In this document: positions 1 through 64,000 of the stretch, piece after piece
Layout of the letters: each line of letters begins with the position of its first letter
Position numbering within the stretch: position 1 is the first letter of the stretch
NCBI RefSeq assembly: GCF_021353235.1
Contig: NZ_JAJTWT010000012.1
Span: 1-64,000, forward strand
Length of the DNA: 64,000 nt
Source of the DNA: Pelomonas caseinilytica
GTDB lineage: Bacteria > Pseudomonadota > Gammaproteobacteria > Burkholderiales > Burkholderiaceae_C
Direction of reading: 5' to 3'
Made by a program: the position numbers and the translations under genes
Notes under the pieces: model-generated
What the model was told of the DNA's origin: nothing
Seen by the model: the letters and a program-made list of their open reading frames with translations, nothing else
The model's database searches: none

Positions 1-43
1 CCCCTCTCGCACCGACCGCCGGCCCCATCGGGTTTGCGGTTCA

Positions 44-125
44 GTCCAACGGGTTTATCCGCCGCCGCCATGTCACCACGTCTTCCTGCCTCGCCTGAGC
101 GGCGGATAAACGCTATTCGTTAGCC
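44..125 (+). repeat. attC-like integron recombination site 1
   Basis: The left end GTCCAAC (44-50) fits the R'' consensus RYYYAAC, and the right end GTTAGCC (119-125) fits the R' consensus GTTRRRY. Between them lies a perfect 13-bp inverted repeat (53-65 with 99-111). The next gene starts 10 bases after the predicted crossover point, as is usual for cassettes. Its sequence differs from the next two sites, so it probably belongs to another cassette lying to the left of the window. Confidence 0.7.
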
Positions 126-128
126 GTC

Positions 129-602
129 ATGCAAACCGTCATGCGTTTTTTCCGTCTTGTCCGCTGCACGTGTTTCCTTATGCTTCTCGGCGGCATCAGC
201 TGCACCTCGTTCTCAGCCGAGAGCGGCGACGACTTGTGCGGTACTGGACAGCTGTCTCATGCAGCCGAGTCGGATTGCTTGGTCAAGGAGTACAAAGGCA
301 CAGATGCACTTCTTCGCCAGAAGATTGAACAGCTGATCAAGACCGCAGAGCCCCAGGACATGCTGACAGCGCCAGTTGAAAAGGTCGCAGCAGCACGCAA
401 GCGACTGCAGGATCAACTTCGCAGGGCCGATCAGCTCTGGCGGCAATTGCTTGAGGTGGAGTGCGACGCCTTGATCGCGGCATCCTTTGGCATGGGCAAC
501 GGCGACGATCTGGCTTCGCTCAACTGCCGCATAACCAGAACCCGAGATCGGATCACCCATCTGAGCAAGTCCGAGGAGTACTCGTGGCTATGGGGGCGAT
601 GA
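129..602 (+). CDS. Cassette-borne secreted LprI/DUF1311-like protein
   Basis: A 157-residue protein with a hydrophobic N-terminal export signal (about residues 5-30). The rest resembles the lysozyme-inhibitor LprI N-terminal domain (DUF1311): a basic/acidic helix containing KRLQDQLRRADQLWRQLLE, then conserved-looking cysteines (VECDAL and LNCRITRTR). In that family such proteins act in the cell envelope; some inhibit lysozyme, but that role is not shown here. The gene fills one integron cassette, between attC-like sites ending at 125 and starting at 604. A second ATG four codons downstream (141) could be the true start. Its lower GC compared with the chromosomal genes to the right fits an acquired cassette. 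Confidence 0.65.
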   Translation: MQTVMRFFRLVRCTCFLMLLGGISCTSFSAESGDDLCGTGQLSHAAESDCLVKEYKGTDALLRQKIEQLIKTAEPQDMLTAPVEKVAAARKRLQDQLRRADQLWRQLLEVECDALIAASFGMGNGDDLASLNCRITRTRDRITHLSKSEEYSWLWGR

Positions 603-603
603 C

Positions 604-672
604 GGCTAACCCCTCCATCGAGCGGACGTGCCCCGGCAAGCCGGGGCACGCCGCTCATGTCGAACGTTAGCG
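604..672 (+). repeat. attC integron site 2
   Basis: The ends are GGCTAAC (604-610) and GTTAGCG (666-672). The interior forms an imperfect hairpin with inner boxes GAGCGGACG and CGCCGCTC and a GC-rich tip (TGCCCCGG / CCGGGGCA). It is 69 bases long and closely matches the site at 1163-1240, differing mainly at the hairpin tip, as expected of attC sites of one family. Confidence 0.85.
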
Positions 673-1162
673 AAGGCATGCCTTTCGTGTTCGAAGCCAT
701 GTGCTTATTCGGTGCGCTGCTGTCTCGCATCGGTCTGCGTGGGCCGTCCGTCCTTCGGCGGCCGGCGTTCCGTTTGCGGTTCTCGCCAGAGGTTCTGTTC
801 CACCGTCGGCTTGGGCTGTCCGTCCTTCGGCGGCCAGCGAACGGTGAGCTGCCGCCCCATCAGGTTCCCATCGGCGCTCGTGCCCGCCACGAACCAAAAG
901 AAGTCAGCGGTCTCTGCCCTGATCGGTCGCGACAAGTTGCGTTCCTATTGCGGCTTCAGCTTGCATCAGGCTTGCCCTCGCCCAAGAAGACCGCCCAGAA
1001 TCTCTGCCATGGCTACCGTGCTGAAGACAATCTCTGCCATCGGTTTCCGTCCATGAATCAGGCTTCGCCAAGGCTGCCCTTTTCGTCAGCAAACAAGCAT
1101 CGGCTCGCACATGCCTTTGCTTCGCTTGGCGCCCATCCATGGGGCAGTCGCGCCACTCCGCA
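673..1162. other. Integron cassette without a convincing gene
   Basis: About 490 bases between two attC sites. The forward open frame beginning at 678 has no domain and runs into the next attC, giving the telltale tail NPSIERT...HAAHVER. A leftward frame (705-935, 76 residues) contains a duplicated PPKDG-x-P motif but is unproven. The DNA carries an 18-base direct repeat GTCCGTCCTTCGGCGGCC at 746-763 and 818-835, and short repeats of ATCTCTGCC near 1000-1045. It could be a non-coding or promoter-carrying cassette. Confidence 0.5.
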
Positions 1163-1240
1163 CGCTAACCCCTCCATCGAGCGGACGTGCCACGGCAGGC
1201 TTCGCCTGCCGCGTCACGCCGCTCATGTCGAACGTTAGAC
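1163..1240 (+). repeat. attC integron site 3
   Basis: The site runs from CGCTAAC (1163-1169) to GTTAGAC (1234-1240) and is nearly identical to the site at 604-672 in both flanks (CCCCTCCATCGAGCGGACGT and GCCGCTCATGTCGAACGTTA). The hairpin tip differs (GGCAGGC TTC GCCTGCC). It is 78 bases long. Confidence 0.85.
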
Positions 1241-1259
1241 ATCGTCAAGATGCCGCGCC

Positions 1260-1607
1260 ATGAATCGGAACGATGTTTGCCGCCTGGAGTTCGACTACAC
1301 GGGAGAGCTTGCTACCCTAGCAAGCCAGCTTGGGATGATTGAGCCTGTGTACGACCAGGAGGCTGACGAAGACGGGCTTCACGAATACGTCTATGGCGAC
1401 GTCGCTGGTGAGCGAGTCGAGGCAATTCGCCAAGTGGGTGCCGTCCATACAGCCGTGTTCCGATTCGGCTCGCTTTATTTTTCGGTGGATTGCTTGCAGC
1501 ACGTCCTCCGATCGCTTCGGAGCGGCAACGTTCGGGTCAACACGTACTGGACCCGAGATTCATTACAGGCCGGAGTAGCAATGCCATACGAAGTCGGAAA
1601 TTTCTAA
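1260..1607 (+). CDS. Cassette-borne hypothetical protein
   Basis: A 115-residue soluble, acidic protein with no signal peptide or membrane segment; I do not recognise a family. It starts 20 bases after an attC site, and its stop codon (TAA, 1605-1607) lies inside the left end of the next attC-like site, so it occupies a whole cassette. This tight fit between recombination sites, together with composition unlike gyrB, supports a real cassette gene. A cytoplasmic role is all that can be inferred. Confidence 0.6.
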   Translation: MNRNDVCRLEFDYTGELATLASQLGMIEPVYDQEADEDGLHEYVYGDVAGERVEAIRQVGAVHTAVFRFGSLYFSVDCLQHVLRSLRSGNVRVNTYWTRDSLQAGVAMPYEVGNF

Positions 1608-1658
1608 CCATCTGCTGCAGCGGACGGCTTCGCCGCCCGCTGAGCGCGAACGTTGCGC
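1602..1658 (+). repeat. Degenerate attC-like site 4, end of array
   Basis: The left end TTCTAAC (1602-1608) and right end GTTGCGC (1652-1658) enclose a short hairpin AGCGGACGGC-TTC-GCCGCCCGCT. The right core departs from GTTRRRY at two positions, so it may be inactive. It is the last recombination site before gyrB, giving the array a distal boundary here. Confidence 0.55.
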
Positions 1659-1981
1659 CGCAAAAGGGTGGTGAGGACACGCTTACGACCCAGCGCTCTC
1701 CGCGCTGACAGCAGCGCAAAGCGTGAGGGCCCCATTCGGGGCCCTCTGCGTCACGATCGAAGTTGTAACGGCAAACCGTCTCGTCGGACGTTTTCGACAG
1801 ACCTTATTCCGTCAGATCAGCGTTGACGGCTTGGCCAATCAAGTCTGCGCCACCATGGACTTTGCCAGGTTACACACCTTATCGACTTCGAAAGAGGTCA
1901 GTCGCATCAACTAACGGCCGCCGGTCGCAGAACTCTGGCGCGAGTCGCAGTTAATTCGGCGCCCTACGCCCGACAACAGGA
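1659..1981. terminator. Intergenic region with strong hairpin, downstream of gyrB
   Basis: These 323 bases separate the cassette array from the end of gyrB. A perfect 9-bp stem GAGGGCCCC / GGGGCCCTC with loop ATTC lies at 1725-1746. There is no T-tract on either side, so it is at best a weak or factor-assisted terminator. A GTG-initiated 63-codon frame at 1723-1914 has no supporting features. I see no other signal. Confidence 0.35.
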
Positions 1982-4540
<2,559 letters not shown>

Positions 4541-4581
4541 TCAAAGGCCGCATTGCGGCCGGTACAACTCTCAAACCAGAA

Positions 4582-4600
4582 CCCCCCGCTTGGCGGGGGG
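4582..4600 (-). terminator. Hairpin between dnaN and gyrB
   Basis: A stem CCCCCCGC / GCGGGGGG with a 3-base loop lies between dnaN and gyrB. On the leftward transcript it is followed by TTCTGGTTT, a poor T-tract. It may attenuate transcription between dnaN and gyrB rather than end it. Confidence 0.4.
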
Positions 4601-4629
4601 CAGGGGGGTGCGAAACGTTCACGGCATGC

Positions 4630-4665
4630 CATGCCGATGCGAATCGCTAGATTCGCATCGGCATG
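4630..4665. repeat. Perfect 16-bp inverted repeat over the dnaN stop codon
   Basis: CATGCCGATGCGAATC (4630-4645) is exactly complementary to GATTCGCATCGGCATG (4650-4665), with the 4-base loop GCTA containing the dnaN stop codon. One arm encodes the last DnaN residues (MPMRI). No T-run follows on the leftward transcript. The hairpin could protect the dnaN message end or reduce read-through to gyrB. Confidence 0.75.
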
Positions 4666-5768
4666 ACGACGTACTTGAAGCCGGTCGTGTCGGGGATGGT
4701 GAGCAGCGCGCTGCTGGCGCTGTCATTGAGATCGATGCAGACCATGTCCTGGCTCATGTTGGACAGGGCATCCATCAGGTAGGTGACGTTGAAGCCGGTC
4801 TCGATCTTGTCGCCGGCGTAGTCGATCTCGATCTCTTCCTTGGCTTCCTCCTGCTCGGCATTGCTGGAGGCGATGGACAGCAGACCCGGCTCGAAGCTCA
4901 GGCGCACGGCCTTGAACTTCTCGCTGGTGAGGATGGCGGCGCGCTGCAGGCTGGCCAGCAGCGGGGCGCGGCCCAGCGTCAGGCGGAACTTGTGGTTCTT
5001 GGGGATGACTCGGTTGTAGTCGGGGAACTTGCCCTCGACCAGCTTGGTCACGAACTCCATGCCGCTGAAGGAGAACTTGGCTTGGTTGCCGGCGAAGCGC
5101 ATCTCGATGGGCGCGTTCTCGTCGTCGCCCTTGCCGTCCTTGAGCAGACGCTGCAGCTCCAGCACGGTCTTGCGCGGCAGGATGACCTCCTGCTTGGGGA
5201 TGTCGGTGTCCAGCTCGGCCTGGGCCAGGGCCAGGCGGTGGCCGTCGGTCGCCACCAGCGTGAGGTTCTTGCCCTCGGCGACGAAGAGGATGCCGTTGAG
5301 GTAGTAGCGGATGTCGTGCACCGCCATCGCGAAGTGGACCTGGTTGATCAGGCCCTTGAGCGCCTTCTGCGGCACGCTGAAGGCGGGCCCGAAGTCGGCG
5401 GCTTCCTGCACCAGGGGGAAGTCGTCGGCCGGCAGGGTCTGCAGCGTGAAACGGCTCTTGCCGCCCTGCAGGGTCATCTTGTTCTGGTTGCTCGTGAGGC
5501 TGACGGTCTGGTCGGCCGGCATGGAGCGCAGGATGTCGATGAGCTTGCGGGCGCCGACGGTGGTGGCGAGGTTGCCGGCGTCGCCGTCGAACTGCACCGT
5601 CGTGCGCACCTGGATCTCGAGGTCGCTGGTCGTGAGCTCCACCTGGTTGCCCGTCTTGCGGATCAGCACATTGGCCAGGATCGGCAGCGTGTGGCGCCGC
5701 TCGACGATGCCCGACACCGCCTGCAGCGCGGCGAGCACCTGATCCTGGGGAGCTTTCAAAACGATCAT
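4647..5768 (-). CDS. dnaN: DNA polymerase III sliding clamp (beta subunit)
   Basis: The ring-shaped processivity clamp of the replicative polymerase. It has 373 residues, close to the 366 of the E. coli protein, and begins MIVLKAPQDQVLAALQAVSGIVERR with the hallmark HTLPILANVL at about 27-36. The protein-binding C-terminus is YVVMPMRI. I chose the ATG at 5768 rather than an in-frame upstream ATG because the protein then starts at the conserved first strand, and AGAGG lies just upstream. It is located between dnaA (138 bases) and gyrB (115 bases), all leftward. A strong hairpin covers its last codons. Confidence 0.98.
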   Translation of the reverse strand: MIVLKAPQDQVLAALQAVSGIVERRHTLPILANVLIRKTGNQVELTTSDLEIQVRTTVQFDGDAGNLATTVGARKLIDILRSMPADQTVSLTSNQNKMTLQGGKSRFTLQTLPADDFPLVQEAADFGPAFSVPQKALKGLINQVHFAMAVHDIRYYLNGILFVAEGKNLTLVATDGHRLALAQAELDTDIPKQEVILPRKTVLELQRLLKDGKGDDENAPIEMRFAGNQAKFSFSGMEFVTKLVEGKFPDYNRVIPKNHKFRLTLGRAPLLASLQRAAILTSEKFKAVRLSFEPGLLSIASSNAEQEEAKEEIEIDYAGDKIETGFNVTYLMDALSNMSQDMVCIDLNDSASSALLTIPDTTGFKYVVMPMRI

Positions 5769-5906
5769 GGAGGCCTCTTGGAGATTCGACTCGGGACACG
5801 CCCAAAGCACAAAACGCGCGCGCGCGTGAAGCTGCGATTGTCGCCCGGAAACATGACCCCGCCGGGCTGGCGGGGCCTGCGGGTCAACCCGAAGCGCTGA
5901 TCTGGG
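5769..5906 (-). promoter_or_regulatory. dnaA-dnaN spacer with hairpin and CG tract
   Basis: The spacer holds a hairpin CCCCGCC / GGCGGGG (5857-5875, 5-base loop) just after dnaA and an alternating CG run (about 5815-5826) nearer dnaN. These may separate or tune dnaA and dnaN transcription. No clear -35/-10 pair could be assigned. Confidence 0.35.
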
Positions 5907-7433
5907 TCAGCCTTTGAGCGTTTGCTCCAGCACGTGCAGCTGCTGGTTGAGCTCGGTGTTCTTCTGGCGCTCGCCGCCGATCTTGCGCACCGCGTGCAGC
6001 ACGGTGGTGTGGTCGCGCCCGCCGAAGAGTTCGCCGATCTCGGGCAGGCTCTTCTGGGTCAGCTCCTTGGCCAGGTACATGGCGATCTGGCGCGGCCGGG
6101 CGATGCTGGCCGGGCGCTTCTTGGAGTACATGTCGGCGACCTTGATCTTGTAGAAGTCGGCCACCGTCTTCTGGATGTTCTCCACGCCGATCTGGCGGTT
6201 CTGGATGGACAGCAGGTCCTTCAGCGCCTCGCGGGCCAGGGTGATGCTGATCTCCTTGTGCGAGAACTTGGCGTAGGCCAGCACCTTGCGCAGCGCGCCT
6301 TCGAGCTCGCGCACGTTGGCGCGAACGTTCTTGGCGATGAAGAAGGCCACGTCCTCGGGCATGGGCTGGCCCTCGGCCTCGGCCTTCTTGATCAGGATGG
6401 CGACGCGCATCTCCAACTCGGGCGGCTCGATGGCCACCGTCAGGCCGGCGTCGAATCGGGAGGTGAGGCGCTCGTCGATGTCCACCAGCCCCTTGGGGTA
6501 GGTGTCCGACGTCATGATGATGTGGGCCTTCTTGGCCAGCAGCGCCTCGAAGGCGTTGAAGAACTCCTCCTGGGTGCGGTCCTTGCCGGCGAAGAACTGC
6601 ACGTCGTCGATGAGCAGCAGGTCCAGCGAGTGGTACTTGGCCTTGAGCTCGTCGAAGGTCTTGCGCTGGTAGTTCTTGACGACGTCGGAGATGAACTGCT
6701 CGGCGTGCAGGTAGAGCACGCGGGCGTCCGGCCGGTCCTTCAGCAGGGCGTTGCCCACGGCGTGGATGAGGTGGGTCTTGCCCAGGCCCACGCCGCCGTA
6801 GATGAAGAGAGGGTTGTAGGTCACGCCGGGGGCACCGGCCACGTGCAGGGCGGCCGTGCGGGCCATCTGGTTGGCGCGGCCGGGAACCAGGGTGTCGAAG
6901 GTGAGCTGCGGGTTGATGCGGTGCTTGCTGGCGGCCGGCGCCTGCGAGGGCAGGATGACGGTCGCAGCGGGCGCGGCCGGCTGGACGACCGGCTTGAGGG
7001 CCGCGCTGGGTTCGCTGGACGGGGCCGCCGCGCCCGCCGCCGGCTGAGCCGCGGACATGCCGGTGCCGGCGGCCACCACGATAGGCGTCGCCGTCGCACC
7101 AGCGGGTTCGCGGGCGGACAGGGACAGCTCCAGCCGCGTCGGGCGGCCGGCGAGTTCGGTCAGGATGGCTTCGATGCGGGCCGCGTACTGGCGGCGGATC
7201 CAGTCGCGCTTGAAGTGGTTGGGCACCTTCAGCGTGGCGACCAGGGCGCTCGCCCCTTCACCGGCCACGGTGGCCGGCGGCAGGGGGCGGATCCAGGTGT
7301 TGAACTGCTGCTCCGGCAGCTCGGTGGCCAGGCGCTCGCAGCCGCGCCGCCAGAGGTCCGAAGCCCAATCCGCCGTGTCCATGCCCGCCGTCACCTGCAC
7401 CCCGTCCGCCCTGCCATGTTCTTGTAGGCTCAT
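5907..7433 (-). CDS. dnaA: Chromosomal replication initiator DnaA
   Basis: An AAA+ ATPase that binds DnaA boxes and opens the origin. Domain I contains [14 protein letters not shown]. It is followed by a long Ala/Pro-rich linker (domain II), the Walker A motif GGVGLGKT (about 213-220), Walker [10 protein letters not shown] (about 272-280), and the domain IV DNA-binding signature [17 protein letters not shown] near the C-terminus. The start is uncertain: ATG at 7433 (508 residues) has no ribosome site and abuts a DnaA-box-like sequence, while ATG at 7382 (491 residues) gives an N-terminus closer to other DnaA proteins. Upstream DnaA boxes suggest autoregulation. It is divergent from rpmH. Confidence 0.97.
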
Positions 7434-7703
7434 TGTGGAAAACTTGTTTTCGAGCGGCCGGATTGTACGGAAGCGGCGCCCGCCGAAGCGGGGGTTATCC
7501 ACAGAATTTCGGAGGGGGTCAATCCCTGGCAAACCCGGCTTGATGGGGGCGACTTATTGACCGGGCCGGCGGCAACTGCTCTAATCACGGGTTTTCGCGC
7601 ATGGCGATTGAAACATCGCTCGTGCGCTTTTTGCTCTTGAAGCACCTGAGCCAGGCACCAACCGCTGTGCCCGGCGCGAACATTCCCTCAAAAGAGGTTC
7701 CCC
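7434..7703. promoter_or_regulatory. dnaA-rpmH intergenic region: DnaA boxes, possible oriC part
   Basis: A perfect DnaA box TTATCCACA lies at 7495-7503, and a one-mismatch copy (TTTTCCACA on the minus strand) at 7434-7442, directly next to the possible dnaA start. The region lies between divergent dnaA and rpmH, a usual origin position. It is short, only 270 bases, and I could not find a clear AT-rich unwinding element, so it may be mainly the dnaA/rpmH promoter region or one part of a larger origin. Confidence 0.6.
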
Positions 7704-7838
7704 ATGAAGCGTACTTACCAAGCCTCCAAGACCCGCCGCGCCCGCACCCACGGTTTCCTCGTGCGCATGAAGACCCGCGGTGGCCGTGCCGTCATCGCCG
7801 CGCGCCGCGCCAAGGGCCGCAAGCGCCTGGCCGTCTAA
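7704..7838 (+). CDS. rpmH: 50S ribosomal protein L34
   Basis: A 44-residue basic protein beginning [19 protein letters not shown] and ending [10 protein letters not shown], the full L34 family pattern. It is a small structural protein of the large ribosomal subunit. AGAGG sits about 8 bases before the ATG. It is the first gene of the rightward rpmH-rnpA-yidD-yidC group. Confidence 0.97.
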
Positions 7839-7903
7839 GCGGTCGGCATCAGCTTCGAGCGATGCCGGCGGCGCCGCGGCGCCGCCCGCCACCGGGCCTA
7901 CCG

Positions 7904-8401
7904 ATGATCGGTCGAATCCAGCGCCCGGTGGATTTCGAGCGGGTGCTTGCCCGCCCCAGCCGAGCCCGCAGCGCTCATTTCGCGCTGCACCACCTGCCGT
8001 CCAATCCGGCGCCCAGCGCCTGGGCGGCCGCAAGGTTGCGCACAGCGCAGGCCGAGTTATCAACAGGCGAACCACAGGCTGCCCACAGCGCTGTGGAACA
8101 ACTGCCCGGTGGCGAGCCCGGCGCCCCGTCGGGCTGCTGGCTCGGGATGGTGGTGCCCAAGCGCCATGCCCGCCGCGCCGTCACGCGCACCCTCTTGAAG
8201 CGCCAGATCCGCGCCGCATTTGCGGCGGCAGCCGGCCTGCCGCCGGGTTTGTGGGTCGTCCGCTTGCGTTCTCCTTTCGACCGTCAGCAGTTCCCGAGTG
8301 CCGCGTCCGACGCGCTGCGCCAGGCCGCGCATGCCGAACTCGCCCAGCTGTTCGGCCGCGCACTCACCCCGAGGCCTGCGCGGCCGGGAGCGCCCGCGTG
8401 A
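7904..8401 (+). CDS. rnpA: Ribonuclease P protein component
   Basis: The protein subunit of RNase P, which helps the catalytic RNA trim tRNA 5' ends. It has 165 residues, longer than the roughly 120 usual. The N-terminal part (MIGRIQRPVDFERVLARPSR) and the signature core MVVPKRHARRAVTRTLLKRQIR are clear. Between them is an extra stretch of roughly 40 residues, including ELSTGEPQAAHSAVEQ, whose DNA contains several DnaA-box-like sequences. The start at 7904 is chosen at the conserved N-terminus; an in-frame ATG at 7862 would only add a Pro/Arg-rich leader. No strong ribosome site is visible. The stop overlaps the yidD GTG start. Confidence 0.93.
   Translation: MIGRIQRPVDFERVLARPSRARSAHFALHHLPSNPAPSAWAAARLRTAQAELSTGEPQAAHSAVEQLPGGEPGAPSGCWLGMVVPKRHARRAVTRTLLKRQIRAAFAAAAGLPPGLWVVRLRSPFDRQQFPSAASDALRQAAHAELAQLFGRALTPRPARPGAPA
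8057..8100. promoter_or_regulatory. Cluster of DnaA-box-like sequences within rnpA
   Basis: TTATCAACA (8057-8065, one mismatch to TTATCCACA), two further CCACA cores, and TGTGGAACA (8092-8100, an opposite-strand box with two mismatches) fall within 44 bases. They lie in the extra segment of rnpA, about 560 bases from the perfect box upstream of dnaA. Confidence 0.45.
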
Positions 8402-8715
8402 AGCCGAGCTGGCCCGCCCGCGCGCTGATGGCCGTCGTGCGTGGCTACCGGCTGCTGCTCAGCCCTTGGCTGGGCAATGCCTGCCGCTTCGAGCCGACCT
8501 GCTCGCGCTACTCGCTGCAGGCCCTCGAAAAACACGGCGCCCTCGCCGGCAGCTACCTCACGGTGCACCGCATCCTGCGCTGCCAGCCCTGGTGCGACGG
8601 CGGCCACGATCCCGTGCCTGACAATCCGCCGCGGCTGTTCTCCCGCCTCGTCTCTTCCCCGTCCGTGCCGCGCGCCTGCGCGTCCCCTTCCTCGTCCGAG
8701 TCTTCCCATGACTGA
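8398..8715 (+). CDS. yidD: Membrane protein insertion efficiency factor YidD
   Basis: A small protein that aids YidC-dependent membrane insertion. The 105-residue protein starts with GTG overlapping the rnpA stop (GTGA). It shows the family pattern MAVVRGYRLLLSPWLGNACRFEPTCSRYSLQALEKHG, then TVHRILRCQPWCDGGHDPVP with conserved cysteines. A Ser/Pro-rich tail of about 25 residues extends beyond the usual end and overlaps the yidC start by 8 bases, so expression of the two is probably coupled. Confidence 0.93.
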   Translation: MKPSWPARALMAVVRGYRLLLSPWLGNACRFEPTCSRYSLQALEKHGALAGSYLTVHRILRCQPWCDGGHDPVPDNPPRLFSRLVSSPSVPRACASPSSSESSHD

Positions 8716-10423
8716 TATTCGCCGCACCGTGCTGTGGGTGGTGTTCACGATGTCCCTCGTCCTGCTCTGGGACGGCTGGCAAAAGCACAACGGGCATCCG
8801 TCGATGTTCAGCCCGGCGCCCAAGGCCGTGTCGACCTCGGCGGCGCCGGCCGCTTCCGCCTCGGGCGGCACACCCGCGGTCACGGCCACCGGCCAGGCGC
8901 CGGCCACGGCAGCCGCGCCGGGCACCGCGCCGTCCGAGAAGATCACCATCCGCACCGACGTGCTGGCCGTCACCGTCGACACCCTGGGCGGCGACATCGT
9001 GCGTGCCGAGCTGCCGCACTACCTGACCTCGCCCGACCCGACGGTGACCGACCAGCTGCTGCAGATGGTGGGCCTGCAGAAGAAGCCGGCCTTCACGCCC
9101 CAGCCCGTCGTCCTCTTCAACGAAGCCCAGCACTACCGCGCCCAGACCGGCCTGGTCGGCGCCCAGGGCCCCCTGCCGGCCCACAACACGCCGATGACGG
9201 CCGTGCCCGGCGAGCGCGAGCTCAAGGCCGGCCAGGACGAGGTCAAGCTGCGCCTGGAGTCGCCCGAGGTCGGCGGCGTCAAGCTCGTCAAGACCTTCAC
9301 CTTCAAGCGCGGCGCCTACACCGTCGGTGTCACGCACGAGGTCGTCAACGTCGGCTCCGCGCCCGTCACGCCGCAGGTCTACCTGCAGCTGGTGCGCGAC
9401 GGCAGTCATGTCACCGGCGGCGCCGCCTTCACGCCCAGCTTCACCGGCCCGGCCGTCTACAACGACAAGTCCAAGTTCCAGACCATCAAGTTCGAGGACA
9501 TCGACAAGAACAAGGTCGACATCGACAAGCAGGCCGGCGACGGCTGGGTCGCCATGATCCAGCACTACTTCGCCAGCGCCTGGCTGGTCAACGAGCCGGG
9601 CAACCGCGAGTTCTTCGTGCGCAAGCTGCCCGGCCAGCCGGGCCAGTTCGGCGACAGCTACGCCACCGGCCTCGTCTTCACCCTGCCCACGCTCGCCCCC
9701 GGCGCCAGCACCACCCAGCAGGCCCAGCTCTTCGCCGGCCCGCAGGAAGAGAACAAGCTCTCCGCCCTGGCCCCGGGGCTGGAGCGCGTCAAGGACTACG
9801 GCAAGCTCACCATCCTGGCCGAGCCCCTGTTCTGGCTGCTGGACAAGCTGCACGGCTTCATTGGCAACTGGGGCTGGACCATCGTCGCGCTGGTCGTGCT
9901 GCTCAAGATCGCCCTCTACTGGCTCAACGCCAGCGCCTACAAGTCCATGGCCCGCATGAAGGCCGTGGCGCCACGCATCAACGAGATGAAGGAGCGCCTC
10001 AAGGACAAGCCGCAGGAAATGCAGCAGGAGATGATGAAGATCTACCGCGAGGAGAAGATCAACCCCATCGGCGGCTGCCTGCCCATCTTCCTGCAGATGC
10101 CCATCTTCATGGCCCTGTACTGGGTGCTGCTGTCCACCGTCGAGATGCGCCAAGCGCCGTGGATCCTCTGGATCACCGACCTGTCCGTGCGCGACCCCTA
10201 CTTCATCCTGCCGCTGCTGATGATGGCGACCAGCCTCTTCCAGGTCTGGCTCAACCCGCCGGCTGCCGACCCCATGCAGCAGAAGATGATGTGGATCATG
10301 CCGGTGGCCTTCGGCGTCATGTTCTTCGTCTTCCCCTCGGGCCTGGTGCTGTACTGGCTGACGAACAACATCCTGTCCATCGCCCAGCAGTGGCTCATCA
10401 ACAAGCGGCTGGGCGTGAATTAG
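8708..10423 (+). CDS. yidC: Membrane protein insertase YidC
   Basis: An inner-membrane insertase and Sec partner. It has 571 residues, beginning MTDIRRTVLWVVFTMSLVLLWDGW, a signal-anchor helix. It then has an Ala/Pro linker, a large periplasmic beta-domain, and the conserved C-terminal membrane region with FIGNWGWTIVALVVLLK, the GGCLPIFLQMPIFMALYWVL segment, and further helices ending near LINKRLGVN. The start overlaps yidD by 8 bases. Order and length match other Gram-negative YidC genes. Confidence 0.98.
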   Translation: MTDIRRTVLWVVFTMSLVLLWDGWQKHNGHPSMFSPAPKAVSTSAAPAASASGGTPAVTATGQAPATAAAPGTAPSEKITIRTDVLAVTVDTLGGDIVRAELPHYLTSPDPTVTDQLLQMVGLQKKPAFTPQPVVLFNEAQHYRAQTGLVGAQGPLPAHNTPMTAVPGERELKAGQDEVKLRLESPEVGGVKLVKTFTFKRGAYTVGVTHEVVNVGSAPVTPQVYLQLVRDGSHVTGGAAFTPSFTGPAVYNDKSKFQTIKFEDIDKNKVDIDKQAGDGWVAMIQHYFASAWLVNEPGNREFFVRKLPGQPGQFGDSYATGLVFTLPTLAPGASTTQQAQLFAGPQEENKLSALAPGLERVKDYGKLTILAEPLFWLLDKLHGFIGNWGWTIVALVVLLKIALYWLNASAYKSMARMKAVAPRINEMKERLKDKPQEMQQEMMKIYREEKINPIGGCLPIFLQMPIFMALYWVLLSTVEMRQAPWILWITDLSVRDPYFILPLLMMATSLFQVWLNPPAADPMQQKMMWIMPVAFGVMFFVFPSGLVLYWLTNNILSIAQQWLINKRLGVN

Positions 10424-10573
10424 CCCACCCCCTACTGGCTTCGCCAGCCCCCTCAAGGGGGCGCCACTGGCGGCCCGGCAAAGCCGGTTCCGCGGTGGCC
10501 GCTGGAGGGAGCGCGGCGCCAGGCGCGCGCAATCAACAGCTCTGCGTGAACTGAATCACGCGATGTCGGATCA
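10424..10573. repeat. Tandem hairpins after yidC (REP-like)
   Basis: CTGGC-TTC-GCCAG (10435-10447) is followed immediately by CCCCCT-CA-AGGGGG (10448-10461), and then a GC-rich stretch around GGCCCGGCAAAGCCGG. Comparable GC-rich hairpin clusters are common between Burkholderiales genes. No gene or RNA was recognised here. Confidence 0.45.
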
Positions 10574-10596
10574 CCCCCAGAGCGGGGGGCTTTCTT
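10574..10596 (+). terminator. Rho-independent terminator after yidC
   Basis: A stem CCCCC / GGGGG with a short loop (AGAGC) is followed by CTTTCTTG. It likely ends transcription of the rpmH-yidC group. Confidence 0.55.
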
Positions 10597-10699
10597 GTGC
10601 ACCGCGATAGGCGCTTCAATGGCCTCGCGGGGCAGAGAACACCGGCCCGGACGGGGCTCACGAGAGCGCCCGAACCCGGCCTCCCCCGCGCCAACATTT

Positions 10700-10733
10700 G
10701 AAACAGCCGCTCCATTGGGCGGCTGTTTCTTTT
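10700..10733 (+). terminator. Strong rho-independent terminator upstream of mnmE
   Basis: A perfect 11-bp stem GAAACAGCCGC / GCGGCTGTTTC with an 8-base loop is followed by TTTT. It ends only 19 bases before the mnmE start. Being the second terminator in 160 bases, it may end a short transcript beginning after 10596 or back up the first. Confidence 0.7.
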
Positions 10734-10752
10734 GGCGCCCGACAATCGCGCC

Positions 10753-12117
10753 ATGCTCGCCCGACACACCGACCCCATCGCCGCCATCGCCACCGCCCCG
10801 GGCCGCGGCGCCGTCGGCATCGTGCGGGTGTCGTCGCCACGCGATCTCACACCGCTCATCCAGGCCGTTTGCGGCCGGCCGCTCAAGGCCCGCGAGGCCA
10901 CCTACCTGCCCCTGCGCGACGCCCACGGCCAGGCCATCGACCAGGGCCTCGCCCTGCACTTCCCGGCGCCGCACTCCTACACCGGCGAGCACGTGCTCGA
11001 ACTCCAGGCCCACGGCGGCGCCGTCGTCCTGCAGCTGCTGCTGGCGCGGGTCATCGAGGCCGGCGCCGACGTGCGCCTGGCCGAGCCCGGCGAATTCACG
11101 CAGCGGGCCTTCCTCAACGGCAAGCTCGACCTCGCCCAGGCCGAGGCCGTGGCCGACCTCATCGACGCCAGCACCGAGGCTGCGGCCCGCAGCGCCAGCC
11201 GGGCCCTCGGCGGCGCGCTGAGCCATGAGGTCGGCGTGCTGCGCGACCAGCTCATCCAGCTGCGCATGCTGGTGGAGGCGACGCTGGACTTCCCCGAGGA
11301 GGAGATCGACTTCCTCGAGAAGGCCGATGCCTTCGGCCGGCTCGACCGCCTGACGGCGCAACTGAGCGCCGTCCAGGCCCGCACCCGCCAGGGCGCCCTG
11401 CTGCGCGACGGCCTCAAGGTGGTGCTCGCCGGCCAGCCCAACGTCGGCAAGAGCTCGCTGCTCAACGCCCTGGCCGGCGCCGAGCTCGCCATCGTCACGC
11501 CCATCCCCGGCACCACGCGCGACAAGGTCAGCCAGACCATCCAGATCGAGGGCGTGCCCCTGCACATCACCGACACCGCCGGCCTGCGCGACGCCACGGC
11601 CGACGAGGTCGAGCGCATCGGCGTGTCGCGCAGCTGGGAGGCCATCGGCGACGCCGACGTCGTGCTCTTCCTGCACGACCTCGGCCGCGTCGGCCAGGCC
11701 GACTACGAGGCCGAGGACGAGCGCATCCGGGCGCGGCTGGCCGGTGTGGACGCCAGCCGCATCGTGCAGGTCTTCAACAAGGCCGACCTCGCCGCCGCGC
11801 CGGCCGGCGAGATCGCGCTGAGCCTGAAGACCGGCGAGGGCCTGGAGGCCCTGCGCCGGCGCCTGCTGCAGACGGCCGGCTGGCAGGCCGTCCCCGAGGG
11901 CCTTTTCATCGCCCGCGAGCGCCACGTCCAGGCCCTGGCCCGCACCGCCGAACACCTCGCCCTGGCCCGCGAGATCGCCGCCCACCGCGACGCCGCCCTG
12001 GACCTGCTCGCAGAGGAACTCCGCCTCGCCCACGACGCCCTCGGCGAGATCACCGGCGCCTTCTCCGCCGATGAGCTGCTGGGAGTGATCTTCAGCAGCT
12101 TCTGCATCGGGAAGTAG
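10753..12117 (+). CDS. mnmE: tRNA modification GTPase MnmE (TrmE)
   Basis: With MnmG it installs the aminomethyl-type group on wobble uridine 34 of certain tRNAs. The 454-residue protein has the N-terminal folate-binding domain ([21 protein letters not shown]), a helical domain, and an inserted GTPase domain with [14 protein letters not shown] (G1), GTTRDK, DTAGLRD (G3) and NKAD (G4). The C-terminus CIGK carries the essential cysteine. The ATG at 10753 is preferred over an in-frame ATG 7 codons upstream, which lies in the terminator tail. It has no classical Shine-Dalgarno sequence. Confidence 0.97.
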
Positions 12118-12253
12118 TCCGGCGTCCTCGTCTCCGACGGCGCCGGAGAGCGGTCTGCGCGGGCTGGTCAAGCGGCGGTTTGTTGATTTCGTTCGTTTCG
12201 TTTGCTTCGTTCATCGTCTAGGATAGGCATCCTCGCTTCCCGGAGAACCGCTC
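12118..12253. promoter_or_regulatory. Spacer before toxin-antitoxin pair
   Basis: It contains an inverted repeat TCCGGCG / CGCCGGA (12118-12147) right after mnmE, and a run of near-repeats of TTCGTT (about 12188-12211). The repeats just ahead of the antitoxin gene could be its autoregulatory operator. GGAG lies about 9 bases before the antitoxin ATG. Confidence 0.35.
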
Positions 12254-12727
12254 ATGCCCGCCCCGAGCCGGCGCCCGCCCCGGCTGCCCAACGACCGCGA
12301 AATCGCTCAGGCCCGCGAGGCCAGCCGCCAGCTCGCCCGCCTGCTTCCCCCAGGTGACGACGACACCGCCGCGGAGGCGCCGGCGCTTCGCCTCGTCACC
12401 GCCGACAACCAGCACGAGATGATCGCCATCCCGCCTGGCGCATTGCGCCTGCTGGTGGACATGCTGACCCAGCTCGGGCAGGGGCGCGCCGTGACCGTGC
12501 TGCCGCAAAACGCCGAGCTCACCACCCAGGAGGTGGCGGACTACTTGAACGTCTCTCGTCCCTACGTGGTCAGTCTGATCGAACAGAACAAGCTACCCGC
12601 GCGCAAGGTGGGCACGCGCCGCCGCGTCGCCTTTGAAGACCTGCTGCGCTTCGACGAGCAGCAGCGCGCCCGCCAGCGCGCTGCGCTGGACGAGTTGGCC
12701 CGTATCGACGCCGAGCTGGGTCTTTGA
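12254..12727 (+). CDS. Excisionase-type HTH antitoxin (putative)
   Basis: A 157-residue protein with a DNA-binding helix-turn-helix of the excisionase family: ELTTQEVADYLNVSRPYVVSLIEQNKLPARKVGTRRRVAFEDLLRF, at about 95-140. The N-terminal half is a basic, Pro-rich region followed by a small alpha/beta segment. It precedes a PIN-domain gene by 19 bases. That order (HTH protein first, PIN toxin second) is the standard type II toxin-antitoxin layout, so it is probably both the antitoxin and the repressor of the operon. The pairing is inferred from context. Confidence 0.8.
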   Translation: MPAPSRRPPRLPNDREIAQAREASRQLARLLPPGDDDTAAEAPALRLVTADNQHEMIAIPPGALRLLVDMLTQLGQGRAVTVLPQNAELTTQEVADYLNVSRPYVVSLIEQNKLPARKVGTRRRVAFEDLLRFDEQQRARQRAALDELARIDAELGL

Positions 12728-12746
12728 ACCCGCACCGGGCAAGCGA

Positions 12747-13316
12747 ATGAGCCACTTCACCGCCCTGCTCGATGCCAACGTCCTGCACAGCCAGCCCCTG
12801 ACCAGTCTGCTGCTGGAACTGGCCGAGGCGCGGCTCTACCGGCCAGCCTGGAGCGCGGACATCCACGCGGAGTGGCGCCGTTCAGTGCTCAGGGCAAGAC
12901 CCGATGTCGACCCCGCGGCACTTGACCGTCGTCGCGCCGCGATGGATGCCGCCCTGCCCGATGCCTGCGTCAGCGGATATGCCCCCTTCATCGAGGCCTT
13001 GACCCTGCCCGACCCCGGCGACCGCCACGTCTTGGCTGCAGCCGTGAGGGCCAAGGCGCAGGTCATCGTCACCTTCAACGAGCGCGACTTCCCGGCCGCA
13101 ACGCTGGCAGGCTTCGATCTGGTGGCCCAGCATCCCGATGTGTTCCTGCGGCACCTGGTGGACCTGCAGCCTGCCCTGGTGCGTGCACGCATCGAGCAGA
13201 TGCTGCTGGCTTGGCGCCAGCCGCCCAACACACCCGACGCCTTCATCGACACCCTGGAACGCGCCGGCCTGCCTGACACCGCCGCGGCCTTGCGGGAGCT
13301 TTTTGCGGCGGGGTGA
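12747..13316 (+). CDS. PIN-domain ribonuclease toxin (putative)
   Basis: A 189-residue PIN protein with the acidic metal-binding residues in place: LLDANVLHS (Asp8), PAWSADIHAEWRRS, LPDPGDRHVLAAAV and VTFNERDFP. PIN toxins cleave RNA, often tRNA or rRNA; its target is unknown. The start at 12747 directly precedes the first PIN strand. It is probably co-transcribed with the HTH gene and converges with the P-type ATPase gene 52 bases further on. Confidence 0.82.
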   Translation: MSHFTALLDANVLHSQPLTSLLLELAEARLYRPAWSADIHAEWRRSVLRARPDVDPAALDRRRAAMDAALPDACVSGYAPFIEALTLPDPGDRHVLAAAVRAKAQVIVTFNERDFPAATLAGFDLVAQHPDVFLRHLVDLQPALVRARIEQMLLAWRQPPNTPDAFIDTLERAGLPDTAAALRELFAAG

Positions 13317-13368
13317 CTCTGCCGGAACCCTGGCTCGGGCGCCCTGAGGGGCGAGTGCCGTCGAAACG

Positions 13369-15930
13369 TCAACGCCCGCTGCGCGACCGCCCCCAGGCCG
13401 CGACGCCGGCCCCCACGCCCACCGCCAACGCCACCGCGAGCAGCGTGGCGCCCAGGTCCGCGGCCGACGGCAGGCCGAAATGCAACAGCCCCCGCAGCGG
13501 CGGCCACAGCAGGGTCGCGGCGAGCGCCGCAGCCGCGGCGGCAGCGACGGCCCAGAAAGCTCGTGCGCCGGGCTCCAGCAGCGCGCGCGGCCCCAGACCG
13601 GCGGCGATGTTGGCGGCCACCAGCATCAGGTTGCCCACCGTGAGGCCAACGACGGCCAGGGCGCGGGCCTCGTCCTCGAGGCGGCCGGCGTGCAGGGCCA
13701 GGGCGTAGACGGCCAGGGTCGTGGCCAGCAGGGCGGCGCCCTGCAGCAGGCCCTCCAGCAGCAGGCCGATACCCAGCAGCCCGTCCGAGGCGCGCCGCGG
13801 CGGGCGGCGCATCACGCGCGGATCTTCCGGCGCACCCTCGAAGGCCAGGGAGCAGGCCGGATCGATGACCATCTCGGTCAGCACGACGTGGGCCGGCAGC
13901 ATCAGCGGCGGCAGGCCGAAGAGCAGCGGCAGCAGGGCCAGGCCCACCACCGGCACGTGGATGGCCGTGATGTAGACCATGACCTTGCGCAGGTTGTCGA
14001 AGATGCGCCGGCCCATGCGCACGCCGGCCACGATGCGGCTGAAGTCCTCGTCCAGCAGCACCAGGCCCGCCGCCTCGCGGGCCACGTCGGTGCCGCGCCC
14101 GCCCATGGCGATGCCGACGTGGGCGGCCTTGAGGGCCGGGGCGTCGTTGACGCCGTCGCCCGTCATCGCCACCGTCTCGCCGTTGCGCTTGAAGGCCTCC
14201 ACCAGCCTGAGCTTCTGCGCCGGCGACACGCGCGCGAAGACACGGACGGTGCGCACGGCCGCAGCCAGGGCAGCATCGTCCAGGGCCTCCAGCTCGGGCC
14301 CGGCCAGCACGCCCGCAGCCGTGTCCAGGCCCGCCTGCGTGGCGATGGCCGCGGCCGTGGCGGCGTGGTCGCCGGTGATCATCGCCACGGCGATGCCGGC
14401 GCTGCGCGCCTCGGCCACCGCAGCGGGCACGCTGGCGCGCAGCGGGTCCGCAAAGCCCAGCAGGCCCAGCAGGGCGAAGCCGTGTCCGTGCGGATGGTCG
14501 GGCAGGGCGGCGCCGTCGTGGTCGGCCCGGCCGTCGTGACGGCCCTCGGCCACGGCCAGCACGCGCAGGCCGTCGGCGGCCAGGCCGCGCACGCGCTCCA
14601 GCAGGGCCTCGCGGCGCGCAGGCGCCAGGTGGCAGAGGTCGAAGATGGCCTCGGGCGCGCCCTTGGCCGCCAGCCATCGGCCGCCGTCCTGCGCCGTCCA
14701 GGCCTGGGCCATGGCCAGCAGGCCGGGCGTCAGGGGGTATTCGCGCGCCAGCCGCCAGCCGGGGTGCAGGTGCTCGGTGCCGGCCAGCGCCGCGTCGCCC
14801 ACGGCCAGCACGGCGCGGTCCATGGGGTCGAGGCCGTCGCGCTGCGAGGCCAGCATCGCGTACTCCGCCAGGCGGTGCACGTCCTCGGGCAGGGCCTCGC
14901 CGGGGCGCGGTTCGACGTCGGCCTCGTCGGTGACGAGGCGCCGCAGCTGCATGCGGTTCTCGGTCAGGGTGCCGGTCTTGTCCACGCACAGCACGGTCAC
15001 GGCACCGAGGGCCTCGATGACGGCCGGCCGGCGCGCCAGCACCTGCAGCCGTGCCATGCGCCAGGCGCCGAGCGCCATGAAGATGGCCAGCACCATGGGG
15101 AACTCCTCGGGCAGCATGCCCATGCCCAGGGCGATGGCCGAGAGCAGGCCCTGGCGCCAGTCGCCCCGCGACAGGCCCCACCAGGCCGCGAGCAGCACGC
15201 AGCCGACGAAGGCGACGCCGCCGAACAGGCGCACCAGGCGGCCGAGCTGGCGCTGCAGCGGCGTCGCCTCGGTGGCGATGCCCGCCAGCGCCGCGCCGAT
15301 GCGGCCGACCTCGGTGCGCGGCCCGGTGGCCACCGCCTCCGCCAGGCCGTGGCCGGCGACGGCCAGGGTGCTGGCAAAGACCCAGGGCGCGTCGTCGCCC
15401 CCCGGCGGGGCAGCAGGCGGCGCAGCCTCGGCAACCGGCACGGCGGTCTTGCGCACCGGCACCGATTCGCCGGTCAGCAGCGACTCGTCGACCGACAGGC
15501 CGGCCGCGTCGCGCAACAGCGCGTCGGCGGCGATGCGCTCGCCCTCGCCGACGAGGAAGAGGTCGCCCGGCACCAGGTCGCGGGCCGGCAGGCGCTGCAC
15601 GCGGCCATCGCGGATGACGCGCACCTGGGGCACGGTCAGCTCGCGCAAGGCGTCCAGGGCACGCGCGCTGCGGCGCTCCTGGAAGAAGGTCAGGCCCAGC
15701 GTCACGACGGCGAAGCCGGCCAGCAGCAGGCCCTCGCCCAGGTCGCCGAAGGCGAGGTAGAGCCCCGCCGCGGCGAGCAGCAGCAGGAACATGGGTTCGC
15801 CGAGCAGCCCGCGCAACAGCGCTGCCAGGCCGGCGTCCTCGCGGCCGCGGAGTTCGTTGGGGCCGCATGCCGCCAGGCGCTGGCGGGCCTGCTCGGTGGT
15901 GAGGCCGGAGGGGAGCTTGGCGTCCGTCAT
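13369..15930 (-). CDS. Cation-translocating P-type ATPase
   Basis: An inner-membrane ion pump of 853 residues with the P2-type layout: a cytoplasmic N-terminus, membrane pairs, actuator motif TGES (153-156), membrane motif PEEFP (274-278), phosphorylation motif DKTGTLT (Asp317), then TGDGVNDAPALK, and C-terminal membrane segments. Classical calcium pumps have PEGLP in place of PEEFP, and the TM6 segment reads LTEMVIDPACSLAFE, so the ion cannot be named. It lies 39 bases after the lactonase gene in the same direction and may be the last gene of the sugar operon, or an unrelated neighbour. Confidence 0.93.
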   Translation of the reverse strand: MTDAKLPSGLTTEQARQRLAACGPNELRGREDAGLAALLRGLLGEPMFLLLLAAAGLYLAFGDLGEGLLLAGFAVVTLGLTFFQERRSARALDALRELTVPQVRVIRDGRVQRLPARDLVPGDLFLVGEGERIAADALLRDAAGLSVDESLLTGESVPVRKTAVPVAEAAPPAAPPGGDDAPWVFASTLAVAGHGLAEAVATGPRTEVGRIGAALAGIATEATPLQRQLGRLVRLFGGVAFVGCVLLAAWWGLSRGDWRQGLLSAIALGMGMLPEEFPMVLAIFMALGAWRMARLQVLARRPAVIEALGAVTVLCVDKTGTLTENRMQLRRLVTDEADVEPRPGEALPEDVHRLAEYAMLASQRDGLDPMDRAVLAVGDAALAGTEHLHPGWRLAREYPLTPGLLAMAQAWTAQDGGRWLAAKGAPEAIFDLCHLAPARREALLERVRGLAADGLRVLAVAEGRHDGRADHDGAALPDHPHGHGFALLGLLGFADPLRASVPAAVAEARSAGIAVAMITGDHAATAAAIATQAGLDTAAGVLAGPELEALDDAALAAAVRTVRVFARVSPAQKLRLVEAFKRNGETVAMTGDGVNDAPALKAAHVGIAMGGRGTDVAREAAGLVLLDEDFSRIVAGVRMGRRIFDNLRKVMVYITAIHVPVVGLALLPLLFGLPPLMLPAHVVLTEMVIDPACSLAFEGAPEDPRVMRRPPRRASDGLLGIGLLLEGLLQGAALLATTLAVYALALHAGRLEDEARALAVVGLTVGNLMLVAANIAAGLGPRALLEPGARAFWAVAAAAAAALAATLLWPPLRGLLHFGLPSAADLGATLLAVALAVGVGAGVAAWGRSRSGR

Positions 15931-15969
15931 GCGCCCAGTGTCGCAAAGCGACGCCGGCGCACCGTGCCG

Positions 15970-16896
15970 TCAGGCGTCGTTGAAGAGGGGCTCGGGCAGG
16001 GCCAGGCCCGCGCCCACCGTCACGCCGAAGAGGCTGCCCGACAGCGGCCTGGACATCAGCTCGGCGCTGCTCAGGCCCGCGCGGGCACTGGTGACGAGGA
16101 GCTGGTCGCCGTTCGGGCCACCGAGGGCCGGGCAGGTGGGGTTGCTGACGGGCACGGCATGGCGGCCGAGGAAGCGGCCATCGGGCGCGTAGCGGGCCAC
16201 GGCGCCGTTGCCCCATTCGGCATTCCACAGGCAGCCCTGGGCGTCGACGATGGAGCCGTCGGGCGAGCAGCTGTCGAAGTCCTTGCGGACGAAGATGCGC
16301 GGCTCGGACACCCGGGCCGTGTCGGCGTCGTAGTCGCAGACGAGGATGCGCGGGTGCATGGTGTCGCAGTAGTACATGCGGCGCCCGTCGGGACTGAAGC
16401 AGATGCTGTTGGCGATGGCCACGCCGTCCAGCGCCAGGCGCCGCAGCCCGTGGGCGGCGGAGTACTGGTAGAAGCTGCCGATGGGCTGGCGGGGCTCGGC
16501 CTCGTCGAGCGTGCCGAAGACGAGGTTGCCGCTGCGGTCGCAGCGGCCGTCGTTGGCGCGAGTGGTGGGCAGATGGGCCTCGAGCGGCACGATCTCCTGC
16601 GGCTGCACGCTGAACTCGCCGGTGGCGCCCAGGTCGGGCAGGGTCAGCCGCGCCAGGCGCTTGGCCATGGCCAGCAGCAGGGCGCCGGAGCAGCCGTGGG
16701 CGAAGCAGCCCACGCGCTCGGGCAGGCGCAGCACCAGGGTGTCGCGGGCGCCGGGTGTCCAGGCGTGCAGGCAGCGGCCCTCGATGTCCGTCCACCACCA
16801 ACGGCCGGAGCCGGCATGCCACTGCAGGCCCTCGCCGAGGGTGGCGGCCTGGGTCAGGACGGGCGTGAGGGCGGGCAGGGCGAGGTCAGGCGTCAT
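15970..16896 (-). CDS. SMP-30/gluconolactonase family sugar lactonase (likely L-arabinonolactonase)
   Basis: It probably hydrolyses the sugar lactone made by the dehydrogenase of this operon to the open aldonic acid (L-arabonate). The 308-residue protein is a six-bladed beta-propeller. The family metal ligands are visible: Glu in TLGEGLQWH, Asn and Asp in RANDGRCDRSG with NLVFGTLDE, and Asp in CSPDGSIVDAQG. It has no signal peptide, so it is cytoplasmic. The start at 16896 overlaps the thioesterase stop by 11 bases. Specificity for L-arabinonolactone is inferred from the pathway; xylonolactone is also possible. Confidence 0.85.
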   Translation of the reverse strand: MTPDLALPALTPVLTQAATLGEGLQWHAGSGRWWWTDIEGRCLHAWTPGARDTLVLRLPERVGCFAHGCSGALLLAMAKRLARLTLPDLGATGEFSVQPQEIVPLEAHLPTTRANDGRCDRSGNLVFGTLDEAEPRQPIGSFYQYSAAHGLRRLALDGVAIANSICFSPDGRRMYYCDTMHPRILVCDYDADTARVSEPRIFVRKDFDSCSPDGSIVDAQGCLWNAEWGNGAVARYAPDGRFLGRHAVPVSNPTCPALGGPNGDQLLVTSARAGLSSAELMSRPLSGSLFGVTVGAGLALPEPLFNDA

Positions 16897-17353
16897 GGCG
16901 GGTTTCCAGGGCGGCGCGGGCTTGCTTGCGGGCCAGTGCCGCGGCGTGGCGGCGGCGTTCGTCGGGGGTGAAGGGGCGCAGCGGCGGCACCGGCACGGGC
17001 TTGTTGTCGTCCCCCACGGCCACCATCGTGAAGTAGCAGCTGTTGACGTGCCGCGTCTCTTGCGTGCGGATGTTCTGCGCCACGACCTTGATGCCCACCT
17101 CCATCGACGAGGTGCCGGTGTGGTTGACGCTCGCGAGGAAGGTGACCAGCTCGCCGACGTGCACCGGCTGGCGGAAGATGACCCGGTCCACCGACAGCGT
17201 GACCACGTAGCGCCCCGCGTACCGGCTCGCACAGGCGTAGGCCACCTGGTCGAGCAGCTTGAGGATGTTGCCGCCGTGGACGTTGCCGGCGAAGTTGGCG
17301 GTGTCCGGCGTCATCAGCACCGTCATCGTCAGTTGGTGGGCAGGCAGGTCCAT
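16886..17353 (-). CDS. Hotdog-fold acyl-CoA thioesterase
   Basis: A 155-residue single-domain YciA/BACH-type thioesterase that would hydrolyse acyl-CoA to free acid and CoA. The pattern NVHGGNILKLLDQVAYACASRYAG, with HGG and the catalytic-region aspartate, and the strand VTLSVDRVIFRQPVHVGELVTF are typical. A basic tail (RRRHAAALARKQARA) follows. It sits between the aldose epimerase (16 bases upstream) and the lactonase (11-base overlap). The tight packing shows co-transcription, but no arabinose step needs a thioesterase, so its role here is unexplained. Confidence 0.87.
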   Translation of the reverse strand: MDLPAHQLTMTVLMTPDTANFAGNVHGGNILKLLDQVAYACASRYAGRYVVTLSVDRVIFRQPVHVGELVTFLASVNHTGTSSMEVGIKVVAQNIRTQETRHVNSCYFTMVAVGDDNKPVPVPPLRPFTPDERRRHAAALARKQARAALETRHDA

Positions 17354-17369
17354 GGCGCTCGGGGTGGTG

Positions 17370-18431
17370 TCAGCTGAAGCGGTGGACTGTAGTGCTGCGC
17401 CACACCTCGCCCGGCCGCAGCACGGTGCTGGGCCAGTCCGGCCCGGCTTCGTGATGTGGCGAGTCGGGGTTGTGCTGGGTCTCCAGGCACAGGCCGTCGC
17501 CCTGGCGGTAGATGCGCCCGCCGGGGCCGACGAGGCTGCCGTCGAGGAAATTGCCGGAGTAGAACTGCAGGGCCGGCTCGGTGGTCAGCACCTGCATGCG
17601 GCGGCCGGAGGCGGGGTCTTCCAGCGTCGCGGCCAAGCGGAGGCCATCGGGGCCGGGCGGCCCGTCGAGCAGCCAGTTGTGGTCGTAGCCCTTGGCCAGC
17701 ACCAGCTGCGGATGGGCCTGGCGGATGCGCGACTCGATGACCGTGGGCTCACGGAAGTCGAAGGGCGTGCCCTCGACCGCCGCATGCCGCTGCGGGATGA
17801 GGTGGGCGTCGACCTCGCTGTAGCGCGAGGCCGCCAGCGCCAGGCGGTGGCCCAGGGCGCTGCCCTCGCCCGCGAGGTTGAAGTAGCCGTGGTGGGTGAG
17901 GTTGACGACGGTGGGCCGGTCGGTCGTGGCTTCGTAGTCGATGCGCCACTCGTTGCACCGGGCGCTCAGCGCGTAGCGCGCCTGCACCTGCAGCTCGCCG
18001 GGGAAGCCCTGCTCGCCGTCCGGGCTGGTGTAGCGCAGCACCAGCACCGCCGCTTCGCCGGGGCCGGGTTCGCCGGGCTCGGCCTGCCAGAGCCGGTGGC
18101 CGAAGCCGATGGTGCCGCCGTGCAGGCAGTTGGGGCCGTTGTTGCAGGTGAGCGGGTAGGCGTGGCCGTCGAGCTCGAAGCTGGCGCCCGCGATGCGGTT
18201 GCCGTAGCGGCCGATGAGGGCGCCGAAGAAGGGGTTGCGCTGGACGTAGTCGTCCAGGTTGTCGAAACCCAGCACCACGTTGCCGCTTTCACCGCGCGCA
18301 TCCGGCACGCACAGGCGGGTCACGATGCCGCCCAGGGTGATGGCCGTCAGCGTGAGCCCCAGACCGTTGCTCAACGTGTACTCATGCACCACCCGGCCAT
18401 CGGGCAGCTGGCCGTAGTCGCGACATTCCAT
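17370..18431 (-). CDS. Aldose 1-epimerase (mutarotase)
   Basis: It interconverts alpha and beta anomers of free sugars, here probably supplying the anomer used by the sugar dehydrogenase. It has 353 residues with the GalM family residues: histidines in CLHGGTIGFGHR and NLTHHGYFNLAG, and glutamate in LCLETQHNPDSPH. A good ribosome site (GGAGG) precedes the ATG at 18431. An in-frame ATG 15 codons upstream lies over that site and is less likely. It is 31 bases downstream of the dehydrogenase gene. Confidence 0.92.
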   Translation of the reverse strand: MECRDYGQLPDGRVVHEYTLSNGLGLTLTAITLGGIVTRLCVPDARGESGNVVLGFDNLDDYVQRNPFFGALIGRYGNRIAGASFELDGHAYPLTCNNGPNCLHGGTIGFGHRLWQAEPGEPGPGEAAVLVLRYTSPDGEQGFPGELQVQARYALSARCNEWRIDYEATTDRPTVVNLTHHGYFNLAGEGSALGHRLALAASRYSEVDAHLIPQRHAAVEGTPFDFREPTVIESRIRQAHPQLVLAKGYDHNWLLDGPPGPDGLRLAATLEDPASGRRMQVLTTEPALQFYSGNFLDGSLVGPGGRIYRQGDGLCLETQHNPDSPHHEAGPDWPSTVLRPGEVWRSTTVHRFS

Positions 18432-18462
18432 TTCTAAACCTCCAGGCTGGGTCGGCAGGGCC

Positions 18463-19230
18463 TCATGCCCAGCCACCGTCGACGACGAAGTCCTGGGCGG
18501 TGCACATGGCGCTGTCGTCCGCGGCCAGGAACAGGGCCATGGCCGCGATGTGCTGCGGCATCAGCGGGTCGGCGATGCACTGGCCCTTGGCGATCTCCTG
18601 CCGGGTCTCCTCGGTGACCCACAGCCGCAGCTGCTTCTCCGTCATCACCCAGCCCGGCACCAGCGTGTTGACGCGGATGCGGTGCGGGCCGAAGTCGCGC
18701 GCCAGGCAGCGCGTCAGGCCCTGCACGGCCGCCTTGCTGGCGGTGTAGGCCGGCATGCCGCCCTGCTTGAGCATCCACGAGATGGAGCCGAAGTTGACGA
18801 TGGAACCAAAGCCGGCGGCCTTCATGTCCGGCAGCACGGCTTGCGCCGTGAAGAACTGGTGGCGCAGGTTGACGGCCACGCTGGCGTCCCAGAACTCGGG
18901 CGTCGTCTCCTCGACGGCGTGGCGCTTGTCGTTGGCCGCGTTGTTCAGCAGCACGGTGAAGGGGCCGGTGCGCTCGCGCAGCGCGGCGATGGCGCTGCGC
19001 AGGGACTCGGCGTTCGCGAGGTCGGCCGCGACGAACTGCGGCGCATGGCGCGACGTCGCCGCCAGACGCCCGGCCAGGGCCCGCCCTTCGTCCGCGGCCA
19101 GGTCGATGAAGCCGACGCGGGCGCCCTGGGCGGCGAAGGCCTCCACCAGCGTCTCCCCGATGCCTGTGGCCCCGCCGGTGATCAGGACGGCGCGGTCCTG
19201 GAGGCTGGGATAGCGGGTGTAGGCGGTCAT
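18463..19230 (-). CDS. SDR sugar 1-dehydrogenase (likely L-arabinose 1-dehydrogenase)
   Basis: A short-chain dehydrogenase of 255 residues that would oxidise the sugar C1 to the lactone with NAD(P). The nucleotide motif TGGATGIG (about 18-25), LLNNAANDKRH, and the catalytic Ser in NFGSISW with YTASK (Tyr/Lys) are present; the C-terminus is DFVVDGGWA. The NNAANDKRH and NFGSISW stretches and the ending closely resemble Caulobacter-type D-xylose 1-dehydrogenase. L-arabinose is favoured as substrate because the neighbours make and process L-arabinose. It is the first gene of the leftward operon, reading from the shared control region. Confidence 0.85.
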   Translation of the reverse strand: MTAYTRYPSLQDRAVLITGGATGIGETLVEAFAAQGARVGFIDLAADEGRALAGRLAATSRHAPQFVAADLANAESLRSAIAALRERTGPFTVLLNNAANDKRHAVEETTPEFWDASVAVNLRHQFFTAQAVLPDMKAAGFGSIVNFGSISWMLKQGGMPAYTASKAAVQGLTRCLARDFGPHRIRVNTLVPGWVMTEKQLRLWVTEETRQEIAKGQCIADPLMPQHIAAMALFLAADDSAMCTAQDFVVDGGWA

Positions 19231-19449
19231 TCGGGGCGTCTCCGGTCGTGTGCGAGCGGCTCTGCGGCCGGCTGATGACCGGCATTATTAGTCATACTTT
19301 TTTGTTTGCAAAGCCGCCGATTCGCGGGTTAACCCCAATCATCAAGCTTAAATAGTCATACTTTAATGCGACCCATGCCGGCACCCAGAAGCCGGCCCGG
19401 TGCCAGCGATGGCGCCCGCACACCACCCTCAGAGACAAGGGACCGCCCC
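19231..19449. promoter_or_regulatory. Shared divergent promoter region with two operator repeats
   Basis: The 12-base sequence TAGTCATACTTT occurs twice in the same orientation, at 19289-19300 and 19353-19364. Its core is a small dyad (AGT-CAT-ACT). The copies are 64 bases apart, near six helical turns. On the leftward strand, TTGCAA (19311-19306) and ATAATG (19288-19283) are 17 bases apart, and copy one fills the spacer. Copy two ends in TTTAAT (19362-19367), a possible -10 for the rightward operon. The FadR-type regulator encoded at 28029-28811 is the best candidate to bind. AAGGGA precedes the rightward start. Confidence 0.7.
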
Positions 19450-20379
19450 ATGAGCCAGCCGGCCGCCCGCCCCTACCGCGGCGTCTTTCCCGTCGTGCCC
19501 ACCATCTTCAATGCCGACGGCAGCCTCGACCTGCCGGGCCAGTTGCGCTGCGTCGACTTCATGATCGACGCCGGCTCCAACGGGCTGTGCATCCTGGCGA
19601 ATTTCTCGGAGCAGTTCGTGCTGTCCGACGCCGAGCGCGAGACGCTCACGCGGGCCATGCTCGAACACGTGGCCGGCCGCGTGCCCGTCATCGTCACGAC
19701 CACGCACTACGCCACCCAGATCTGCATCGAGCGCAGCCGCCTCGCGCAGGAGCTGGGCGCGGCCATGGTGATGGTGATGCCGCCCTATCACGGCGCCACC
19801 TTCCGCGTGTCAGAGGGCCAGATCGAGGCCTTCTACCGCCGCCTGTCCGACGCCATCTCCATCCCCATCATGATCCAGGACGCCCCGGTGGCCGGCACGC
19901 CGCTGTCGGTGCCGCTGCTGGCGCGCATGGCCAACGAGATCGCCAACGTGAAGTACTTCAAGCTGGAGATGCCGCAGGCTGCCAGCAAGATGCGCGAGCT
20001 CATCCGCGTCGGCGGCGCGGCCATCGAAGGGCCCTGGGACGGCGAGGAGGCCATCACCCTGCTGGCCGACCTGGACGCCGGCGCCACGGGCGCCATGACG
20101 GGCGGCGCCTACCCCGACGGCATCCGCATGATCTTCGACGCCTTCCACCGCGGCGACCGCGAGGAGGCCGTGCGCCAGTACGGCCGCTGGCTGCCGCTGA
20201 TCAACTACGAGAACCGCCAGGGCGGCATCCTCACCGCCAAGGCGCTGATGAAGGAAGGCGGCGTCATCCGCTGCGATGCGCCGCGCCACCCCTTCCCGGA
20301 AATGAGCCCCGAAGTGCGCGCCGGCCTGCTCGACGCCGCCCGCCGACTCGACCCCCTGGTCCTGCGCTGGGGCCACTGA
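19450..20379 (+). CDS. DHDPS-family dehydratase (likely 2-keto-3-deoxy-L-arabonate dehydratase)
   Basis: A class I aldolase-fold enzyme that would dehydrate 2-keto-3-deoxy-L-arabonate to 2-ketoglutarate semialdehyde. The 309-residue TIM barrel has the Schiff-base lysine in NVKYFKLEM (probably Lys171) and a conserved tyrosine in PPYHG (Tyr113). The usual GTTGE-like loop reads GLCILANFSEQ. The ATG at 19450 is chosen because AAGGGA lies before it and the conserved fold starts soon after; the in-frame ATG at 19366 overlaps the operator. It is the first gene of the rightward operon. Assignment is from family plus pathway context. Confidence 0.85.
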   Translation: MSQPAARPYRGVFPVVPTIFNADGSLDLPGQLRCVDFMIDAGSNGLCILANFSEQFVLSDAERETLTRAMLEHVAGRVPVIVTTTHYATQICIERSRLAQELGAAMVMVMPPYHGATFRVSEGQIEAFYRRLSDAISIPIMIQDAPVAGTPLSVPLLARMANEIANVKYFKLEMPQAASKMRELIRVGGAAIEGPWDGEEAITLLADLDAGATGAMTGGAYPDGIRMIFDAFHRGDREEAVRQYGRWLPLINYENRQGGILTAKALMKEGGVIRCDAPRHPFPEMSPEVRAGLLDAARRLDPLVLRWGH

Positions 20380-21305
20380 TGCGCGGGCCATGCGCGGCGC
20401 TGCTGGCGCTGTGTCTGAGCGCAGCCGCGCTGGCGCTGGAGCCGCAGGGCGACACGCGCGCACACGACCCCACGCTGCTGGTGCAGGGCCAGCGCTGGTT
20501 CGTCTTCACGACCGGGCCCGGCCTGCAGCGGCTGGCATCGGACGATGCCGGCCGCAGCTGGCGCCGCCTCGCGCCCGTGTTCAGCCAGGCGCCCGCCTGG
20601 TGGGCCGAGGCGGTGCCCGGCCACCGCGGGCTGGACGTCTGGGCACCCAAGCTCTTCGAACACGCCGGGCGCACCTGGGTGCTGTACTCGATCTCCACCT
20701 TCGGCAAGAACCGCTCGGCCATCGGCCTGGCCAGCGCCGCCGCACCCGACGCCGCCGACTGGCGCGACGAGGGCCTCGTCGTGCAGAGCGCGCCGGGCGA
20801 CGACTTCAATGCCATCGACCCCGACCTGATGCGCGACGCCGATGGCCGGCTGTGGCTGAGTTATGGCTCCTTCTGGGGCGGCATCCGGCTGACCGAGCTC
20901 GACGCGGCGACGTTGCGCCCCACGGGCGAGACGCGCTTCATCGCCCGGCGTCGCGCCGGCATCGAGGCGCCGACGCTGGTGCGCCGCGGCGACTGGGTCT
21001 ACCTCTTCGTCTCGCACGACCTGTGCTGCCGCGGCGTGCAGAGCACCTACAACATCCGCGTCGGCCGCGCCCGCGACGTGACCGGCCCCTTCGTCGACCG
21101 CGACGGCGTGCCGATGCTCGAAGGCGGCGGCACCCTCGTCGAGGCCGGCGGCCCGCGCTGGAAGGGGCCGGGCCACCAGGACGTCGTCGGCGACGTGATC
21201 GTGCGCCACGCCTACGACGCCGAGGACGGCGGGCGGCCGCACCTGCGCGTGTCGCGCCTCGCCTGGTCGGCCGACGGCTGGCCGGCGCTGGCGCGGGAAG
21301 AATGA
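20379..21305 (+). CDS. Exported GH43 endo-arabinanase-like hydrolase
   Basis: A five-bladed propeller hydrolase of 308 residues with an N-terminal signal peptide (residues 1-20, cleaving after about LALA). The catalytic carboxylates of the family are visible: Asp in AHDPTLLV, Asp in FNAIDPDLM and Glu in GIEAPTLV, with the metal-site region WKGPGHQDVV. It should act outside the cytoplasm on alpha-1,5-arabinan. Its ATG overlaps the stop of the dehydratase gene (TGATG), so translation is coupled. Endo action is inferred from resemblance to Arb43A-like arabinanases. Confidence 0.85.
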   Translation: MRGPCAALLALCLSAAALALEPQGDTRAHDPTLLVQGQRWFVFTTGPGLQRLASDDAGRSWRRLAPVFSQAPAWWAEAVPGHRGLDVWAPKLFEHAGRTWVLYSISTFGKNRSAIGLASAAAPDAADWRDEGLVVQSAPGDDFNAIDPDLMRDADGRLWLSYGSFWGGIRLTELDAATLRPTGETRFIARRRAGIEAPTLVRRGDWVYLFVSHDLCCRGVQSTYNIRVGRARDVTGPFVDRDGVPMLEGGGTLVEAGGPRWKGPGHQDVVGDVIVRHAYDAEDGGRPHLRVSRLAWSADGWPALAREE

Positions 21306-21318
21306 ACCGGAGACCCCT

Positions 21319-22403
<1,085 letters not shown>

Positions 22404-22407
<4 letters not shown>

Positions 22408-23297
22408 GCGCCGCCCCCACCGTCGGCATCCGCGCCCCCCGCCCCGCCCACGCCCTCTTCGTCCTCCCCTTCGTCGCCATCTACGCCGTCCTGCTTCTGT
22501 GGCCGCTGGCCAAGGGCGTGTGGATCAGCTTCCACGACCACGACCTGCTGTCCAACGACAGCTTCTGGGTGGGCCTGGGCAATTACAAGGAGCTGTGGGC
22601 CGACGAAGTCTTCCACCAGGTCGTGTGGAACACCCTGCGCTTCGTCGCCATCAGCACGCCCATCTTCGTCGGCCTGTCGCTGATGCTGGCCCTGGCCCTG
22701 AACCGCCCCGGCCGCCTGGCCACGCTGCTGCGTGCCACGTTCTTCTGTGCCTCGGTGTTCTCCGTCACCCTGGTCACCCTGGTGTGGAAGCTGGCCCTCA
22801 TGCCCGAGCGCGGCCTCGTCGCCCAGGCCTTCCAGGCCCTGGGCCTGCCGGAGCTGCCGCTGCTGACGAGCGACCACCTCGCCCTGCTCACCATCGCCCT
22901 GGTCACCGTCTGGTGGATCATCGGCCTGCCGATGATCCTCTTCCTGTCGGCGCTGCAGCAGATCCCCGCCGACATCTACGAGGCCGCCGCGCTGGACCAC
23001 ACGCCCCGCTGGCGCGTGCTGACCCACATCACCCTGCCCAGCCTCAAGCGCGCCATCGTGCTGGCCACGCTGATCGAGGTCATCCGGCAGTTCCAGGTCT
23101 TCCCGCAGATCCTGCTGATGACCAACGGCGGCCCCAACAACAGCACGCGCTCCATCGTGCAGTTCATCTACGAGCAGGCCTTCATGCAGTTGTCGCTCGG
23201 CTATGCCACCGCCGCCTCGCAGGTGCTGCTGGCCATCATGCTGATCGGCGTCTCGGCCCAGCTCTGGCTTGAACGTGACCGCGGAGGCGCCCGATGA
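22404..23297 (+). CDS. CUT1 sugar ABC transporter permease 1
   Basis: A 297-residue inner-membrane subunit of the UgpA/MsmF type with about six helices. The EAA loop that contacts the ATPase reads DIYEAAALDHTPRWRVLTHI, followed by LPSLKRA. ATGA overlaps join it to the ATPase gene upstream and permease 2 downstream. Substrate is inferred from the neighbouring arabinan genes. Confidence 0.95.
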
Positions 23298-24130
23298 ACC
23301 CGCTGCTGCGCCGCGGCTGGTTCGACCGCTTCGTGATGGCGGCGCTGACGCTGCTGGCCCTGGCCTGGATCGCGCCGCTGCTGTGGGTGCTGGCGCTCTC
23401 GTTCAAGCCCAACGACTTTCTGCTGCGCCACACCGACGTCTTCCTCGCGCCCCCCTACACGCTCGCCAACTACCTCGACATCCTGCAGACCTCGCAGGTC
23501 TTTCGCTGGCTGGCCAACAGCGCCATCGTCGCGCTGCTGCAGACGGCCGGCGTGCTGGTGCTCTCGTCGCTCGCGGGCTACGGCTTCGCGCGCTGCGAGT
23601 TCCCCGGGCGCCGCTGGCTCTTCGCCCTCGTGATGTTCGGCCTGGCCGTGCCGGCGCAGTCCGTCTTCATCCCGCTGCACCGCCTGTTCTCGGACTGGAA
23701 CCTGCAGAACACCCTCGCCGGCCTGGCCCTGCCCGGCCTGGCCGCGCCCTTCGGCGTCTACCTGATGACGCAGTACTTCAAGGCCATCCCCGCGGAGCTG
23801 GAGGAGGCGGCCCTGCTGGACAACGCCTCGCGCCTCAAGACCTTCCTGCGGGTCATCCTGCCGCTGAGCCTGCCGGCGCAGGCGACGCTGGGGATCTTCA
23901 CCTTCCTGGCCTCATGGAACGACTACCTCTGGCCCCTGGTCATCGCCACCAAGCCGGAGATGTACACGCTGACCCGGGGCCTGGCGTCCACGCAGACCAA
24001 CTTCGCGCAGTCCGAGGGCCTGGGCTTCCTGATGGCGCAGGCGGTGTTCGCCGGCCTGCCGGCGCTGACGATCTACCTCTTCTTCCAGCGCCACCTCGTC
24101 ACCGCCGTCGCGGGCACCGGCAAGTCATGA
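23294..24130 (+). CDS. CUT1 sugar ABC transporter permease 2
   Basis: The second membrane subunit (278 residues, UgpE/MsmG type). The EAA loop reads AELEEAALLDNASRLKTFLR and then VILPLSLPAQA. The first helix is at about 12-36. It overlaps both neighbours by 4 bases. Confidence 0.95.
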   Translation: MNPLLRRGWFDRFVMAALTLLALAWIAPLLWVLALSFKPNDFLLRHTDVFLAPPYTLANYLDILQTSQVFRWLANSAIVALLQTAGVLVLSSLAGYGFARCEFPGRRWLFALVMFGLAVPAQSVFIPLHRLFSDWNLQNTLAGLALPGLAAPFGVYLMTQYFKAIPAELEEAALLDNASRLKTFLRVILPLSLPAQATLGIFTFLASWNDYLWPLVIATKPEMYTLTRGLASTQTNFAQSEGLGFLMAQAVFAGLPALTIYLFFQRHLVTAVAGTGKS

Positions 24131-25464
24131 TGCTCAAGCGCCTCACCCTGCTGCTGTGCGCAGCCCTGCTCGCGGCCTGCGGCGCCGGCCGCCGCGACGA
24201 CGGCAAGACCGAGATCACGCTGATGCGCTTCTTCGGCAGCTGCGAGGCGCAGTACGGCCAGGTCATGAAGGCGTCGGAGGGCGTCGGCGAATGCGGCATC
24301 GTCACCGCCCTGGTCAACGAGTTCAACGCCACCAACCCTGACGGCATCGTCGTGCGCACCCAGATCGGCGAATGGGGGCCCTACTACGACCAGCTCACCG
24401 CCCGCCTCGTGGCCAAGGACATCCCCGCCATCGCCGTCATGCACGAGTCGGCCCTGGGCGACTACGTGCGGCGCAAGCTGGTGCTGCCGCTGGACGAGGA
24501 CTTCGCCCGCATCGGCGTGGACATGGGCGACTTCACCGAGCACGCCGCCCGCGGCACCCGCTTCGACGGCCACACCTACGCCCTGCCCTTCGACACCTGG
24601 GCCTGGCTCTGGCACGTCAACACGCGGCTGATGAAGCAGGCCGGCCTGCTGCAACCCGACGGCCGGCCGCGCCTGCCGCATTCCCCCGAAGAGCTGCTGG
24701 CCCAGGCGCGGCAGTTCAGGCAGAAGACGGGCAAGCCCTATTTCGCCTGGGCCGTGGCCAACGAGACGGCGGCCAACGACCGCACCTTCCTGACCCTGGT
24801 AGCCCAGCAGGACGCCCAGCTCTTCTCGGCCGACGGCAAGACCATCCGCATGCACCAGCCTGCCGTCACAAATGCGCTGACGCTGATGCAGCAGCTCTAC
24901 GCCGAAGGCCATGTGCGGCCCAACCTCGACTACGCCGCCGCCAACCAGGCCTTTCTCAACGGCGAGGCGGGCGTCGTCGTCGTCGGCACCTGGACCATCG
25001 ACCAGTTCCTGCGCGAGTCGCGCAAGCCCGAGTCGCCGCTGCAGGGCGGCTATGCCGTCGTGCCTTTCCCGCAGCTCTACGACAGGCCGGCGGTGTTCGC
25101 CGATGGCCACGCCTGGGCCCTGTTCAAGGGCGGCACGACGGATGCCAAGGGCCACGAGGCGGCGCTCAAGTTCCTGAAGTTCATCTGGGACCACAGCGCC
25201 GAGTGGTCGCGCACCGGCCATCTGCCCGTGCGCCGCTCGGTGGCCGAGAGCCCGGCCTTCCGCGCCCTGCCGCTGCGCGAGCCCCTGGCCGAGATCACGC
25301 ACACCGGCATCGCCATGCCGGGCAACGTGCCGACCCAGCGCGCCATCGAGCTGCTGATCGGCGAGGACGTCGCCAACCTGCTGCTGTCGGCCAAGCCGGT
25401 GGCCGAGGTGCAGGCCAACGTCGAAAAGCGCGTCAACACCGCGCTGAAGAAGGCTCGCCGCTGA
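24127..25464 (+). CDS. Sugar ABC transporter substrate-binding lipoprotein
   Basis: A 445-residue extracytoplasmic binding protein of the CUT1 system (family 1 type). The N-terminal signal ends in the lipobox LLAAC (Cys about 18), so it is likely lipid-anchored facing the periplasm. The mature part contains ITLMRFFGSCEAQYG and LPFDTWAWLWHVNT, typical of large oligosaccharide-binding proteins. Two adjacent ATG codons (24127 and 24130) are equally possible starts. It is coupled to permease 2 upstream and to GH51 downstream, where TGATG joins the two frames. Confidence 0.93.
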   Translation: MMLKRLTLLLCAALLAACGAGRRDDGKTEITLMRFFGSCEAQYGQVMKASEGVGECGIVTALVNEFNATNPDGIVVRTQIGEWGPYYDQLTARLVAKDIPAIAVMHESALGDYVRRKLVLPLDEDFARIGVDMGDFTEHAARGTRFDGHTYALPFDTWAWLWHVNTRLMKQAGLLQPDGRPRLPHSPEELLAQARQFRQKTGKPYFAWAVANETAANDRTFLTLVAQQDAQLFSADGKTIRMHQPAVTNALTLMQQLYAEGHVRPNLDYAAANQAFLNGEAGVVVVGTWTIDQFLRESRKPESPLQGGYAVVPFPQLYDRPAVFADGHAWALFKGGTTDAKGHEAALKFLKFIWDHSAEWSRTGHLPVRRSVAESPAFRALPLREPLAEITHTGIAMPGNVPTQRAIELLIGEDVANLLLSAKPVAEVQANVEKRVNTALKKARR

Positions 25465-26987
25465 TGTTCCAAGCCTCCCTCATCGTCGACCGCGACTACC
25501 CCCTGGCGCCGCTGGACCGGCGCGTCTTCGGCGTCTTCGTCGAGCACCTCGGGCGCTGCGTCTACGACGGCATCCACGAGCCGAGCCACCCGACGGCCGA
25601 CGCCCTGGGTTTTCGCGGCGACGTGATGGCGCTGACGCGCGAACTCGGCGCCACCCTGGTGCGCTATCCGGGCGGCAACTTCCTGTCCGGCTACGACTGG
25701 GAGGACGGTGTCGGCCCCCTCGTGCAGCGCCCGCGGCGGCTGGACCTCGCCTGGGCCTCGACCGAGACCAACCAGGTCGGCACGCATGAGTTCATGCACT
25801 GGTGCCGCCAGGTCGGCGCGGAGCCGATGTTCGGCGTCAACCTCGGCACGCGCGGCGCCGACGAGGCGCGGCGCTACCTCGAATACTGCAACCACCCCGG
25901 CGGCACGGCGCTGTCGGAGCGCCGCCGCGCCGACGGCGCCGACGCGCCCTTCGGCATCCGCCTCTGGTGCCTGGGCAACGAGATGGACGGCCCGTGGCAG
26001 ATCGGCCGCAAGACGCCCGACGAATACGGCCGCCTCGCCAGCGAGACCGCCAAGCTGATGCGCTGGCTGGACCCTTCGGTCGAGCTGGCCGCCTGCGGCT
26101 CCTCCGCCTACGACATGCCGAGCTACGGCGTCTGGGAAGACCGCGTGCTGGAGCACTGCTTCGACGAGGTGGACTACCTGTCGCTGCACAGCTATTTCGT
26201 CAAGCCGCCGGCCGACTCGAGCACCGAGAGCTTCCTGGCCCAGATCGAGACCAACGCGCGCTACATCGAGGACACCCTCGCCATCGCCGACGCCGTGGCC
26301 GCCCGCAAGCGCTCGCGCAAGCGGCTGATGCTGTCCTTCGACGAATGGAACGTCTGGTACCGCGCCCGCCACGGCGCGCACATGCGCCAGCCCGGCTGGC
26401 CGGAGGCTCCGCGCCTGCTGGAGGAGGTCTACACGGCCGAGGACGCCCTGCTCATCGGCGGCATGCTCACCATGTTCATGAACCACGCCGACCGGCTCAA
26501 GGTGGCCTGCCTGGCGCAGTTGTGCAACGTCATCGCGCCCATCATGACCGAGCCCGGCGGGCCGGCCTGGCGCCAAACCATCTTTCATCCCTTCGCACAG
26601 GCGGCCCGCTGGGCCCGCGGCGAGGTGCTGCGCCCCGTCATCCGCTCGCCGGGGCGCCTCCACCCCGTGCACGGCGAGCTGCCCCACCTCTGCGCCAGCG
26701 TCGTCGACGACCCCGACACCGGTCGGACGGCGGTCTTCCTCCTCAACCGCGACCTCGGCGAGGAGATGGACCTGACACTCCACCTGCGCGGGCTGGGGCC
26801 GGCCCGGCGCCTGGTGCTGGCCGAGGAGCTGCACGCGGCCGACCTGCACGCGGCCAACACCCTGGAGGCGCCGGACCGCGTCGCCCCGCGTGACCTCGTC
26901 AACCTCAGCATCGACGGAGAGCGCCTGCGCGCCCGTCTCAAGCCGGCGTCGTGGAACCTCATCGTCACCCAGGCCAACCGCACATGA
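25464..26987 (+). CDS. Cytoplasmic GH51 alpha-L-arabinofuranosidase
   Basis: It releases terminal alpha-L-arabinofuranose from imported oligosaccharides. It has 507 residues and no signal peptide. The acid/base is Glu173 in WCLGNEMDGPW and the nucleophile is Glu294 in MLSFDEWNVWY. These positions match the classical intracellular AbfA enzymes almost exactly. The N-terminal motif GVFVEHLGRCVYDGI is also typical. Start and stop overlap the neighbouring genes (TGATG, ATGA). Working after import fits its place directly behind the ABC transporter. Confidence 0.95.
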   Translation: MFQASLIVDRDYPLAPLDRRVFGVFVEHLGRCVYDGIHEPSHPTADALGFRGDVMALTRELGATLVRYPGGNFLSGYDWEDGVGPLVQRPRRLDLAWASTETNQVGTHEFMHWCRQVGAEPMFGVNLGTRGADEARRYLEYCNHPGGTALSERRRADGADAPFGIRLWCLGNEMDGPWQIGRKTPDEYGRLASETAKLMRWLDPSVELAACGSSAYDMPSYGVWEDRVLEHCFDEVDYLSLHSYFVKPPADSSTESFLAQIETNARYIEDTLAIADAVAARKRSRKRLMLSFDEWNVWYRARHGAHMRQPGWPEAPRLLEEVYTAEDALLIGGMLTMFMNHADRLKVACLAQLCNVIAPIMTEPGGPAWRQTIFHPFAQAARWARGEVLRPVIRSPGRLHPVHGELPHLCASVVDDPDTGRTAVFLLNRDLGEEMDLTLHLRGLGPARRLVLAEELHAADLHAANTLEAPDRVAPRDLVNLSIDGERLRARLKPASWNLIVTQANRT

Positions 26988-27928
26988 GCACCACCTGGCA
27001 CAACCCCCTGGTCGAACAGCGCGCCGACCCGCACCTCAGCCTCGTCGACGGCCGCTACTGGTTCACCGGCTCGCTGCCGGGTTATGACGGCATCGAGCTG
27101 CGCAGCGCCGCCACGCTGGCCGGCCTGGCCGCCGCGCCCGCCACCGTCGTCTGGCGCCGCCACGAGAGCGGCCCGATGAGCTGGCACGTCTGGGCGCCCG
27201 AGCTGCACCGCATCGATGGCCGCTGGCTGATCTACTTCGCCGCGGCCGAGCGCGACGACATCTGGAAGCTGCGCATGTACGTGCTGGAGTGCCAGGGCGC
27301 CGACCCGGTGCGCGACGCCTGGGTGGAACGCGGCCGCATCGCCACGCCGGAGGAAGGCTTCTCCCTCGACGCCACGCCCTTCGAGCACGCCGGGCGCCGC
27401 TACCTGTGCTGGGCGCAGAAGAGCCCGCCCACCGAGAGCAACCTCTACCTGGCCGAACTGGCCAATCCGTGGACCCTGGCCGGCCCGCCGGCCTGCATCA
27501 GCCGCCCCGAGCTGCCCTGGGAGCGCATCGGCTTCCACGTGAACGAAGGGCCTGCGGTGCTGGTGCGCCATGGCCGCGTCTTCATCGCCTACTCGGCCAG
27601 CGCCACCGACGCGAACTACTGCATGGGCCTGCTCTGGGCCGACGCCGGCGCCGAGCTGCTCGACCCGGCGAGCTGGCACAAGTCGCCGGTGCCGGTCTTC
27701 GCCACCGACGCCGCCGCCGGCCAGTTCGGCCCCGGCCACAACAGCTTCACGACGACGCCCGACGGCCGCGTCGACCTGCTCGTCTACCACGCGCGCGGCT
27801 ACCGCAACATCGTCGGCGACCCGCTCAACGACCCCAACCGCCACGCCCGCGTGCAGCCCTTCGGCTGGCGCGCCGACGGCTTTCCCGAGTTCGGCTCCCC
27901 CCTGCCCGACGGCCCCTGCGCCGCCTGA
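26984..27928 (+). CDS. Cytoplasmic GH43 exo-arabinofuranosidase-like hydrolase
   Basis: A 314-residue GH43 propeller without a signal peptide. The family Asp is in QRADPHLSL, the second in FSLDATPFEH and the Glu in FHVNEGPAVLV. It resembles the GH43 at 50315-51268 along most of its length (for example QRADPH, the ATxAGLA region, WAPELH, YSASATD, GPGHNSFT and HAR-Y), so the two are paralogues. Probable role: trimming alpha-1,5-linked arabinose from imported oligosaccharides. ATGA overlap with GH51. Confidence 0.88.
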   Translation: MSTTWHNPLVEQRADPHLSLVDGRYWFTGSLPGYDGIELRSAATLAGLAAAPATVVWRRHESGPMSWHVWAPELHRIDGRWLIYFAAAERDDIWKLRMYVLECQGADPVRDAWVERGRIATPEEGFSLDATPFEHAGRRYLCWAQKSPPTESNLYLAELANPWTLAGPPACISRPELPWERIGFHVNEGPAVLVRHGRVFIAYSASATDANYCMGLLWADAGAELLDPASWHKSPVPVFATDAAAGQFGPGHNSFTTTPDGRVDLLVYHARGYRNIVGDPLNDPNRHARVQPFGWRADGFPEFGSPLPDGPCAA

Positions 27929-27933
27929 ACGCC

Positions 27934-28029
27934 ATGCGTCTGCTGCCTTGCCTCCTCCTCGCCCTGCCCGCCCTCGCCGCCATGCTGGCGCTGGCACCAG
28001 GCGGCGGCTTCGTCGCCCGCTTTCGATAA
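27934..28029 (+). CDS. Possible 31-residue hydrophobic peptide, coupled to regulator gene
   Basis: The frame MRLLPCLLLALPALAAMLAL... reads like a bare signal or membrane peptide. Its stop overlaps the regulator start as TAATG. No good ribosome site is seen. It may be a small membrane protein, a leader peptide setting regulator translation, or the remnant of a lost exported enzyme. Coding status is uncertain. Confidence 0.3.
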   Translation: MRLLPCLLLALPALAAMLALAPGGGFVARFR

Positions 28030-28811
28030 TGACCACTTTTGCCGCGAGCCCGTCGCCGATGAGATCCCGAGCGGACCACTCCACCTACAGCGCCCAACCC
28101 GAGGGCAAGAGCCAGCACGCGCGCATCGTCAGCGAGCTCGGCCTGGCCATCGTCGGCGGCAAGCTGCTGCCCGGCGACAAGCTGCCGCCCGAGGCGCAGC
28201 TGCTGGAGCGCTACGAGATCAGCCGCCCCGTGCTGCGCGAGGCCGTGCGCGTGCTCGTGGCCAAGGGCCTGGTGGTGTCGCGCCAGCGCGCCGGCGCCCT
28301 CGTGAGGCCGCGCAACGAGTGGCACATGCTGGACCCCGACGTGCTGTACTGGCTCATCCAGGCCCAGCCGCAGCGCGACTTCGTCCGCTCCCTGCTGGAG
28401 GTGCGGCGCATCTTCGAGCCGGCCGCCGCCGCCCTGGCCGCCAAGGCCGCGACCGACGAGCAACTGCGCGCCATCCAGGCCGCCTACGAACGCATGGCCG
28501 CCGCCCGCACGACGGCGGAACTGCTCGAGCCCGACCTGGCCTTCCACCGCCGCATCGCCGAGGCCACGGGCAACGACCTGCTGGCCTACATCGGCAACAT
28601 GCTGTCGCTGGCGCTGCGCGAGTCCATCATCCTTTCCAGCCAGCTGCCCAATACCCACGAACTCTCGCTGCCCCGCCACAAGGCCATCCTCACCGCCCTG
28701 CAGGCGCGCGACCCCCTCGGCGCCCGGCAAGCCACGCTGGTGCAGCTGGAGGAGACGGGCGACGACATCGACACCGTGCTGGCCGCGGACGGCCGCGTGA
28801 ACCTGGCTTGA
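28029..28811 (+). CDS. GntR-family (FadR subfamily) transcriptional regulator
   Basis: A 260-residue regulator with an N-terminal winged helix (LLPGDKLPPEAQLLERYEISRPVLREAVRVLVAKG, about 45-80) and an all-helical ligand-binding FCD domain (DLAFHRRIAEATGNDLL and LSLPRHKAILTAL). The linker WHMLDPDVLYWL resembles regulators of sugar-acid pathways. The effector may be an arabonate intermediate. The likely target is the repeat pair at 19231-19449. An alternative ATG lies 10 codons downstream. It is the penultimate gene of the rightward operon. Confidence 0.92.
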   Translation: MTTFAASPSPMRSRADHSTYSAQPEGKSQHARIVSELGLAIVGGKLLPGDKLPPEAQLLERYEISRPVLREAVRVLVAKGLVVSRQRAGALVRPRNEWHMLDPDVLYWLIQAQPQRDFVRSLLEVRRIFEPAAAALAAKAATDEQLRAIQAAYERMAAARTTAELLEPDLAFHRRIAEATGNDLLAYIGNMLSLALRESIILSSQLPNTHELSLPRHKAILTALQARDPLGARQATLVQLEETGDDIDTVLAADGRVNLA

Positions 28812-28858
28812 GCATGACCGCCCCGACGACGCACGCCGCAGCGCATTGAAAGACCGCC

Positions 28859-29839
28859 ATGGCCCTCGATGACGACGACAACGGCGGCGCGCTGACCGAC
28901 GCCAGCCCCAACCCCAACTGGTTCCTTCGCGCACGCCTGAAGACGCGCCAGCTGCTGCTGCTCATCGCGCTGGACGACGAACGCAACATCCACCGCGCCG
29001 CCGACGTGCTGTGCATGACCCAGCCGGCCGCCTCCAAGCAGCTCAAGGACCTGGAGGACATGCTGGAGGTGAAGCTCTTCGAGCGCCACCCGCGCGGCAT
29101 GGAGCCCACGCTCTACGGCGAGACCATGATCCGCCACGCCCGCATGGCGCTCACCTCGCTGTCGGCCGCGCACGATGACATCGTCGCCCTCAAGCACGGG
29201 CTCAGCGGCCAGGTGGAGGTGGGCGTCATCATGACCCCCGCCATGGGCCTGCTGCCGCGGGCCATCGCCCGCATCAAGCTGCAGGCGCCCAAGCTGCGCA
29301 TCGGCGTGCACATGGAGTCGAGCAAGGTGTTGCTGGACATGCTGCAGCGCGGCCGGCTGGACTTCATGATCGGCCGCATCGTCGAGGAGGAAAGCGCGGC
29401 CGGCCTGCACTACGAGGAGCTGACGGTGGAGCCGGCCTGCGCCGTCGCCCGCGTGGGCCACCCGCTGCTGAAGGAAGACAACCTCAAGCTCGCCGACCTG
29501 GCCGACCAGCCCTGGATCCTGCCCCCGCCGGGCAGCGTGCTGCGCCACCGGTGGGAGCTGATGTTCCGCCGCGCGGCGCTGGAGCCGCCCGGCAACTGCG
29601 TCGACACCACCGCCCTGCTGCTGATCACGGCCCTGCTCCAGCAGACCGACTCCCTGCACGTCATGCCCGTGGAGGTGGCGCGTTACTACGCCTCGCTGAA
29701 CGTGCTGGCCATCCTGCCGATCGAACTGCCCTGCCACATGGACGCCTTCGGCATCATCACCCGCGAGGGGCACCTGATGTCGCCGGCGGCACGGCAGCTG
29801 CTGCACGAGGTCAGGCTGGCGGCCCGGGACCTGTACTGA
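28859..29839 (+). CDS. LysR-family regulator, GbpR-like
   Basis: A 326-residue LysR regulator: an N-terminal helix-turn-helix (NIHRAADVLCMTQPAASKQLKDLEDMLEVKLFERHPRG, about 42-80), then an effector-binding domain (GQVEVGVIMTPAMGLLPRAIARIK). The sequence resembles GbpR, a regulator of sugar-binding protein genes. It follows the FadR-type gene by 47 bases in the same direction. A control role on one of the arabinose clusters is likely but unproven. Confidence 0.9.
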   Translation: MALDDDDNGGALTDASPNPNWFLRARLKTRQLLLLIALDDERNIHRAADVLCMTQPAASKQLKDLEDMLEVKLFERHPRGMEPTLYGETMIRHARMALTSLSAAHDDIVALKHGLSGQVEVGVIMTPAMGLLPRAIARIKLQAPKLRIGVHMESSKVLLDMLQRGRLDFMIGRIVEEESAAGLHYEELTVEPACAVARVGHPLLKEDNLKLADLADQPWILPPPGSVLRHRWELMFRRAALEPPGNCVDTTALLLITALLQQTDSLHVMPVEVARYYASLNVLAILPIELPCHMDAFGIITREGHLMSPAARQLLHEVRLAARDLY

Positions 29840-29966
29840 ACGGGCGCCGCGCGCCGCGGCGCCGGCCGCACAGGGGTCCTCAAGTCGCGGGCTTGGCTGC
29901 CGATAAGCGAGGAATCGCCGTCACGCGTCCAGAGAGTCGCGGCGGCCCTTCAGGGATGGGCTCGAC

Positions 29967-31484
29967 ATGACCATGATCTCCTTGGCCGGCAGCCGGCTGC
30001 TGGACCGTATCGGCGCCAGTCGTGCAGGCCCGATCTCACCTCCACGGGTCGACGAAGCCACCCGCCGCCAGGGCGCAGCCGTCGTCCTTCCCATGGCGGG
30101 CGCGGTTGTCAGCGGGGCCAACGGAGTCTCCACCTATGCCGACCCCCGGTCTTCGTCCGCGGCCTCGCGCGGCATCGGCCATGTCTGGGCGTCCCCCGCC
30201 TTGGCCAACGATGCGATCAGCATCCGGATGGCAGCCAATCGGGCCGGGAGCATCTACAGCCTGGGCGACCAATGGCGCGGCCTGGGGGGCGCACTTTTGA
30301 AGCGCTTCGGCGAAACCGGCGAGAACTACGCCCAGACCCGCGTCGATGACAGCACCGCACCCGACGAGCTGGCCGGCCTGGCGCCCGAATTGCGGGCACA
30401 ACGCGCCGCCGACATCGTGGCGGCGCAGTCGGCCGCCCTGGCCAGCGTGGCCGACAACGGCGCGGTCGCCACATTCAACGTGAGGCTGCAATCGGGGCTG
30501 TCGGTCGAGCTGGGCATCACCGTCAGCCAGGGCTTCGACGGCCTCGTGGGCACGCAGGTGTCGCTGGAGAGTTCCGGCGCCATGAGTGTCAACGACCGGA
30601 AGGCCGTGCAGAAGCTGGCCGAAGGCCTGGACCGCGCGTTGGAAGGTCTGGGGCAGGACGACGTGGCGAGCATCGACCTCTCGGGCTTGGCCGACTACGA
30701 CCGCACGGCCATCGACAGCCTGGACCTCACGGTGGACACCCACCGAACCCACGAGACCCAGCGGCCATTGGAGAGCTTTGCGCTCCACCTGGGCGGCGAC
30801 CGGTCCTCCGTCACGTTGGAGGGCGCGGAGGGAGAGATGCACCTGAGCGTCGGCACGCAGGCGCCGCCCGTCCAGGCGACGGCGTCCCAGCGCCAGGCCT
30901 CGCTGCGCGGCGTGCTCGACCGCATCGCCGCCGCGGGTCAGCACGGCCAGGCCAACGCGGCGTTGGTGGAACAGATGAAGTCGGCGTTCATGCAATTGCA
31001 GGCTGCGGCGGCGGCCCATGTCCCCGCCCAGTCCTCTGCCCAGGTCGCGGGCGATGCGGCGGCTAGTGGGCTGGCGGACTTCGATGCCGGCTTCGGCGGC
31101 CCGACATGGCGCCTCAACGCCGCAGGTACGGCGCGCCTGGGCGGCCAGGTGTCCTACCGGCTCAACCAGCAGACTGTGGTAACGAATCAAAGCCAGGGCG
31201 GGCAGTCAACCCGGCAGACCCTGTCCGAAGAGTTGTCCGCCGACTACCGTGAGTCGCTCGACGGGGGGATGCTCGACGTCGATACCGGCAACTACTCGTC
31301 CACCCGCGTTCGCGACGCCAGCACGGTGACGACCCTCATCGATTCCGCCGCGGGCCGGGTCAAGCGTGCACAGAGGATGGTGCAGGAGCAGCAACTCAAG
31401 ACGGTCGCCGAGCTTCGCCACCATCAGGTCACGAGCGAACGGAGCTGGCCGGCACAGCGCCGCGTGCTCGAGCGGCTAGCCTGA
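29967..31484 (+). CDS. Hypothetical protein, 505 residues
   Basis: I do not recognise a named family. The protein has no signal peptide or membrane helix. It is Ala/Gln-rich with long polar stretches, and a region at about 78-115 (NDAISIRMAANRAGSIYSLG and what follows) reads as a conserved block. The C-terminal 100 residues are likely helical (RVKRAQRMVQEQQLKTVAELRHH). Its G+C looks slightly lower than its neighbours. A second ATG at 29973 is possible. It stands alone between the LysR gene and a convergent small gene. Confidence 0.75.
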   Translation: MTMISLAGSRLLDRIGASRAGPISPPRVDEATRRQGAAVVLPMAGAVVSGANGVSTYADPRSSSAASRGIGHVWASPALANDAISIRMAANRAGSIYSLGDQWRGLGGALLKRFGETGENYAQTRVDDSTAPDELAGLAPELRAQRAADIVAAQSAALASVADNGAVATFNVRLQSGLSVELGITVSQGFDGLVGTQVSLESSGAMSVNDRKAVQKLAEGLDRALEGLGQDDVASIDLSGLADYDRTAIDSLDLTVDTHRTHETQRPLESFALHLGGDRSSVTLEGAEGEMHLSVGTQAPPVQATASQRQASLRGVLDRIAAAGQHGQANAALVEQMKSAFMQLQAAAAAHVPAQSSAQVAGDAAASGLADFDAGFGGPTWRLNAAGTARLGGQVSYRLNQQTVVTNQSQGGQSTRQTLSEELSADYRESLDGGMLDVDTGNYSSTRVRDASTVTTLIDSAAGRVKRAQRMVQEQQLKTVAELRHHQVTSERSWPAQRRVLERLA

Positions 31485-31522
31485 GCCCCGGGGCGCGCGG
31501 GCCATAAGAAGCCGCGAGCGAT

Positions 31523-31825
31523 TCAGTCGTCGTCGGGCCCGGCGAACGCCGCCTCGAAGGCCTCGACGAACTCGGCCGACGCGCTGAAGGTCAGCGTCAC
31601 CGTCACCCAGCCGCCCGCCTCGTGCTGCACCAGCAGCTCGTGGTCCCAGGCGAAGCCGTCCTCAACGGGCCCCTGCCGGCCGCCGAAGCGCGCCTGCGCC
31701 CAGGCCAGCAGCGCCTGCACCTCGGCCATCACGGCCGCATGCCCAGACTCGCGCGTGGAGGCCATGGCCTCCAGCGTGGAGATGCCGTCGGAGCTTTCGG
31801 TCAGGTCGAAGGTGAGGTGGCGCAT
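31523..31825 (-). CDS. Small acidic hypothetical protein
   Basis: A 100-residue protein starting MRHLTFDLTESSDGISTLEAMAST and ending AAFAGPDDD. It is acidic and soluble with no export signal. The start at 31825 is preferred to upstream in-frame codons, which would run into the divergent gene. It has an alpha/beta look with alternating WVTVTLTFSAS strands. No function can be assigned. Confidence 0.7.
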   Translation of the reverse strand: MRHLTFDLTESSDGISTLEAMASTRESGHAAVMAEVQALLAWAQARFGGRQGPVEDGFAWDHELLVQHEAGGWVTVTLTFSASAEFVEAFEAAFAGPDDD

Positions 31826-31904
31826 GGCTGAGGCGGGGAGGCGCTCGATTGTCCCGTGACGCCGCGGCAACGCGCGCGGGCTCCGCTGATGCAAACTCCA
31901 TCGG

Positions 31905-32525
31905 ATGCCCAACCCGAGCGACCCGGCCCCCGTCCTGTTCAAGACCGCCAAGGCCTTCGAGACCTGGCTGAAGAAGCACCACGCCAGCGCCGACGGCCTC
32001 TGGCTCAGGATCGCCAAGCGCGGAGCCGAGGAGGCCAGCGTCAGCTACCCCGAGGCGGTGGAGGTGGCGCTGTGCTGGGGCTGGATCGACGGCCAGAAGA
32101 AGGGCCTGGACGAGCACCACTTCCTGCAGCGCTTCACGCCGCGCCGGCCGCGCAGCATCTGGTCCAGGATCAACGTCGACAAGGCCGAGGCCCTCATCGC
32201 CGCGGGCCGCATGCAGCCGCCGGGCCTGGCGCAGGTCGAGGCTGCCAGGGCCGACGGCCGCTGGGCCCAGGCCTACGACGGTGCGCGCACATCGACGGTG
32301 CCCGAGGACCTGGCGGCGGCGCTGGACGCCGAGCCCAGCGCCAAGGCCTTCTTCGCCACCGTCAGCGCAGCCAATCGTTATGCCGTGCTCTGGCGCGTCC
32401 AGACCGCCGCCAAGGCCGAGACCCGCGCCCGGCGCATCGCCCAGTTGGTGGCGATGCTGGCGAGGGGCGAGACCATTCATCCTGCGAAGCCTGCGGCGCG
32501 AGTGAAGGGCGGGACAGTGGACTAG
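31905..32525 (+). CDS. YdeI/OmpD-associated family protein
   Basis: A 206-residue protein with the YdeI pattern: AFETWLKKHHASADGLWLRIAKRG, YPEAVEVALCWGWIDGQKKGLDEHHFLQRFTPRRPRSIWS, then a helical C-terminus with LVAMLARGETIHP. Members are small cytoplasmic proteins; some were linked to resistance to antimicrobial peptides. No partner gene is adjacent. It is divergent from the small acidic gene, with a 79-base gap. Confidence 0.87.
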   Translation: MPNPSDPAPVLFKTAKAFETWLKKHHASADGLWLRIAKRGAEEASVSYPEAVEVALCWGWIDGQKKGLDEHHFLQRFTPRRPRSIWSRINVDKAEALIAAGRMQPPGLAQVEAARADGRWAQAYDGARTSTVPEDLAAALDAEPSAKAFFATVSAANRYAVLWRVQTAAKAETRARRIAQLVAMLARGETIHPAKPAARVKGGTVD

Positions 32526-32633
32526 GGGGACACGAACTCAGCGAGGGGTCGTAGCATTTTTGCGCCCGGTGCCCGGCTTGTCTCATCGCGAGCGGCTGCG
32601 CCCTGGCGCCAGACCTGTCTTCGGGAGGAGTTC

Positions 32634-33368
32634 ATGCCGACAAGAATCTTCCGTGCCGGGCTCCGCGTACTCGGCGCGGCAGCACTGGCTTCGACCGTCG
32701 CCGCGGCACATGCCGGCAACGGCCTCGCCGATCCGCTGTGGTGGTACGCGGCTGCGAACCCACAGACCGGGCAGACCGTGTTCGACGTTCAATTCGACGA
32801 GCCGCTCGGCATGCCCGGTGCCGACGGCCTGCAGTTCTGGCTGGCGGACAGCGGCAATCCCGTCGGGCGCACCTACCAGGTCCTGTTCGGAGAACGCCCG
32901 CTCACGACCGAACGGGTGATCGAGTTCCGGCGCGTGGTGGATCAGGGCCTGGCCGACATCGTGGAGATCCGGCCCATGACCTGGACGCCCGCGCCCGGCG
33001 AGCTGGCCTCCGCCGGCGGCTGGGGCCAGATCGTCGCCTCGATACCGTTCACCTTGACCGGCCAGCACTTCAAGATGTCCATGCCGACCTCGGTCACGGG
33101 CGAGAGCTTCGTCTACTACCTGCAGGTGACGCACAACGGCGCCTTCTTCGCCGGCGTCGACGGCATGTCGGGCATCGTCGGCGGCGTCCCCGAGCCGGGC
33201 ACGCTGGCGAACATGCTCATCGGGCTGGGTGCGCTCGGCCTGCTCGCCGCAGGGCGAGGGAATCTGCGCCGCGGGAGCCGCTGCCCTCAGGCCAACCCCA
33301 CACCGCACCACCGCCTCAACGCTGCATTCAGGCCGCACGCATTCCCCACGCCCACCCAGGCCACGTAG
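32634..33368 (+). CDS. PEP-CTERM sorted extracellular protein
   Basis: A 244-residue exported protein: a signal peptide (about 1-27, ending AHAG), a beta-rich body, then the sorting tag VPEPGTLANMLIGLGALGLLAAGRGNLRR at about 184-213 (PEP motif, membrane helix, Arg cluster). Such proteins are processed by an exosortase and usually belong to exopolysaccharide or surface layers. The protein continues about 30 residues past the Arg cluster, which is unusual, and this tail overlaps the 3' end of the opposite monooxygenase gene by 82 bases. No exosortase gene is in the window. GGAG precedes the ATG. Confidence 0.85.
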   Translation: MPTRIFRAGLRVLGAAALASTVAAAHAGNGLADPLWWYAAANPQTGQTVFDVQFDEPLGMPGADGLQFWLADSGNPVGRTYQVLFGERPLTTERVIEFRRVVDQGLADIVEIRPMTWTPAPGELASAGGWGQIVASIPFTLTGQHFKMSMPTSVTGESFVYYLQVTHNGAFFAGVDGMSGIVGGVPEPGTLANMLIGLGALGLLAAGRGNLRRGSRCPQANPTPHHRLNAAFRPHAFPTPTQAT

Positions 33369-34780
33369 CCATCGGGGCGGATCAGCACGGCGGTAGGCGG
33401 CGGGACCGCGCCCAGTTCGGGAAGCAGCCAGGGCCCGTCGCAGTGCGCCCGAACGCGTTTCACCCACGGCCCGACGGGCGGCGTGGCAATGCGTGCATCG
33501 CCCAGCTCCAGCAGCACCGCCTGCGCCTCGTGCAGCAGGCTGTAGACGCGTTGCGGCCCGTCGGCGGTGACGAGGTCCAGGTCGGGCATGCGGCGGCCGA
33601 GCAGGGGGTGGCCGTCGCCGAAGTCGTAGCGGATGCCCAGGCCCGACAGCTCGCCCGCCAGGCGCTGGCGCGGCCCGTCCATGACGAGCAGGGGCGCCAG
33701 GGTGTCTCGCAGGGCCGCGGTGGCGTCGTCCGTTCTGAGCAGGGCCGCCCCGGCCTGTGCCAGCCTCAGCACCGTGGCGCCGACCGGATGGCGCTCGGCC
33801 TGGTAGCTGTCCAGCAGGCTGTCGGGCGAGATGCCCTTCACGACCTGGGCCACCTTCCAGCCCAGGTTGACCGCGTCCTGCACGCCGGTGTTTAGCCCCT
33901 GCCCGCCGACGGGCGAGTGCACGTGGGCGGCATCGCCGGCCAGCAGCACGCGTCGGTCGCGGTAGGCCGTGGCCTGGCGGGCCGCGTCGGTGAAGCGGGA
34001 CAGCCAGGTCGGGCTGTGCACGCCAAAGTCGGTGCCGCAGGCGGCGACGAGGGCCGCGCGCAGTTCCGCCAGCGTGGGCTCGCCGCCGCTCGCCACACGG
34101 GCCTCGGGCACCATCACGCGGATGGGGCCGCCTTCCTTGAACACGACCTCGCCGTCGCGCACCTCGTAGTCGCGCTTGCCGAAGGAGTAGGTGCCGCGCG
34201 CCGTCTGGTGCACGCCCAGCGGCGGCGCCTCGCGCATCTCCACCTCGGCGATCAGGTGGCTGGCCGTGGCCTCGGAGCCGGCGAAGGCGATGCCGGCCAG
34301 CTTGCGCACCGTGCTGCGCCCGCCATCGCAACCGACGAGGTAGGCGGCCCGCAGCGAGGCGCCGTCTGACGTCGCCACCGTCACGCCCGCCTCGTCCTGC
34401 GTGAAGCCCGTGACCGACAGCGGGCGATGGAAGACCACTCCCAGGCCCTCGACCCAGTCGGCCAGCAGGCGCTCGATGCGGTTCTGCCAGAGCCCGAGCG
34501 AATAGGGATGGCGGGTGGGCATGTCGCCCAGGTCCAGCCTGACCTGGGCGAAGCCGCAGCGCGGCACCGTCTGCCCCGCGGCGAGGAAGGGCCCGGCAAT
34601 GCCGCGCTGGTCCAGGACTTCGAGGCTGCGGGCATGCAGGCCGCCGGCGCGCGCGCCGGCCAGGTCCTGGTTCGCACGCCGCTCGACGATGGCGACGTCC
34701 ACGCCGGCCAGCGCCAGCTCCCCCGCCAGCATCAGGCCCGTCGGGCCCCCGCCGGCGATCACCACGGCATGGCCCTTCAT
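33287..34780 (-). CDS. FAD-dependent aromatic-ring monooxygenase
   Basis: A flavoprotein hydroxylase of 497 residues. It has the FAD-binding GxGxxG motif VVIAGGGPTGLMLAGELALAG at the N-terminus, YLVGCDGGRSTVRK (the DG motif), and RVLLAGDAAHVHSPVGGQGLNTGVQDAVNLGWKVA (the GD motif). The C-terminal thioredoxin-like domain is typical of RdmE/PheA-type hydroxylases. A strong ribosome site (GGAGGTG) precedes the ATG at 34780. Substrate is unknown; aromatic polyketide or xenobiotic hydroxylation is typical of the family. The 3' end overlaps the PEP-CTERM gene convergently. Confidence 0.9.
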   Translation of the reverse strand: MKGHAVVIAGGGPTGLMLAGELALAGVDVAIVERRANQDLAGARAGGLHARSLEVLDQRGIAGPFLAAGQTVPRCGFAQVRLDLGDMPTRHPYSLGLWQNRIERLLADWVEGLGVVFHRPLSVTGFTQDEAGVTVATSDGASLRAAYLVGCDGGRSTVRKLAGIAFAGSEATASHLIAEVEMREAPPLGVHQTARGTYSFGKRDYEVRDGEVVFKEGGPIRVMVPEARVASGGEPTLAELRAALVAACGTDFGVHSPTWLSRFTDAARQATAYRDRRVLLAGDAAHVHSPVGGQGLNTGVQDAVNLGWKVAQVVKGISPDSLLDSYQAERHPVGATVLRLAQAGAALLRTDDATAALRDTLAPLLVMDGPRQRLAGELSGLGIRYDFGDGHPLLGRRMPDLDLVTADGPQRVYSLLHEAQAVLLELGDARIATPPVGPWVKRVRAHCDGPWLLPELGAVPPPTAVLIRPDGYVAWVGVGNACGLNAALRRWCGVGLA

Positions 34781-35043
34781 GGCCGCACCTCCGGCACAAC
34801 GGCCTCGCGGCCCTTCGAACTGCTGGTCGACGACATGGGCTAACTCCTTTTTCACCGGCACCCGAAATCGGGCGGCGATTCTGGGGCGCCCCCCCGGGCC
34901 TCGTGCAAGCCCGGGGGCGGCCGATACAATGGAGGCAACGCAAGACGAAGCGTCCGCGGTGCGGCCTCCCTTGCGAACTCCCCTGCCTTTCGGGCTTGCG
35001 GGGCGCCCTTCCAAGCCGGCGCGCTAATCCTTAGACTTGGCGA
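34781..35043. promoter_or_regulatory. Divergent spacer between monooxygenase and small gene
   Basis: About 260 bases containing the likely promoters of two divergent genes. I found no convincing operator or RNA. A GC-rich run (about 34885-34920, GGGGCGCCCCCCCGGGCC) could fold. Confidence 0.3.
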
Positions 35044-35319
35044 ATGCCCGACTACTTCAACACCTACGTCGACGAGGACCAGCTGCTCGTCTACCAGGGG
35101 GCGGACTTCGACGAGGTCTGCCTGACGGATGCCTCGGGGGAGCTCGGTGCGCAGGTCTGGTGCTGGACGCGCCGCGAGGCGGACCGGGCCAAGGCCAGCT
35201 GGCTGCGGCTCATCGTCAAGGTCGACGACAGGGATGCCGCCTCGGCCGTCGAGCGCGTCAGGGGCGCGCTCAAGCCCCAGCCGGTGGCCGACCCGAACCG
35301 CCCGCTCTGGGCGCACTGA
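35044..35319 (+). CDS. Small hypothetical protein
   Basis: A 91-residue soluble protein (MPDYFNTYVDEDQLLVYQG...) with acidic N-terminal and basic middle parts. It has no signal peptide and no family I recognise. It ends 12 bases before the 3' end of the convergent GH43 gene, which bounds cluster B on its left. Confidence 0.65.
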   Translation: MPDYFNTYVDEDQLLVYQGADFDEVCLTDASGELGAQVWCWTRREADRAKASWLRLIVKVDDRDAASAVERVRGALKPQPVADPNRPLWAH

Positions 35320-35331
35320 GGCCGGCCGCCG

Positions 35332-36288
35332 TCAGCGTGTGCAGGCGGCCGAGGGGTTGGCCGAGGGGCCGGAGCGCGTCTGCGCGATGAAGGGGATGCT
35401 CCCGTCCGCGCCGTAGCGGAACTCCTCGATCGCCACCGACCGCCGGTACTCGCCGCCGCCGGGCAGCTCGGCGTTGTGATACGCCACGTAGCTGCGGCCG
35501 TTGAAGTCGAAGAAGGCCTGGTGGATGGTGGGCGTCTTCAGGTTGCGGGCCATGACGACGCCGCGCGGCGTCCACGGCCCGAGCGGCGTCGGCCCGGTCA
35601 TGTAGGCCGTCTCCTCGGGGAAGTGCTGGGAGTAGCTGAGGTAGTAGATGCCGCCGTGCTTGTGCAGGTAGGAGGCCTCGACGAAATCGGCCACCGGCAC
35701 GACGGTGATGGGCCCGTCCAGCTCGGTCATGTTGGGCTTGAGCCGGGCCACCTTGAGCACCGTGTTGCCCCAGTAGAGGTAGGCCTGGCCGTCGTCGTCG
35801 ATGAAGACGGCGGGGTCGATGTCGTCCCAGGCGATGTCGGTCTCGGTGGTCATGTCGTTCGTGACCAGGGCCGAGCCGCGGGCGTCGACGAAGGGCCCGG
35901 TGGGCGAGTCCGACACCGCCACGCCGATGGCGAAGCCCGGCACCGTGGCGTGCTCGACCGTCGCATAGAACCAGTACCGGCCGTTGCGCCTGGCGATGTC
36001 GGACGCCCAGGCCCGGCCCTTGGCCCAGGCGAAGCTGCGCGCCCGGATGGGCGCGCCCTCGTCGCGCCAGTCGACCATGTTGCAGCTCGAGAACACGCGC
36101 CACTCGTGCATGACGAAGTCCTTGCCGTCAGGCGGGGCCTCGTCGCGGCCGGTGTAGAGGTAGACGCGGCCGGCGTCCACGAGCACGGCGGGATCGGCCG
36201 TGTAGAGCGGCGCGAACAGCGGATTGGGGGCGGCACACGCCGCGCCGCCGGCCAGCGCGGCGGCGGCGAGGAAGAGGGTCCTCGCCAT
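35332..36288 (-). CDS. Exported GH43 arabinan/xylan-type glycosidase
   Basis: A 318-residue GH43 hydrolase with a signal peptide (MARTLFLAAAALAGGAACAAP, cleaving near residue 19). The carboxylates are in YTADPAVLV, DIDPAVFI and FVEASYLHK. It has metal-site His near TIHQAFFDFNG. It is probably an exported arabinofuranosidase or xylosidase. I chose ATG at 36288; a GTG at 36318 overlapping the yjfF stop would place a basic leader before the signal. It is the last gene of the YtfQRT-YjfF operon. Confidence 0.85.
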   Translation of the reverse strand: MARTLFLAAAALAGGAACAAPNPLFAPLYTADPAVLVDAGRVYLYTGRDEAPPDGKDFVMHEWRVFSSCNMVDWRDEGAPIRARSFAWAKGRAWASDIARRNGRYWFYATVEHATVPGFAIGVAVSDSPTGPFVDARGSALVTNDMTTETDIAWDDIDPAVFIDDDGQAYLYWGNTVLKVARLKPNMTELDGPITVVPVADFVEASYLHKHGGIYYLSYSQHFPEETAYMTGPTPLGPWTPRGVVMARNLKTPTIHQAFFDFNGRSYVAYHNAELPGGGEYRRSVAIEEFRYGADGSIPFIAQTRSGPSANPSAACTR

Positions 36289-36314
36289 GGCCCTCACCCT
36301 AGCGCCGGGCCTCT

Positions 36315-37295
36315 TCACGCGTGGGCCTTCTTCAGCGACAGCAGGCGCTGCACGGCGCAGAAGACGAAGAGCAGGCCGCCGATGACGATCTTGGTCCACC
36401 AGGAGCTGAGCGTGCCGTCGAAGGCGATCAGCGTCTGGATGAGGCCGAGCACCAGCACGCCCGACAGCGCCCCGGCGACGTAGCCATAACCTCCCGTCAA
36501 GACGGTGCCGCCGATGACGACGGCGGCGATGGCGTCCAGTTCCACGCCCTGGGCGTGCTGGCCGTAGCCGCTGAGCATGTAGAAGGCGAACAGCAGGCCG
36601 GCGAGCGATGCGCACAGGCCGCTCAGGGCATAGACGGCGACCTTGGTGCGGCCCACCGGCAGGCCCATCATCAGCGCCGAGGCCTCGTTGCCGCCGAGGG
36701 CGTAGACCGTGCGCCCGAAGGCGGTGGCGTGCGCCACCCACAGGCCCACCCCCAGCACGGCCAGGGCGATGACCGCGCCAGGCGACAGGAAGGCGCCGCC
36801 CCACAGCGGGATCTGCGTCTGCGACAGCGTGACGAACAGGGGTGCGTCGATGGTGATGGAGTCCACGCTGATCAGGAAGCACAGCCCGCGGGCGAGGAAC
36901 ATGCCGGCCAGCGTGACGATGAAGGGCTGCAGGCGGAAGACGTGGATGACGACGCCCTGCAGCGCGCCGAAGGCCGCGCCGCCGAGCAGCACCAGCACGA
37001 TGACCGCCTCGGCCGGCCAGTGCGCGACCTGCAGCAGCCAGGCGGCCACCATGGTCGTCAGGGCCAGCACCGAGCCCACCGACAGGTCGATGCCGCCGGA
37101 CAGGATGACGAAGCTCATGCCCACCGCGATGACCAGCAGGAAGGCGTTGTCGATGAGCAGGTTGAGCACCACCTGGGTGGAGGCGAAGCCGGTGTAGGCC
37201 GTCGCGCCGGCGGCGAACAGCAGGCCCATCAGGACGACGCTGACCCAGGTCGTGAACGAAGGGGCGCCGGTGATGGCGTGCCAGCGGGGCGTCAT
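36315..37295 (-). CDS. yjfF: Sugar ABC transporter permease YjfF
   Basis: The second membrane subunit of a CUT2 (ribose-type) importer, 326 residues with about 9-10 helices. It has the family motif MSFVILSGGIDLSVGSVLAL and GGTVLTGGYGYVAGALSGVLVLG. In E. coli this subunit pair imports galactofuranose; related systems carry L-arabinofuranose, which fits the many arabinofuranosidases here. ATGA overlap with ytfT upstream. Confidence 0.9.
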   Translation of the reverse strand: MTPRWHAITGAPSFTTWVSVVLMGLLFAAGATAYTGFASTQVVLNLLIDNAFLLVIAVGMSFVILSGGIDLSVGSVLALTTMVAAWLLQVAHWPAEAVIVLVLLGGAAFGALQGVVIHVFRLQPFIVTLAGMFLARGLCFLISVDSITIDAPLFVTLSQTQIPLWGGAFLSPGAVIALAVLGVGLWVAHATAFGRTVYALGGNEASALMMGLPVGRTKVAVYALSGLCASLAGLLFAFYMLSGYGQHAQGVELDAIAAVVIGGTVLTGGYGYVAGALSGVLVLGLIQTLIAFDGTLSSWWTKIVIGGLLFVFCAVQRLLSLKKAHA

Positions 37296-38302
37296 GCCTT
37301 CTTCCTCCACGTGGACCATGCGGACGACTGCGAGATGCAGACCGCGAACACCACCATCGCCTTGACCACCATGGTCACCTGCGGCGGCACGCCGAGGGCG
37401 TAGATGGTGGAGGTGAGCGTCTGGATGATGAGGGCGCCGACGAGGCTGCCCGCCAGGCTGAACTTGCCGCCGCTGAGCTGGCCGCCGCCGAGCGTCACGG
37501 CGAGGATGGCGTCCAGTTCCAGCAGCAGGCCGGCGTTGTTGGCATCGGCGCTCTTGATGTTGGAGGCGATCACCAGGCCCGCCAGGCCCGCGCCCAGGCT
37601 GCAGTAGACATAGACGAAGAAGACGATGGCCGCCGTGTGCACGCCGGCCAGCCGCGCCGCGACCGGGTTGATGCCCACCGTCTGGATGAACAGGCCCAGG
37701 GCCGTGCGCCGCATCAGCAGCGCGGTCAGCCCGGCCACCACCGCCACGACGAAGAGGGACACCGGCAGGCCGAGCAGGTAGCCCCCGCCCAGCCAGAAGA
37801 AGCTGGCCGGCTCGTAGACGGTGATGATCTGGCCGTCGGTCAGCAGCTGGGCCAGGCCGCGGCCGGCGACCATGAGGATGAGGGTCGCGATGATGGGCTG
37901 CAGGCCCAGGACCGACACGAGCAGGCCATTCCACAGCCCGCACAGCAGCGCGGCGCCCAGCGCGGCGGCGACGGCCGCGGCCAGGCCCTGCGACCCGACC
38001 AGCACGCAGCCCACGGTGGCCGAGATGGCGACCACCGCGCCGACGGACACGTCGATGCCGCGCGTGGCGATGACCAGTGTCATGCCCAGGGCCGCCAGCA
38101 TCAGCGGCGCGGCGCGGTGGAGGATGTCGACGAGGTTGCCGTAGAGGTGGCCGTCCTTGACCTCGAGGTGCAGGAAGCCCGGCACGCTGGCCGCGGCGAA
38201 GGCGAGCAGCAGCAGGAGGGCGGCCAGCGGCCGCACGAGGGGATGCCGCCAGGCGGGAGGGCGGGCAGGGGGTGTGGACATGGGCAGGCTGAGTGGCTTC
38301 AT
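37292..38302 (-). CDS. ytfT: Sugar ABC transporter permease YtfT
   Basis: The first membrane subunit of the same importer, 336 residues. It has the motif MTLVIATRGIDVSVGAVVAIS and the cytoplasmic loop GGGQLSGGKFSLAGSLVGALI. Start choice: ATG at 38302 overlaps the ATPase gene stop by 4 bases; ATG at 38281 is an alternative. Sequence and order (Q, R, T, then YjfF) match the E. coli operon. Confidence 0.9.
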   Translation of the reverse strand: MKPLSLPMSTPPARPPAWRHPLVRPLAALLLLLAFAAASVPGFLHLEVKDGHLYGNLVDILHRAAPLMLAALGMTLVIATRGIDVSVGAVVAISATVGCVLVGSQGLAAAVAAALGAALLCGLWNGLLVSVLGLQPIIATLILMVAGRGLAQLLTDGQIITVYEPASFFWLGGGYLLGLPVSLFVVAVVAGLTALLMRRTALGLFIQTVGINPVAARLAGVHTAAIVFFVYVYCSLGAGLAGLVIASNIKSADANNAGLLLELDAILAVTLGGGQLSGGKFSLAGSLVGALIIQTLTSTIYALGVPPQVTMVVKAMVVFAVCISQSSAWSTWRKKA

Positions 38303-39825
38303 GCGGCCTGGGCCGCGGGCTCGGCGGCAATGACTTCGAGGACGCTGCGTTCGTCCAGCTCTCCGCGGCGGTAGACGCCCGCGGCGCGGCGGTCGCGCAG
38401 CACCAGGACGCGGTCGCTGCAATGCAGCACCTCGGGCAGCTCGGAGGAGATGAAGACGATGGCCATGCCGGGCCCGTCTTCCCGGTGGGCGAGGGCGCGC
38501 ACCTGGTCCATCAGGTCTTCCTTGGCGCGCACGTCGATGCCGCGGGTGGGCTCGTCGAGGATGAGGACGGCGGGCTGCGTGGCCAGCCAGCGGGCCAGCA
38601 GGGCCTTCTGCTGGTTGCCGCCGGAGAGCTGGCCGATGGGGGTGTCGGCGCTGGCCGTCTTGATGCCCAGGCGCCGGATGTAGTCCTCGGCCAGGGCTTG
38701 CTGCTCCTCGCGGCCGAGGGCCAGGCGCAGGCCGGCGCGGGCCTGCAGGGCGAGCACGATGTTCTCGCGCACGGAGAGGTCGAGGATGGCGCCTTCGTGC
38801 TTGCGGTCTTCGGAGCAGAAGGCGATGCCGGCGGCGATGGCCTCGCGTGGCGAATGCCAGCGGCCGCGCCGGCCGCGGGTCTCCACGTGGCCGGCATCGG
38901 CCGTGTCGGCGCCGAACAGCAGGCGCGCCGCCTCGGTGCGGCCGGAGCCGAGCAGCCCGGCCAGGCCCAGCACCTCGCCCTGGCGCAGTTCGAGGTCGAG
39001 CGGCTGCAGGGCGCCGCGGCGGGCGAGGCCCTCGGCGCGCAGCACCGGCTCGCCGGTGCCGGCGCTGCGGCTGTCCAGGCGGCTGGGTTGCTGGTCCGGC
39101 GCCGCGCCGACCATCTTGTTGACCAGGGCGAGTCGGCTCAGCTCGCTGGCCAGGTACTCGCCCTCGGTCTCGCCGTTGCGCATCACGGTGATGCGGTCGG
39201 CCAGGGCGTAGGTCTGGTCGAGGAAGTGGGTGACAAAGAGGATGGCCAGGCCCTGGTCGCGCAGGCGGCGCAGCACGGTGAACAGGCGCTGCACGGCCGC
39301 CTCGTCCAGGCTGGACGTGGGCTCGTCGAGGATGAGCACGCGCGCCGAGATGCGCAGGGCGCGGGCGATCGCCACCATCTGCTGCACCGACAGCGAGTAG
39401 CGCGACAGCGGCGCGGCGACGTCGATGTCCAGGTCCATCTGCGCGAGCACGCGGCGAGCCTCGGCATGGACGGCGGCCCAGTCGATGCGGCCCCAGCGCC
39501 TCGGGAAGCGCCCGGCGCAGATGTTCTCCGCCACGCTGAGGTTGGGGCAGAGGTTGACCTCCTGGTAGACGGTGCGGATGCCGAGGTCCTGGGCGTCTTC
39601 GGTGCGCTTGGGCGCGATGGGCTGTCCGTCGAGGGTGATGGTGCCGGCGTCGGGCTGGTAGAGGCCGGTAAGGACCTTGATGAGCGTGGACTTGCCGGCG
39701 CCGTTCTGGCCCATCAGCGCGTGGACCTCGCCGGGGAAGAGGCGCAGGCTGACATTGCTGAGGGCCTTGACGCCGGGGAAGGATTTGTGGAGGCCGGAGA
39801 GGGCCAGCACGGGTTGGGTGCTCAT
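38299..39825 (-). CDS. ytfR: Sugar ABC transporter ATPase YtfR
   Basis: A two-domain ATPase of the CUT2 system, 508 residues. The first domain has Walker A GQNGAGKS and a divergent signature YSLSVQQMVAIARAL with Walker B VLILDEPTSSLD. The second has a degenerate Walker A (GLLGSGRTE) and a classical signature LSGGNQQKALLARWL, with LILDEPTRGIDV. Such asymmetry is usual for RbsA-like proteins. The start at 39825 is set by the MSTQPVLALSGL beginning. A stem GCCGGG / CCCGGC (39857-39875) separates it from ytfQ, possibly letting the binding protein be made in excess. Confidence 0.94.
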   Translation of the reverse strand: MSTQPVLALSGLHKSFPGVKALSNVSLRLFPGEVHALMGQNGAGKSTLIKVLTGLYQPDAGTITLDGQPIAPKRTEDAQDLGIRTVYQEVNLCPNLSVAENICAGRFPRRWGRIDWAAVHAEARRVLAQMDLDIDVAAPLSRYSLSVQQMVAIARALRISARVLILDEPTSSLDEAAVQRLFTVLRRLRDQGLAILFVTHFLDQTYALADRITVMRNGETEGEYLASELSRLALVNKMVGAAPDQQPSRLDSRSAGTGEPVLRAEGLARRGALQPLDLELRQGEVLGLAGLLGSGRTEAARLLFGADTADAGHVETRGRRGRWHSPREAIAAGIAFCSEDRKHEGAILDLSVRENIVLALQARAGLRLALGREEQQALAEDYIRRLGIKTASADTPIGQLSGGNQQKALLARWLATQPAVLILDEPTRGIDVRAKEDLMDQVRALAHREDGPGMAIVFISSELPEVLHCSDRVLVLRDRRAAGVYRRGELDERSVLEVIAAEPAAQAA

Positions 39826-39922
39826 GAGTGAGTTCTCGTTGTCGCGAGAGTGCGGTGCCGGGAGTTCGCCCCGGCGGGTGACCGGCTGGGCCCGGCCACA
39901 ACCCCATTCCAACGAACCACGG

Positions 39923-40882
39923 TCAGTACTTCCGGTTCGGCAGCTCCTTCGCCGCCACCTCCGCCGGGAACACGCCTTCATTGACGGTGATGCGCTTTTC
40001 CACCGGCTTCTTCGCCACCACGTCCTTGGCCAGCTGCATCAGCTGCGGCCCCAGCAGCGGATTGCACTCGACGGTGACGTTGAGCTTGCCCGCCTTCATG
40101 GCCTCGAAGGCGCCGCGCACGCCGTCGATGGAGACGATGAGGATGTCCACCCCCGGCTTCAGCCCCGCTTCCTCGATGGCCTGGATGGCGCCGATGGCCA
40201 TGTCGTCGTTGTGCGCGAACAGCACGTCGATCTTCTTGTCGCGCTGCTTCAGGAAGGACTCCATCACCTCCTTGCCCTTGGCGCGCGTGAACTCGCCGGA
40301 CTGCGAGCGGATGATCTGCAGCTTGGGATTGGCCTTGATGACCTCCTCGAAGCCCTTCTTGCGGTCGATGGCCGGGGCCGAGCCCACCGTGCCCTGCAGC
40401 TCGACGATGTTCAGCGCCGCGTTGGGCGCCTTGGCCGCACGCTCCAGCACCCAGCGCGCCGCCTTGCGGCCTTCCTCGACGAAATCCGAGCCGATGAAGG
40501 TGACGTAGAGCGAGGGGTCGGCGACCTTCACGGAGCGGTCGGTCAGGATGACCGGGATGCCCGCGGCCTTGGCTTCCTTCAGCACCGTGTCCCAGCCGGA
40601 CTCGACCACCGGCGAGAAGGCGATCACGTCGACCTTCTGCGCGATGAAGCTGCGGATGGCCTTGACCTGGTTCTCCTGCTTCTGCTGGGCGTCGGCGAAC
40701 TTGAGCGTGATGCCGGCCTCCTTGGCCGCAGCCTTGATGGACGCGGTGTTGGCGGTGCGCCATTCGCTCTCGGCGCCGACCTGGGAGAAGCCCAGGACGA
40801 GGGGAGCAGCGAGGGCGCCGACGGCGGGCAGCGCGAGGGCGGCGGCCAGCAGGGTGCGGCGGGCGACGACGGAAAAGGCCAT
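39923..40882 (-). CDS. ytfQ: Periplasmic furanose-binding protein YtfQ
   Basis: A 319-residue binding protein of the ribose type with signal peptide (cleaving near ALAAPLVLG, about residue 26). Hallmarks are GFSQVGAESEWRTANTASIKAAAKEAG, FSPVVESGWDTVLKEAK, FAHNDDMAIGAIQAIEEAG and VECNPLLGPQLMQL. It closely resembles E. coli YtfQ, which binds galactofuranose; L-arabinofuranose is the likely ligand here. A strong ribosome site (AAGGAGA) precedes the ATG. It follows GH127 by 26 bases in the same operon. Confidence 0.92.
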   Translation of the reverse strand: MAFSVVARRTLLAAALALPAVGALAAPLVLGFSQVGAESEWRTANTASIKAAAKEAGITLKFADAQQKQENQVKAIRSFIAQKVDVIAFSPVVESGWDTVLKEAKAAGIPVILTDRSVKVADPSLYVTFIGSDFVEEGRKAARWVLERAAKAPNAALNIVELQGTVGSAPAIDRKKGFEEVIKANPKLQIIRSQSGEFTRAKGKEVMESFLKQRDKKIDVLFAHNDDMAIGAIQAIEEAGLKPGVDILIVSIDGVRGAFEAMKAGKLNVTVECNPLLGPQLMQLAKDVVAKKPVEKRITVNEGVFPAEVAAKELPNRKY

Positions 40883-40908
40883 GGTGTGTCTCCTTCAGGG
40901 TGTGATGT

Positions 40909-43284
40909 CTAACGCAGCAGCCGCAGGCCGTAAAGCCCGCCGGCAATGGAATCCGCCCGGGCCACGAACTTGACGGTCAGCCGGCCGCCGGCCCGGGCCA
41001 CCAGCTCGGCGGGGAGGGCGAAGTCGCGGGTGTAGATCTCGCCCGGCGCATCCGGGCGGGCCAGCTCGATCTCGGCGATGCGCTGGCCGTTGACGACGAG
41101 GTCGAAGCGCCGGCCCGCGTCGCCCTTGGCGAAGCTCAGGCGGAGCAGCCGGGCCTGGCCCTGCGGGTCGCTCAGCTCGTAGCTGAACCACTGGCGCGCA
41201 TGCCGCCAGCGGCCGGCCGCCGCGATGCCGCTCTCGGCGCCCTCGCCCTTGAAGCCGTGGTCGGCCTCGGGCTGCTGCTCCCCGGGCGCGACCTGGTCGA
41301 TGGTGATGGCATCCAGCGCCAGGCGGGCTTCCTCGGCCCTGGCGAGCTCGTCTCGCATCAGGCTCTGCTGGGCCGGCGTGCTGCGCGCCCAATAGACCAT
41401 GTAGCGCGAGTCGTGCAGGCGGAAGAAGGGGATGAGCTGCAGGTCCTCGGCGCCGTGGCGGCCCTGGATCAGGCCTGGCGCGGTGAAGGTGAGGGGCTGT
41501 CCGGGCACCGGCTTGAAGCGGCGCACGACGTCGGCTTCCTTCAGGCTCGGGCTGACGAAGACGGGCGCCGCCTCCTGGGGGCAGACGGCGCCCTGCGGGA
41601 CGTGGCCCATGCGCGAGCCGTCGGCCCGAAAACCGAGGCTTTCGCCGGGCTGGGGTGTCCTGGCCGCCAGCACGATGGGGCCGTGCAGCACGGCGACATA
41701 GTTCTTCAGCCCCGGCATGGGCTCGAGCCGCGTGCGCATGGGCAGCTCGACGTCGACCTGGTCGCCCGCGGCCCAGCGGCGGCGCAGCTCGACATAGCCG
41801 TCGGGCCTGGCCTTGGCGGCCACGCGCCTGCCGTTGAGCTTGAGCGTCAGCGCGCCGGACGCCACCCAGCCGGGGTGGCGGATCTTGAGCGCGAACTCAC
41901 CGGCGTCCTGCACCGTCAGCCGGGTGCGCGGCTCGTCGGGGAAGTGGGTGCTCTGGGTGATGCGCACGCCCTGCTCGCGCCAGTCCAGCGTGGAGGCGAT
42001 GAAGAGGTTGACGTGGAGGACGTCGCCGTCGTGGGCGTAGATGAACTCGCCGTGCCGAGCGTGGCTCTCCAGGCCGGAGCCGACGCAGCACCACATGCCC
42101 TGGTCGACCTGCGAGTAGACGCGGTAGTGCTGGGGCCGCATCGGCGTGAAGTAGACGAAGCCGCCTTCGCCGGGGTGCTGGGAGGCGAGGATGTGGTTGT
42201 AGAGGGTGCGTTCGTAGTAGTCGGCGTAGTCGGAGTAGCGGTGCGGCCCGGCGGCCGACTGCGCGAGCAGCGCGGTCAGCTTGAGCATGTTGTAGCTGTT
42301 GCAGGTCTCGGGCCCTTCCACCTCGTCGAGCATGGGGCGGAAGTCGTCGGCGGGGTGGAAGTGCTCCTTGACGCTGTTGCCGCCGATGGCGACGCTGCGC
42401 TTGCCGACGACCGTGCGCCAGAAGAACTCGGCGGCGCGCCGGCCCTCGTCCTCGCCGCTCAGTTGCGCGATTCGGGCGAAGCCGATGACCTTGGGGATCT
42501 GGGTGTTGGCGTGCAGGCCGGTGAGGCGGTCCTCGCCGGCCGCCAGGGGCTGCAGCAGGGCCTGGTGGGTGAAGCGCCGCGCCAGCGCCAGGTAGCGCAG
42601 GTCGCCCGTCATCGCCGCCACGTCGGCCAGCACCTCGGCCATGCCGCCGTGCTCGGCGCGCAGCATGTCCTGCATCTGGGCGTCGCTCAGCGGCGTGGTC
42701 AGGCGCAGGGCCCAGTCGCTGAGCTTGACCAGCATGTCGCGCGCATCGGCATTGCCGCCATCCACCCAGGCGTCGCGCAGGCCGGCGAAGAGCTTGTGCA
42801 GGTTGTACCAGGGCACCCAGCGGCCGTTGACCGAGAAGCTGTCGACCTTGAGGTCGCCGGCGCCGACTTGCGCCCAAGCCTTGGCGCCGTCGGGAATGCC
42901 GCCGATGTAGCCGGTGCCGAGCTTGTCCTGGCAGCGCTTGAGTTCGGCGACGACGTGGTCGAGGCGCTGCTTGACGGCCGGGTCGCCGGTGGAGGCCCAC
43001 ATCAGCGCCAGGGCCGACAGGTAGTGGCCGCCCATGTGGCCGTCCAGGCCGCTGGACTCCCAGTTGCCATAACTGGCCACCGGAACGGGCAAGCCGGCCT
43101 CGCGGCGGAAGGGCGCGAGCAGGCGCTCGGGATCGAGCGCCATCAGGTAGTGCAGGTCGGTCGCCTGCGCGTCGAGGAAGGGGCCGTCCAGCAGCCTCAC
43201 GCGGTCCAGCGCGAAGGCCTGCGTCGCCGCGCCGGCCGCATGGGCACACAGCGCGAGGGCGAGAGCGGCGAGCAGGCGGCGCAT
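40909..43284 (-). CDS. Exported GH127 beta-L-arabinofuranosidase
   Basis: A 791-residue enzyme with a signal peptide (MRRLLAALALALCAHAAGA). The core is an alpha/alpha barrel (formerly DUF1680). The unusual zinc/thiol site is intact: Glu326 and Cys328 in EGPETCNSYNMLKLT, and Cys399-Cys400 in GMWCCVGSGLESH. In characterised family members, one of these cysteines is the nucleophile. Such enzymes remove beta-linked L-arabinofuranose, found on plant extensins and some arabinans. The start at 43284 lies 2 bases from the GH43 stop, so the two are co-transcribed. Beta-sandwich domains follow at the C-terminus. Confidence 0.9.
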   Translation of the reverse strand: MRRLLAALALALCAHAAGAATQAFALDRVRLLDGPFLDAQATDLHYLMALDPERLLAPFRREAGLPVPVASYGNWESSGLDGHMGGHYLSALALMWASTGDPAVKQRLDHVVAELKRCQDKLGTGYIGGIPDGAKAWAQVGAGDLKVDSFSVNGRWVPWYNLHKLFAGLRDAWVDGGNADARDMLVKLSDWALRLTTPLSDAQMQDMLRAEHGGMAEVLADVAAMTGDLRYLALARRFTHQALLQPLAAGEDRLTGLHANTQIPKVIGFARIAQLSGEDEGRRAAEFFWRTVVGKRSVAIGGNSVKEHFHPADDFRPMLDEVEGPETCNSYNMLKLTALLAQSAAGPHRYSDYADYYERTLYNHILASQHPGEGGFVYFTPMRPQHYRVYSQVDQGMWCCVGSGLESHARHGEFIYAHDGDVLHVNLFIASTLDWREQGVRITQSTHFPDEPRTRLTVQDAGEFALKIRHPGWVASGALTLKLNGRRVAAKARPDGYVELRRRWAAGDQVDVELPMRTRLEPMPGLKNYVAVLHGPIVLAARTPQPGESLGFRADGSRMGHVPQGAVCPQEAAPVFVSPSLKEADVVRRFKPVPGQPLTFTAPGLIQGRHGAEDLQLIPFFRLHDSRYMVYWARSTPAQQSLMRDELARAEEARLALDAITIDQVAPGEQQPEADHGFKGEGAESGIAAAGRWRHARQWFSYELSDPQGQARLLRLSFAKGDAGRRFDLVVNGQRIAEIELARPDAPGEIYTRDFALPAELVARAGGRLTVKFVARADSIAGGLYGLRLLR

Positions 43285-43286
43285 CG

Positions 43287-44831
43287 TCAGCTGCTCAGGC
43301 GCACGGCCCACAACGAGACGCCGGTCGCCGCGGCCGTGCTGGCGGTCGACGAGATCACGCTGAAGCTCACGACGAAGGCGCTGGAGTTGGCATTCCACTG
43401 GCGGGACAGTACGCCCCTGTAGGTCACGCCACCGCTCACGAGGGTGATGCGGTTGCTGCCGTCGTGCGTCCACGTGCCGGTCATGCCGCCCGCGCCGCCG
43501 ATGCTGCCGTCGTTGTTGAGCGTCACGACGATGGAGCCCTTGCTCGTCGCCGTGATGTCCTTGCCGTGGTTGACCAGCTTGTAGGTGCCGGCCGCCTGCG
43601 CCGCGCTGACGTCGGCCGTCTGCGCCGGGCTGGCCAGGCTGAGCGGCGCGTAGCGCAGCGCGGCGACGACGGGCCAGCCGTCCGCGTTGAAATGCATCTC
43701 GTGCACGCGGATCTCGTGAAGCTCGCCCGTGCCCGGGAAGCGGGTGTGGAAGATGATGAAGTACTGGCCCGTCGTCGCGTCGTAGTAGGCCGAGTTGTGG
43801 CCCGGCGACACGTAGCCCAGGGCCGTGCCGGTCTCGAACGCGGCGTTGGCGTACTGGTGGCCGCCCATCAGCTTCATCCCGAAGTTCTGGATGCTGGGGC
43901 GGTCGAAGGGGGCGCTGGCCCTGACGGTGGCCATGTCGGTGCCGAAGCCGTCCAGGTAGGGGCCGTCCGGCGCGAGCGAGCGGCAGACGCGGACGTTGTA
44001 GCCGCCGGCCGCGGCCAGGCCGCCCCACGACGTGAACATGTAGTAGTACTGGGTCGCCGGGTTGTAGATGACGTAGGCGCCCTCGATCTCGGCGTGGTTG
44101 CCGCCCAGCAGGTGCTTGCCGTAGCCCTGGCCGGGGATGGGCAGGCCCGTCGCCGGGTCCAGCTGCAGGATGTAGATGCCGCCGGAGTAGGAGCCGTAGA
44201 TCATCCACAGCTTGCCCGTCGCGTCCTTGAACACGGCGGGGTCGACCACGTTGGGGTGCCGGGTCGCGTCGTAGGGGGTGCCGTCCTCGGACGTACCCAC
44301 CATGCCGGACTTCAGCACGATCTGCTTGTTCGCATAGGGGCCGTCGACGCTGCCGGCGACGGCCACGCCCAGGGCCGACAGCGGCGAGCTGCCCTGGCAG
44401 GAACAGTAGTACATGTAGAACTTGCCGTCGTCGAGCCTGGCGACGTCGGGCGCCCACAGGTCCGTCACCGTCGTCCATGCGAAGGTGGCGGCGAGTTCGG
44501 TCGTGACCTTGTTGCCGAACAGCGGATTGCCGTTGTCGACACCGTCGGCCAGCTTGGTCCAGTTCATCAGGTCCGTCGTCCTGGCCGCCGCGAGGTGGGA
44601 GCCGAAAACGTAGAACGAGCCGTTGACGCGGATGACCGACGGGTCATGGACCGACGCGTTGCCGAAGCTCAGCGCGGCCTGGACGGCATTGGGGTTGGCC
44701 GGCGTGGGCGCGGGCGCGGGTGTCGAAGGCGCGGGGGCGGGCGCAGAGCTCCCACCGCCACCGCCGCCGCAGGCGGTCAGGGCGAGGGCGGCAGAGCCGG
44801 CGAGGAAGTCGCGGCGGTTGTGCAAGGCCAT
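43287..44831 (-). CDS. Tat-exported lipoprotein GH43 endo-arabinanase
   Basis: A 514-residue enzyme. The N-terminus MALHNRRDFLAGSAALALTACGGGGGG has a Tat-like RRDFL motif followed by a lipobox (LTAC, Cys21) and a Gly/Ser/Pro-Ala linker, so it is probably folded before export and lipid-anchored. The GH43 domain (about 50-390) has SVHDPSVIRV, VVDPAVFKDATG and EIEGAYVIYN for the carboxylates and GYVSPGHNSAYYD for the metal-site His. A C-terminal small beta-barrel (about 415-514), as in Bacillus Abn2-type arabinanases, follows. It likely cuts the alpha-1,5-arabinan chain at the cell surface or in the periplasm. Confidence 0.9.
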   Translation of the reverse strand: MALHNRRDFLAGSAALALTACGGGGGGSSAPAPAPSTPAPAPTPANPNAVQAALSFGNASVHDPSVIRVNGSFYVFGSHLAAARTTDLMNWTKLADGVDNGNPLFGNKVTTELAATFAWTTVTDLWAPDVARLDDGKFYMYYCSCQGSSPLSALGVAVAGSVDGPYANKQIVLKSGMVGTSEDGTPYDATRHPNVVDPAVFKDATGKLWMIYGSYSGGIYILQLDPATGLPIPGQGYGKHLLGGNHAEIEGAYVIYNPATQYYYMFTSWGGLAAAGGYNVRVCRSLAPDGPYLDGFGTDMATVRASAPFDRPSIQNFGMKLMGGHQYANAAFETGTALGYVSPGHNSAYYDATTGQYFIIFHTRFPGTGELHEIRVHEMHFNADGWPVVAALRYAPLSLASPAQTADVSAAQAAGTYKLVNHGKDITATSKGSIVVTLNNDGSIGGAGGMTGTWTHDGSNRITLVSGGVTYRGVLSRQWNANSSAFVVSFSVISSTASTAAATGVSLWAVRLSS

Positions 44832-45030
44832 GGTGATGTCTCCGGGTGTGCTTGTTGTGGCCGGCGGAGCCTAGGAGGCTGCGCGGCTGTGCACCAATGA
44901 CATTGCAGGCGCTGTCGATCCTGGTTTTGATATGCCGTGTGGATGCCGCGAACGCAGCGCAACGCCTGGGCGAGCAGCATGGCTGGCGCAGGCGTTGCGG
45001 TTCGCGGAACGTGCTCGTCGAGAGGGCGGG
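44832..45030. promoter_or_regulatory. Spacer upstream of endo-arabinanase gene
   Basis: The 199-base gap between GH51 and the lipoprotein GH43. It holds a perfect short dyad CAATG-A-CATTG (about 44895-44905) that could be a regulator site. It probably contains the promoter of the leftward GH43-GH127-ytfQRT-yjfF-GH43 operon; GAGACATC-type sequence near the ATG is a weak ribosome site. No terminator with a T-tract was found after the GH51 gene. Confidence 0.4.
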
Positions 45031-46572
45031 TCAGCCCTCGACGGCGACGACGACGATGGACTTGGCCGGCAGCTTCAGCGTCAGCTTGCCGCCGGCAGCC
45101 CGGGCTTCATAGGGCTGCGGCAGGACCTGCGGCGCCTTGCCGAGCTCGTTCTGTGCGTCCATCGCGCCGGCGGTCAGCAGCTGGCCCTTGACCGCCTTGG
45201 GCGCGCCGGCGCCGACCTGCAGCGTCAGCTCGGCGGGCTGGTTCGCATTCGAGTTCACGAGGCCGACGTAGAGCTTGCCGTCCTTGCCGCGCGCGGCAGT
45301 GGCGGACAGGCCCGGCATCTCGACCGCGCCGACCTTGTAGACCGGGTTGTTCTCGATCTTGGCCGGCAGGGAGGTGGCGTCCTGGAAGGGCGTGTAGAGC
45401 TTGAAGGCGTGGTAGGTCGGCGTCAGCACGAGCTTGTCCTTGCTCGTCTGGATCATGGCCTGCAGCACGTTGACCATCTGCGCGATATTGGTCATCTGCA
45501 CCCGGTCGGCGTGGGCGTGGAAGACGTTGAAGTGCAGGGCCGCCAGCAGGGCGTCGCGCAGCGTGTTGCGCTGGACCAGGAAGCCGGGGTTGCTGCCGGG
45601 GTCCGGGTCGTACCAGCTGCCCCACTCGTCGAAGTAGAAGCCGATCTTCTTCGCCGGGTCGTTCTTGTCGAGGACGGCCGTGTTCCTGGTGATGATCTCG
45701 TCGATGTTCTTGACGTTGGCCAGCGTCGAGATCCACTCGCTCTCCGGGAAGCCGACGGCCGCGCCCTTGTGCTCCCACTGGCCCGTGGGTAGGGTGTAGG
45801 AGTGGTGGGAGATGGCGTTGACGCTGTGCACGCCCTTGCTGAGCACCTCGGTCCACTCCGTCTGCAGGCCGTTGCCGCCGCTGGCGATGAAGATGGGGCG
45901 GTTGTTGCCGGGCGTCTTCAGGAAGCTCGCGACCTGGCGGTACTGGTCGGCGTAGTACTCGGGGCGCATGTTGCCGCCGCAGCCCCAGGCCTCGTTGCCG
46001 ACGGCGAAGTAGTGCACGCGGAAGGGCTTGTCGCGGCCGTTCTTGCGTCGTAAGTCGGTCAGCGTGGACTTGCCTTCGCCGGTCATGTACTCCAGCCACT
46101 CCGACATCTCCTGCGCGCTGCCGGTGCCGAGGTTGCCGTTCACATAGGCTTCGGCGCCGATCTGCTCGACGAGGTCGAAGAACTCGTGCGTGCCGACGGC
46201 GTTGTCCTCGGGCACGCCGCCCCAGTTGGTGTTGATCTTGATCGGGCGCTTGTCGCGCGGGCCGATGCCGTCGCGCCAGTGGTATTCATCGGCGAAGCAG
46301 CCGCCGGGCCAGCGCACCAGCGGCACCTTGAGGTCCTTGAGAGCCGCCACCACGTCCTTGCGCCAGCCGCGCACGTTGGGGATCTTGGAGTCGGGGCCGA
46401 CCCACATGCCTTCGTAGATGCCGGTGCCGAGGTGTTCGGCGAACTGGCCGTAGACGTTGCGGTGGATGACGGGGCCGGGCTGGTCGGCGTTGACGACCAG
46501 CTTGGTATCCGCCGCCACGGCGCTCGCGCCGACGGCCAGCGTGGCGACGAGGGCCAACAGTTGTTTCTTCAT
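45031..46572 (-). CDS. Exported GH51 alpha-L-arabinofuranosidase
   Basis: A 513-residue GH51 enzyme with a signal peptide (MKKQLLALVATLAVGASAVAA). The acid/base is Glu194 in FAVGNEAWGCGG and the nucleophile is Glu316 in FYFDEWGSWY. It is divergent from the cytoplasmic GH51 of cluster A, so the organism has one copy on each side of the inner membrane. It should release alpha-L-arabinofuranose from substrates in the periplasm or outside. The gene follows the semialdehyde dehydrogenase gene with a repeat-containing 179-base gap. Confidence 0.93.
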   Translation of the reverse strand: MKKQLLALVATLAVGASAVAADTKLVVNADQPGPVIHRNVYGQFAEHLGTGIYEGMWVGPDSKIPNVRGWRKDVVAALKDLKVPLVRWPGGCFADEYHWRDGIGPRDKRPIKINTNWGGVPEDNAVGTHEFFDLVEQIGAEAYVNGNLGTGSAQEMSEWLEYMTGEGKSTLTDLRRKNGRDKPFRVHYFAVGNEAWGCGGNMRPEYYADQYRQVASFLKTPGNNRPIFIASGGNGLQTEWTEVLSKGVHSVNAISHHSYTLPTGQWEHKGAAVGFPESEWISTLANVKNIDEIITRNTAVLDKNDPAKKIGFYFDEWGSWYDPDPGSNPGFLVQRNTLRDALLAALHFNVFHAHADRVQMTNIAQMVNVLQAMIQTSKDKLVLTPTYHAFKLYTPFQDATSLPAKIENNPVYKVGAVEMPGLSATAARGKDGKLYVGLVNSNANQPAELTLQVGAGAPKAVKGQLLTAGAMDAQNELGKAPQVLPQPYEARAAGGKLTLKLPAKSIVVVAVEG

Positions 46573-46631
46573 CGACTTGTCTCCTGTGTTGTCTTTGCGT
46601 CGTTGGGTCTATGGGCGCCGCCGAGAAAACA

Positions 46632-46740
46632 GCCACAGAGACACAGAGGCACAGAGAAAGCGGGTAAGCGCCATCAACGGGTGTTCTGCGTTCGTGTGTC
46701 TGCTGTGTCCGGGGCTCTCTGTGTCTCTGTGCCTCTGTGG
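46632..46740. repeat. Imperfect inverted repeat of the CACAGAG family
   Basis: GCCACAGAGACACAGAGG... (46632-46656) and its near-complement CTCTGTGTCTCTGTGCC... (46717-46740) are separated by roughly 60 bases. The arms mismatch at two positions. The same unit forms the perfect repeat at 48365-48432. It lies in the gap between the GH51 and semialdehyde dehydrogenase genes. Confidence 0.75.
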
Positions 46741-46751
46741 CTTTGTTGTGT

Positions 46752-48338
46752 TCAGTTCCGGGTCAACGCGCCATCGCGGCGGCGCCAGACGCCGCGCTCG
46801 TTGGGTTCGCGCAGCACGGGCGGCAGCAGCGCGCGCGGCAGGTTCTGGTAGCAGACCGGGCGCAGGAAGCGCTGGATGGCGGCCGTGCCGACCGAGCTGC
46901 TGCGGCCGTCGCTGGTGGCCGGGAAGGGGCCGCCGTGGACCATGGCGGTGGACACCTCCACGCCCGTCGGGAAGCCGTTGGCGAGGATGCGGCCCACCTT
47001 GCGCTCCAGCGTCGGCAGCAGGCGGCGGGCGGCGGCGAGGTCGGCCTCGTCCTCGTCCTGCAGCTGCAGCGTGGCGGTGAGCTGGCCTTCCAGGCCTTCG
47101 AGCACCGCCAGCAGTTCGTCGAGGTCGCGGCAGGCCACCAGCAGCGAGGCGGGGCCGAAGATCTCCGCCGACATCGCGTGGTTGGCCAGGAAGGCGGCAC
47201 CGGTGGTGCGGAACAGGCTGGGCGCACCCTGGCAGCCGCCGGATTCGCCGCGCAGCAGGGCCTCGACGCCCGGTTGGCCGGCGAGCTGCTCTTCGCCGCG
47301 CTGGTAGGCGCCGGCGATGCCGGGCGTCAGCATGGTGCCGGCAGCCACAGGCTTGAGGGCCTCGGCCGCGGCCTGGGCGAAGCGGTCGAGATCAGGCCCG
47401 GCCAGGCCGAGCACCAGGCCGGGGTTGGTGCAGAACTGGCCCACGCCCATCGTCAACGAGGCGGCGAAGCCCGTCGCGATATCGGCCCCGCGGGCGGTGA
47501 GGGCGCCGGGCAGCAGGACGACGGGGTTGATGCTGCTCATCTCGGCATAGACGGGGATGGGCTGGGGGCGGGCCGCCGCCGCGGCCATCAGCGCCAGGCC
47601 GCCGCTGCGCGAGCCGGTGAAGCCGACAGCCTGGATGGCGGGGTGGCGCACCAGGGTGTCGCCGATGCCGTGGCCGCTGCCCGTCAGCAGCGCGAAGACG
47701 CCGGCCGGCAGGCCGCACTGGCGCACGGCCTCCACCACCGCTCGACCGACGAGTTCGGACGTGCCCGGATGGGCCGAGTGGGCCTTGACGACGACCGGGC
47801 AGCCGGCGGCGAGCGCCGCGGCGGTGTCGCCACCGGCGACCGAGAAGGCGAGCGGGAAATTGCTGGCCCCGAAGACGGCCACGGGGCCGACGCCCACGAA
47901 GCGCAGTCGCAGGTCCGGCCGCGGCGGCGTGCGCGTGGGCAGGGCGGTGTCGATGCGGGCGTCCTGCCAGCTGCCTTCGCGCAGCAGCTCGGCGAAGAGC
48001 TTGAGCTGGTTGACGGTGCGGCCACGCTCGCCTTCCAGCCGTGCGCGCGGCAGGCCGGTCTCGGCCATGGCGCGCTCGACGAGGGCATCGCCCAGGGCGA
48101 GGATCTGCGCGGCGACCTGGTCCAGGAAATCGGCGCGCTCGTGGTCGCTGGTGGCGCGGTAGGCGTCGAAGGCGGCACCGGCCAGGACGCAGGCCTCGGC
48201 GACCTGGGCCGCATCGACGGCGTGGAAATCGGGGCCGATGGCCTCGTTCCTGCCGGGATCGAAGGCCTGGAAGGGCTTGCCGTTGCCGCGGACGGGCTGG
48301 CCGCCGATCAGGGAGAGGCCTTGAATGTTGTTGCTCAT
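46752..48338 (-). CDS. 2-ketoglutarate semialdehyde dehydrogenase
   Basis: It oxidises 2-ketoglutarate semialdehyde (2,5-dioxopentanoate) to 2-ketoglutarate, the last step of non-phosphorylating arabinose breakdown. The 528-residue aldehyde dehydrogenase has catalytic Cys303 in VGQFCTNPG, general base Glu266 in VYAEMSSINP, and the SNFPLAFSVAGGDTAAALAAGCPVVVKAH core with cofactor lysine. It resembles the type III KGSADH enzymes. Start: ATG at 48338 begins MSNNIQGLSLIGG; an in-frame ATG upstream lies near the repeat. It is flanked on both sides by CACAGAG-type inverted repeats. Confidence 0.9.
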   Translation of the reverse strand: MSNNIQGLSLIGGQPVRGNGKPFQAFDPGRNEAIGPDFHAVDAAQVAEACVLAGAAFDAYRATSDHERADFLDQVAAQILALGDALVERAMAETGLPRARLEGERGRTVNQLKLFAELLREGSWQDARIDTALPTRTPPRPDLRLRFVGVGPVAVFGASNFPLAFSVAGGDTAAALAAGCPVVVKAHSAHPGTSELVGRAVVEAVRQCGLPAGVFALLTGSGHGIGDTLVRHPAIQAVGFTGSRSGGLALMAAAAARPQPIPVYAEMSSINPVVLLPGALTARGADIATGFAASLTMGVGQFCTNPGLVLGLAGPDLDRFAQAAAEALKPVAAGTMLTPGIAGAYQRGEEQLAGQPGVEALLRGESGGCQGAPSLFRTTGAAFLANHAMSAEIFGPASLLVACRDLDELLAVLEGLEGQLTATLQLQDEDEADLAAARRLLPTLERKVGRILANGFPTGVEVSTAMVHGGPFPATSDGRSSSVGTAAIQRFLRPVCYQNLPRALLPPVLREPNERGVWRRRDGALTRN

Positions 48339-48364
48339 GTCTGTTTTCGGGACGATGAAATACG

Positions 48365-48432
48365 GCCACAGAGGCACAGAGACACAGAGGCAGAGGGATG
48401 ACGGTCTCTCTGTGTCTCTGTGCCTCTGTGGC
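48365..48432. repeat. Perfect 25-bp inverted repeat between pathway genes
   Basis: The arm 48365-48389 (GCCACAGAGGCACAGAGACA...) is exactly complementary to 48408-48432, with an 18-base loop. It lies between the arabonate dehydratase stop (48450) and the semialdehyde dehydrogenase start (48338). There is no T-run. The stem could protect or process the operon message. A second, imperfect copy is at 46632-46740. Confidence 0.85.
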
Positions 48433-48449
48433 TTTGTTTGGATTCCATT

Positions 48450-50204
48450 TCAGTGAGAGTGACGTGGCACGGCCGCGCCGCGCTTGCCGCGCAGGAAGTC
48501 GAAGTCGCAGCCCTCGTCGGCCTGCAGCACGTGCTGCACGTAGAGCTGGCGATAGCCGCTCGCGTCGGCGGGGTCGGTGGTCTGGGCGGCGGCCCAGGCT
48601 TCGAGGCGGGCCTTGAGCTCGTCCTCGGAGACGTCCAGGTGCAGGCGGCCGGCCGCGCAGTCCAGCTCGATGAAGTCGCCTTCCTTGACGACCGCCAGCG
48701 GGCCGCCCGCCCGCGCCTCCGGCGCCACGTGCAGCACCACCGTGCCGTAGGCCGTGCCGCTCATGCGCGCGTCGGAGATGCGCACCATGTCCTTCACGCC
48801 CGCGGCCAGCAGCTTGGGCGGCAGGCCCATGTTGCCGACCTCGGCCATGCCGGGATAGCCCTTGGGGCCGCAGTTCTTCATGACGAGGATGGAGCTGGCG
48901 TCGACGTCGAGGTCGGGGTCGCCGATGCGGGCCTTGTAGTCCTCGAAGTCCTCGAAGACGACGGCGCGTCCGCGGTGGGTCATCAACTCGGGCGTGGCCG
49001 CCGAAGGCTTGAGCACGGCGCCGCGCGGCGCGAGGTTGCCGCGCAGGATGCAGATGCCGCCGTCGGCGATCAGCGGGTTGTCGAGCTTGCGGATGACCTC
49101 GTCGTCGTAGATGGGCGCGTCATGGCAGTTGGCCCACAGGCTCTTGCCGTTGACGGTGAGGGCATCCTTGTGCGGTAGCAGGCCGGCCTCGCCGAGGCGG
49201 CGCAGCACGGCCGGCAGGCCGCCGGCGTAATAGAACTCCTCCATCAAGAAGCGGCCCGAGGGCAGCAGGTCCACGAGCGTCGGCGTGCCGCGGCCGATGC
49301 GGGTCCAGTCCTCCAGCTCCAGGTCGACACCGATGCGGCCGGCGATGGCCTTGAGGTGGATGACGGCGTTGGTGGAGCCGCCGATGGCGGCGTTGACGCG
49401 GATGGCGTTCTCGAAGGCCTCGCGGGTCAGCACCTTGGACAGCGTCAGCTGCTCCCAGACCATCTCGACGATGCGCATGCCGGAGAGGTGGGCCAGCACA
49501 TAACGGCGCGCATCGACGGCAGGGATGGCGGCGTTGTGCGGCAGCGAGGTGCCCAGGGCCTCGGCCATGCAGGCCATGGTGGAGGCCGTGCCCATGGTGT
49601 TGCAGGTGCCGGCCGAACGCGAGTGGCCGGCCTCGGCGGCCATGAAGTCGTGCATGCTGATCTCGCCGGCCTTGACCTGCTCGTGCAGCTGCCACACGGC
49701 CGTGCCCGAGCCGATGTCCTTGCCCTTGAGCTTGCCGTTGAGCATCGGGCCGCCGGTGACGACGATGGCCGGCACGTCGCAGCTCGCCGCGCCCATCAGC
49801 AGGGCGGGCGTGGTCTTGTCGCAGCCCACCAGCAGCACGACGGCGTCCATCGGGTTGCCGCGGATGCTCTCCTCGACGTCCATGCTGGCGAGGTTGCGCG
49901 TGAGCATGGCGGTCGGGCGCAGGTTGCTCTCGCCGTTGGAGAACACCGGGAACTCGACCGGGAAGCCGCCTGCCTCCAGGATGCCGCGCTTGACGTGTTC
50001 GGCCAGCTTGCGGAAGTGGGCGTTGCAGGGCGTCAGCTCGCTCCAGGTGTTGCAGATGCCGATGATGGGCTTGCCCTGGAACTCGTGGTCGGGGATGCCC
50101 TGGTTCTTCATCCAGGAGCGGTACATGAAGCCGTTCTTGTCCTGCGTGCCGAACCACTCGGCCGAGCGCAGCCTCACCTTGCTCTTCTTGTCCTCAGTCG
50201 TCAT
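48450..50204 (-). CDS. L-arabonate dehydratase (IlvD/Edd family)
   Basis: It converts L-arabonate to 2-keto-3-deoxy-L-arabonate using an iron-sulfur cluster. It has 584 residues. The cluster cysteines align with the Rhizobium L-arabinonate dehydratase pattern: Cys60 (ELTPC), Cys128 (LLVGCDKTTPA) and Cys201 (AGTCNTMGTA); Lys129 is the expected metal-site lysine. The C-terminus YVQHVLQADEGCDFDFLRG is typical of this subgroup and distinguishes it from IlvD. It precedes the semialdehyde dehydrogenase gene by 111 bases, so two consecutive-pathway enzymes share an operon. Confidence 0.92.
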   Translation of the reverse strand: MTTEDKKSKVRLRSAEWFGTQDKNGFMYRSWMKNQGIPDHEFQGKPIIGICNTWSELTPCNAHFRKLAEHVKRGILEAGGFPVEFPVFSNGESNLRPTAMLTRNLASMDVEESIRGNPMDAVVLLVGCDKTTPALLMGAASCDVPAIVVTGGPMLNGKLKGKDIGSGTAVWQLHEQVKAGEISMHDFMAAEAGHSRSAGTCNTMGTASTMACMAEALGTSLPHNAAIPAVDARRYVLAHLSGMRIVEMVWEQLTLSKVLTREAFENAIRVNAAIGGSTNAVIHLKAIAGRIGVDLELEDWTRIGRGTPTLVDLLPSGRFLMEEFYYAGGLPAVLRRLGEAGLLPHKDALTVNGKSLWANCHDAPIYDDEVIRKLDNPLIADGGICILRGNLAPRGAVLKPSAATPELMTHRGRAVVFEDFEDYKARIGDPDLDVDASSILVMKNCGPKGYPGMAEVGNMGLPPKLLAAGVKDMVRISDARMSGTAYGTVVLHVAPEARAGGPLAVVKEGDFIELDCAAGRLHLDVSEDELKARLEAWAAAQTTDPADASGYRQLYVQHVLQADEGCDFDFLRGKRGAAVPRHSH

Positions 50205-50314
50205 GGGTGTCTCGCTGTTGTTCTTCGGGGCCCTGGAGCCGCTCGAGGCATGCTAGGCATGGGGGAAATTGCAATCCAATCAATTTCCTCGGTGCCTCGA
50301 TACCGGAACGGGTA
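50205..50314. promoter_or_regulatory. Spacer upstream of arabonate dehydratase with inverted repeats
   Basis: GGAAATTG (50264-50271) and CAATTTCC (50281-50288) form an 8-bp dyad with a 9-base loop, suggestive of a LysR-type site. Nearer the GH43 stop is GATACC / GGTATC. It could be an operator or promoter for the dehydratase gene. Confidence 0.45.
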
Positions 50315-51268
50315 TCAGTCCCGTCGCGAGGGCCAGCCGAACCGGGGCATGCCGTCGGCGGCCCAACGCAGCGGCTTGACGAAGCTGTGCCGGTCGGGGT
50401 TCCACAGCGGGTCGCCGACGATCTCGGTGTAGGTGCGGGCGTGGTAGACCAGCAGCACCTCGCCGGGCGTGGCGCCCTCGGTGAAGCTGTTGTGGCCGGG
50501 GCCGAAGACGCTGTCCTCGGGCGCGCTGCGCATGACGGGCTCGGGCGACTTGCGCCAGCTCGCCGGGTCGAGCAGGTCGGCATCCTCGTCGGCCCAGAGC
50601 AGGCCCATGGCGTAGTTCTCGTCGGTGGCGCTGGCCGAGTAGCTGACGAAGACGCGGCCATGGCGGACGAGCACCGACGGCCCCTCGTTGACGAGGAAGC
50701 CGCGGCACTCCCAGCCGTGCTCGGGCCGGCTGAGCCGCACGGGCGGGCCGCCGAGCTGCCAGGGCGTCGCCATCGGCGCGATGTAGAGGTTGGAATTGCC
50801 GGGGATGGCCGGGTCCTTCTGCGCCCACAGGTAGTAGAGCCGGCCGCGGTGGGTGAAGGTGGTGGCGTCCAGGCAGAAGCTGTCCAGGCCCGTGTCCACC
50901 TGCCCCAGCAGCTCCCAGCGGCCAGCGAAGGGGTCAGGCGAAGTGTTCCGCAGCGCGTACATGCGGTGCTGGAACATGCCCTGGTGGTCGAGCTCACGGG
51001 TGGGCGCGGCCGCGAAGTAGACGTACCAGGCCCCCTGGTTGAAGTGCAGCTCGGGCGCCCAGATCAGCTCGGAGCAGGGCCCCGCGTCGGGCTTGCGCCA
51101 GGCCACGAAGGCAGGCGCCTCGGCCAGGCCGGCGATCGTCGCCGCGCGGCGGATCTCGACGCGGTCGTACTGCGGCACCGAGGCGGTGAAGTAGTAGAAG
51201 CCGTCGGCGTGGCGGGAGATGTGGGGGTCGGCGCGCTGGCGGATCAGGGGCTCGAGCAGATCGGACAT
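50315..51268 (-). CDS. Cytoplasmic GH43 exo-arabinofuranosidase-like hydrolase (paralogue)
   Basis: A 317-residue GH43 enzyme without a signal peptide. The acidic residues are in IRQRADPHISRH, FCLDATTFTH and FLVNEGPSVLV; GPGHNSFTEG is near the C-terminus. It is a paralogue of the cluster A enzyme at 26984-27928. The start ATG (51268) has no recognisable ribosome site and lies 17 bases after the T-run of a terminator that follows the TonB receptor gene, so its expression must come from read-through or from a promoter near the terminator. Confidence 0.87.
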   Translation of the reverse strand: MSDLLEPLIRQRADPHISRHADGFYYFTASVPQYDRVEIRRAATIAGLAEAPAFVAWRKPDAGPCSELIWAPELHFNQGAWYVYFAAAPTRELDHQGMFQHRMYALRNTSPDPFAGRWELLGQVDTGLDSFCLDATTFTHRGRLYYLWAQKDPAIPGNSNLYIAPMATPWQLGGPPVRLSRPEHGWECRGFLVNEGPSVLVRHGRVFVSYSASATDENYAMGLLWADEDADLLDPASWRKSPEPVMRSAPEDSVFGPGHNSFTEGATPGEVLLVYHARTYTEIVGDPLWNPDRHSFVKPLRWAADGMPRFGWPSRRD

Positions 51269-51284
51269 GGGGGACTGCGGGATG

Positions 51285-51321
51285 AAAAAAAGGCGTCGCC
51301 CGGGAAGGCCCGTGCGACGCC
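51285..51321 (-). terminator. Rho-independent terminator after TonB receptor
   Basis: On the leftward strand a stem GGCGTCGC / GCGACGCC with a GC-rich internal loop is followed by seven T residues (51291-51285). It is the clearest terminator of cluster B, separating the receptor from the GH43-dehydratase-dehydrogenase-GH51 group. Confidence 0.8.
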
Positions 51322-51356
51322 CCAACAGCAAGGAATAGTTCTGGTTTGGGTTCGCC

Positions 51357-54236
51357 TCAGATCTTCCAACGGAAACCGACCGAGAACGCGCGCCCAATTT
51401 GCACGGTGCCGAAGTTGGTCACCTCCGGGTTGCCGGCATCGCCGAAGTGGTAGTACTGCTGCTGCATTTCGTTGGTCAGGTTCACACCGCTGAAATCCAG
51501 CGACATCCGGTCGTTGATGTTGTAGCTGAGCTGGAAGTCCACGCTCTTTTCCGGCTGGCGCCAGATGCCGATCGGGTTGGCGAACAGCGCCGCTTCGTTG
51601 GCGGCCAGGAAGGCGGAGCGGCGGACGTAGGACAGGCGCGCGCCGATGGGACCCTTTTCGTAGGCCAGGGTGGCATTCCACGACAGCTTGGACACCCCGA
51701 AGAACGGCCCCTCGAGCTGCGAGACGATCTCGCCGGCGTTGTTGGCGGTCGGCACGTTCTGCGATGACGTGAGGCGCGTCACGCTGCCCTGGAAGCCCAG
51801 GCCGTCGAGCAGGCCCGGCAGCCCCTTCGGGAAGTAGATCGCGCCCAGCTCGAGGCCGCTGATCTTGCCGTTGGACGCATTGACCGGCGAGCTGATGACG
51901 TAGTCGTAGCCGTTGGTGTGGTCGCCCCCCGAGGTGGAGTTGCGGAATGGGTCTTCGGCCGGCGAGAGGTGGATGCGACGGCGCAGCGGCACGACCAGGC
52001 CCTCGATCCTGCGCTGGAACAGGGTGCCGTAGAGCGCGCTGTCCTTCTGGAAATACCACTCGCCGGTCAGGTCCAGGTTCTTGGAGCGTGTCGGCTCCAG
52101 GCCGGGGTTGCCGCCGCTGCCGCCGCCGTAGCCGACCTTGGAGACGTCGTCGCTGGGCTGGATGATGGGGTTGAGATCGCCGAAGTTCGGCCGGCGCAGG
52201 GTCTCGCCATAGTTGAGGCGCACCAGCACGTCCCGGACCGGCTCATAACGCAGCGTCAGGCTGGGCAGGAACTTGCGCGCCGTCTTGCGGCCGTCCGTCG
52301 GCGTCACGACCTTGGTGCTGGCATCGACCTTGTAGGCCGTCATGCGGGTGTCGACCTGCACGTAGCGCACGCCGAAATTGGCGCGCAGCGGCCGGCCGAA
52401 CAGCTGGTTCTCGGTGTCCGCCATCAGGAAGAGGTTGGTGGTGTCTTCCTTGACGTCGAAGGTCTTCTGCAGGCTGAGCTTGTCGGTCGTCAGGAAGTTC
52501 GCGTCGACCGAGTGGTACATCGCGCGCCAGGCGTCGATGTTGTCGCGGATGTAGTAGGCATTGGGCTCCATCCAGGAGCGAGGAACGTCGGCGAAGTCCG
52601 TGCCGAAGTTGGAGTTGACGTGGTAGTAGTTGGAGCCCAGGGAGGCATCGGCCAGGTTGCGGCCAAGGAAACTCGACTGCGTGCGGTTCGCCTCCGAGGC
52701 CTTGCGGCTGTCGAAGCGCAGGCCGAAGTTCAGCGTCTTCAGCGGGCCCCAGTCGGCGTCGTAGGCGCCCGAGAGGCTGGCCGTGCCGGCGCTGCCCTGG
52801 TTGCGGTTGGCGTTGTCGTAGAACTGCGCCACGTTCCACTGCTTCGGGTCGACCAGCTTGGCGTCGTCGTCGAAGTGGAAGGCCATGTTCCCGCCGCCGG
52901 AATTGAAGTCGACGTTGATGGAATCGGCGACGCGGTCGATGCGGGTGGCGGTGAACTCCGAGTGGAACTTGCTGGTCTGGTAGGACACGTCGCCCTCCAG
53001 CCGCAGCCGGTCACCCAGGTTCCACTTGCCGTTCAGGGCGTAGATGTAGGAATCGGTGGCCGAGGTGGTGTAGTCGCCGCTGTTGAAGCCGTAGACCTTG
53101 CCGACCGTGCGCGTCTTGATGACGTTGGTGCCCGGGAAGGTGGTGATCGTCCCGGCCGGGTTGCTGCCCAGGGCCCCCCACCAGTCCACGAAGCTGAACA
53201 GCAGCTGGTTGAACGCCTTGTCGCGATAGCCGTTGTACATCGCCTCGAAGGTGTAGACGGCGTCCTGGTTGGGCTGCCACTGCAGCGCGACGTTGGCCGC
53301 CGGGCGCTCGCGCCGGCCCTCCACGTCGCTCTGGAAGACGGCGTCGCGCGACAGGTAGTAGGGGTAGGCCTGGCCGTTGAAATTCAGCGTCGAGCCGGCC
53401 TTCTGCGGCAGGCCGGTATAGGTTCCGGGCGTCCAGACGTTGTTGTCGAAGACGCGCTGCAGCGGGGTGTAGCCGGCCGGGTCTTCCGCGGCATTGGGGC
53501 TCACGAACGGCACCATGGCGCCGGGCGTCACGCTTTCGTTGCGATAGTTCGTCTTGACCATCGACAGGTTGACCAGCGCACCGAAATCACCGGCGCCGGT
53601 CGTCCAGCGGTTGCTGGCCAGCGCGCTCAGCTGCGGGTTGGACTTCTTCGCGGGGTCGAGATAGGTCTCGCGCGCCAGCAGCGAGAACTTCGAGCCCTTG
53701 AAATCGAAGGGCCGCAGCGACTTGACGTCGATCTGGCCGGCGATGCCGTTTTCGAGCTGGCTGGCGTCGCGCGTCTTGTAGACGTCGATCTGGCGCACCA
53801 GGGTCGACGGGATGTCCTGCAGCGCGACCTGCGTGCCGGAGGCGGTGAAGATGTTGCGGCCGTTCCAGGTCGTGGCGATGTCGGGCAGGCCGCGGATGGA
53901 CAGGGTGCCCACTTCGCCACCGGCACGGTTGGTGACCTGGATGCCCGTGACGCGCTGCAGCGCTTCGACGACGTTGTTGTCGGGCAGCTTGCCGATGTCC
54001 TCGGCCACGACGGACTCCACGACCTGGTCGTTGGTGCGCTTGTTCGCCAGGCTCTTGGTCAGCGAGGCCTTGACCCCGGTGACGACGACCGTCTCCAGCG
54101 AGGTGTCGGCGGCCTTGGCCTCCTGGGCCTGGGCGGTGCTGGCCAGCATCGCGGCCGTGGCGATGGCGGTCAGGCGCAGGGCAAAAACGGGGGCAATGGC
54201 GGCCGCGCGCGGCGGCACCAGACTCGTGGTGTTCAT
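51357..54236 (-). CDS. TonB-dependent receptor (arabinan/oligosaccharide type)
   Basis: An outer-membrane active transporter of 959 residues. It has a signal peptide (cleaved near residue 37, STAQAQ), then a TonB-box region (TSLETVVVTGVKASLTKSLANKR), the plug domain (VVEALQRVTGIQVTNRAGG, then LSIRGLP), and a long 22-strand-type beta-barrel with many aromatic turns. It probably imports arabinan fragments too large for porins, ahead of the periplasmic enzymes of this cluster. The final residues are FSVGFRWKI; outer-membrane proteins usually end in Phe or Trp. It is the likely first gene of cluster B. Confidence 0.93.
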   Translation of the reverse strand: MNTTSLVPPRAAAIAPVFALRLTAIATAAMLASTAQAQEAKAADTSLETVVVTGVKASLTKSLANKRTNDQVVESVVAEDIGKLPDNNVVEALQRVTGIQVTNRAGGEVGTLSIRGLPDIATTWNGRNIFTASGTQVALQDIPSTLVRQIDVYKTRDASQLENGIAGQIDVKSLRPFDFKGSKFSLLARETYLDPAKKSNPQLSALASNRWTTGAGDFGALVNLSMVKTNYRNESVTPGAMVPFVSPNAAEDPAGYTPLQRVFDNNVWTPGTYTGLPQKAGSTLNFNGQAYPYYLSRDAVFQSDVEGRRERPAANVALQWQPNQDAVYTFEAMYNGYRDKAFNQLLFSFVDWWGALGSNPAGTITTFPGTNVIKTRTVGKVYGFNSGDYTTSATDSYIYALNGKWNLGDRLRLEGDVSYQTSKFHSEFTATRIDRVADSINVDFNSGGGNMAFHFDDDAKLVDPKQWNVAQFYDNANRNQGSAGTASLSGAYDADWGPLKTLNFGLRFDSRKASEANRTQSSFLGRNLADASLGSNYYHVNSNFGTDFADVPRSWMEPNAYYIRDNIDAWRAMYHSVDANFLTTDKLSLQKTFDVKEDTTNLFLMADTENQLFGRPLRANFGVRYVQVDTRMTAYKVDASTKVVTPTDGRKTARKFLPSLTLRYEPVRDVLVRLNYGETLRRPNFGDLNPIIQPSDDVSKVGYGGGSGGNPGLEPTRSKNLDLTGEWYFQKDSALYGTLFQRRIEGLVVPLRRRIHLSPAEDPFRNSTSGGDHTNGYDYVISSPVNASNGKISGLELGAIYFPKGLPGLLDGLGFQGSVTRLTSSQNVPTANNAGEIVSQLEGPFFGVSKLSWNATLAYEKGPIGARLSYVRRSAFLAANEAALFANPIGIWRQPEKSVDFQLSYNINDRMSLDFSGVNLTNEMQQQYYHFGDAGNPEVTNFGTVQIGRAFSVGFRWKI

Positions 54237-54455
54237 CTTGTCTCCGGGATCGTTATTAGGGGTAACCGTCCGACCCTGAAACCTGCGTGTACCCGGCTCG
54301 AGTGGGCCGCTGGCTTCGGGTGTGAGGTCATGCTAGGGAAGCGACCGATCCGCGGCTAATCACATTTTTGGATTTCCCGATGCCGCTTCTCGCATCGCAA
54401 CTCGGGGTTAGCACGGAGGCCCATCCCCGCCGCCGCCTCGAGTTTCAGCGGCGCC
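54237..54455. promoter_or_regulatory. Intergenic region upstream of the TonB receptor
   Basis: 219 bases between the receptor start and the LysR stop, with the likely leftward promoter of the receptor. A short hairpin GATGC / GCATC (54379-54396) and a GGATTTCC tract near 54370 are visible. I could not name an operator. Confidence 0.35.
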
Positions 54456-55367
54456 TCAGCCCAGGGCGGCCTCGAAGAGCGTGCATTGCGCGGTCAGCGC
54501 CTCGACCAGCTCGGGCGCCAGTGCATCCGAGAACACGAGGTGCACCTCGACGCTGACTTCGTCCAGCAGCCGCCGGCAGGCCACGCCGGCGTAGCGCTGG
54601 CGCGCCATCGCGGCCGGCATCAAGGTGCCGCCGCGGCCGGCGGCGATCTGCGCCAGCGTGGCGGTGGTGCCGGGCGCCTCGGCCTCGGTGGCGGGCTTGA
54701 AGCCGGCTGCCTCGTACTGGCGCTGGTAGTGCATCCACAGCGCCGGGTTCTGGCGCCGCGCGAAGCGCAGGAAGGCCGGCAGCGCCTCCAGGTCGCGCAG
54801 GCGCAACGCCCGCTTGCGCGCCAGCGGGCTGGCACTGGGCACCAGGGCGACGTGGCGCAGCCGGGCCACCGGCACGTGGCGCAGCCCGTGGAGTTCATGC
54901 GGCATGGCGATGAGGGCGGCGTCCAGCGTGTGGCGGCGCAGGCCGTCGAGCAGGGTGGGCCCGATGTCCATCACCGGCTCCAGCCCGGCGCGGCCCGTGG
55001 CCTCGCGCCAGGCGCCGTCGACGGCGGGGAAGGCGCTCATGTCCACCCACCAGGGCAGGCCCAGGCGCAGCGGGCGGTCGGCCGCCGGGCCGCTGGCGGC
55101 CTCGGCCAGGGCCGCGTCGAAGGCCTGCACCGCCGTGCGGAAGGCCGCCTGGGCGCGGCGCCCCGCCGGCGTCAGCCGCGTCGCCGGGCCGTCACGGTCG
55201 AGCAGGGCCACGCCGAGCGCCGCCTCCAGCGCGGCGATCTGCCGCGACAGCGGCGGCTGCGTGAGGTGCAGGCGCTCGGCCGCACGGCGGAAGTTCAGCT
55301 CCTCGGCCAGCACCAGGAAGTAGCGCAGCTGCCGGATGTCGATGCCGCGAAGGGCAGGCGGGGTCAT
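54456..55367 (-). CDS. LysR-family transcriptional regulator
   Basis: A 303-residue regulator with an N-terminal winged helix (LNFRRAAERLHLTQPPLSRQIAALEAALGVALLDRDG) and a substrate-binding domain starting near PLRLGLPWWVD. It lies between the TonB receptor and a kelch-type gene. It is divergent from the latter, and LysR proteins often control a divergent neighbour, so that gene is the first candidate target. Effector unknown. Confidence 0.9.
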   Translation of the reverse strand: MTPPALRGIDIRQLRYFLVLAEELNFRRAAERLHLTQPPLSRQIAALEAALGVALLDRDGPATRLTPAGRRAQAAFRTAVQAFDAALAEAASGPAADRPLRLGLPWWVDMSAFPAVDGAWREATGRAGLEPVMDIGPTLLDGLRRHTLDAALIAMPHELHGLRHVPVARLRHVALVPSASPLARKRALRLRDLEALPAFLRFARRQNPALWMHYQRQYEAAGFKPATEAEAPGTTATLAQIAAGRGGTLMPAAMARQRYAGVACRRLLDEVSVEVHLVFSDALAPELVEALTAQCTLFEAALG

Positions 55368-55469
55368 GCCGAAAAGGTATCACCAATTCGGCACTTCACG
55401 CCGCCGCGCCGGCCCGCCAGCATGGCCGGCCTTGCCGCGCGATGGCGGCATTTGCATTCGGGAGAGGAC

Positions 55470-56816
55470 ATGGACAAGAAGGCATGCACGCGCCGCGCGG
55501 CGCTGCTGGCGGGACTGGGCTGGAGCCTGGCCGGCTGCGGAGGTGGCGGCGGCAGCCCCGGCGACGACGGGCCGGCCGTCCAGCGGCTGGACGCGGGCGA
55601 GGCCCGGGTGGGCGAGGCCGCGCAGATCACAGCCGTGTTCAGCGGTGGCCAGGGCCGCATCGAGCCCGACCTCGGCCCCGTGCAGAGCGGAGTGCCGGTG
55701 CGAACGCCGGTGCTGGCCGGCCCGCGGCGCTACACCCTGGTGGTCGAGGCCGCGGGGCGCCCCAGCGCGCGGCGCGAGCTGGAGCTGCGCCCGGCCTACC
55801 GCGACCATTACGTGGCGCTGGAGGGTGCGCCCACCGTGCAGTACCACGCGGCCGTGGCCCTGGCCGATGGCGGCGTCCTCGTCGTGGGCGGCTCGCGCGG
55901 GCTGAGCGCGCCGTCCGAGGCCATCGACCGCTTCGACCCGGCGACGCGCGGCTGGCGACGCATCGGCAGCCTCTACACCGGCCGCACCAACCACACGGCG
56001 ACGCGGCTGGCCGACGGCCGCGTCCTCGTCGTGGGCGGCTCGGTGGGGCTGGCCAGCGGCGGCTTCGCCGAGCTGGTGGACCCGGCCACAGGCAGCGCCG
56101 AGCCCGCGGGTTGGACCGCCAGGCCGCGCCTGCGCCACGCCACGGTCGCCCTCACCGATGGCCGCGTCCTCGTGGTGGGCGGCCTGCAGAGCGACAGCGT
56201 CGAGCTGTGGGACCCGGCGACGCGGCGCTTCCGCCTGGTGGCCGACCGCATGGCCAACGCGCGCGAGTTCCCGACGGCGACCCTGCTGGCCGACGGCCGC
56301 GTCCTCATCGTCGGCGGCGACCACGCCGGCCCGGCGCAGCGGCTGGCCGAGGTCTTCGACCCCGCGACCGAAAGCTTCGACCGCGTGCTGTCGCCGCTGA
56401 ACGAGGAGCGCCGGGCCATGCACGAGGCCCACCGGCTGCCCGATGGCCGCGTGCTGGTGCTGGGCGGCGAGCTGCGCGGCGAGGCCGGCTATGAGCCGCT
56501 GGACAGCGTGCTGGTGTTCGACCCCGCGGCGCGCACGCTGGCGCCGCAGGGCCGGCTCGACCAGGCCCGCAGCCTGGTGCGCGGCGCGATGCTGCCCGAT
56601 GGCCAGGTGCGCCTCTTCGGTGGCCAGACCGGCGCGGAGGCCTCGGCGCGCTCGGCCAGCGCCTACGCGCCGGGCGGCACCGCCGCCGCCCTGGCCGCCA
56701 TGCCCGCGGGCCGCGCCTGGCACACCGTGACGGCCCTGCCCGACGGACGCGTGCTCATCCTCGGCGGCGATGCCGAGGACGGCGCCGCGGTGCCGGGCGC
56801 CCTGCTCTACGAATAG
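55470..56816 (+). CDS. Kelch-repeat lipoprotein
   Basis: A 448-residue exported protein. The N-terminus MDKKACTRRAALLAGLGWSLAGCGGGGG has a Tat-like RR pair and a lipobox (LAGC, Cys23). After a beta-sandwich-like segment (about 40-110) come at least five kelch-type blades, each with the repeat DGRVLVVGG or a variant (as at about 180, 227, 275, 325 and 425). Such propellers bind ligands or act as galactose-oxidase-like folds, but no copper site or catalytic residues are seen. Function unknown. It is divergent from the LysR gene (102-base gap), which may control it. Confidence 0.85.
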   Translation: MDKKACTRRAALLAGLGWSLAGCGGGGGSPGDDGPAVQRLDAGEARVGEAAQITAVFSGGQGRIEPDLGPVQSGVPVRTPVLAGPRRYTLVVEAAGRPSARRELELRPAYRDHYVALEGAPTVQYHAAVALADGGVLVVGGSRGLSAPSEAIDRFDPATRGWRRIGSLYTGRTNHTATRLADGRVLVVGGSVGLASGGFAELVDPATGSAEPAGWTARPRLRHATVALTDGRVLVVGGLQSDSVELWDPATRRFRLVADRMANAREFPTATLLADGRVLIVGGDHAGPAQRLAEVFDPATESFDRVLSPLNEERRAMHEAHRLPDGRVLVLGGELRGEAGYEPLDSVLVFDPAARTLAPQGRLDQARSLVRGAMLPDGQVRLFGGQTGAEASARSASAYAPGGTAAALAAMPAGRAWHTVTALPDGRVLILGGDAEDGAAVPGALLYE

Positions 56817-56950
56817 CGAGGGCCCCGGCGGACGGCGCTCTCAGTCGGGGCTCGTCCTACAAAGCCTGTGCCGGCAGGCTGGCACGGCGGCGCGCCGCCG
56901 CACCGCAGCATGAGGGCCATCCATCGACCCGCCGCGGCGCCGCCACAGCC

Positions 56951-57712
56951 ATGACCACCACCTCCCCCACCACCCCTCTGCCCCTGACCCCCAAACCGGC
57001 CCGGGCAGCGAACCGCCGGCCGGCTCTCTCCCTGCTCGCCTCGGAGCCGGCGCGCGCCACGCTGGAGGCCTGGGCGGCGCTCTGGCATTGGCGCAAGGCG
57101 CCCAAGCCGGTGGGCGCGGGCCACACCGTGGTGCTCTTCCCGGGCCTGGGCACCGACGGCCTCACGCTGTGGCCCTTGCGGCGCCATCTGGAGCGCGCCG
57201 GCTTTCGCGCCCTGGACTGGGGCCAGGGCATGAACGTCGGCCCGCGCGGCGACGTCGATGCCTGGCTGGACCGTCTGGCGGAGTCGCTGCACGAGCGCGT
57301 GGCGCCGGCGCGCGAGGTGAGCCTGGTGGGCTGGAGCCTCGGCGGCTTCTATGCCCGCGAACTGGCCAAGCGCTGGCACGACCGCGTCCACCACGTCATC
57401 ACCATCGGCACGCCCTTCAACGGCAGCGCCGACGACACCAACGTCGGCTGGCTCTTCCGCCTGCTCAACGGCCGCCGCCCGCCCGACGAGGCCGCCCTGC
57501 GCGCACGCCTGGCCGAGCCGCCGCCGGTGCCCACCATCTCGCTCTACAGCCGCCGCGACGGCGTCGTGTCCTGGGAGGCCTGCACGCATGCGCGGCGCTT
57601 CCCGCTGGCGCGCGACATCGAGGTGCAGGCCAGCCACATGGGCATGGGCTGGGCGCCCGAGGTGCTGAGCCGCGTCACGGGCCTGCTGGCCTGCCGGCGC
57701 AAGGCCGCATGA
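56951..57712 (+). CDS. Alpha/beta-hydrolase fold protein
   Basis: A 253-residue hydrolase-like protein. It has VVLFPGLGTDGLTLWPLRRHL, nucleophile elbow GWSLGG (GxSxG), acid Asp in SRRDGVVSW and probable His in ASHMGMGW. No signal peptide is apparent. Substrate is unknown; lipase/esterase is the usual guess. ATGA overlap with recQ links the two genes. The upstream gap (56817-56950) holds no clear signal. Confidence 0.85.
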   Translation: MTTTSPTTPLPLTPKPARAANRRPALSLLASEPARATLEAWAALWHWRKAPKPVGAGHTVVLFPGLGTDGLTLWPLRRHLERAGFRALDWGQGMNVGPRGDVDAWLDRLAESLHERVAPAREVSLVGWSLGGFYARELAKRWHDRVHHVITIGTPFNGSADDTNVGWLFRLLNGRRPPDEAALRARLAEPPPVPTISLYSRRDGVVSWEACTHARRFPLARDIEVQASHMGMGWAPEVLSRVTGLLACRRKAA

Positions 57713-59493
57713 GCGCTGCCGCTGCTACCGCCGCCATTGCCGCCACCGGGTCGCGCCGCATGGGTCCGCGCGAAGACTCGCCCCGCCCGGCGCCGCCGCC
57801 CGAGAAGCTGCCGCCGCGCGAACCGGTGCAGCCGGTCAAGCTGCGCGGCGCGCTCAGGCGCGTCTTCGGGCTGCGCGCGCTGCGGCCCGGCCAGGCCGAG
57901 GTCATCGAGCGCGTGATGGCCGGCCAAAGCACGCTGGCCGTCATGCCCACCGGCGCGGGCAAGTCGCTGTGCTACCAGCTGCCGGCCGTGCTGAGCGACG
58001 CGCTGACCGTCGTCATCTCGCCGCTGATCGCGCTGATGAAGGACCAGTGCGACGCCCTGCAGCGCCGCGGCGTGGCGGCGGCCCAGCTGCATTCGGCCCT
58101 GGACGCCAACCGCCGCCTGGAGGCCGAGGCCCTGCTCACGCGCGGGGCCCTGCGGCTGCTGTTCACGACGCCCGAGAGGCTGGCCGACCCCCACACTCTC
58201 GGCCTGCTGCAGGACCAGCGCGTGGGCCTGCTCGTCGTCGACGAGGCCCACTGCATCTCGCAATGGGGCCACGACTTCCGCCCCGCCTTCAGCGCCCTGC
58301 GCGACGCCCGCCGCGCCCTCGGCCGCCCGCCGGTGCTGGCCCTCACCGCCACGGCCTCGGCGCCGGTGCAGCGCGAGATCGCCGAAGCGCTCGGCATCCC
58401 GCGCGACGGCATCCTCTGCCATGGCGTCTACCGCCCCAACCTGCGCCTGGCCGTCGAGCTGCCGCAGACGGAAAAGGAAAGGCGCGAGCTGGTGCTGCGC
58501 CGCCTGCGGGAGGAAGACGGCAGCGCCGTCGTCTACTGCGCCACCGTGCGCGAGGCCACGGCCCTGCACCGCATGCTGCGCGAGGCCGGCCTGCCCGTGG
58601 GCCTGTACCACGGCAAGCGGCCAGCCGCCGAGCGAAGCGCCGGGCAGGAGGCCTTCATGGCCGGCGAGCACCGCCTGATGGTGGCCACCAACGCCTTCGG
58701 CATGGGCATCGACAAACCCGACATCCGCCTCGTGCTGCATGCCCAGATGCCGGCTTCCATCGAAGCCTACGTGCAGGAGTGCGGCCGGGCGGGGCGCGAC
58801 GGCGAGCCGGCCGACTGCGTGCTGCTCTTCCGCGAGGGCGACCGCGCGCTGCAGCAGTTCTTCGCCGGCGGCCAGCTGCCGTCGCGCGAGGAGCTGGCCG
58901 CCGTCTGGCGGGCGCTGGCCAGCCACACGCCGCAGCGTGGCTGGCTGCCCGCGGCTTTGGCGGAGATGGCGCGGCTGCCGCAGCGGCGACTCGGCCAGGT
59001 GCTGGCGGCCCTGCGCTCGGTGCGCGCCCTGCGCGGCAGCGAGGCCACCGGCCTGCAGCCGGCCACGCGGCGCGACGCCGACGCCGTCATCGAGGCCGCC
59101 GAGGCGGCCCTGCACAAGCGCCGGCAGAACGACCGCGACGGCCTCACGGCCATGGTGCTCTACGCCAAGGCGGGCGGCTGCCGCTGGGCCGGCGTGCTGG
59201 CCCATTTCGGCGAGACGCTGGACGGCGGCGCGACGCGCTGCGGCCATTGCGACAGCTGCGAGCGCTTCGAGAAGCTGCTGGCGGCGGAGCGGACCTCACC
59301 GCCCACCGATGGCCCGGCGAGCCTGCCACCCATCCCGGCGCGCGCCTTCGAGCCGGGCCAGCGGGTGAGGGTGCGCCGCTTCGGCTGGGGCGCGGTGCAG
59401 GACTGCAGCGCCGAGTCGGTCACCATCGCCTTCCCCCGGCATGGGGTGCGGCAGATCCACCCGGACTTCGTGGTGGGCGTTGCGCGCAGCTAG
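57709..59493 (+). CDS. recQ: ATP-dependent DNA helicase RecQ
   Basis: A 3'-5' helicase of 594 residues. The N-terminal tail (about 45 residues, Pro/Ala-rich) precedes the helicase core: MPTGAGKSLCYQLPA (Walker A), DEAHCISQWGHDFRP, TATAS, then QECGRAGRDG. A RecQ zinc domain has cysteines near GGCRWAG and CGHCDSC. The C-terminus has a DUF3553-like domain (FEPGQRVRVRRFGWGAVQDCS) in place of the usual HRDC domain. The start overlaps the hydrolase stop by 4 bases. It overlaps the convergent DUF1631 gene by 4 bases. Confidence 0.94.
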   Translation: MSAAAATAAIAATGSRRMGPREDSPRPAPPPEKLPPREPVQPVKLRGALRRVFGLRALRPGQAEVIERVMAGQSTLAVMPTGAGKSLCYQLPAVLSDALTVVISPLIALMKDQCDALQRRGVAAAQLHSALDANRRLEAEALLTRGALRLLFTTPERLADPHTLGLLQDQRVGLLVVDEAHCISQWGHDFRPAFSALRDARRALGRPPVLALTATASAPVQREIAEALGIPRDGILCHGVYRPNLRLAVELPQTEKERRELVLRRLREEDGSAVVYCATVREATALHRMLREAGLPVGLYHGKRPAAERSAGQEAFMAGEHRLMVATNAFGMGIDKPDIRLVLHAQMPASIEAYVQECGRAGRDGEPADCVLLFREGDRALQQFFAGGQLPSREELAAVWRALASHTPQRGWLPAALAEMARLPQRRLGQVLAALRSVRALRGSEATGLQPATRRDADAVIEAAEAALHKRRQNDRDGLTAMVLYAKAGGCRWAGVLAHFGETLDGGATRCGHCDSCERFEKLLAAERTSPPTDGPASLPPIPARAFEPGQRVRVRRFGWGAVQDCSAESVTIAFPRHGVRQIHPDFVVGVARS

Positions 59494-61547
59494 CCCACGG
59501 CGCCGAGGTCCTGCAGCAGCCCGCCCAAGGCGCGCTGCACGGGGCTGGCCTCGGCCACGTCGGTGGCCAGGCCCTCGCGGCGCAGGCGCATCAGGGCGCG
59601 GCGCGTCATGGAGTGCATGCCGCCGGCCAGGTTGCTTGTGAACATGTAGAAGGCGCCGTTGTCGCTCATCCAGGCGAGCCGGGCCGTGGCCCAGACGCCC
59701 TGCAGGTGCAGCTTGCAGCGGCGGCCCGGGCGCAGGTCGCCGAGCCAGGCCTCCGCCGGATCGACAGCCCCCGGGCCGGCCAGGCCCATGGGGACGGTCG
59801 GCAGGCCGCCGACATGGGTGTCGCGGCCCTGCCAGTCGTTCAACGCGGGGGGCGCGGGCATGGGCGCCGGCGGCGCTGCCTTGGGTGGCGACGACGGCGG
59901 TGCTGGCGGCTCCACGGCCTGGGCGACGGGCTCCGGCCTGGCCTCGCCCGGCTCGGCGAGCAGCCGGCGATGGGTCTGCATCAGCTCGGCGAGCAGGCGG
60001 TTGCGGTGCTGCTGGGGCAGCTCGATGAGGGCCATGCCCTGCTGCACGCGGCCGATCAGGCGCGGCAGGCGGCGGCGCAGGTCGGCGCGTTGGGCAGCGG
60101 TCGCGGGCCGCTGCAGGCTGGCGAGCAGCTCGTCCACCGTTTCGACGAGGGCCTGGGCCCCGGGTGAGTCCGCCCCCTCGGTGGCCATGACCTTGGCCAG
60201 CACCTCGATCCACGGACCACGCAGGAAGGTCTGCACCATGGGGCTGACCTCGCCGGACCGGGCGAGCTGGGCCTCGACCTGGTCGCGCATCAGCGGCAGC
60301 AGCCGGCGCTCGGCCTCGCGCTGGCCGAGGGCGTCCATGACGGACATCGTCGTGTCGATCTGCTGCTGGGTCTCCTCGTCGATGAAGGATTGCAGTTCCT
60401 GCAAGGCTTGCGCATAGACCTCGGGGGTCTCGGGCCGGCCCTGGGTCAGCCGGCCGACGAGGGGCTCGACGAAGCGCTGGAAGGCCGCGCCGCGCTCGGC
60501 GTCGTGCGCGGGCAGGGAGGCGGCATGGCCGGCGATGCCGTTGATGAGGGCCCAGGCCGGATGCTGCTCGGAGGCGAGCACGCCGGGGTCGCGCGTCGCC
60601 AGCTCTCGCACCGGCGCCTCCAGCCGGGCGATGGAGTCGCGCAGGGCCGGCAGGAGCTGGGGGTCGGCCAGCAGCCGTTCGAAGAGGCGGCCGAGCAGGG
60701 CATGGCCGACCGGCAGCTCGCCACCGCCACGTGGCGGCGAAGCGGCCTGCGCCGGGCCGGCCGGCAGCACGCGCTCCAGCAGCGGCAGGCTGCGCAGCAG
60801 CGCCTGCAGCTGCTCGGGCGGCACGCCGGCCACGGCTGCCGCTCCCGCCGCCCCGGGTGCCGCGGCGGCGCCCGCCTTGAGGACGGCGGTGGACTCTGGC
60901 GCACGAATGGTGCGGTAGGCCGGCGCCTGGATGCCGGCGGCCTGAAGCTCGGCGGTCAGCGCCGCCAGCAGCGGGCGCAGCTGCGGCACCAGCGTCGGCC
61001 CGGCCAGGCGCATCCACAAGGCCTGCTGCTCGGGTTGCAGGGCCTGTTCGTAGATCGTCTGGCTGACGGCCCGGGCGAACACGGCCGGCCCGCAGGCCGT
61101 GGGGTCTTCGCCCCAGGGCAGCTCCGGCAACAGCCCGGTGGCCAAGGCCTGGAGTTCACGCAGCTCCCATTCCAGCCTCAGGTCGACGAGCTGCACGACC
61201 CGCGAGATCTCGATGTCCTTCTCGGCCTGGGCCTCGTCGACGAGGCTCAGCTCCTCGATGTCGAAGCCGCTCAGCGGCGACGTCGAGGCGCCCCGGCCCA
61301 GGGCCCGTGCCGCGCCGCCCTGGATGCCTTGCCGCAGGTGGCCGGCCAGGCACTCGGTAGAGTGCATGCGCAGCGGCTCCACGACCGCCATCAGCCCGGC
61401 GAGCTGGCGCCGGTCCAGCGCCGGGAGGCCGGCGGCGGCGGGATCGCGCATCGCCTCCAGCATGGCGTCCATCCAGGCCTGGGCGAAGGCCAGGGCCCGG
61501 GACTCCAGCGTCCTCACATGGCGGTCGAACTGCGGATGGGCGGGCAT
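59490..61547 (-). CDS. DUF1631 family protein
   Basis: A 685-residue, mostly helical cytoplasmic protein matching the DUF1631 pattern: an N-terminal helical region with LSGFDIEELSLVDEAQAEKDIEISR, a middle SFIDEETQQQIDTTMSVMDALGQREAERRLLPLMRDQVEAQLA segment and a small C-terminal beta domain (GRRCKLHLQGVWATARLAWMSDNGAFYMFT). Family members are sometimes mislabelled thymidine phosphorylase. The C-terminal domain resembles a PilZ-like fold, which would suggest signalling, but this is unproven. Confidence 0.88.
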   Translation of the reverse strand: MPAHPQFDRHVRTLESRALAFAQAWMDAMLEAMRDPAAAGLPALDRRQLAGLMAVVEPLRMHSTECLAGHLRQGIQGGAARALGRGASTSPLSGFDIEELSLVDEAQAEKDIEISRVVQLVDLRLEWELRELQALATGLLPELPWGEDPTACGPAVFARAVSQTIYEQALQPEQQALWMRLAGPTLVPQLRPLLAALTAELQAAGIQAPAYRTIRAPESTAVLKAGAAAAPGAAGAAAVAGVPPEQLQALLRSLPLLERVLPAGPAQAASPPRGGGELPVGHALLGRLFERLLADPQLLPALRDSIARLEAPVRELATRDPGVLASEQHPAWALINGIAGHAASLPAHDAERGAAFQRFVEPLVGRLTQGRPETPEVYAQALQELQSFIDEETQQQIDTTMSVMDALGQREAERRLLPLMRDQVEAQLARSGEVSPMVQTFLRGPWIEVLAKVMATEGADSPGAQALVETVDELLASLQRPATAAQRADLRRRLPRLIGRVQQGMALIELPQQHRNRLLAELMQTHRRLLAEPGEARPEPVAQAVEPPAPPSSPPKAAPPAPMPAPPALNDWQGRDTHVGGLPTVPMGLAGPGAVDPAEAWLGDLRPGRRCKLHLQGVWATARLAWMSDNGAFYMFTSNLAGGMHSMTRRALMRLRREGLATDVAEASPVQRALGGLLQDLGAVG

Positions 61548-61616
61548 GGCCGGCGACGTGCTTCGTCCTTGGAAGCCACCGACTCTAGCTTCCAGGGCCG
61601 CCGTGCCGCGCCAGGT

Positions 61617-62879
<1,263 letters not shown>

Positions 62880-62986
62880 GGCCGTGGTTCCAGGTGGGAC
62901 GGAGCCAGTGTGCGCGAACACCGCCTGGAGGCCTGTCACGGACGCGGCAGCCCCCCAAGACTCCCCGTTCCTCGGTGTAAACCATG

Positions 62987-63000
62987 TGGAACCGGTTCCA
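62987..63000. promoter_or_regulatory. Perfect LacI-type operator palindrome
   Basis: TGGAACCGGTTCCA is a 14-bp perfect palindrome with a central CG, the usual form of LacI-family operators for sugar genes. It lies 109 bases upstream of a TonB receptor gene. No LacI-type gene is in the window. Confidence 0.65.
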
Positions 63001-63108
63001 AAGTGGCGTTAGATTGGTATCACATCAAACCGCCCAGACGTCGAGGACGCAGGGCAGACGTCGCGAGTCCATCGCGCAACCGGCCCAAGGGGTCACGAGG
63101 GGAAAACC

Positions 63109-64000
63109 ATGGCGAAGTCGTCGTTTCGTTCGATCGCATGCGGGCAGCGGCCCGCGCAGGCCTGGCGCATGGCGCCGCTACCGCGGGCCGTCGGCGTGCT
63201 CGCCGCGCTGGCGGCCATGGCCGCTCCGCCGGCCAGCGCCCAGCAGGCGACGGAAAAGCTGGACAGCGTCGTCGTGACCGGCAGCTTCAGCCGCAGCGTG
63301 CAGAACTCCATCGACACCAAGAAGAACGCCGACGCCATCGTCGAGGTGGTGACGGCCGAGGACATCGGCAAGCTGCCCGACGTGTCCATCGCCGAGTCGC
63401 TGGCGCGGCTGCCCGGCGTGGCGGCGCAGCGGGTGGACGGCCGCGCCCAGGTGCTGTCCATCCGCGGCATGGCGCCCAAGTTCGGCGTGACGCTGCTCAA
63501 TGGCCGCGAGATGGTGAGCACCGGCGACGACCGCTCCTTCGAGTACGACCAGTTCCCCTCCGAACTCGTCACCTCGGCAGCCATCTACAAGACGCCCGAC
63601 GCCTCGCTCGGCACCCAGGGCCTGGCCGGCACGGTCAACATGACCACCCTGCACCCGCTGGACCACGGGTCCCGGCGCGTCAACCTCAACGCCCGGCTGG
63701 ACCGCAATTCCTACGGCGAGCTCGTGCCCGGCAGCAAGGCCCAGGGCATGCGGCTGAGCGCCTCCTATGTCGACCAGTTCGCCAACCGGACGATCGGCGT
63801 GGCCCTCGGCGTCGCCCACCTGGACAGCCCCAACCAGAAGAAGTACTTCAACCCCTGGGACTTCGGCAAGGCGGGCGACATCAGCGTGGACGGCGCTGGC
63901 AATGCCTACACCTTCAACGGCCTGGAGACGGGCGTGTCGTCCACCCAGACGCGGCGCGACGGCGTGCTGGCGGTGCTGGAGTTCAAGCCCGGCAACGGCC
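63109..64000 (+). CDS. TonB-dependent receptor, 5' part (cut by window end)
   Basis: The first 297 codons of a second receptor, running off the window. It has a signal peptide (about 1-45, ending PASAQQ), then a TonB-box region (KLDSVVVTGSFSRSVQNSIDTKK), the plug motif VTAEDIGKLPDVSIAESLARLPGVAAQRVDGRAQ and IRGMAPKFG, and the start of the beta-barrel. The plug matches the Caulobacter-type sugar receptors. Ligand unknown; it is distinct from the first receptor. A LacI-type palindrome lies upstream. AGGGG lies just before the ATG. Confidence 0.92.
   Translation, partial: MAKSSFRSIACGQRPAQAWRMAPLPRAVGVLAALAAMAAPPASAQQATEKLDSVVVTGSFSRSVQNSIDTKKNADAIVEVVTAEDIGKLPDVSIAESLARLPGVAAQRVDGRAQVLSIRGMAPKFGVTLLNGREMVSTGDDRSFEYDQFPSELVTSAAIYKTPDASLGTQGLAGTVNMTTLHPLDHGSRRVNLNARLDRNSYGELVPGSKAQGMRLSASYVDQFANRTIGVALGVAHLDSPNQKKYFNPWDFGKAGDISVDGAGNAYTFNGLETGVSSTQTRRDGVLAVLEFKPGNG

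What the first reader, a model, noticed from the sequence alone, without database searches (positions are those of the whole stretch)
15970..50204. Complete non-phosphorylating L-arabinose pathway split over two distant clusters
Dehydrogenase, lactonase and 2-keto-3-deoxyarabonate dehydratase are in cluster A (15970-20379). Arabonate dehydratase and 2-ketoglutarate semialdehyde dehydrogenase are in cluster B (46752-50204), about 27-30 kb away. Neither cluster alone encodes the route. No araBAD (isomerase/kinase/epimerase) genes are in the window. Two importers and seven GH43/GH51/GH127 family hydrolases accompany it. The split raises the question whether one signal controls both.
Basis: partly seen in the sequence, partly recalled or inferred. 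Interest (0 to 1): 0.75.

Follow-up and report, generated by a model that had tools for sequence, protein, structure and literature searches.

The report
Arabinose oxidation locus with two switches
A Roseateles-type bacterium carries the long-known route that oxidises the plant sugar L-arabinose to 2-oxoglutarate in two neighbouring gene blocks that appear to answer to two different regulators, one of which is encoded in the block that it does not itself seem to switch.

Summary
All five enzyme classes of the non-phosphorylating L-arabinose pathway are present; the DHDPS-type enzyme carries the three residues that mark L-2-keto-3-deoxyarabonate dehydratase. No L-arabinose isomerase gene was found in the genome. 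The pathway is not new: relatives are Roseateles/Pelomonas, and R. saccharophilus (formerly Pseudomonas saccharophila) is where it was first described.

The 'two distant clusters' are two arms of one locus. They abut in Mitsuaria and R. depolymerans; here about 5.5 kb lie between. In 14 of 15 same-genus genomes with both dehydratase genes these sit in separate modules.

On 'does one signal control both?', sequence points to two regulators. Arm A's divergent promoter holds two AGTnnnACT sites 64 bp apart, a GntR/FCD-type form that co-occurs with the GntR gene across genera. Arm B has the site of a LysR regulator: a motif learnt from 14 promoters of other genomes has its three best window hits upstream of arm B's IlvD, TonB and GH43 genes. 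That LysR gene lies at the end of arm A. Arabonate dehydratase seems to have changed regulator. No binding or expression was tested.

The parts
15970..16896 (-). SMP-30/SGL-family lactonase (predicted L-arabinonolactonase)
   Evidence: Pfam PF08450; distant PDB matches 2ghs, 7plb
16886..17353 (-). 4HBT hot-dog thioesterase, role in the pathway unknown; 92-96% identical in the 13 of 15 other genus arm A regions that show it
17370..18431 (-). aldose 1-epimerase (GalM-like)
18463..19230 (-). SDR dehydrogenase, predicted L-arabinose 1-dehydrogenase
19289..19298 (+). predicted GntR operator 1 (TAGTCATACT), between -35-like and -10-like hexamers of the SDR operon
19326..19335 (.). conserved palindrome GGGTTAACCC between the two operators, role unknown
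19353..19362 (+). predicted GntR operator 2 (TAGTCATACT), 64 bp from operator 1, on the KdaD side
19450..20379 (+). L-2-keto-3-deoxyarabonate dehydratase (KdaD)
   Evidence: Gln143, Lys171, Glu173 present (alignment, residue roles from PMC9795676)
20379..21305 (+). GH43 hydrolase
21319..25464 (+). ABC importer: UgpC/MalK-type ATPase, two permeases, solute-binding protein
25464..26987 (+). GH51-type arabinofuranosidase (ArfA model, above the NCBIfam cut-off)
26984..27928 (+). GH43 hydrolase
   Evidence: longer ORF 26951-27928
27934..28029 (+). 31-codon ORF, apparent remnant of a GH97 gene; its stop overlaps a possible GntR start (TAATG)
28059..28811 (+). GntR-family regulator with FCD domain (possible earlier start at 28029); predicted repressor of the SDR|KdaD promoter
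28859..29839 (+). LysR-family regulator (LysR1); predicted regulator of arm B
35332..36288 (-). GH43 hydrolase
36315..40882 (-). YtfQ/YtfR (Gaf)-type ABC importer: two permeases, ATPase, binding protein (predicted L-arabinofuranose importer)
40909..43284 (-). GH127 hydrolase
   Evidence: longer ORF 40909-44478
43287..44831 (-). GH43 hydrolase
44884..44933 (-). third-ranked LysR1-type site (8.3 bits), upstream of the GH43 gene 43287-44831
45031..46572 (-). GH51-type arabinofuranosidase
46752..48338 (-). aldehyde dehydrogenase, predicted 2-oxoglutarate semialdehyde dehydrogenase
48450..50204 (-). IlvD/Edd-family dehydratase, predicted L-arabinonate dehydratase
50266..50315 (-). best LysR1-type site (36.5 bits) upstream of IlvD
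50315..51268 (-). GH43 hydrolase
51357..54236 (-). TonB-dependent receptor
54346..54395 (-). second-ranked LysR1-type site (14.7 bits) upstream of the TonB receptor
54456..55367 (-). LysR-family regulator (LysR2); seen beside arm B in 3 of 14 other genus genomes (not all stretches reach far enough)

Best explanation
One arabinan/L-arabinose locus of two convergent arms. Eight hydrolases, a TonB receptor and two ABC importers supply arabinose; an SDR dehydrogenase and an SGL lactonase make L-arabonate, an IlvD-type dehydratase makes 2-keto-3-deoxy-L-arabonate, the DHDPS-type KdaD makes 2-oxoglutarate semialdehyde and an aldehyde dehydrogenase makes 2-oxoglutarate (enzyme identities by homology and context; activities not shown). 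Arm A (SDR, lactonase, KdaD, importer 1, hydrolases, and the GntR and LysR1 genes) is predicted to be held by the GntR/FCD regulator at two AGTnnnACT operators 64 bp apart. Arm B (arabonate dehydratase, semialdehyde dehydrogenase, importer 2, TonB receptor, hydrolases) is predicted to be driven by LysR1. Because LysR1 is the last gene of the arm A gene run, opening arm A should also raise the activator of arm B (inference). The inducers are unknown; pathway sugar acids such as L-arabonate or 2-keto-3-deoxy-L-arabonate are my guess.
For: Enzymes; KdaD residues Gln143, Lys171 and Glu173 present (alignment; roles from PMC9795676). No isomerase route. Modules: 14 of 15 same-genus genomes with both dehydratases keep them in separate modules. 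GntR: exact TAGTCATACT occurs as a pair, 62-64 bp apart, at the arm A promoter in 13 of 16 genomes (once in two, none in one) and in 0 of 9 separately fetched arm B regions; 3 copies in the 6-Mb genome; of 80 KdaD loci of named records, a pair is found in 13 of 16 with a GntR gene and 10 of 64 without one in reach; GT-N3-AC is the typical FadR-subfamily spacing (PMC4494728). LysR1: a motif learnt from 14 LysR1-upstream regions of other genomes, no window sequence included, has its three best window hits upstream of IlvD, TonB and GH43, likewise at widths 40, 50 and 60 and without the four f8 genomes; 0 of 20 control motif sets put the IlvD or TonB site in their top three; the IlvD site is found in 14 of 14 other genus genomes with module B. 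The LysR1 proteins nearest outside the Roseateles clade (79%, 73%) lie beside GH127-importer clusters like arm B.
Against: No binding, expression or growth data. Control motif sets reached top window scores of 14.7-27.1 bits, so the second and third LysR1 sites rest on position, not on score; 1 of 100 shuffles and 8 of 100 permuted motifs reached 8.3 bits. A second LysR gene (LysR2) adjoins the TonB promoter and could act there. Two LysR1-linked clusters, L190 (-32.4) and L197 (-10.4), show no site directly upstream of IlvD; in both, importer genes lie between LysR1 and IlvD. L197 has the contig of G017, which the tool calls same-genus and whose LysR1 upstream region was in the training set. 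L181 scores 12.5 upstream of IlvD with no LysR1 in its short stretch, and L216 and L217 (IlvDs of the 65% type) score 24.6 and 41.6, so the site may serve other genes too. Two arm A regions, G010A (10.5 and 7.1 bits) and G018A (5.1), have weak LysR1-like scores at SDR|KdaD. Three loci with a GntR gene (L136, L152, L192) lack the strict pair. rows share ancestry, so its P value is not a true probability.
Confidence: 0.68

Rival explanations
1. One regulator and one signal control both arms; the sequence differences between the promoters are lineage noise.
For: Both regulator genes sit together at the end of arm A, so one inducer could reach both arms through the cascade.
Against: The exact AGT-type site is absent from all 9 separately fetched arm B regions; LysR1 sites are found upstream of IlvD in 14 of 14 genus genomes and above 5 bits in only 2 of 15 arm A regions; five GntR-linked clusters with IlvD and no LysR1 in reach score -4.6 to 0.8 for the LysR1 site.
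Confidence: 0.15
2. LysR2 (54456-55367), next to the TonB promoter, controls arm B, and LysR1 controls something else.
For: LysR2 is adjacent and in the same direction; LysR regulators often act next to their own gene (recalled).
Against: LysR2 was seen beside arm B in 3 of 14 other genus genomes (G001, G013, G018); five stretches that reach at least 3.5 kb beyond the arm lack it (G002, G007, G009, G011, G012), and six reach under 2 kb and cannot tell, while the site upstream of IlvD is in all 14. The motif was learnt from LysR1 neighbourhoods.
Confidence: 0.12
3. The enzymes serve another sugar (D-galactose, D-fucose, D-xylose) and arabinose is incidental.
For: SDR aldose dehydrogenases can be broad; the H. 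huttiense L-arabinose enzyme also takes D-galactose, with a kcat/Km 2.9-fold lower (PMC6336799, section 11). The window IlvD scores 847.7 against the NCBIfam L-arabinonate dehydratase cut-off of 882.
Against: Characterised L-type KdaDs prefer the L-isomer at least 45-fold (PMC7374468 passage) and the window enzyme carries the diagnostic residues; eight arabinan/arabinofuranoside-type hydrolases and a Gaf-type importer adjoin; IlvDs 81-86% identical sit beside KdaD in other genera.
Confidence: 0.08
4. The other IlvD at C1:776121-777824 is the true L-arabonate dehydratase and the window IlvD acts elsewhere.
For: It exceeds the NCBIfam L-arabinonate dehydratase cut-off (1045.6 over 882), which the window IlvD misses.
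Against: It is less like the solved L-arabinonate dehydratase 5j83 than the window enzyme is (582 against 838 bits), sits with glucarate and xylulokinase genes, and G014 and G019, which lack a close KdaD, still have an IlvD at the same 49% level.
Confidence: 0.07

Closest known systems
Non-phosphorylating L-arabinose pathway of Pseudomonas saccharophila, now Roseateles saccharophilus (Weimberg and Doudoroff 1955; Stoolmiller and Abeles 1966; both seen only as citations in passages of PMC5703739 and PMC7374468)
   Same: Same reactions, same genus; the R. saccharophilus DSM 654 record (L129) has a KdaD 93% identical to the window's
   Different: PMC7374468 (passage) says that no protein sequence is available for the 1966 enzyme; the genes, the two-arm layout and the predicted regulators are what the sequence adds
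Azospirillum brasilense L-arabinose pathway
   Same: KdaD and IlvD dehydratases of the same families
   Different: The dehydrogenase here is SDR, not Gfo/Idh/MocA (PMC9795676 passage); the semialdehyde dehydrogenase is nearer 3v4c/1eyy than the A. brasilense enzyme 5x5t
Herbaspirillum huttiense and Paraburkholderia mimosarum L-arabinose clusters (PMC6336799; passages and sections 5 and 11 read)
   Same: SDR L-arabinose 1-dehydrogenase and IlvD-type L-arabinonate dehydratase, with biochemical proof in H. huttiense
   Different: The word LysR does not occur in its main text; no GntR/LysR division is described in the parts read
GafABCD L-arabinofuranose importer of Shewanella sp. ANA-3 (PMC10191376; abstract and section 15 read)
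   Same: Arm B importer has a YtfQ-type binding protein and YtfR-type ATPase; such importers often adjoin arabinan/arabinose genes
   Different: Ligand not tested here. Its Fig. 1 legend names AraJ/R-like regulated promoters from RegPrecise, which I could not consult
FadR-subfamily (FCD) GntR regulators (PMC4494728; passages read)
   Same: FCD domain; GT-N3-AC palindrome; paired sites in a divergent promoter
   Different: No named NCBIfam member fits: all 21 matches lie below their cut-offs

Membership tests
Non-phosphorylating L-arabinose pathway, 2-oxoglutarate branch | L-2-keto-3-deoxyarabonate dehydratase with Lys171, Gln143 in place of the aldolase tyrosine, and Glu173 | tested here: met
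   Gapless alignment to 3fkk; residue roles from PMC9795676
Non-phosphorylating L-arabinose pathway, 2-oxoglutarate branch | IlvD/Edd-family L-arabinonate dehydratase | tested here: inconclusive
   Family met; close to 5j83 and 9evv but best hit is 8ej0; below the NCBIfam PRK13016 cut-off; substrate not testable by sequence
Non-phosphorylating L-arabinose pathway, 2-oxoglutarate branch | L-arabinose 1-dehydrogenase | tested here: inconclusive
   SDR, near 4lvu and 7wwx; substrate not testable by sequence
Non-phosphorylating L-arabinose pathway, 2-oxoglutarate branch | Lactonase | tested here: inconclusive
   SGL family above cut-off; only distant characterised relatives
Non-phosphorylating L-arabinose pathway, 2-oxoglutarate branch | 2-oxoglutarate semialdehyde dehydrogenase | tested here: inconclusive
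   ALDH family met; none of the 25 NCBIfam matches shown reaches its cut-off; nearest solved chains 3v4c and 1eyy
Non-phosphorylating L-arabinose pathway, 2-oxoglutarate branch | No isomerase/kinase route in the genome | tested here: met
   araA 0 matches, ribulokinase below cut-off
FCD-type GntR repressor with its operator | GntR helix-turn-helix plus FCD domain | tested here: met
FCD-type GntR repressor with its operator | GT-N3-AC palindrome at the target promoter | tested here: met
   consensus
FCD-type GntR repressor with its operator | Binding and release by an inducer | not testable with these tools
   needs gel shift or footprint
LysR-type regulator with its site | HTH_1 and LysR substrate domains | tested here: met
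LysR-type regulator with its site | Conserved site shared by LysR1-adjacent promoters elsewhere and by arm B | tested here: met
LysR-type regulator with its site | Activation of arm B in the cell | not testable with these tools
   needs deletion and RNA measurement

The most novel reading that the evidence does not exclude
The pathway has been cut across its middle and rewired: in the Roseateles clade L-arabonate dehydratase (step 3) and the final dehydrogenase (step 5) are under a LysR-type activator, while steps 1, 2 and 4 stayed with GntR; the activator's gene moved into the GntR-controlled gene run, so that one arm works as the gate for the other. Compact GntR-type clusters (Ideonella, Variovorax) and LysR1-type clusters (Rhodoferax, Polaromonas, G042) survive as the two parental layouts.
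Probability: 0.45. Interest if true: 0.55.

Novelty: new variant of a known kind. Interest (0 to 1): 0.45.

Why it matters
It points to the genes behind the classic Pseudomonas saccharophila arabinose pathway, whose dehydratase was purified in 1966 and for which a 2020 paper says no protein sequence is available (PMC7374468 passage). It also gives a natural series (compact GntR-type, compact LysR-type, two-arm hybrid) in which one enzyme gene carries a different regulator's site in different genera, so regulatory rewiring of a catabolic pathway can be tested directly.

Tried and rejected
Rfam: no match. First guesses of ORF frames with no Pfam match were dropped in favour of codon-position gene calls. 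A single shared motif for both arms was looked for and not found. The palindrome GGGTTAACCC of arm A is conserved; its only other window match, with one mismatch, is at 5881, not in arm B. IlvD tree: the genus IlvDs fall on the side of the LysR1-linked and Acidovorax IlvDs, apart from the GntR-linked ones (92/57 support), but one clade with the GntR-linked ones is not rejected (p-AU 0.108), while one clade with the two f8 genomes is (p-AU 0.013); so relocation versus replacement of IlvD stays open. A third TAGTCATACT in the genome (C3:1348) has no called gene within 2 kb in the 6 kb fetched and was set aside. That the gap before GntR in relatives might hold a semialdehyde dehydrogenase was tested: in eight genus genomes it holds a long ORF (631-666 aa), of which the one scanned is GH97. 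Literature: the listings of ten searches showed no paper on these two regulators of the oxidative arabinose pathway in Roseateles; the library holds open-licence papers only, one search listed 12 of 1,653 papers, and RegPrecise, where such sites may be catalogued, could not be consulted. Limits of the genome searches: only the best few candidates per genome were scored for LysR1 (5) and GntR (6), so their counts are lower bounds.


Full report
What was checked. The window is contig 4, bases 1-64000, of a 5.98-Mb genome. Its relatives are Roseateles and Pelomonas: named records with the nearest KdaD include Pelomonas sp. Root405, R. saccharophilus DSM 654, R. puraquae and P. aquatica. Genes were called by codon-position composition and named by Pfam, NCBIfam and PDB sequence searches.

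The pathway. Arm A holds a lactonase, an aldose 1-epimerase, an SDR dehydrogenase and, divergently, the DHDPS-type enzyme. The last aligns without gaps to A. brasilense L-2-keto-3-deoxyarabonate dehydratase (3fkk; 480 bits). The three residues that PMC9795676 (passages) gives as its marks, Lys171, Gln143 in place of the aldolase tyrosine, and Glu173, are all present. Arm B holds the IlvD/Edd dehydratase (838 bits to 5j83, L-arabinonate dehydratase; 850 to 8ej0) and an aldehyde dehydrogenase. L-arabinose isomerase is absent from the genome. The sub-cut-off ribulokinase matches are other FGGY kinases; the one scanned further is a xylulokinase. The SDR, lactonase and aldehyde dehydrogenase assignments rest on family and context.

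The pathway is old news in this genus. NCBI taxonomy lists Pseudomonas saccharophila as Roseateles saccharophilus. PMC5703739 (passages) credits Weimberg's papers with L-arabinose oxidation in that species, and PMC7374468 (passages) says that the dehydratase characterised in 1966 has no protein sequence available. The R. saccharophilus DSM 654 KdaD is 93% identical to the window's. That it is the 1966 enzyme is an inference.

One locus, two arms. Arm A runs outward from the SDR|KdaD promoter; its plus-strand genes KdaD to LysR1 (19450-29839) are nearly gapless, and the only terminator-like match on that strand inside the run is at 21536-21552, within a gene and no more than chance gives. Arm B runs on the minus strand from 54236 to 35332. 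Between them lie 30093-35319: a protein without Pfam match, a YdeI/OmdA-type protein, an FAD monooxygenase and a small ORF. In Mitsuaria sp. PDC51 and R. depolymerans the LysR1 match of arm A ends 40 and 148 bp from the first arm B match. So the split is an interruption of one locus.

Across the genus. KdaD at 74% identity or more is in 16 of 19 same-genus genomes and the window-type IlvD (85% or more) in 15 of 19. In 14 of the 15 with both, the two sit in separate modules: on one contig 27-143 kb apart in seven, on different contigs in seven. In G002 and G012 arm B lies on the other side of arm A, beyond yidC-mnmE. Only G017 has IlvD and KdaD side by side.

Arm A's promoter. Aligned over 16 genomes, the SDR|KdaD region has two blocks with the same core TAGTCATACT. 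Exact copies occur as a pair in 13 of 16, singly in two (G007, G013), not at all in G010; spacing is 64 bp (62 in G018). A promoter scan places the first copy between TTTGCA and AATAAT of an SDR promoter. The core is the palindrome AGT-N3-ACT. PMC4494728 (passages) gives GT-N3-AC as the usual FadR-subfamily form, and arm A encodes such a GntR/FCD protein. In other genera the pair stands before IlvD or KdaD where a GntR orthologue is present (L142; L145 Ideonella; L153 Sphaerotilus MAG; L166; L167 Variovorax), with single or variant sites in L152 and L192. Counted over all 80 loci: pair in 13 of 16 with GntR (L136, L152 and L192 lack it), in 10 of 64 without. Those ten end before the expected GntR position or just in it: L130, L132 and L135 have the contig lengths of G002, G015 and G009, whose longer stretches show GntR; L139 shows it in a longer stretch; L127 and L138 show it cut at the end; L128, L137, L141 and L202 were not resolved.

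Arm B's promoters. Upstream of IlvD and of the TonB gene lies a different conserved block. LysR1 orthologues in 12 other genomes of a 399-genome order sample, with G017 and G035 added, gave 14 upstream regions; G017 is called same-genus by the tool but has a compact cluster and a LysR1 only 56% identical. An expectation-maximisation motif learnt from these 14 scores the window highest at 50266-50315 (36.5 bits, IlvD), 54346-54395 (14.7, TonB) and 44884-44933 (8.3, GH43), all on the minus strand in arm B; the next hit is -5.6. Of 100 dinucleotide shuffles one reached 8.3 and none 14.7; of 100 column-permuted motifs eight reached 8.3 and none 14.7. The same three sites lead at widths 40, 50 and 60 and without the four f8 genomes. 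Twenty control motif sets from other low-GC pieces of the same loci gave top window scores of 14.7-27.1 bits but never put the IlvD or TonB site among their best three: score alone is therefore no proof, position is. The IlvD site is present in 14 of 14 other genus genomes with module B (29.9-43.7 bits). Of 15 other arm A regions only G018 (5.1) and G010 (10.5, 7.1) exceed 5 bits.

A change of regulator. The IlvD upstream regions of eight further Roseateles-clade genomes (L206-L213) all have LysR1 sites (16.0-57.3 bits) and no AGTnnnACT pair, whereas L214 (Ideonella) and L215 (Variovorax) have the pair and no LysR1 site. Two more distant IlvDs, L216 and L217, also score 24.6 and 41.6. Five GntR-linked IlvDs score between -4.6 and 0.8; LysR1-linked L173, L183 and L191 score 39.5-57.6, but L190 and L197 do not score; of the 16 IlvD loci with neither regulator in reach, mostly Acidovorax, all but L181 (12.5) lie at -14 or below. 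The LysR1 tree places the Roseateles-clade LysR1 beside G362 and G091 (100/98), where LysR1 adjoins a GH127-importer cluster like arm B. In L140, L145 and L194 a different semialdehyde-dehydrogenase-like ALDH follows KdaD; the window's genome has its nearest relative (72%) in the glucarate cluster instead. Whether IlvD itself moved or was replaced is unresolved.

How it probably works. GntR sits on two operators and closes both halves of arm A; a sugar acid releases it. The arm A run then makes KdaD, an importer, hydrolases and LysR1. LysR1, with its own ligand, opens arm B, which brings arabonate dehydratase, semialdehyde dehydrogenase, a Gaf-type importer and the TonB receptor. Shown: gene families, conservation and placement of the sites. 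Inferred: which protein binds which site, the sign of regulation, co-transcription and the ligands.

Standing. As a pathway this is already known in this genus; for the two-arm, two-regulator layout the listings of ten literature searches showed no description (open-licence papers only, RegPrecise not consulted).

Noticed in passing
27934-28029: A 31-codon ORF keeps a signal-peptide-like start and the last residues (GGFVARFR) of a 631-aa GH97 hydrolase that several relatives have here; G007 and G013 keep different short ORFs ending in VARFR. The GH97 stop overlaps a possible GntR start (TAATG), which may be why the end survives.
   Followed up: partly
G042 locus L077, about 11034-12208: In G042 the roughly 1.2 kb between IlvD and the aldehyde dehydrogenase shows no KdaD match, and that genome's best KdaD match is weak and elsewhere (E 2e-18): possibly an unrelated 2-keto-3-deoxy-L-arabonate dehydratase.
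   Followed up: no
16886-17353: A hot-dog thioesterase inside the arabinose operon is more conserved across the genus (92-96%) than the lactonase, epimerase and SDR beside it; no role in the pathway is evident.
   Followed up: no
G000:C1:764000-796000 (L224, L225): A second sugar-acid cluster: xylulokinase, GH43, an IlvD above the NCBIfam L-arabinonate dehydratase cut-off, RraA-like and ROK proteins, KdgD, glucarate dehydratase, a KGSADH-like ALDH and a sugar-acid transporter.
   Followed up: partly
12254-13316: HTH_17 and PIN-domain proteins side by side, a possible toxin-antitoxin pair next to mnmE.
   Followed up: no
1982-12117: The locus lies beside gyrB, dnaA, yidC and mnmE; in G002 and G012 arm B is on the far side of yidC-mnmE, which suggests rearrangement near the replication origin.
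   Followed up: no
51357-54236: At the head of arm B the TonB receptor match is only 31% identical in G005, G009 and G012: apparent exchange of the outer-membrane receptor within a conserved arm.
   Followed up: no
L074 (G010): G010 has degenerate arm A operators, a fast-evolving LysR1 and weak LysR1-like scores at its SDR|KdaD promoter; it may have changed arm A's regulator, but the assembly is poor (83% complete).
   Followed up: no
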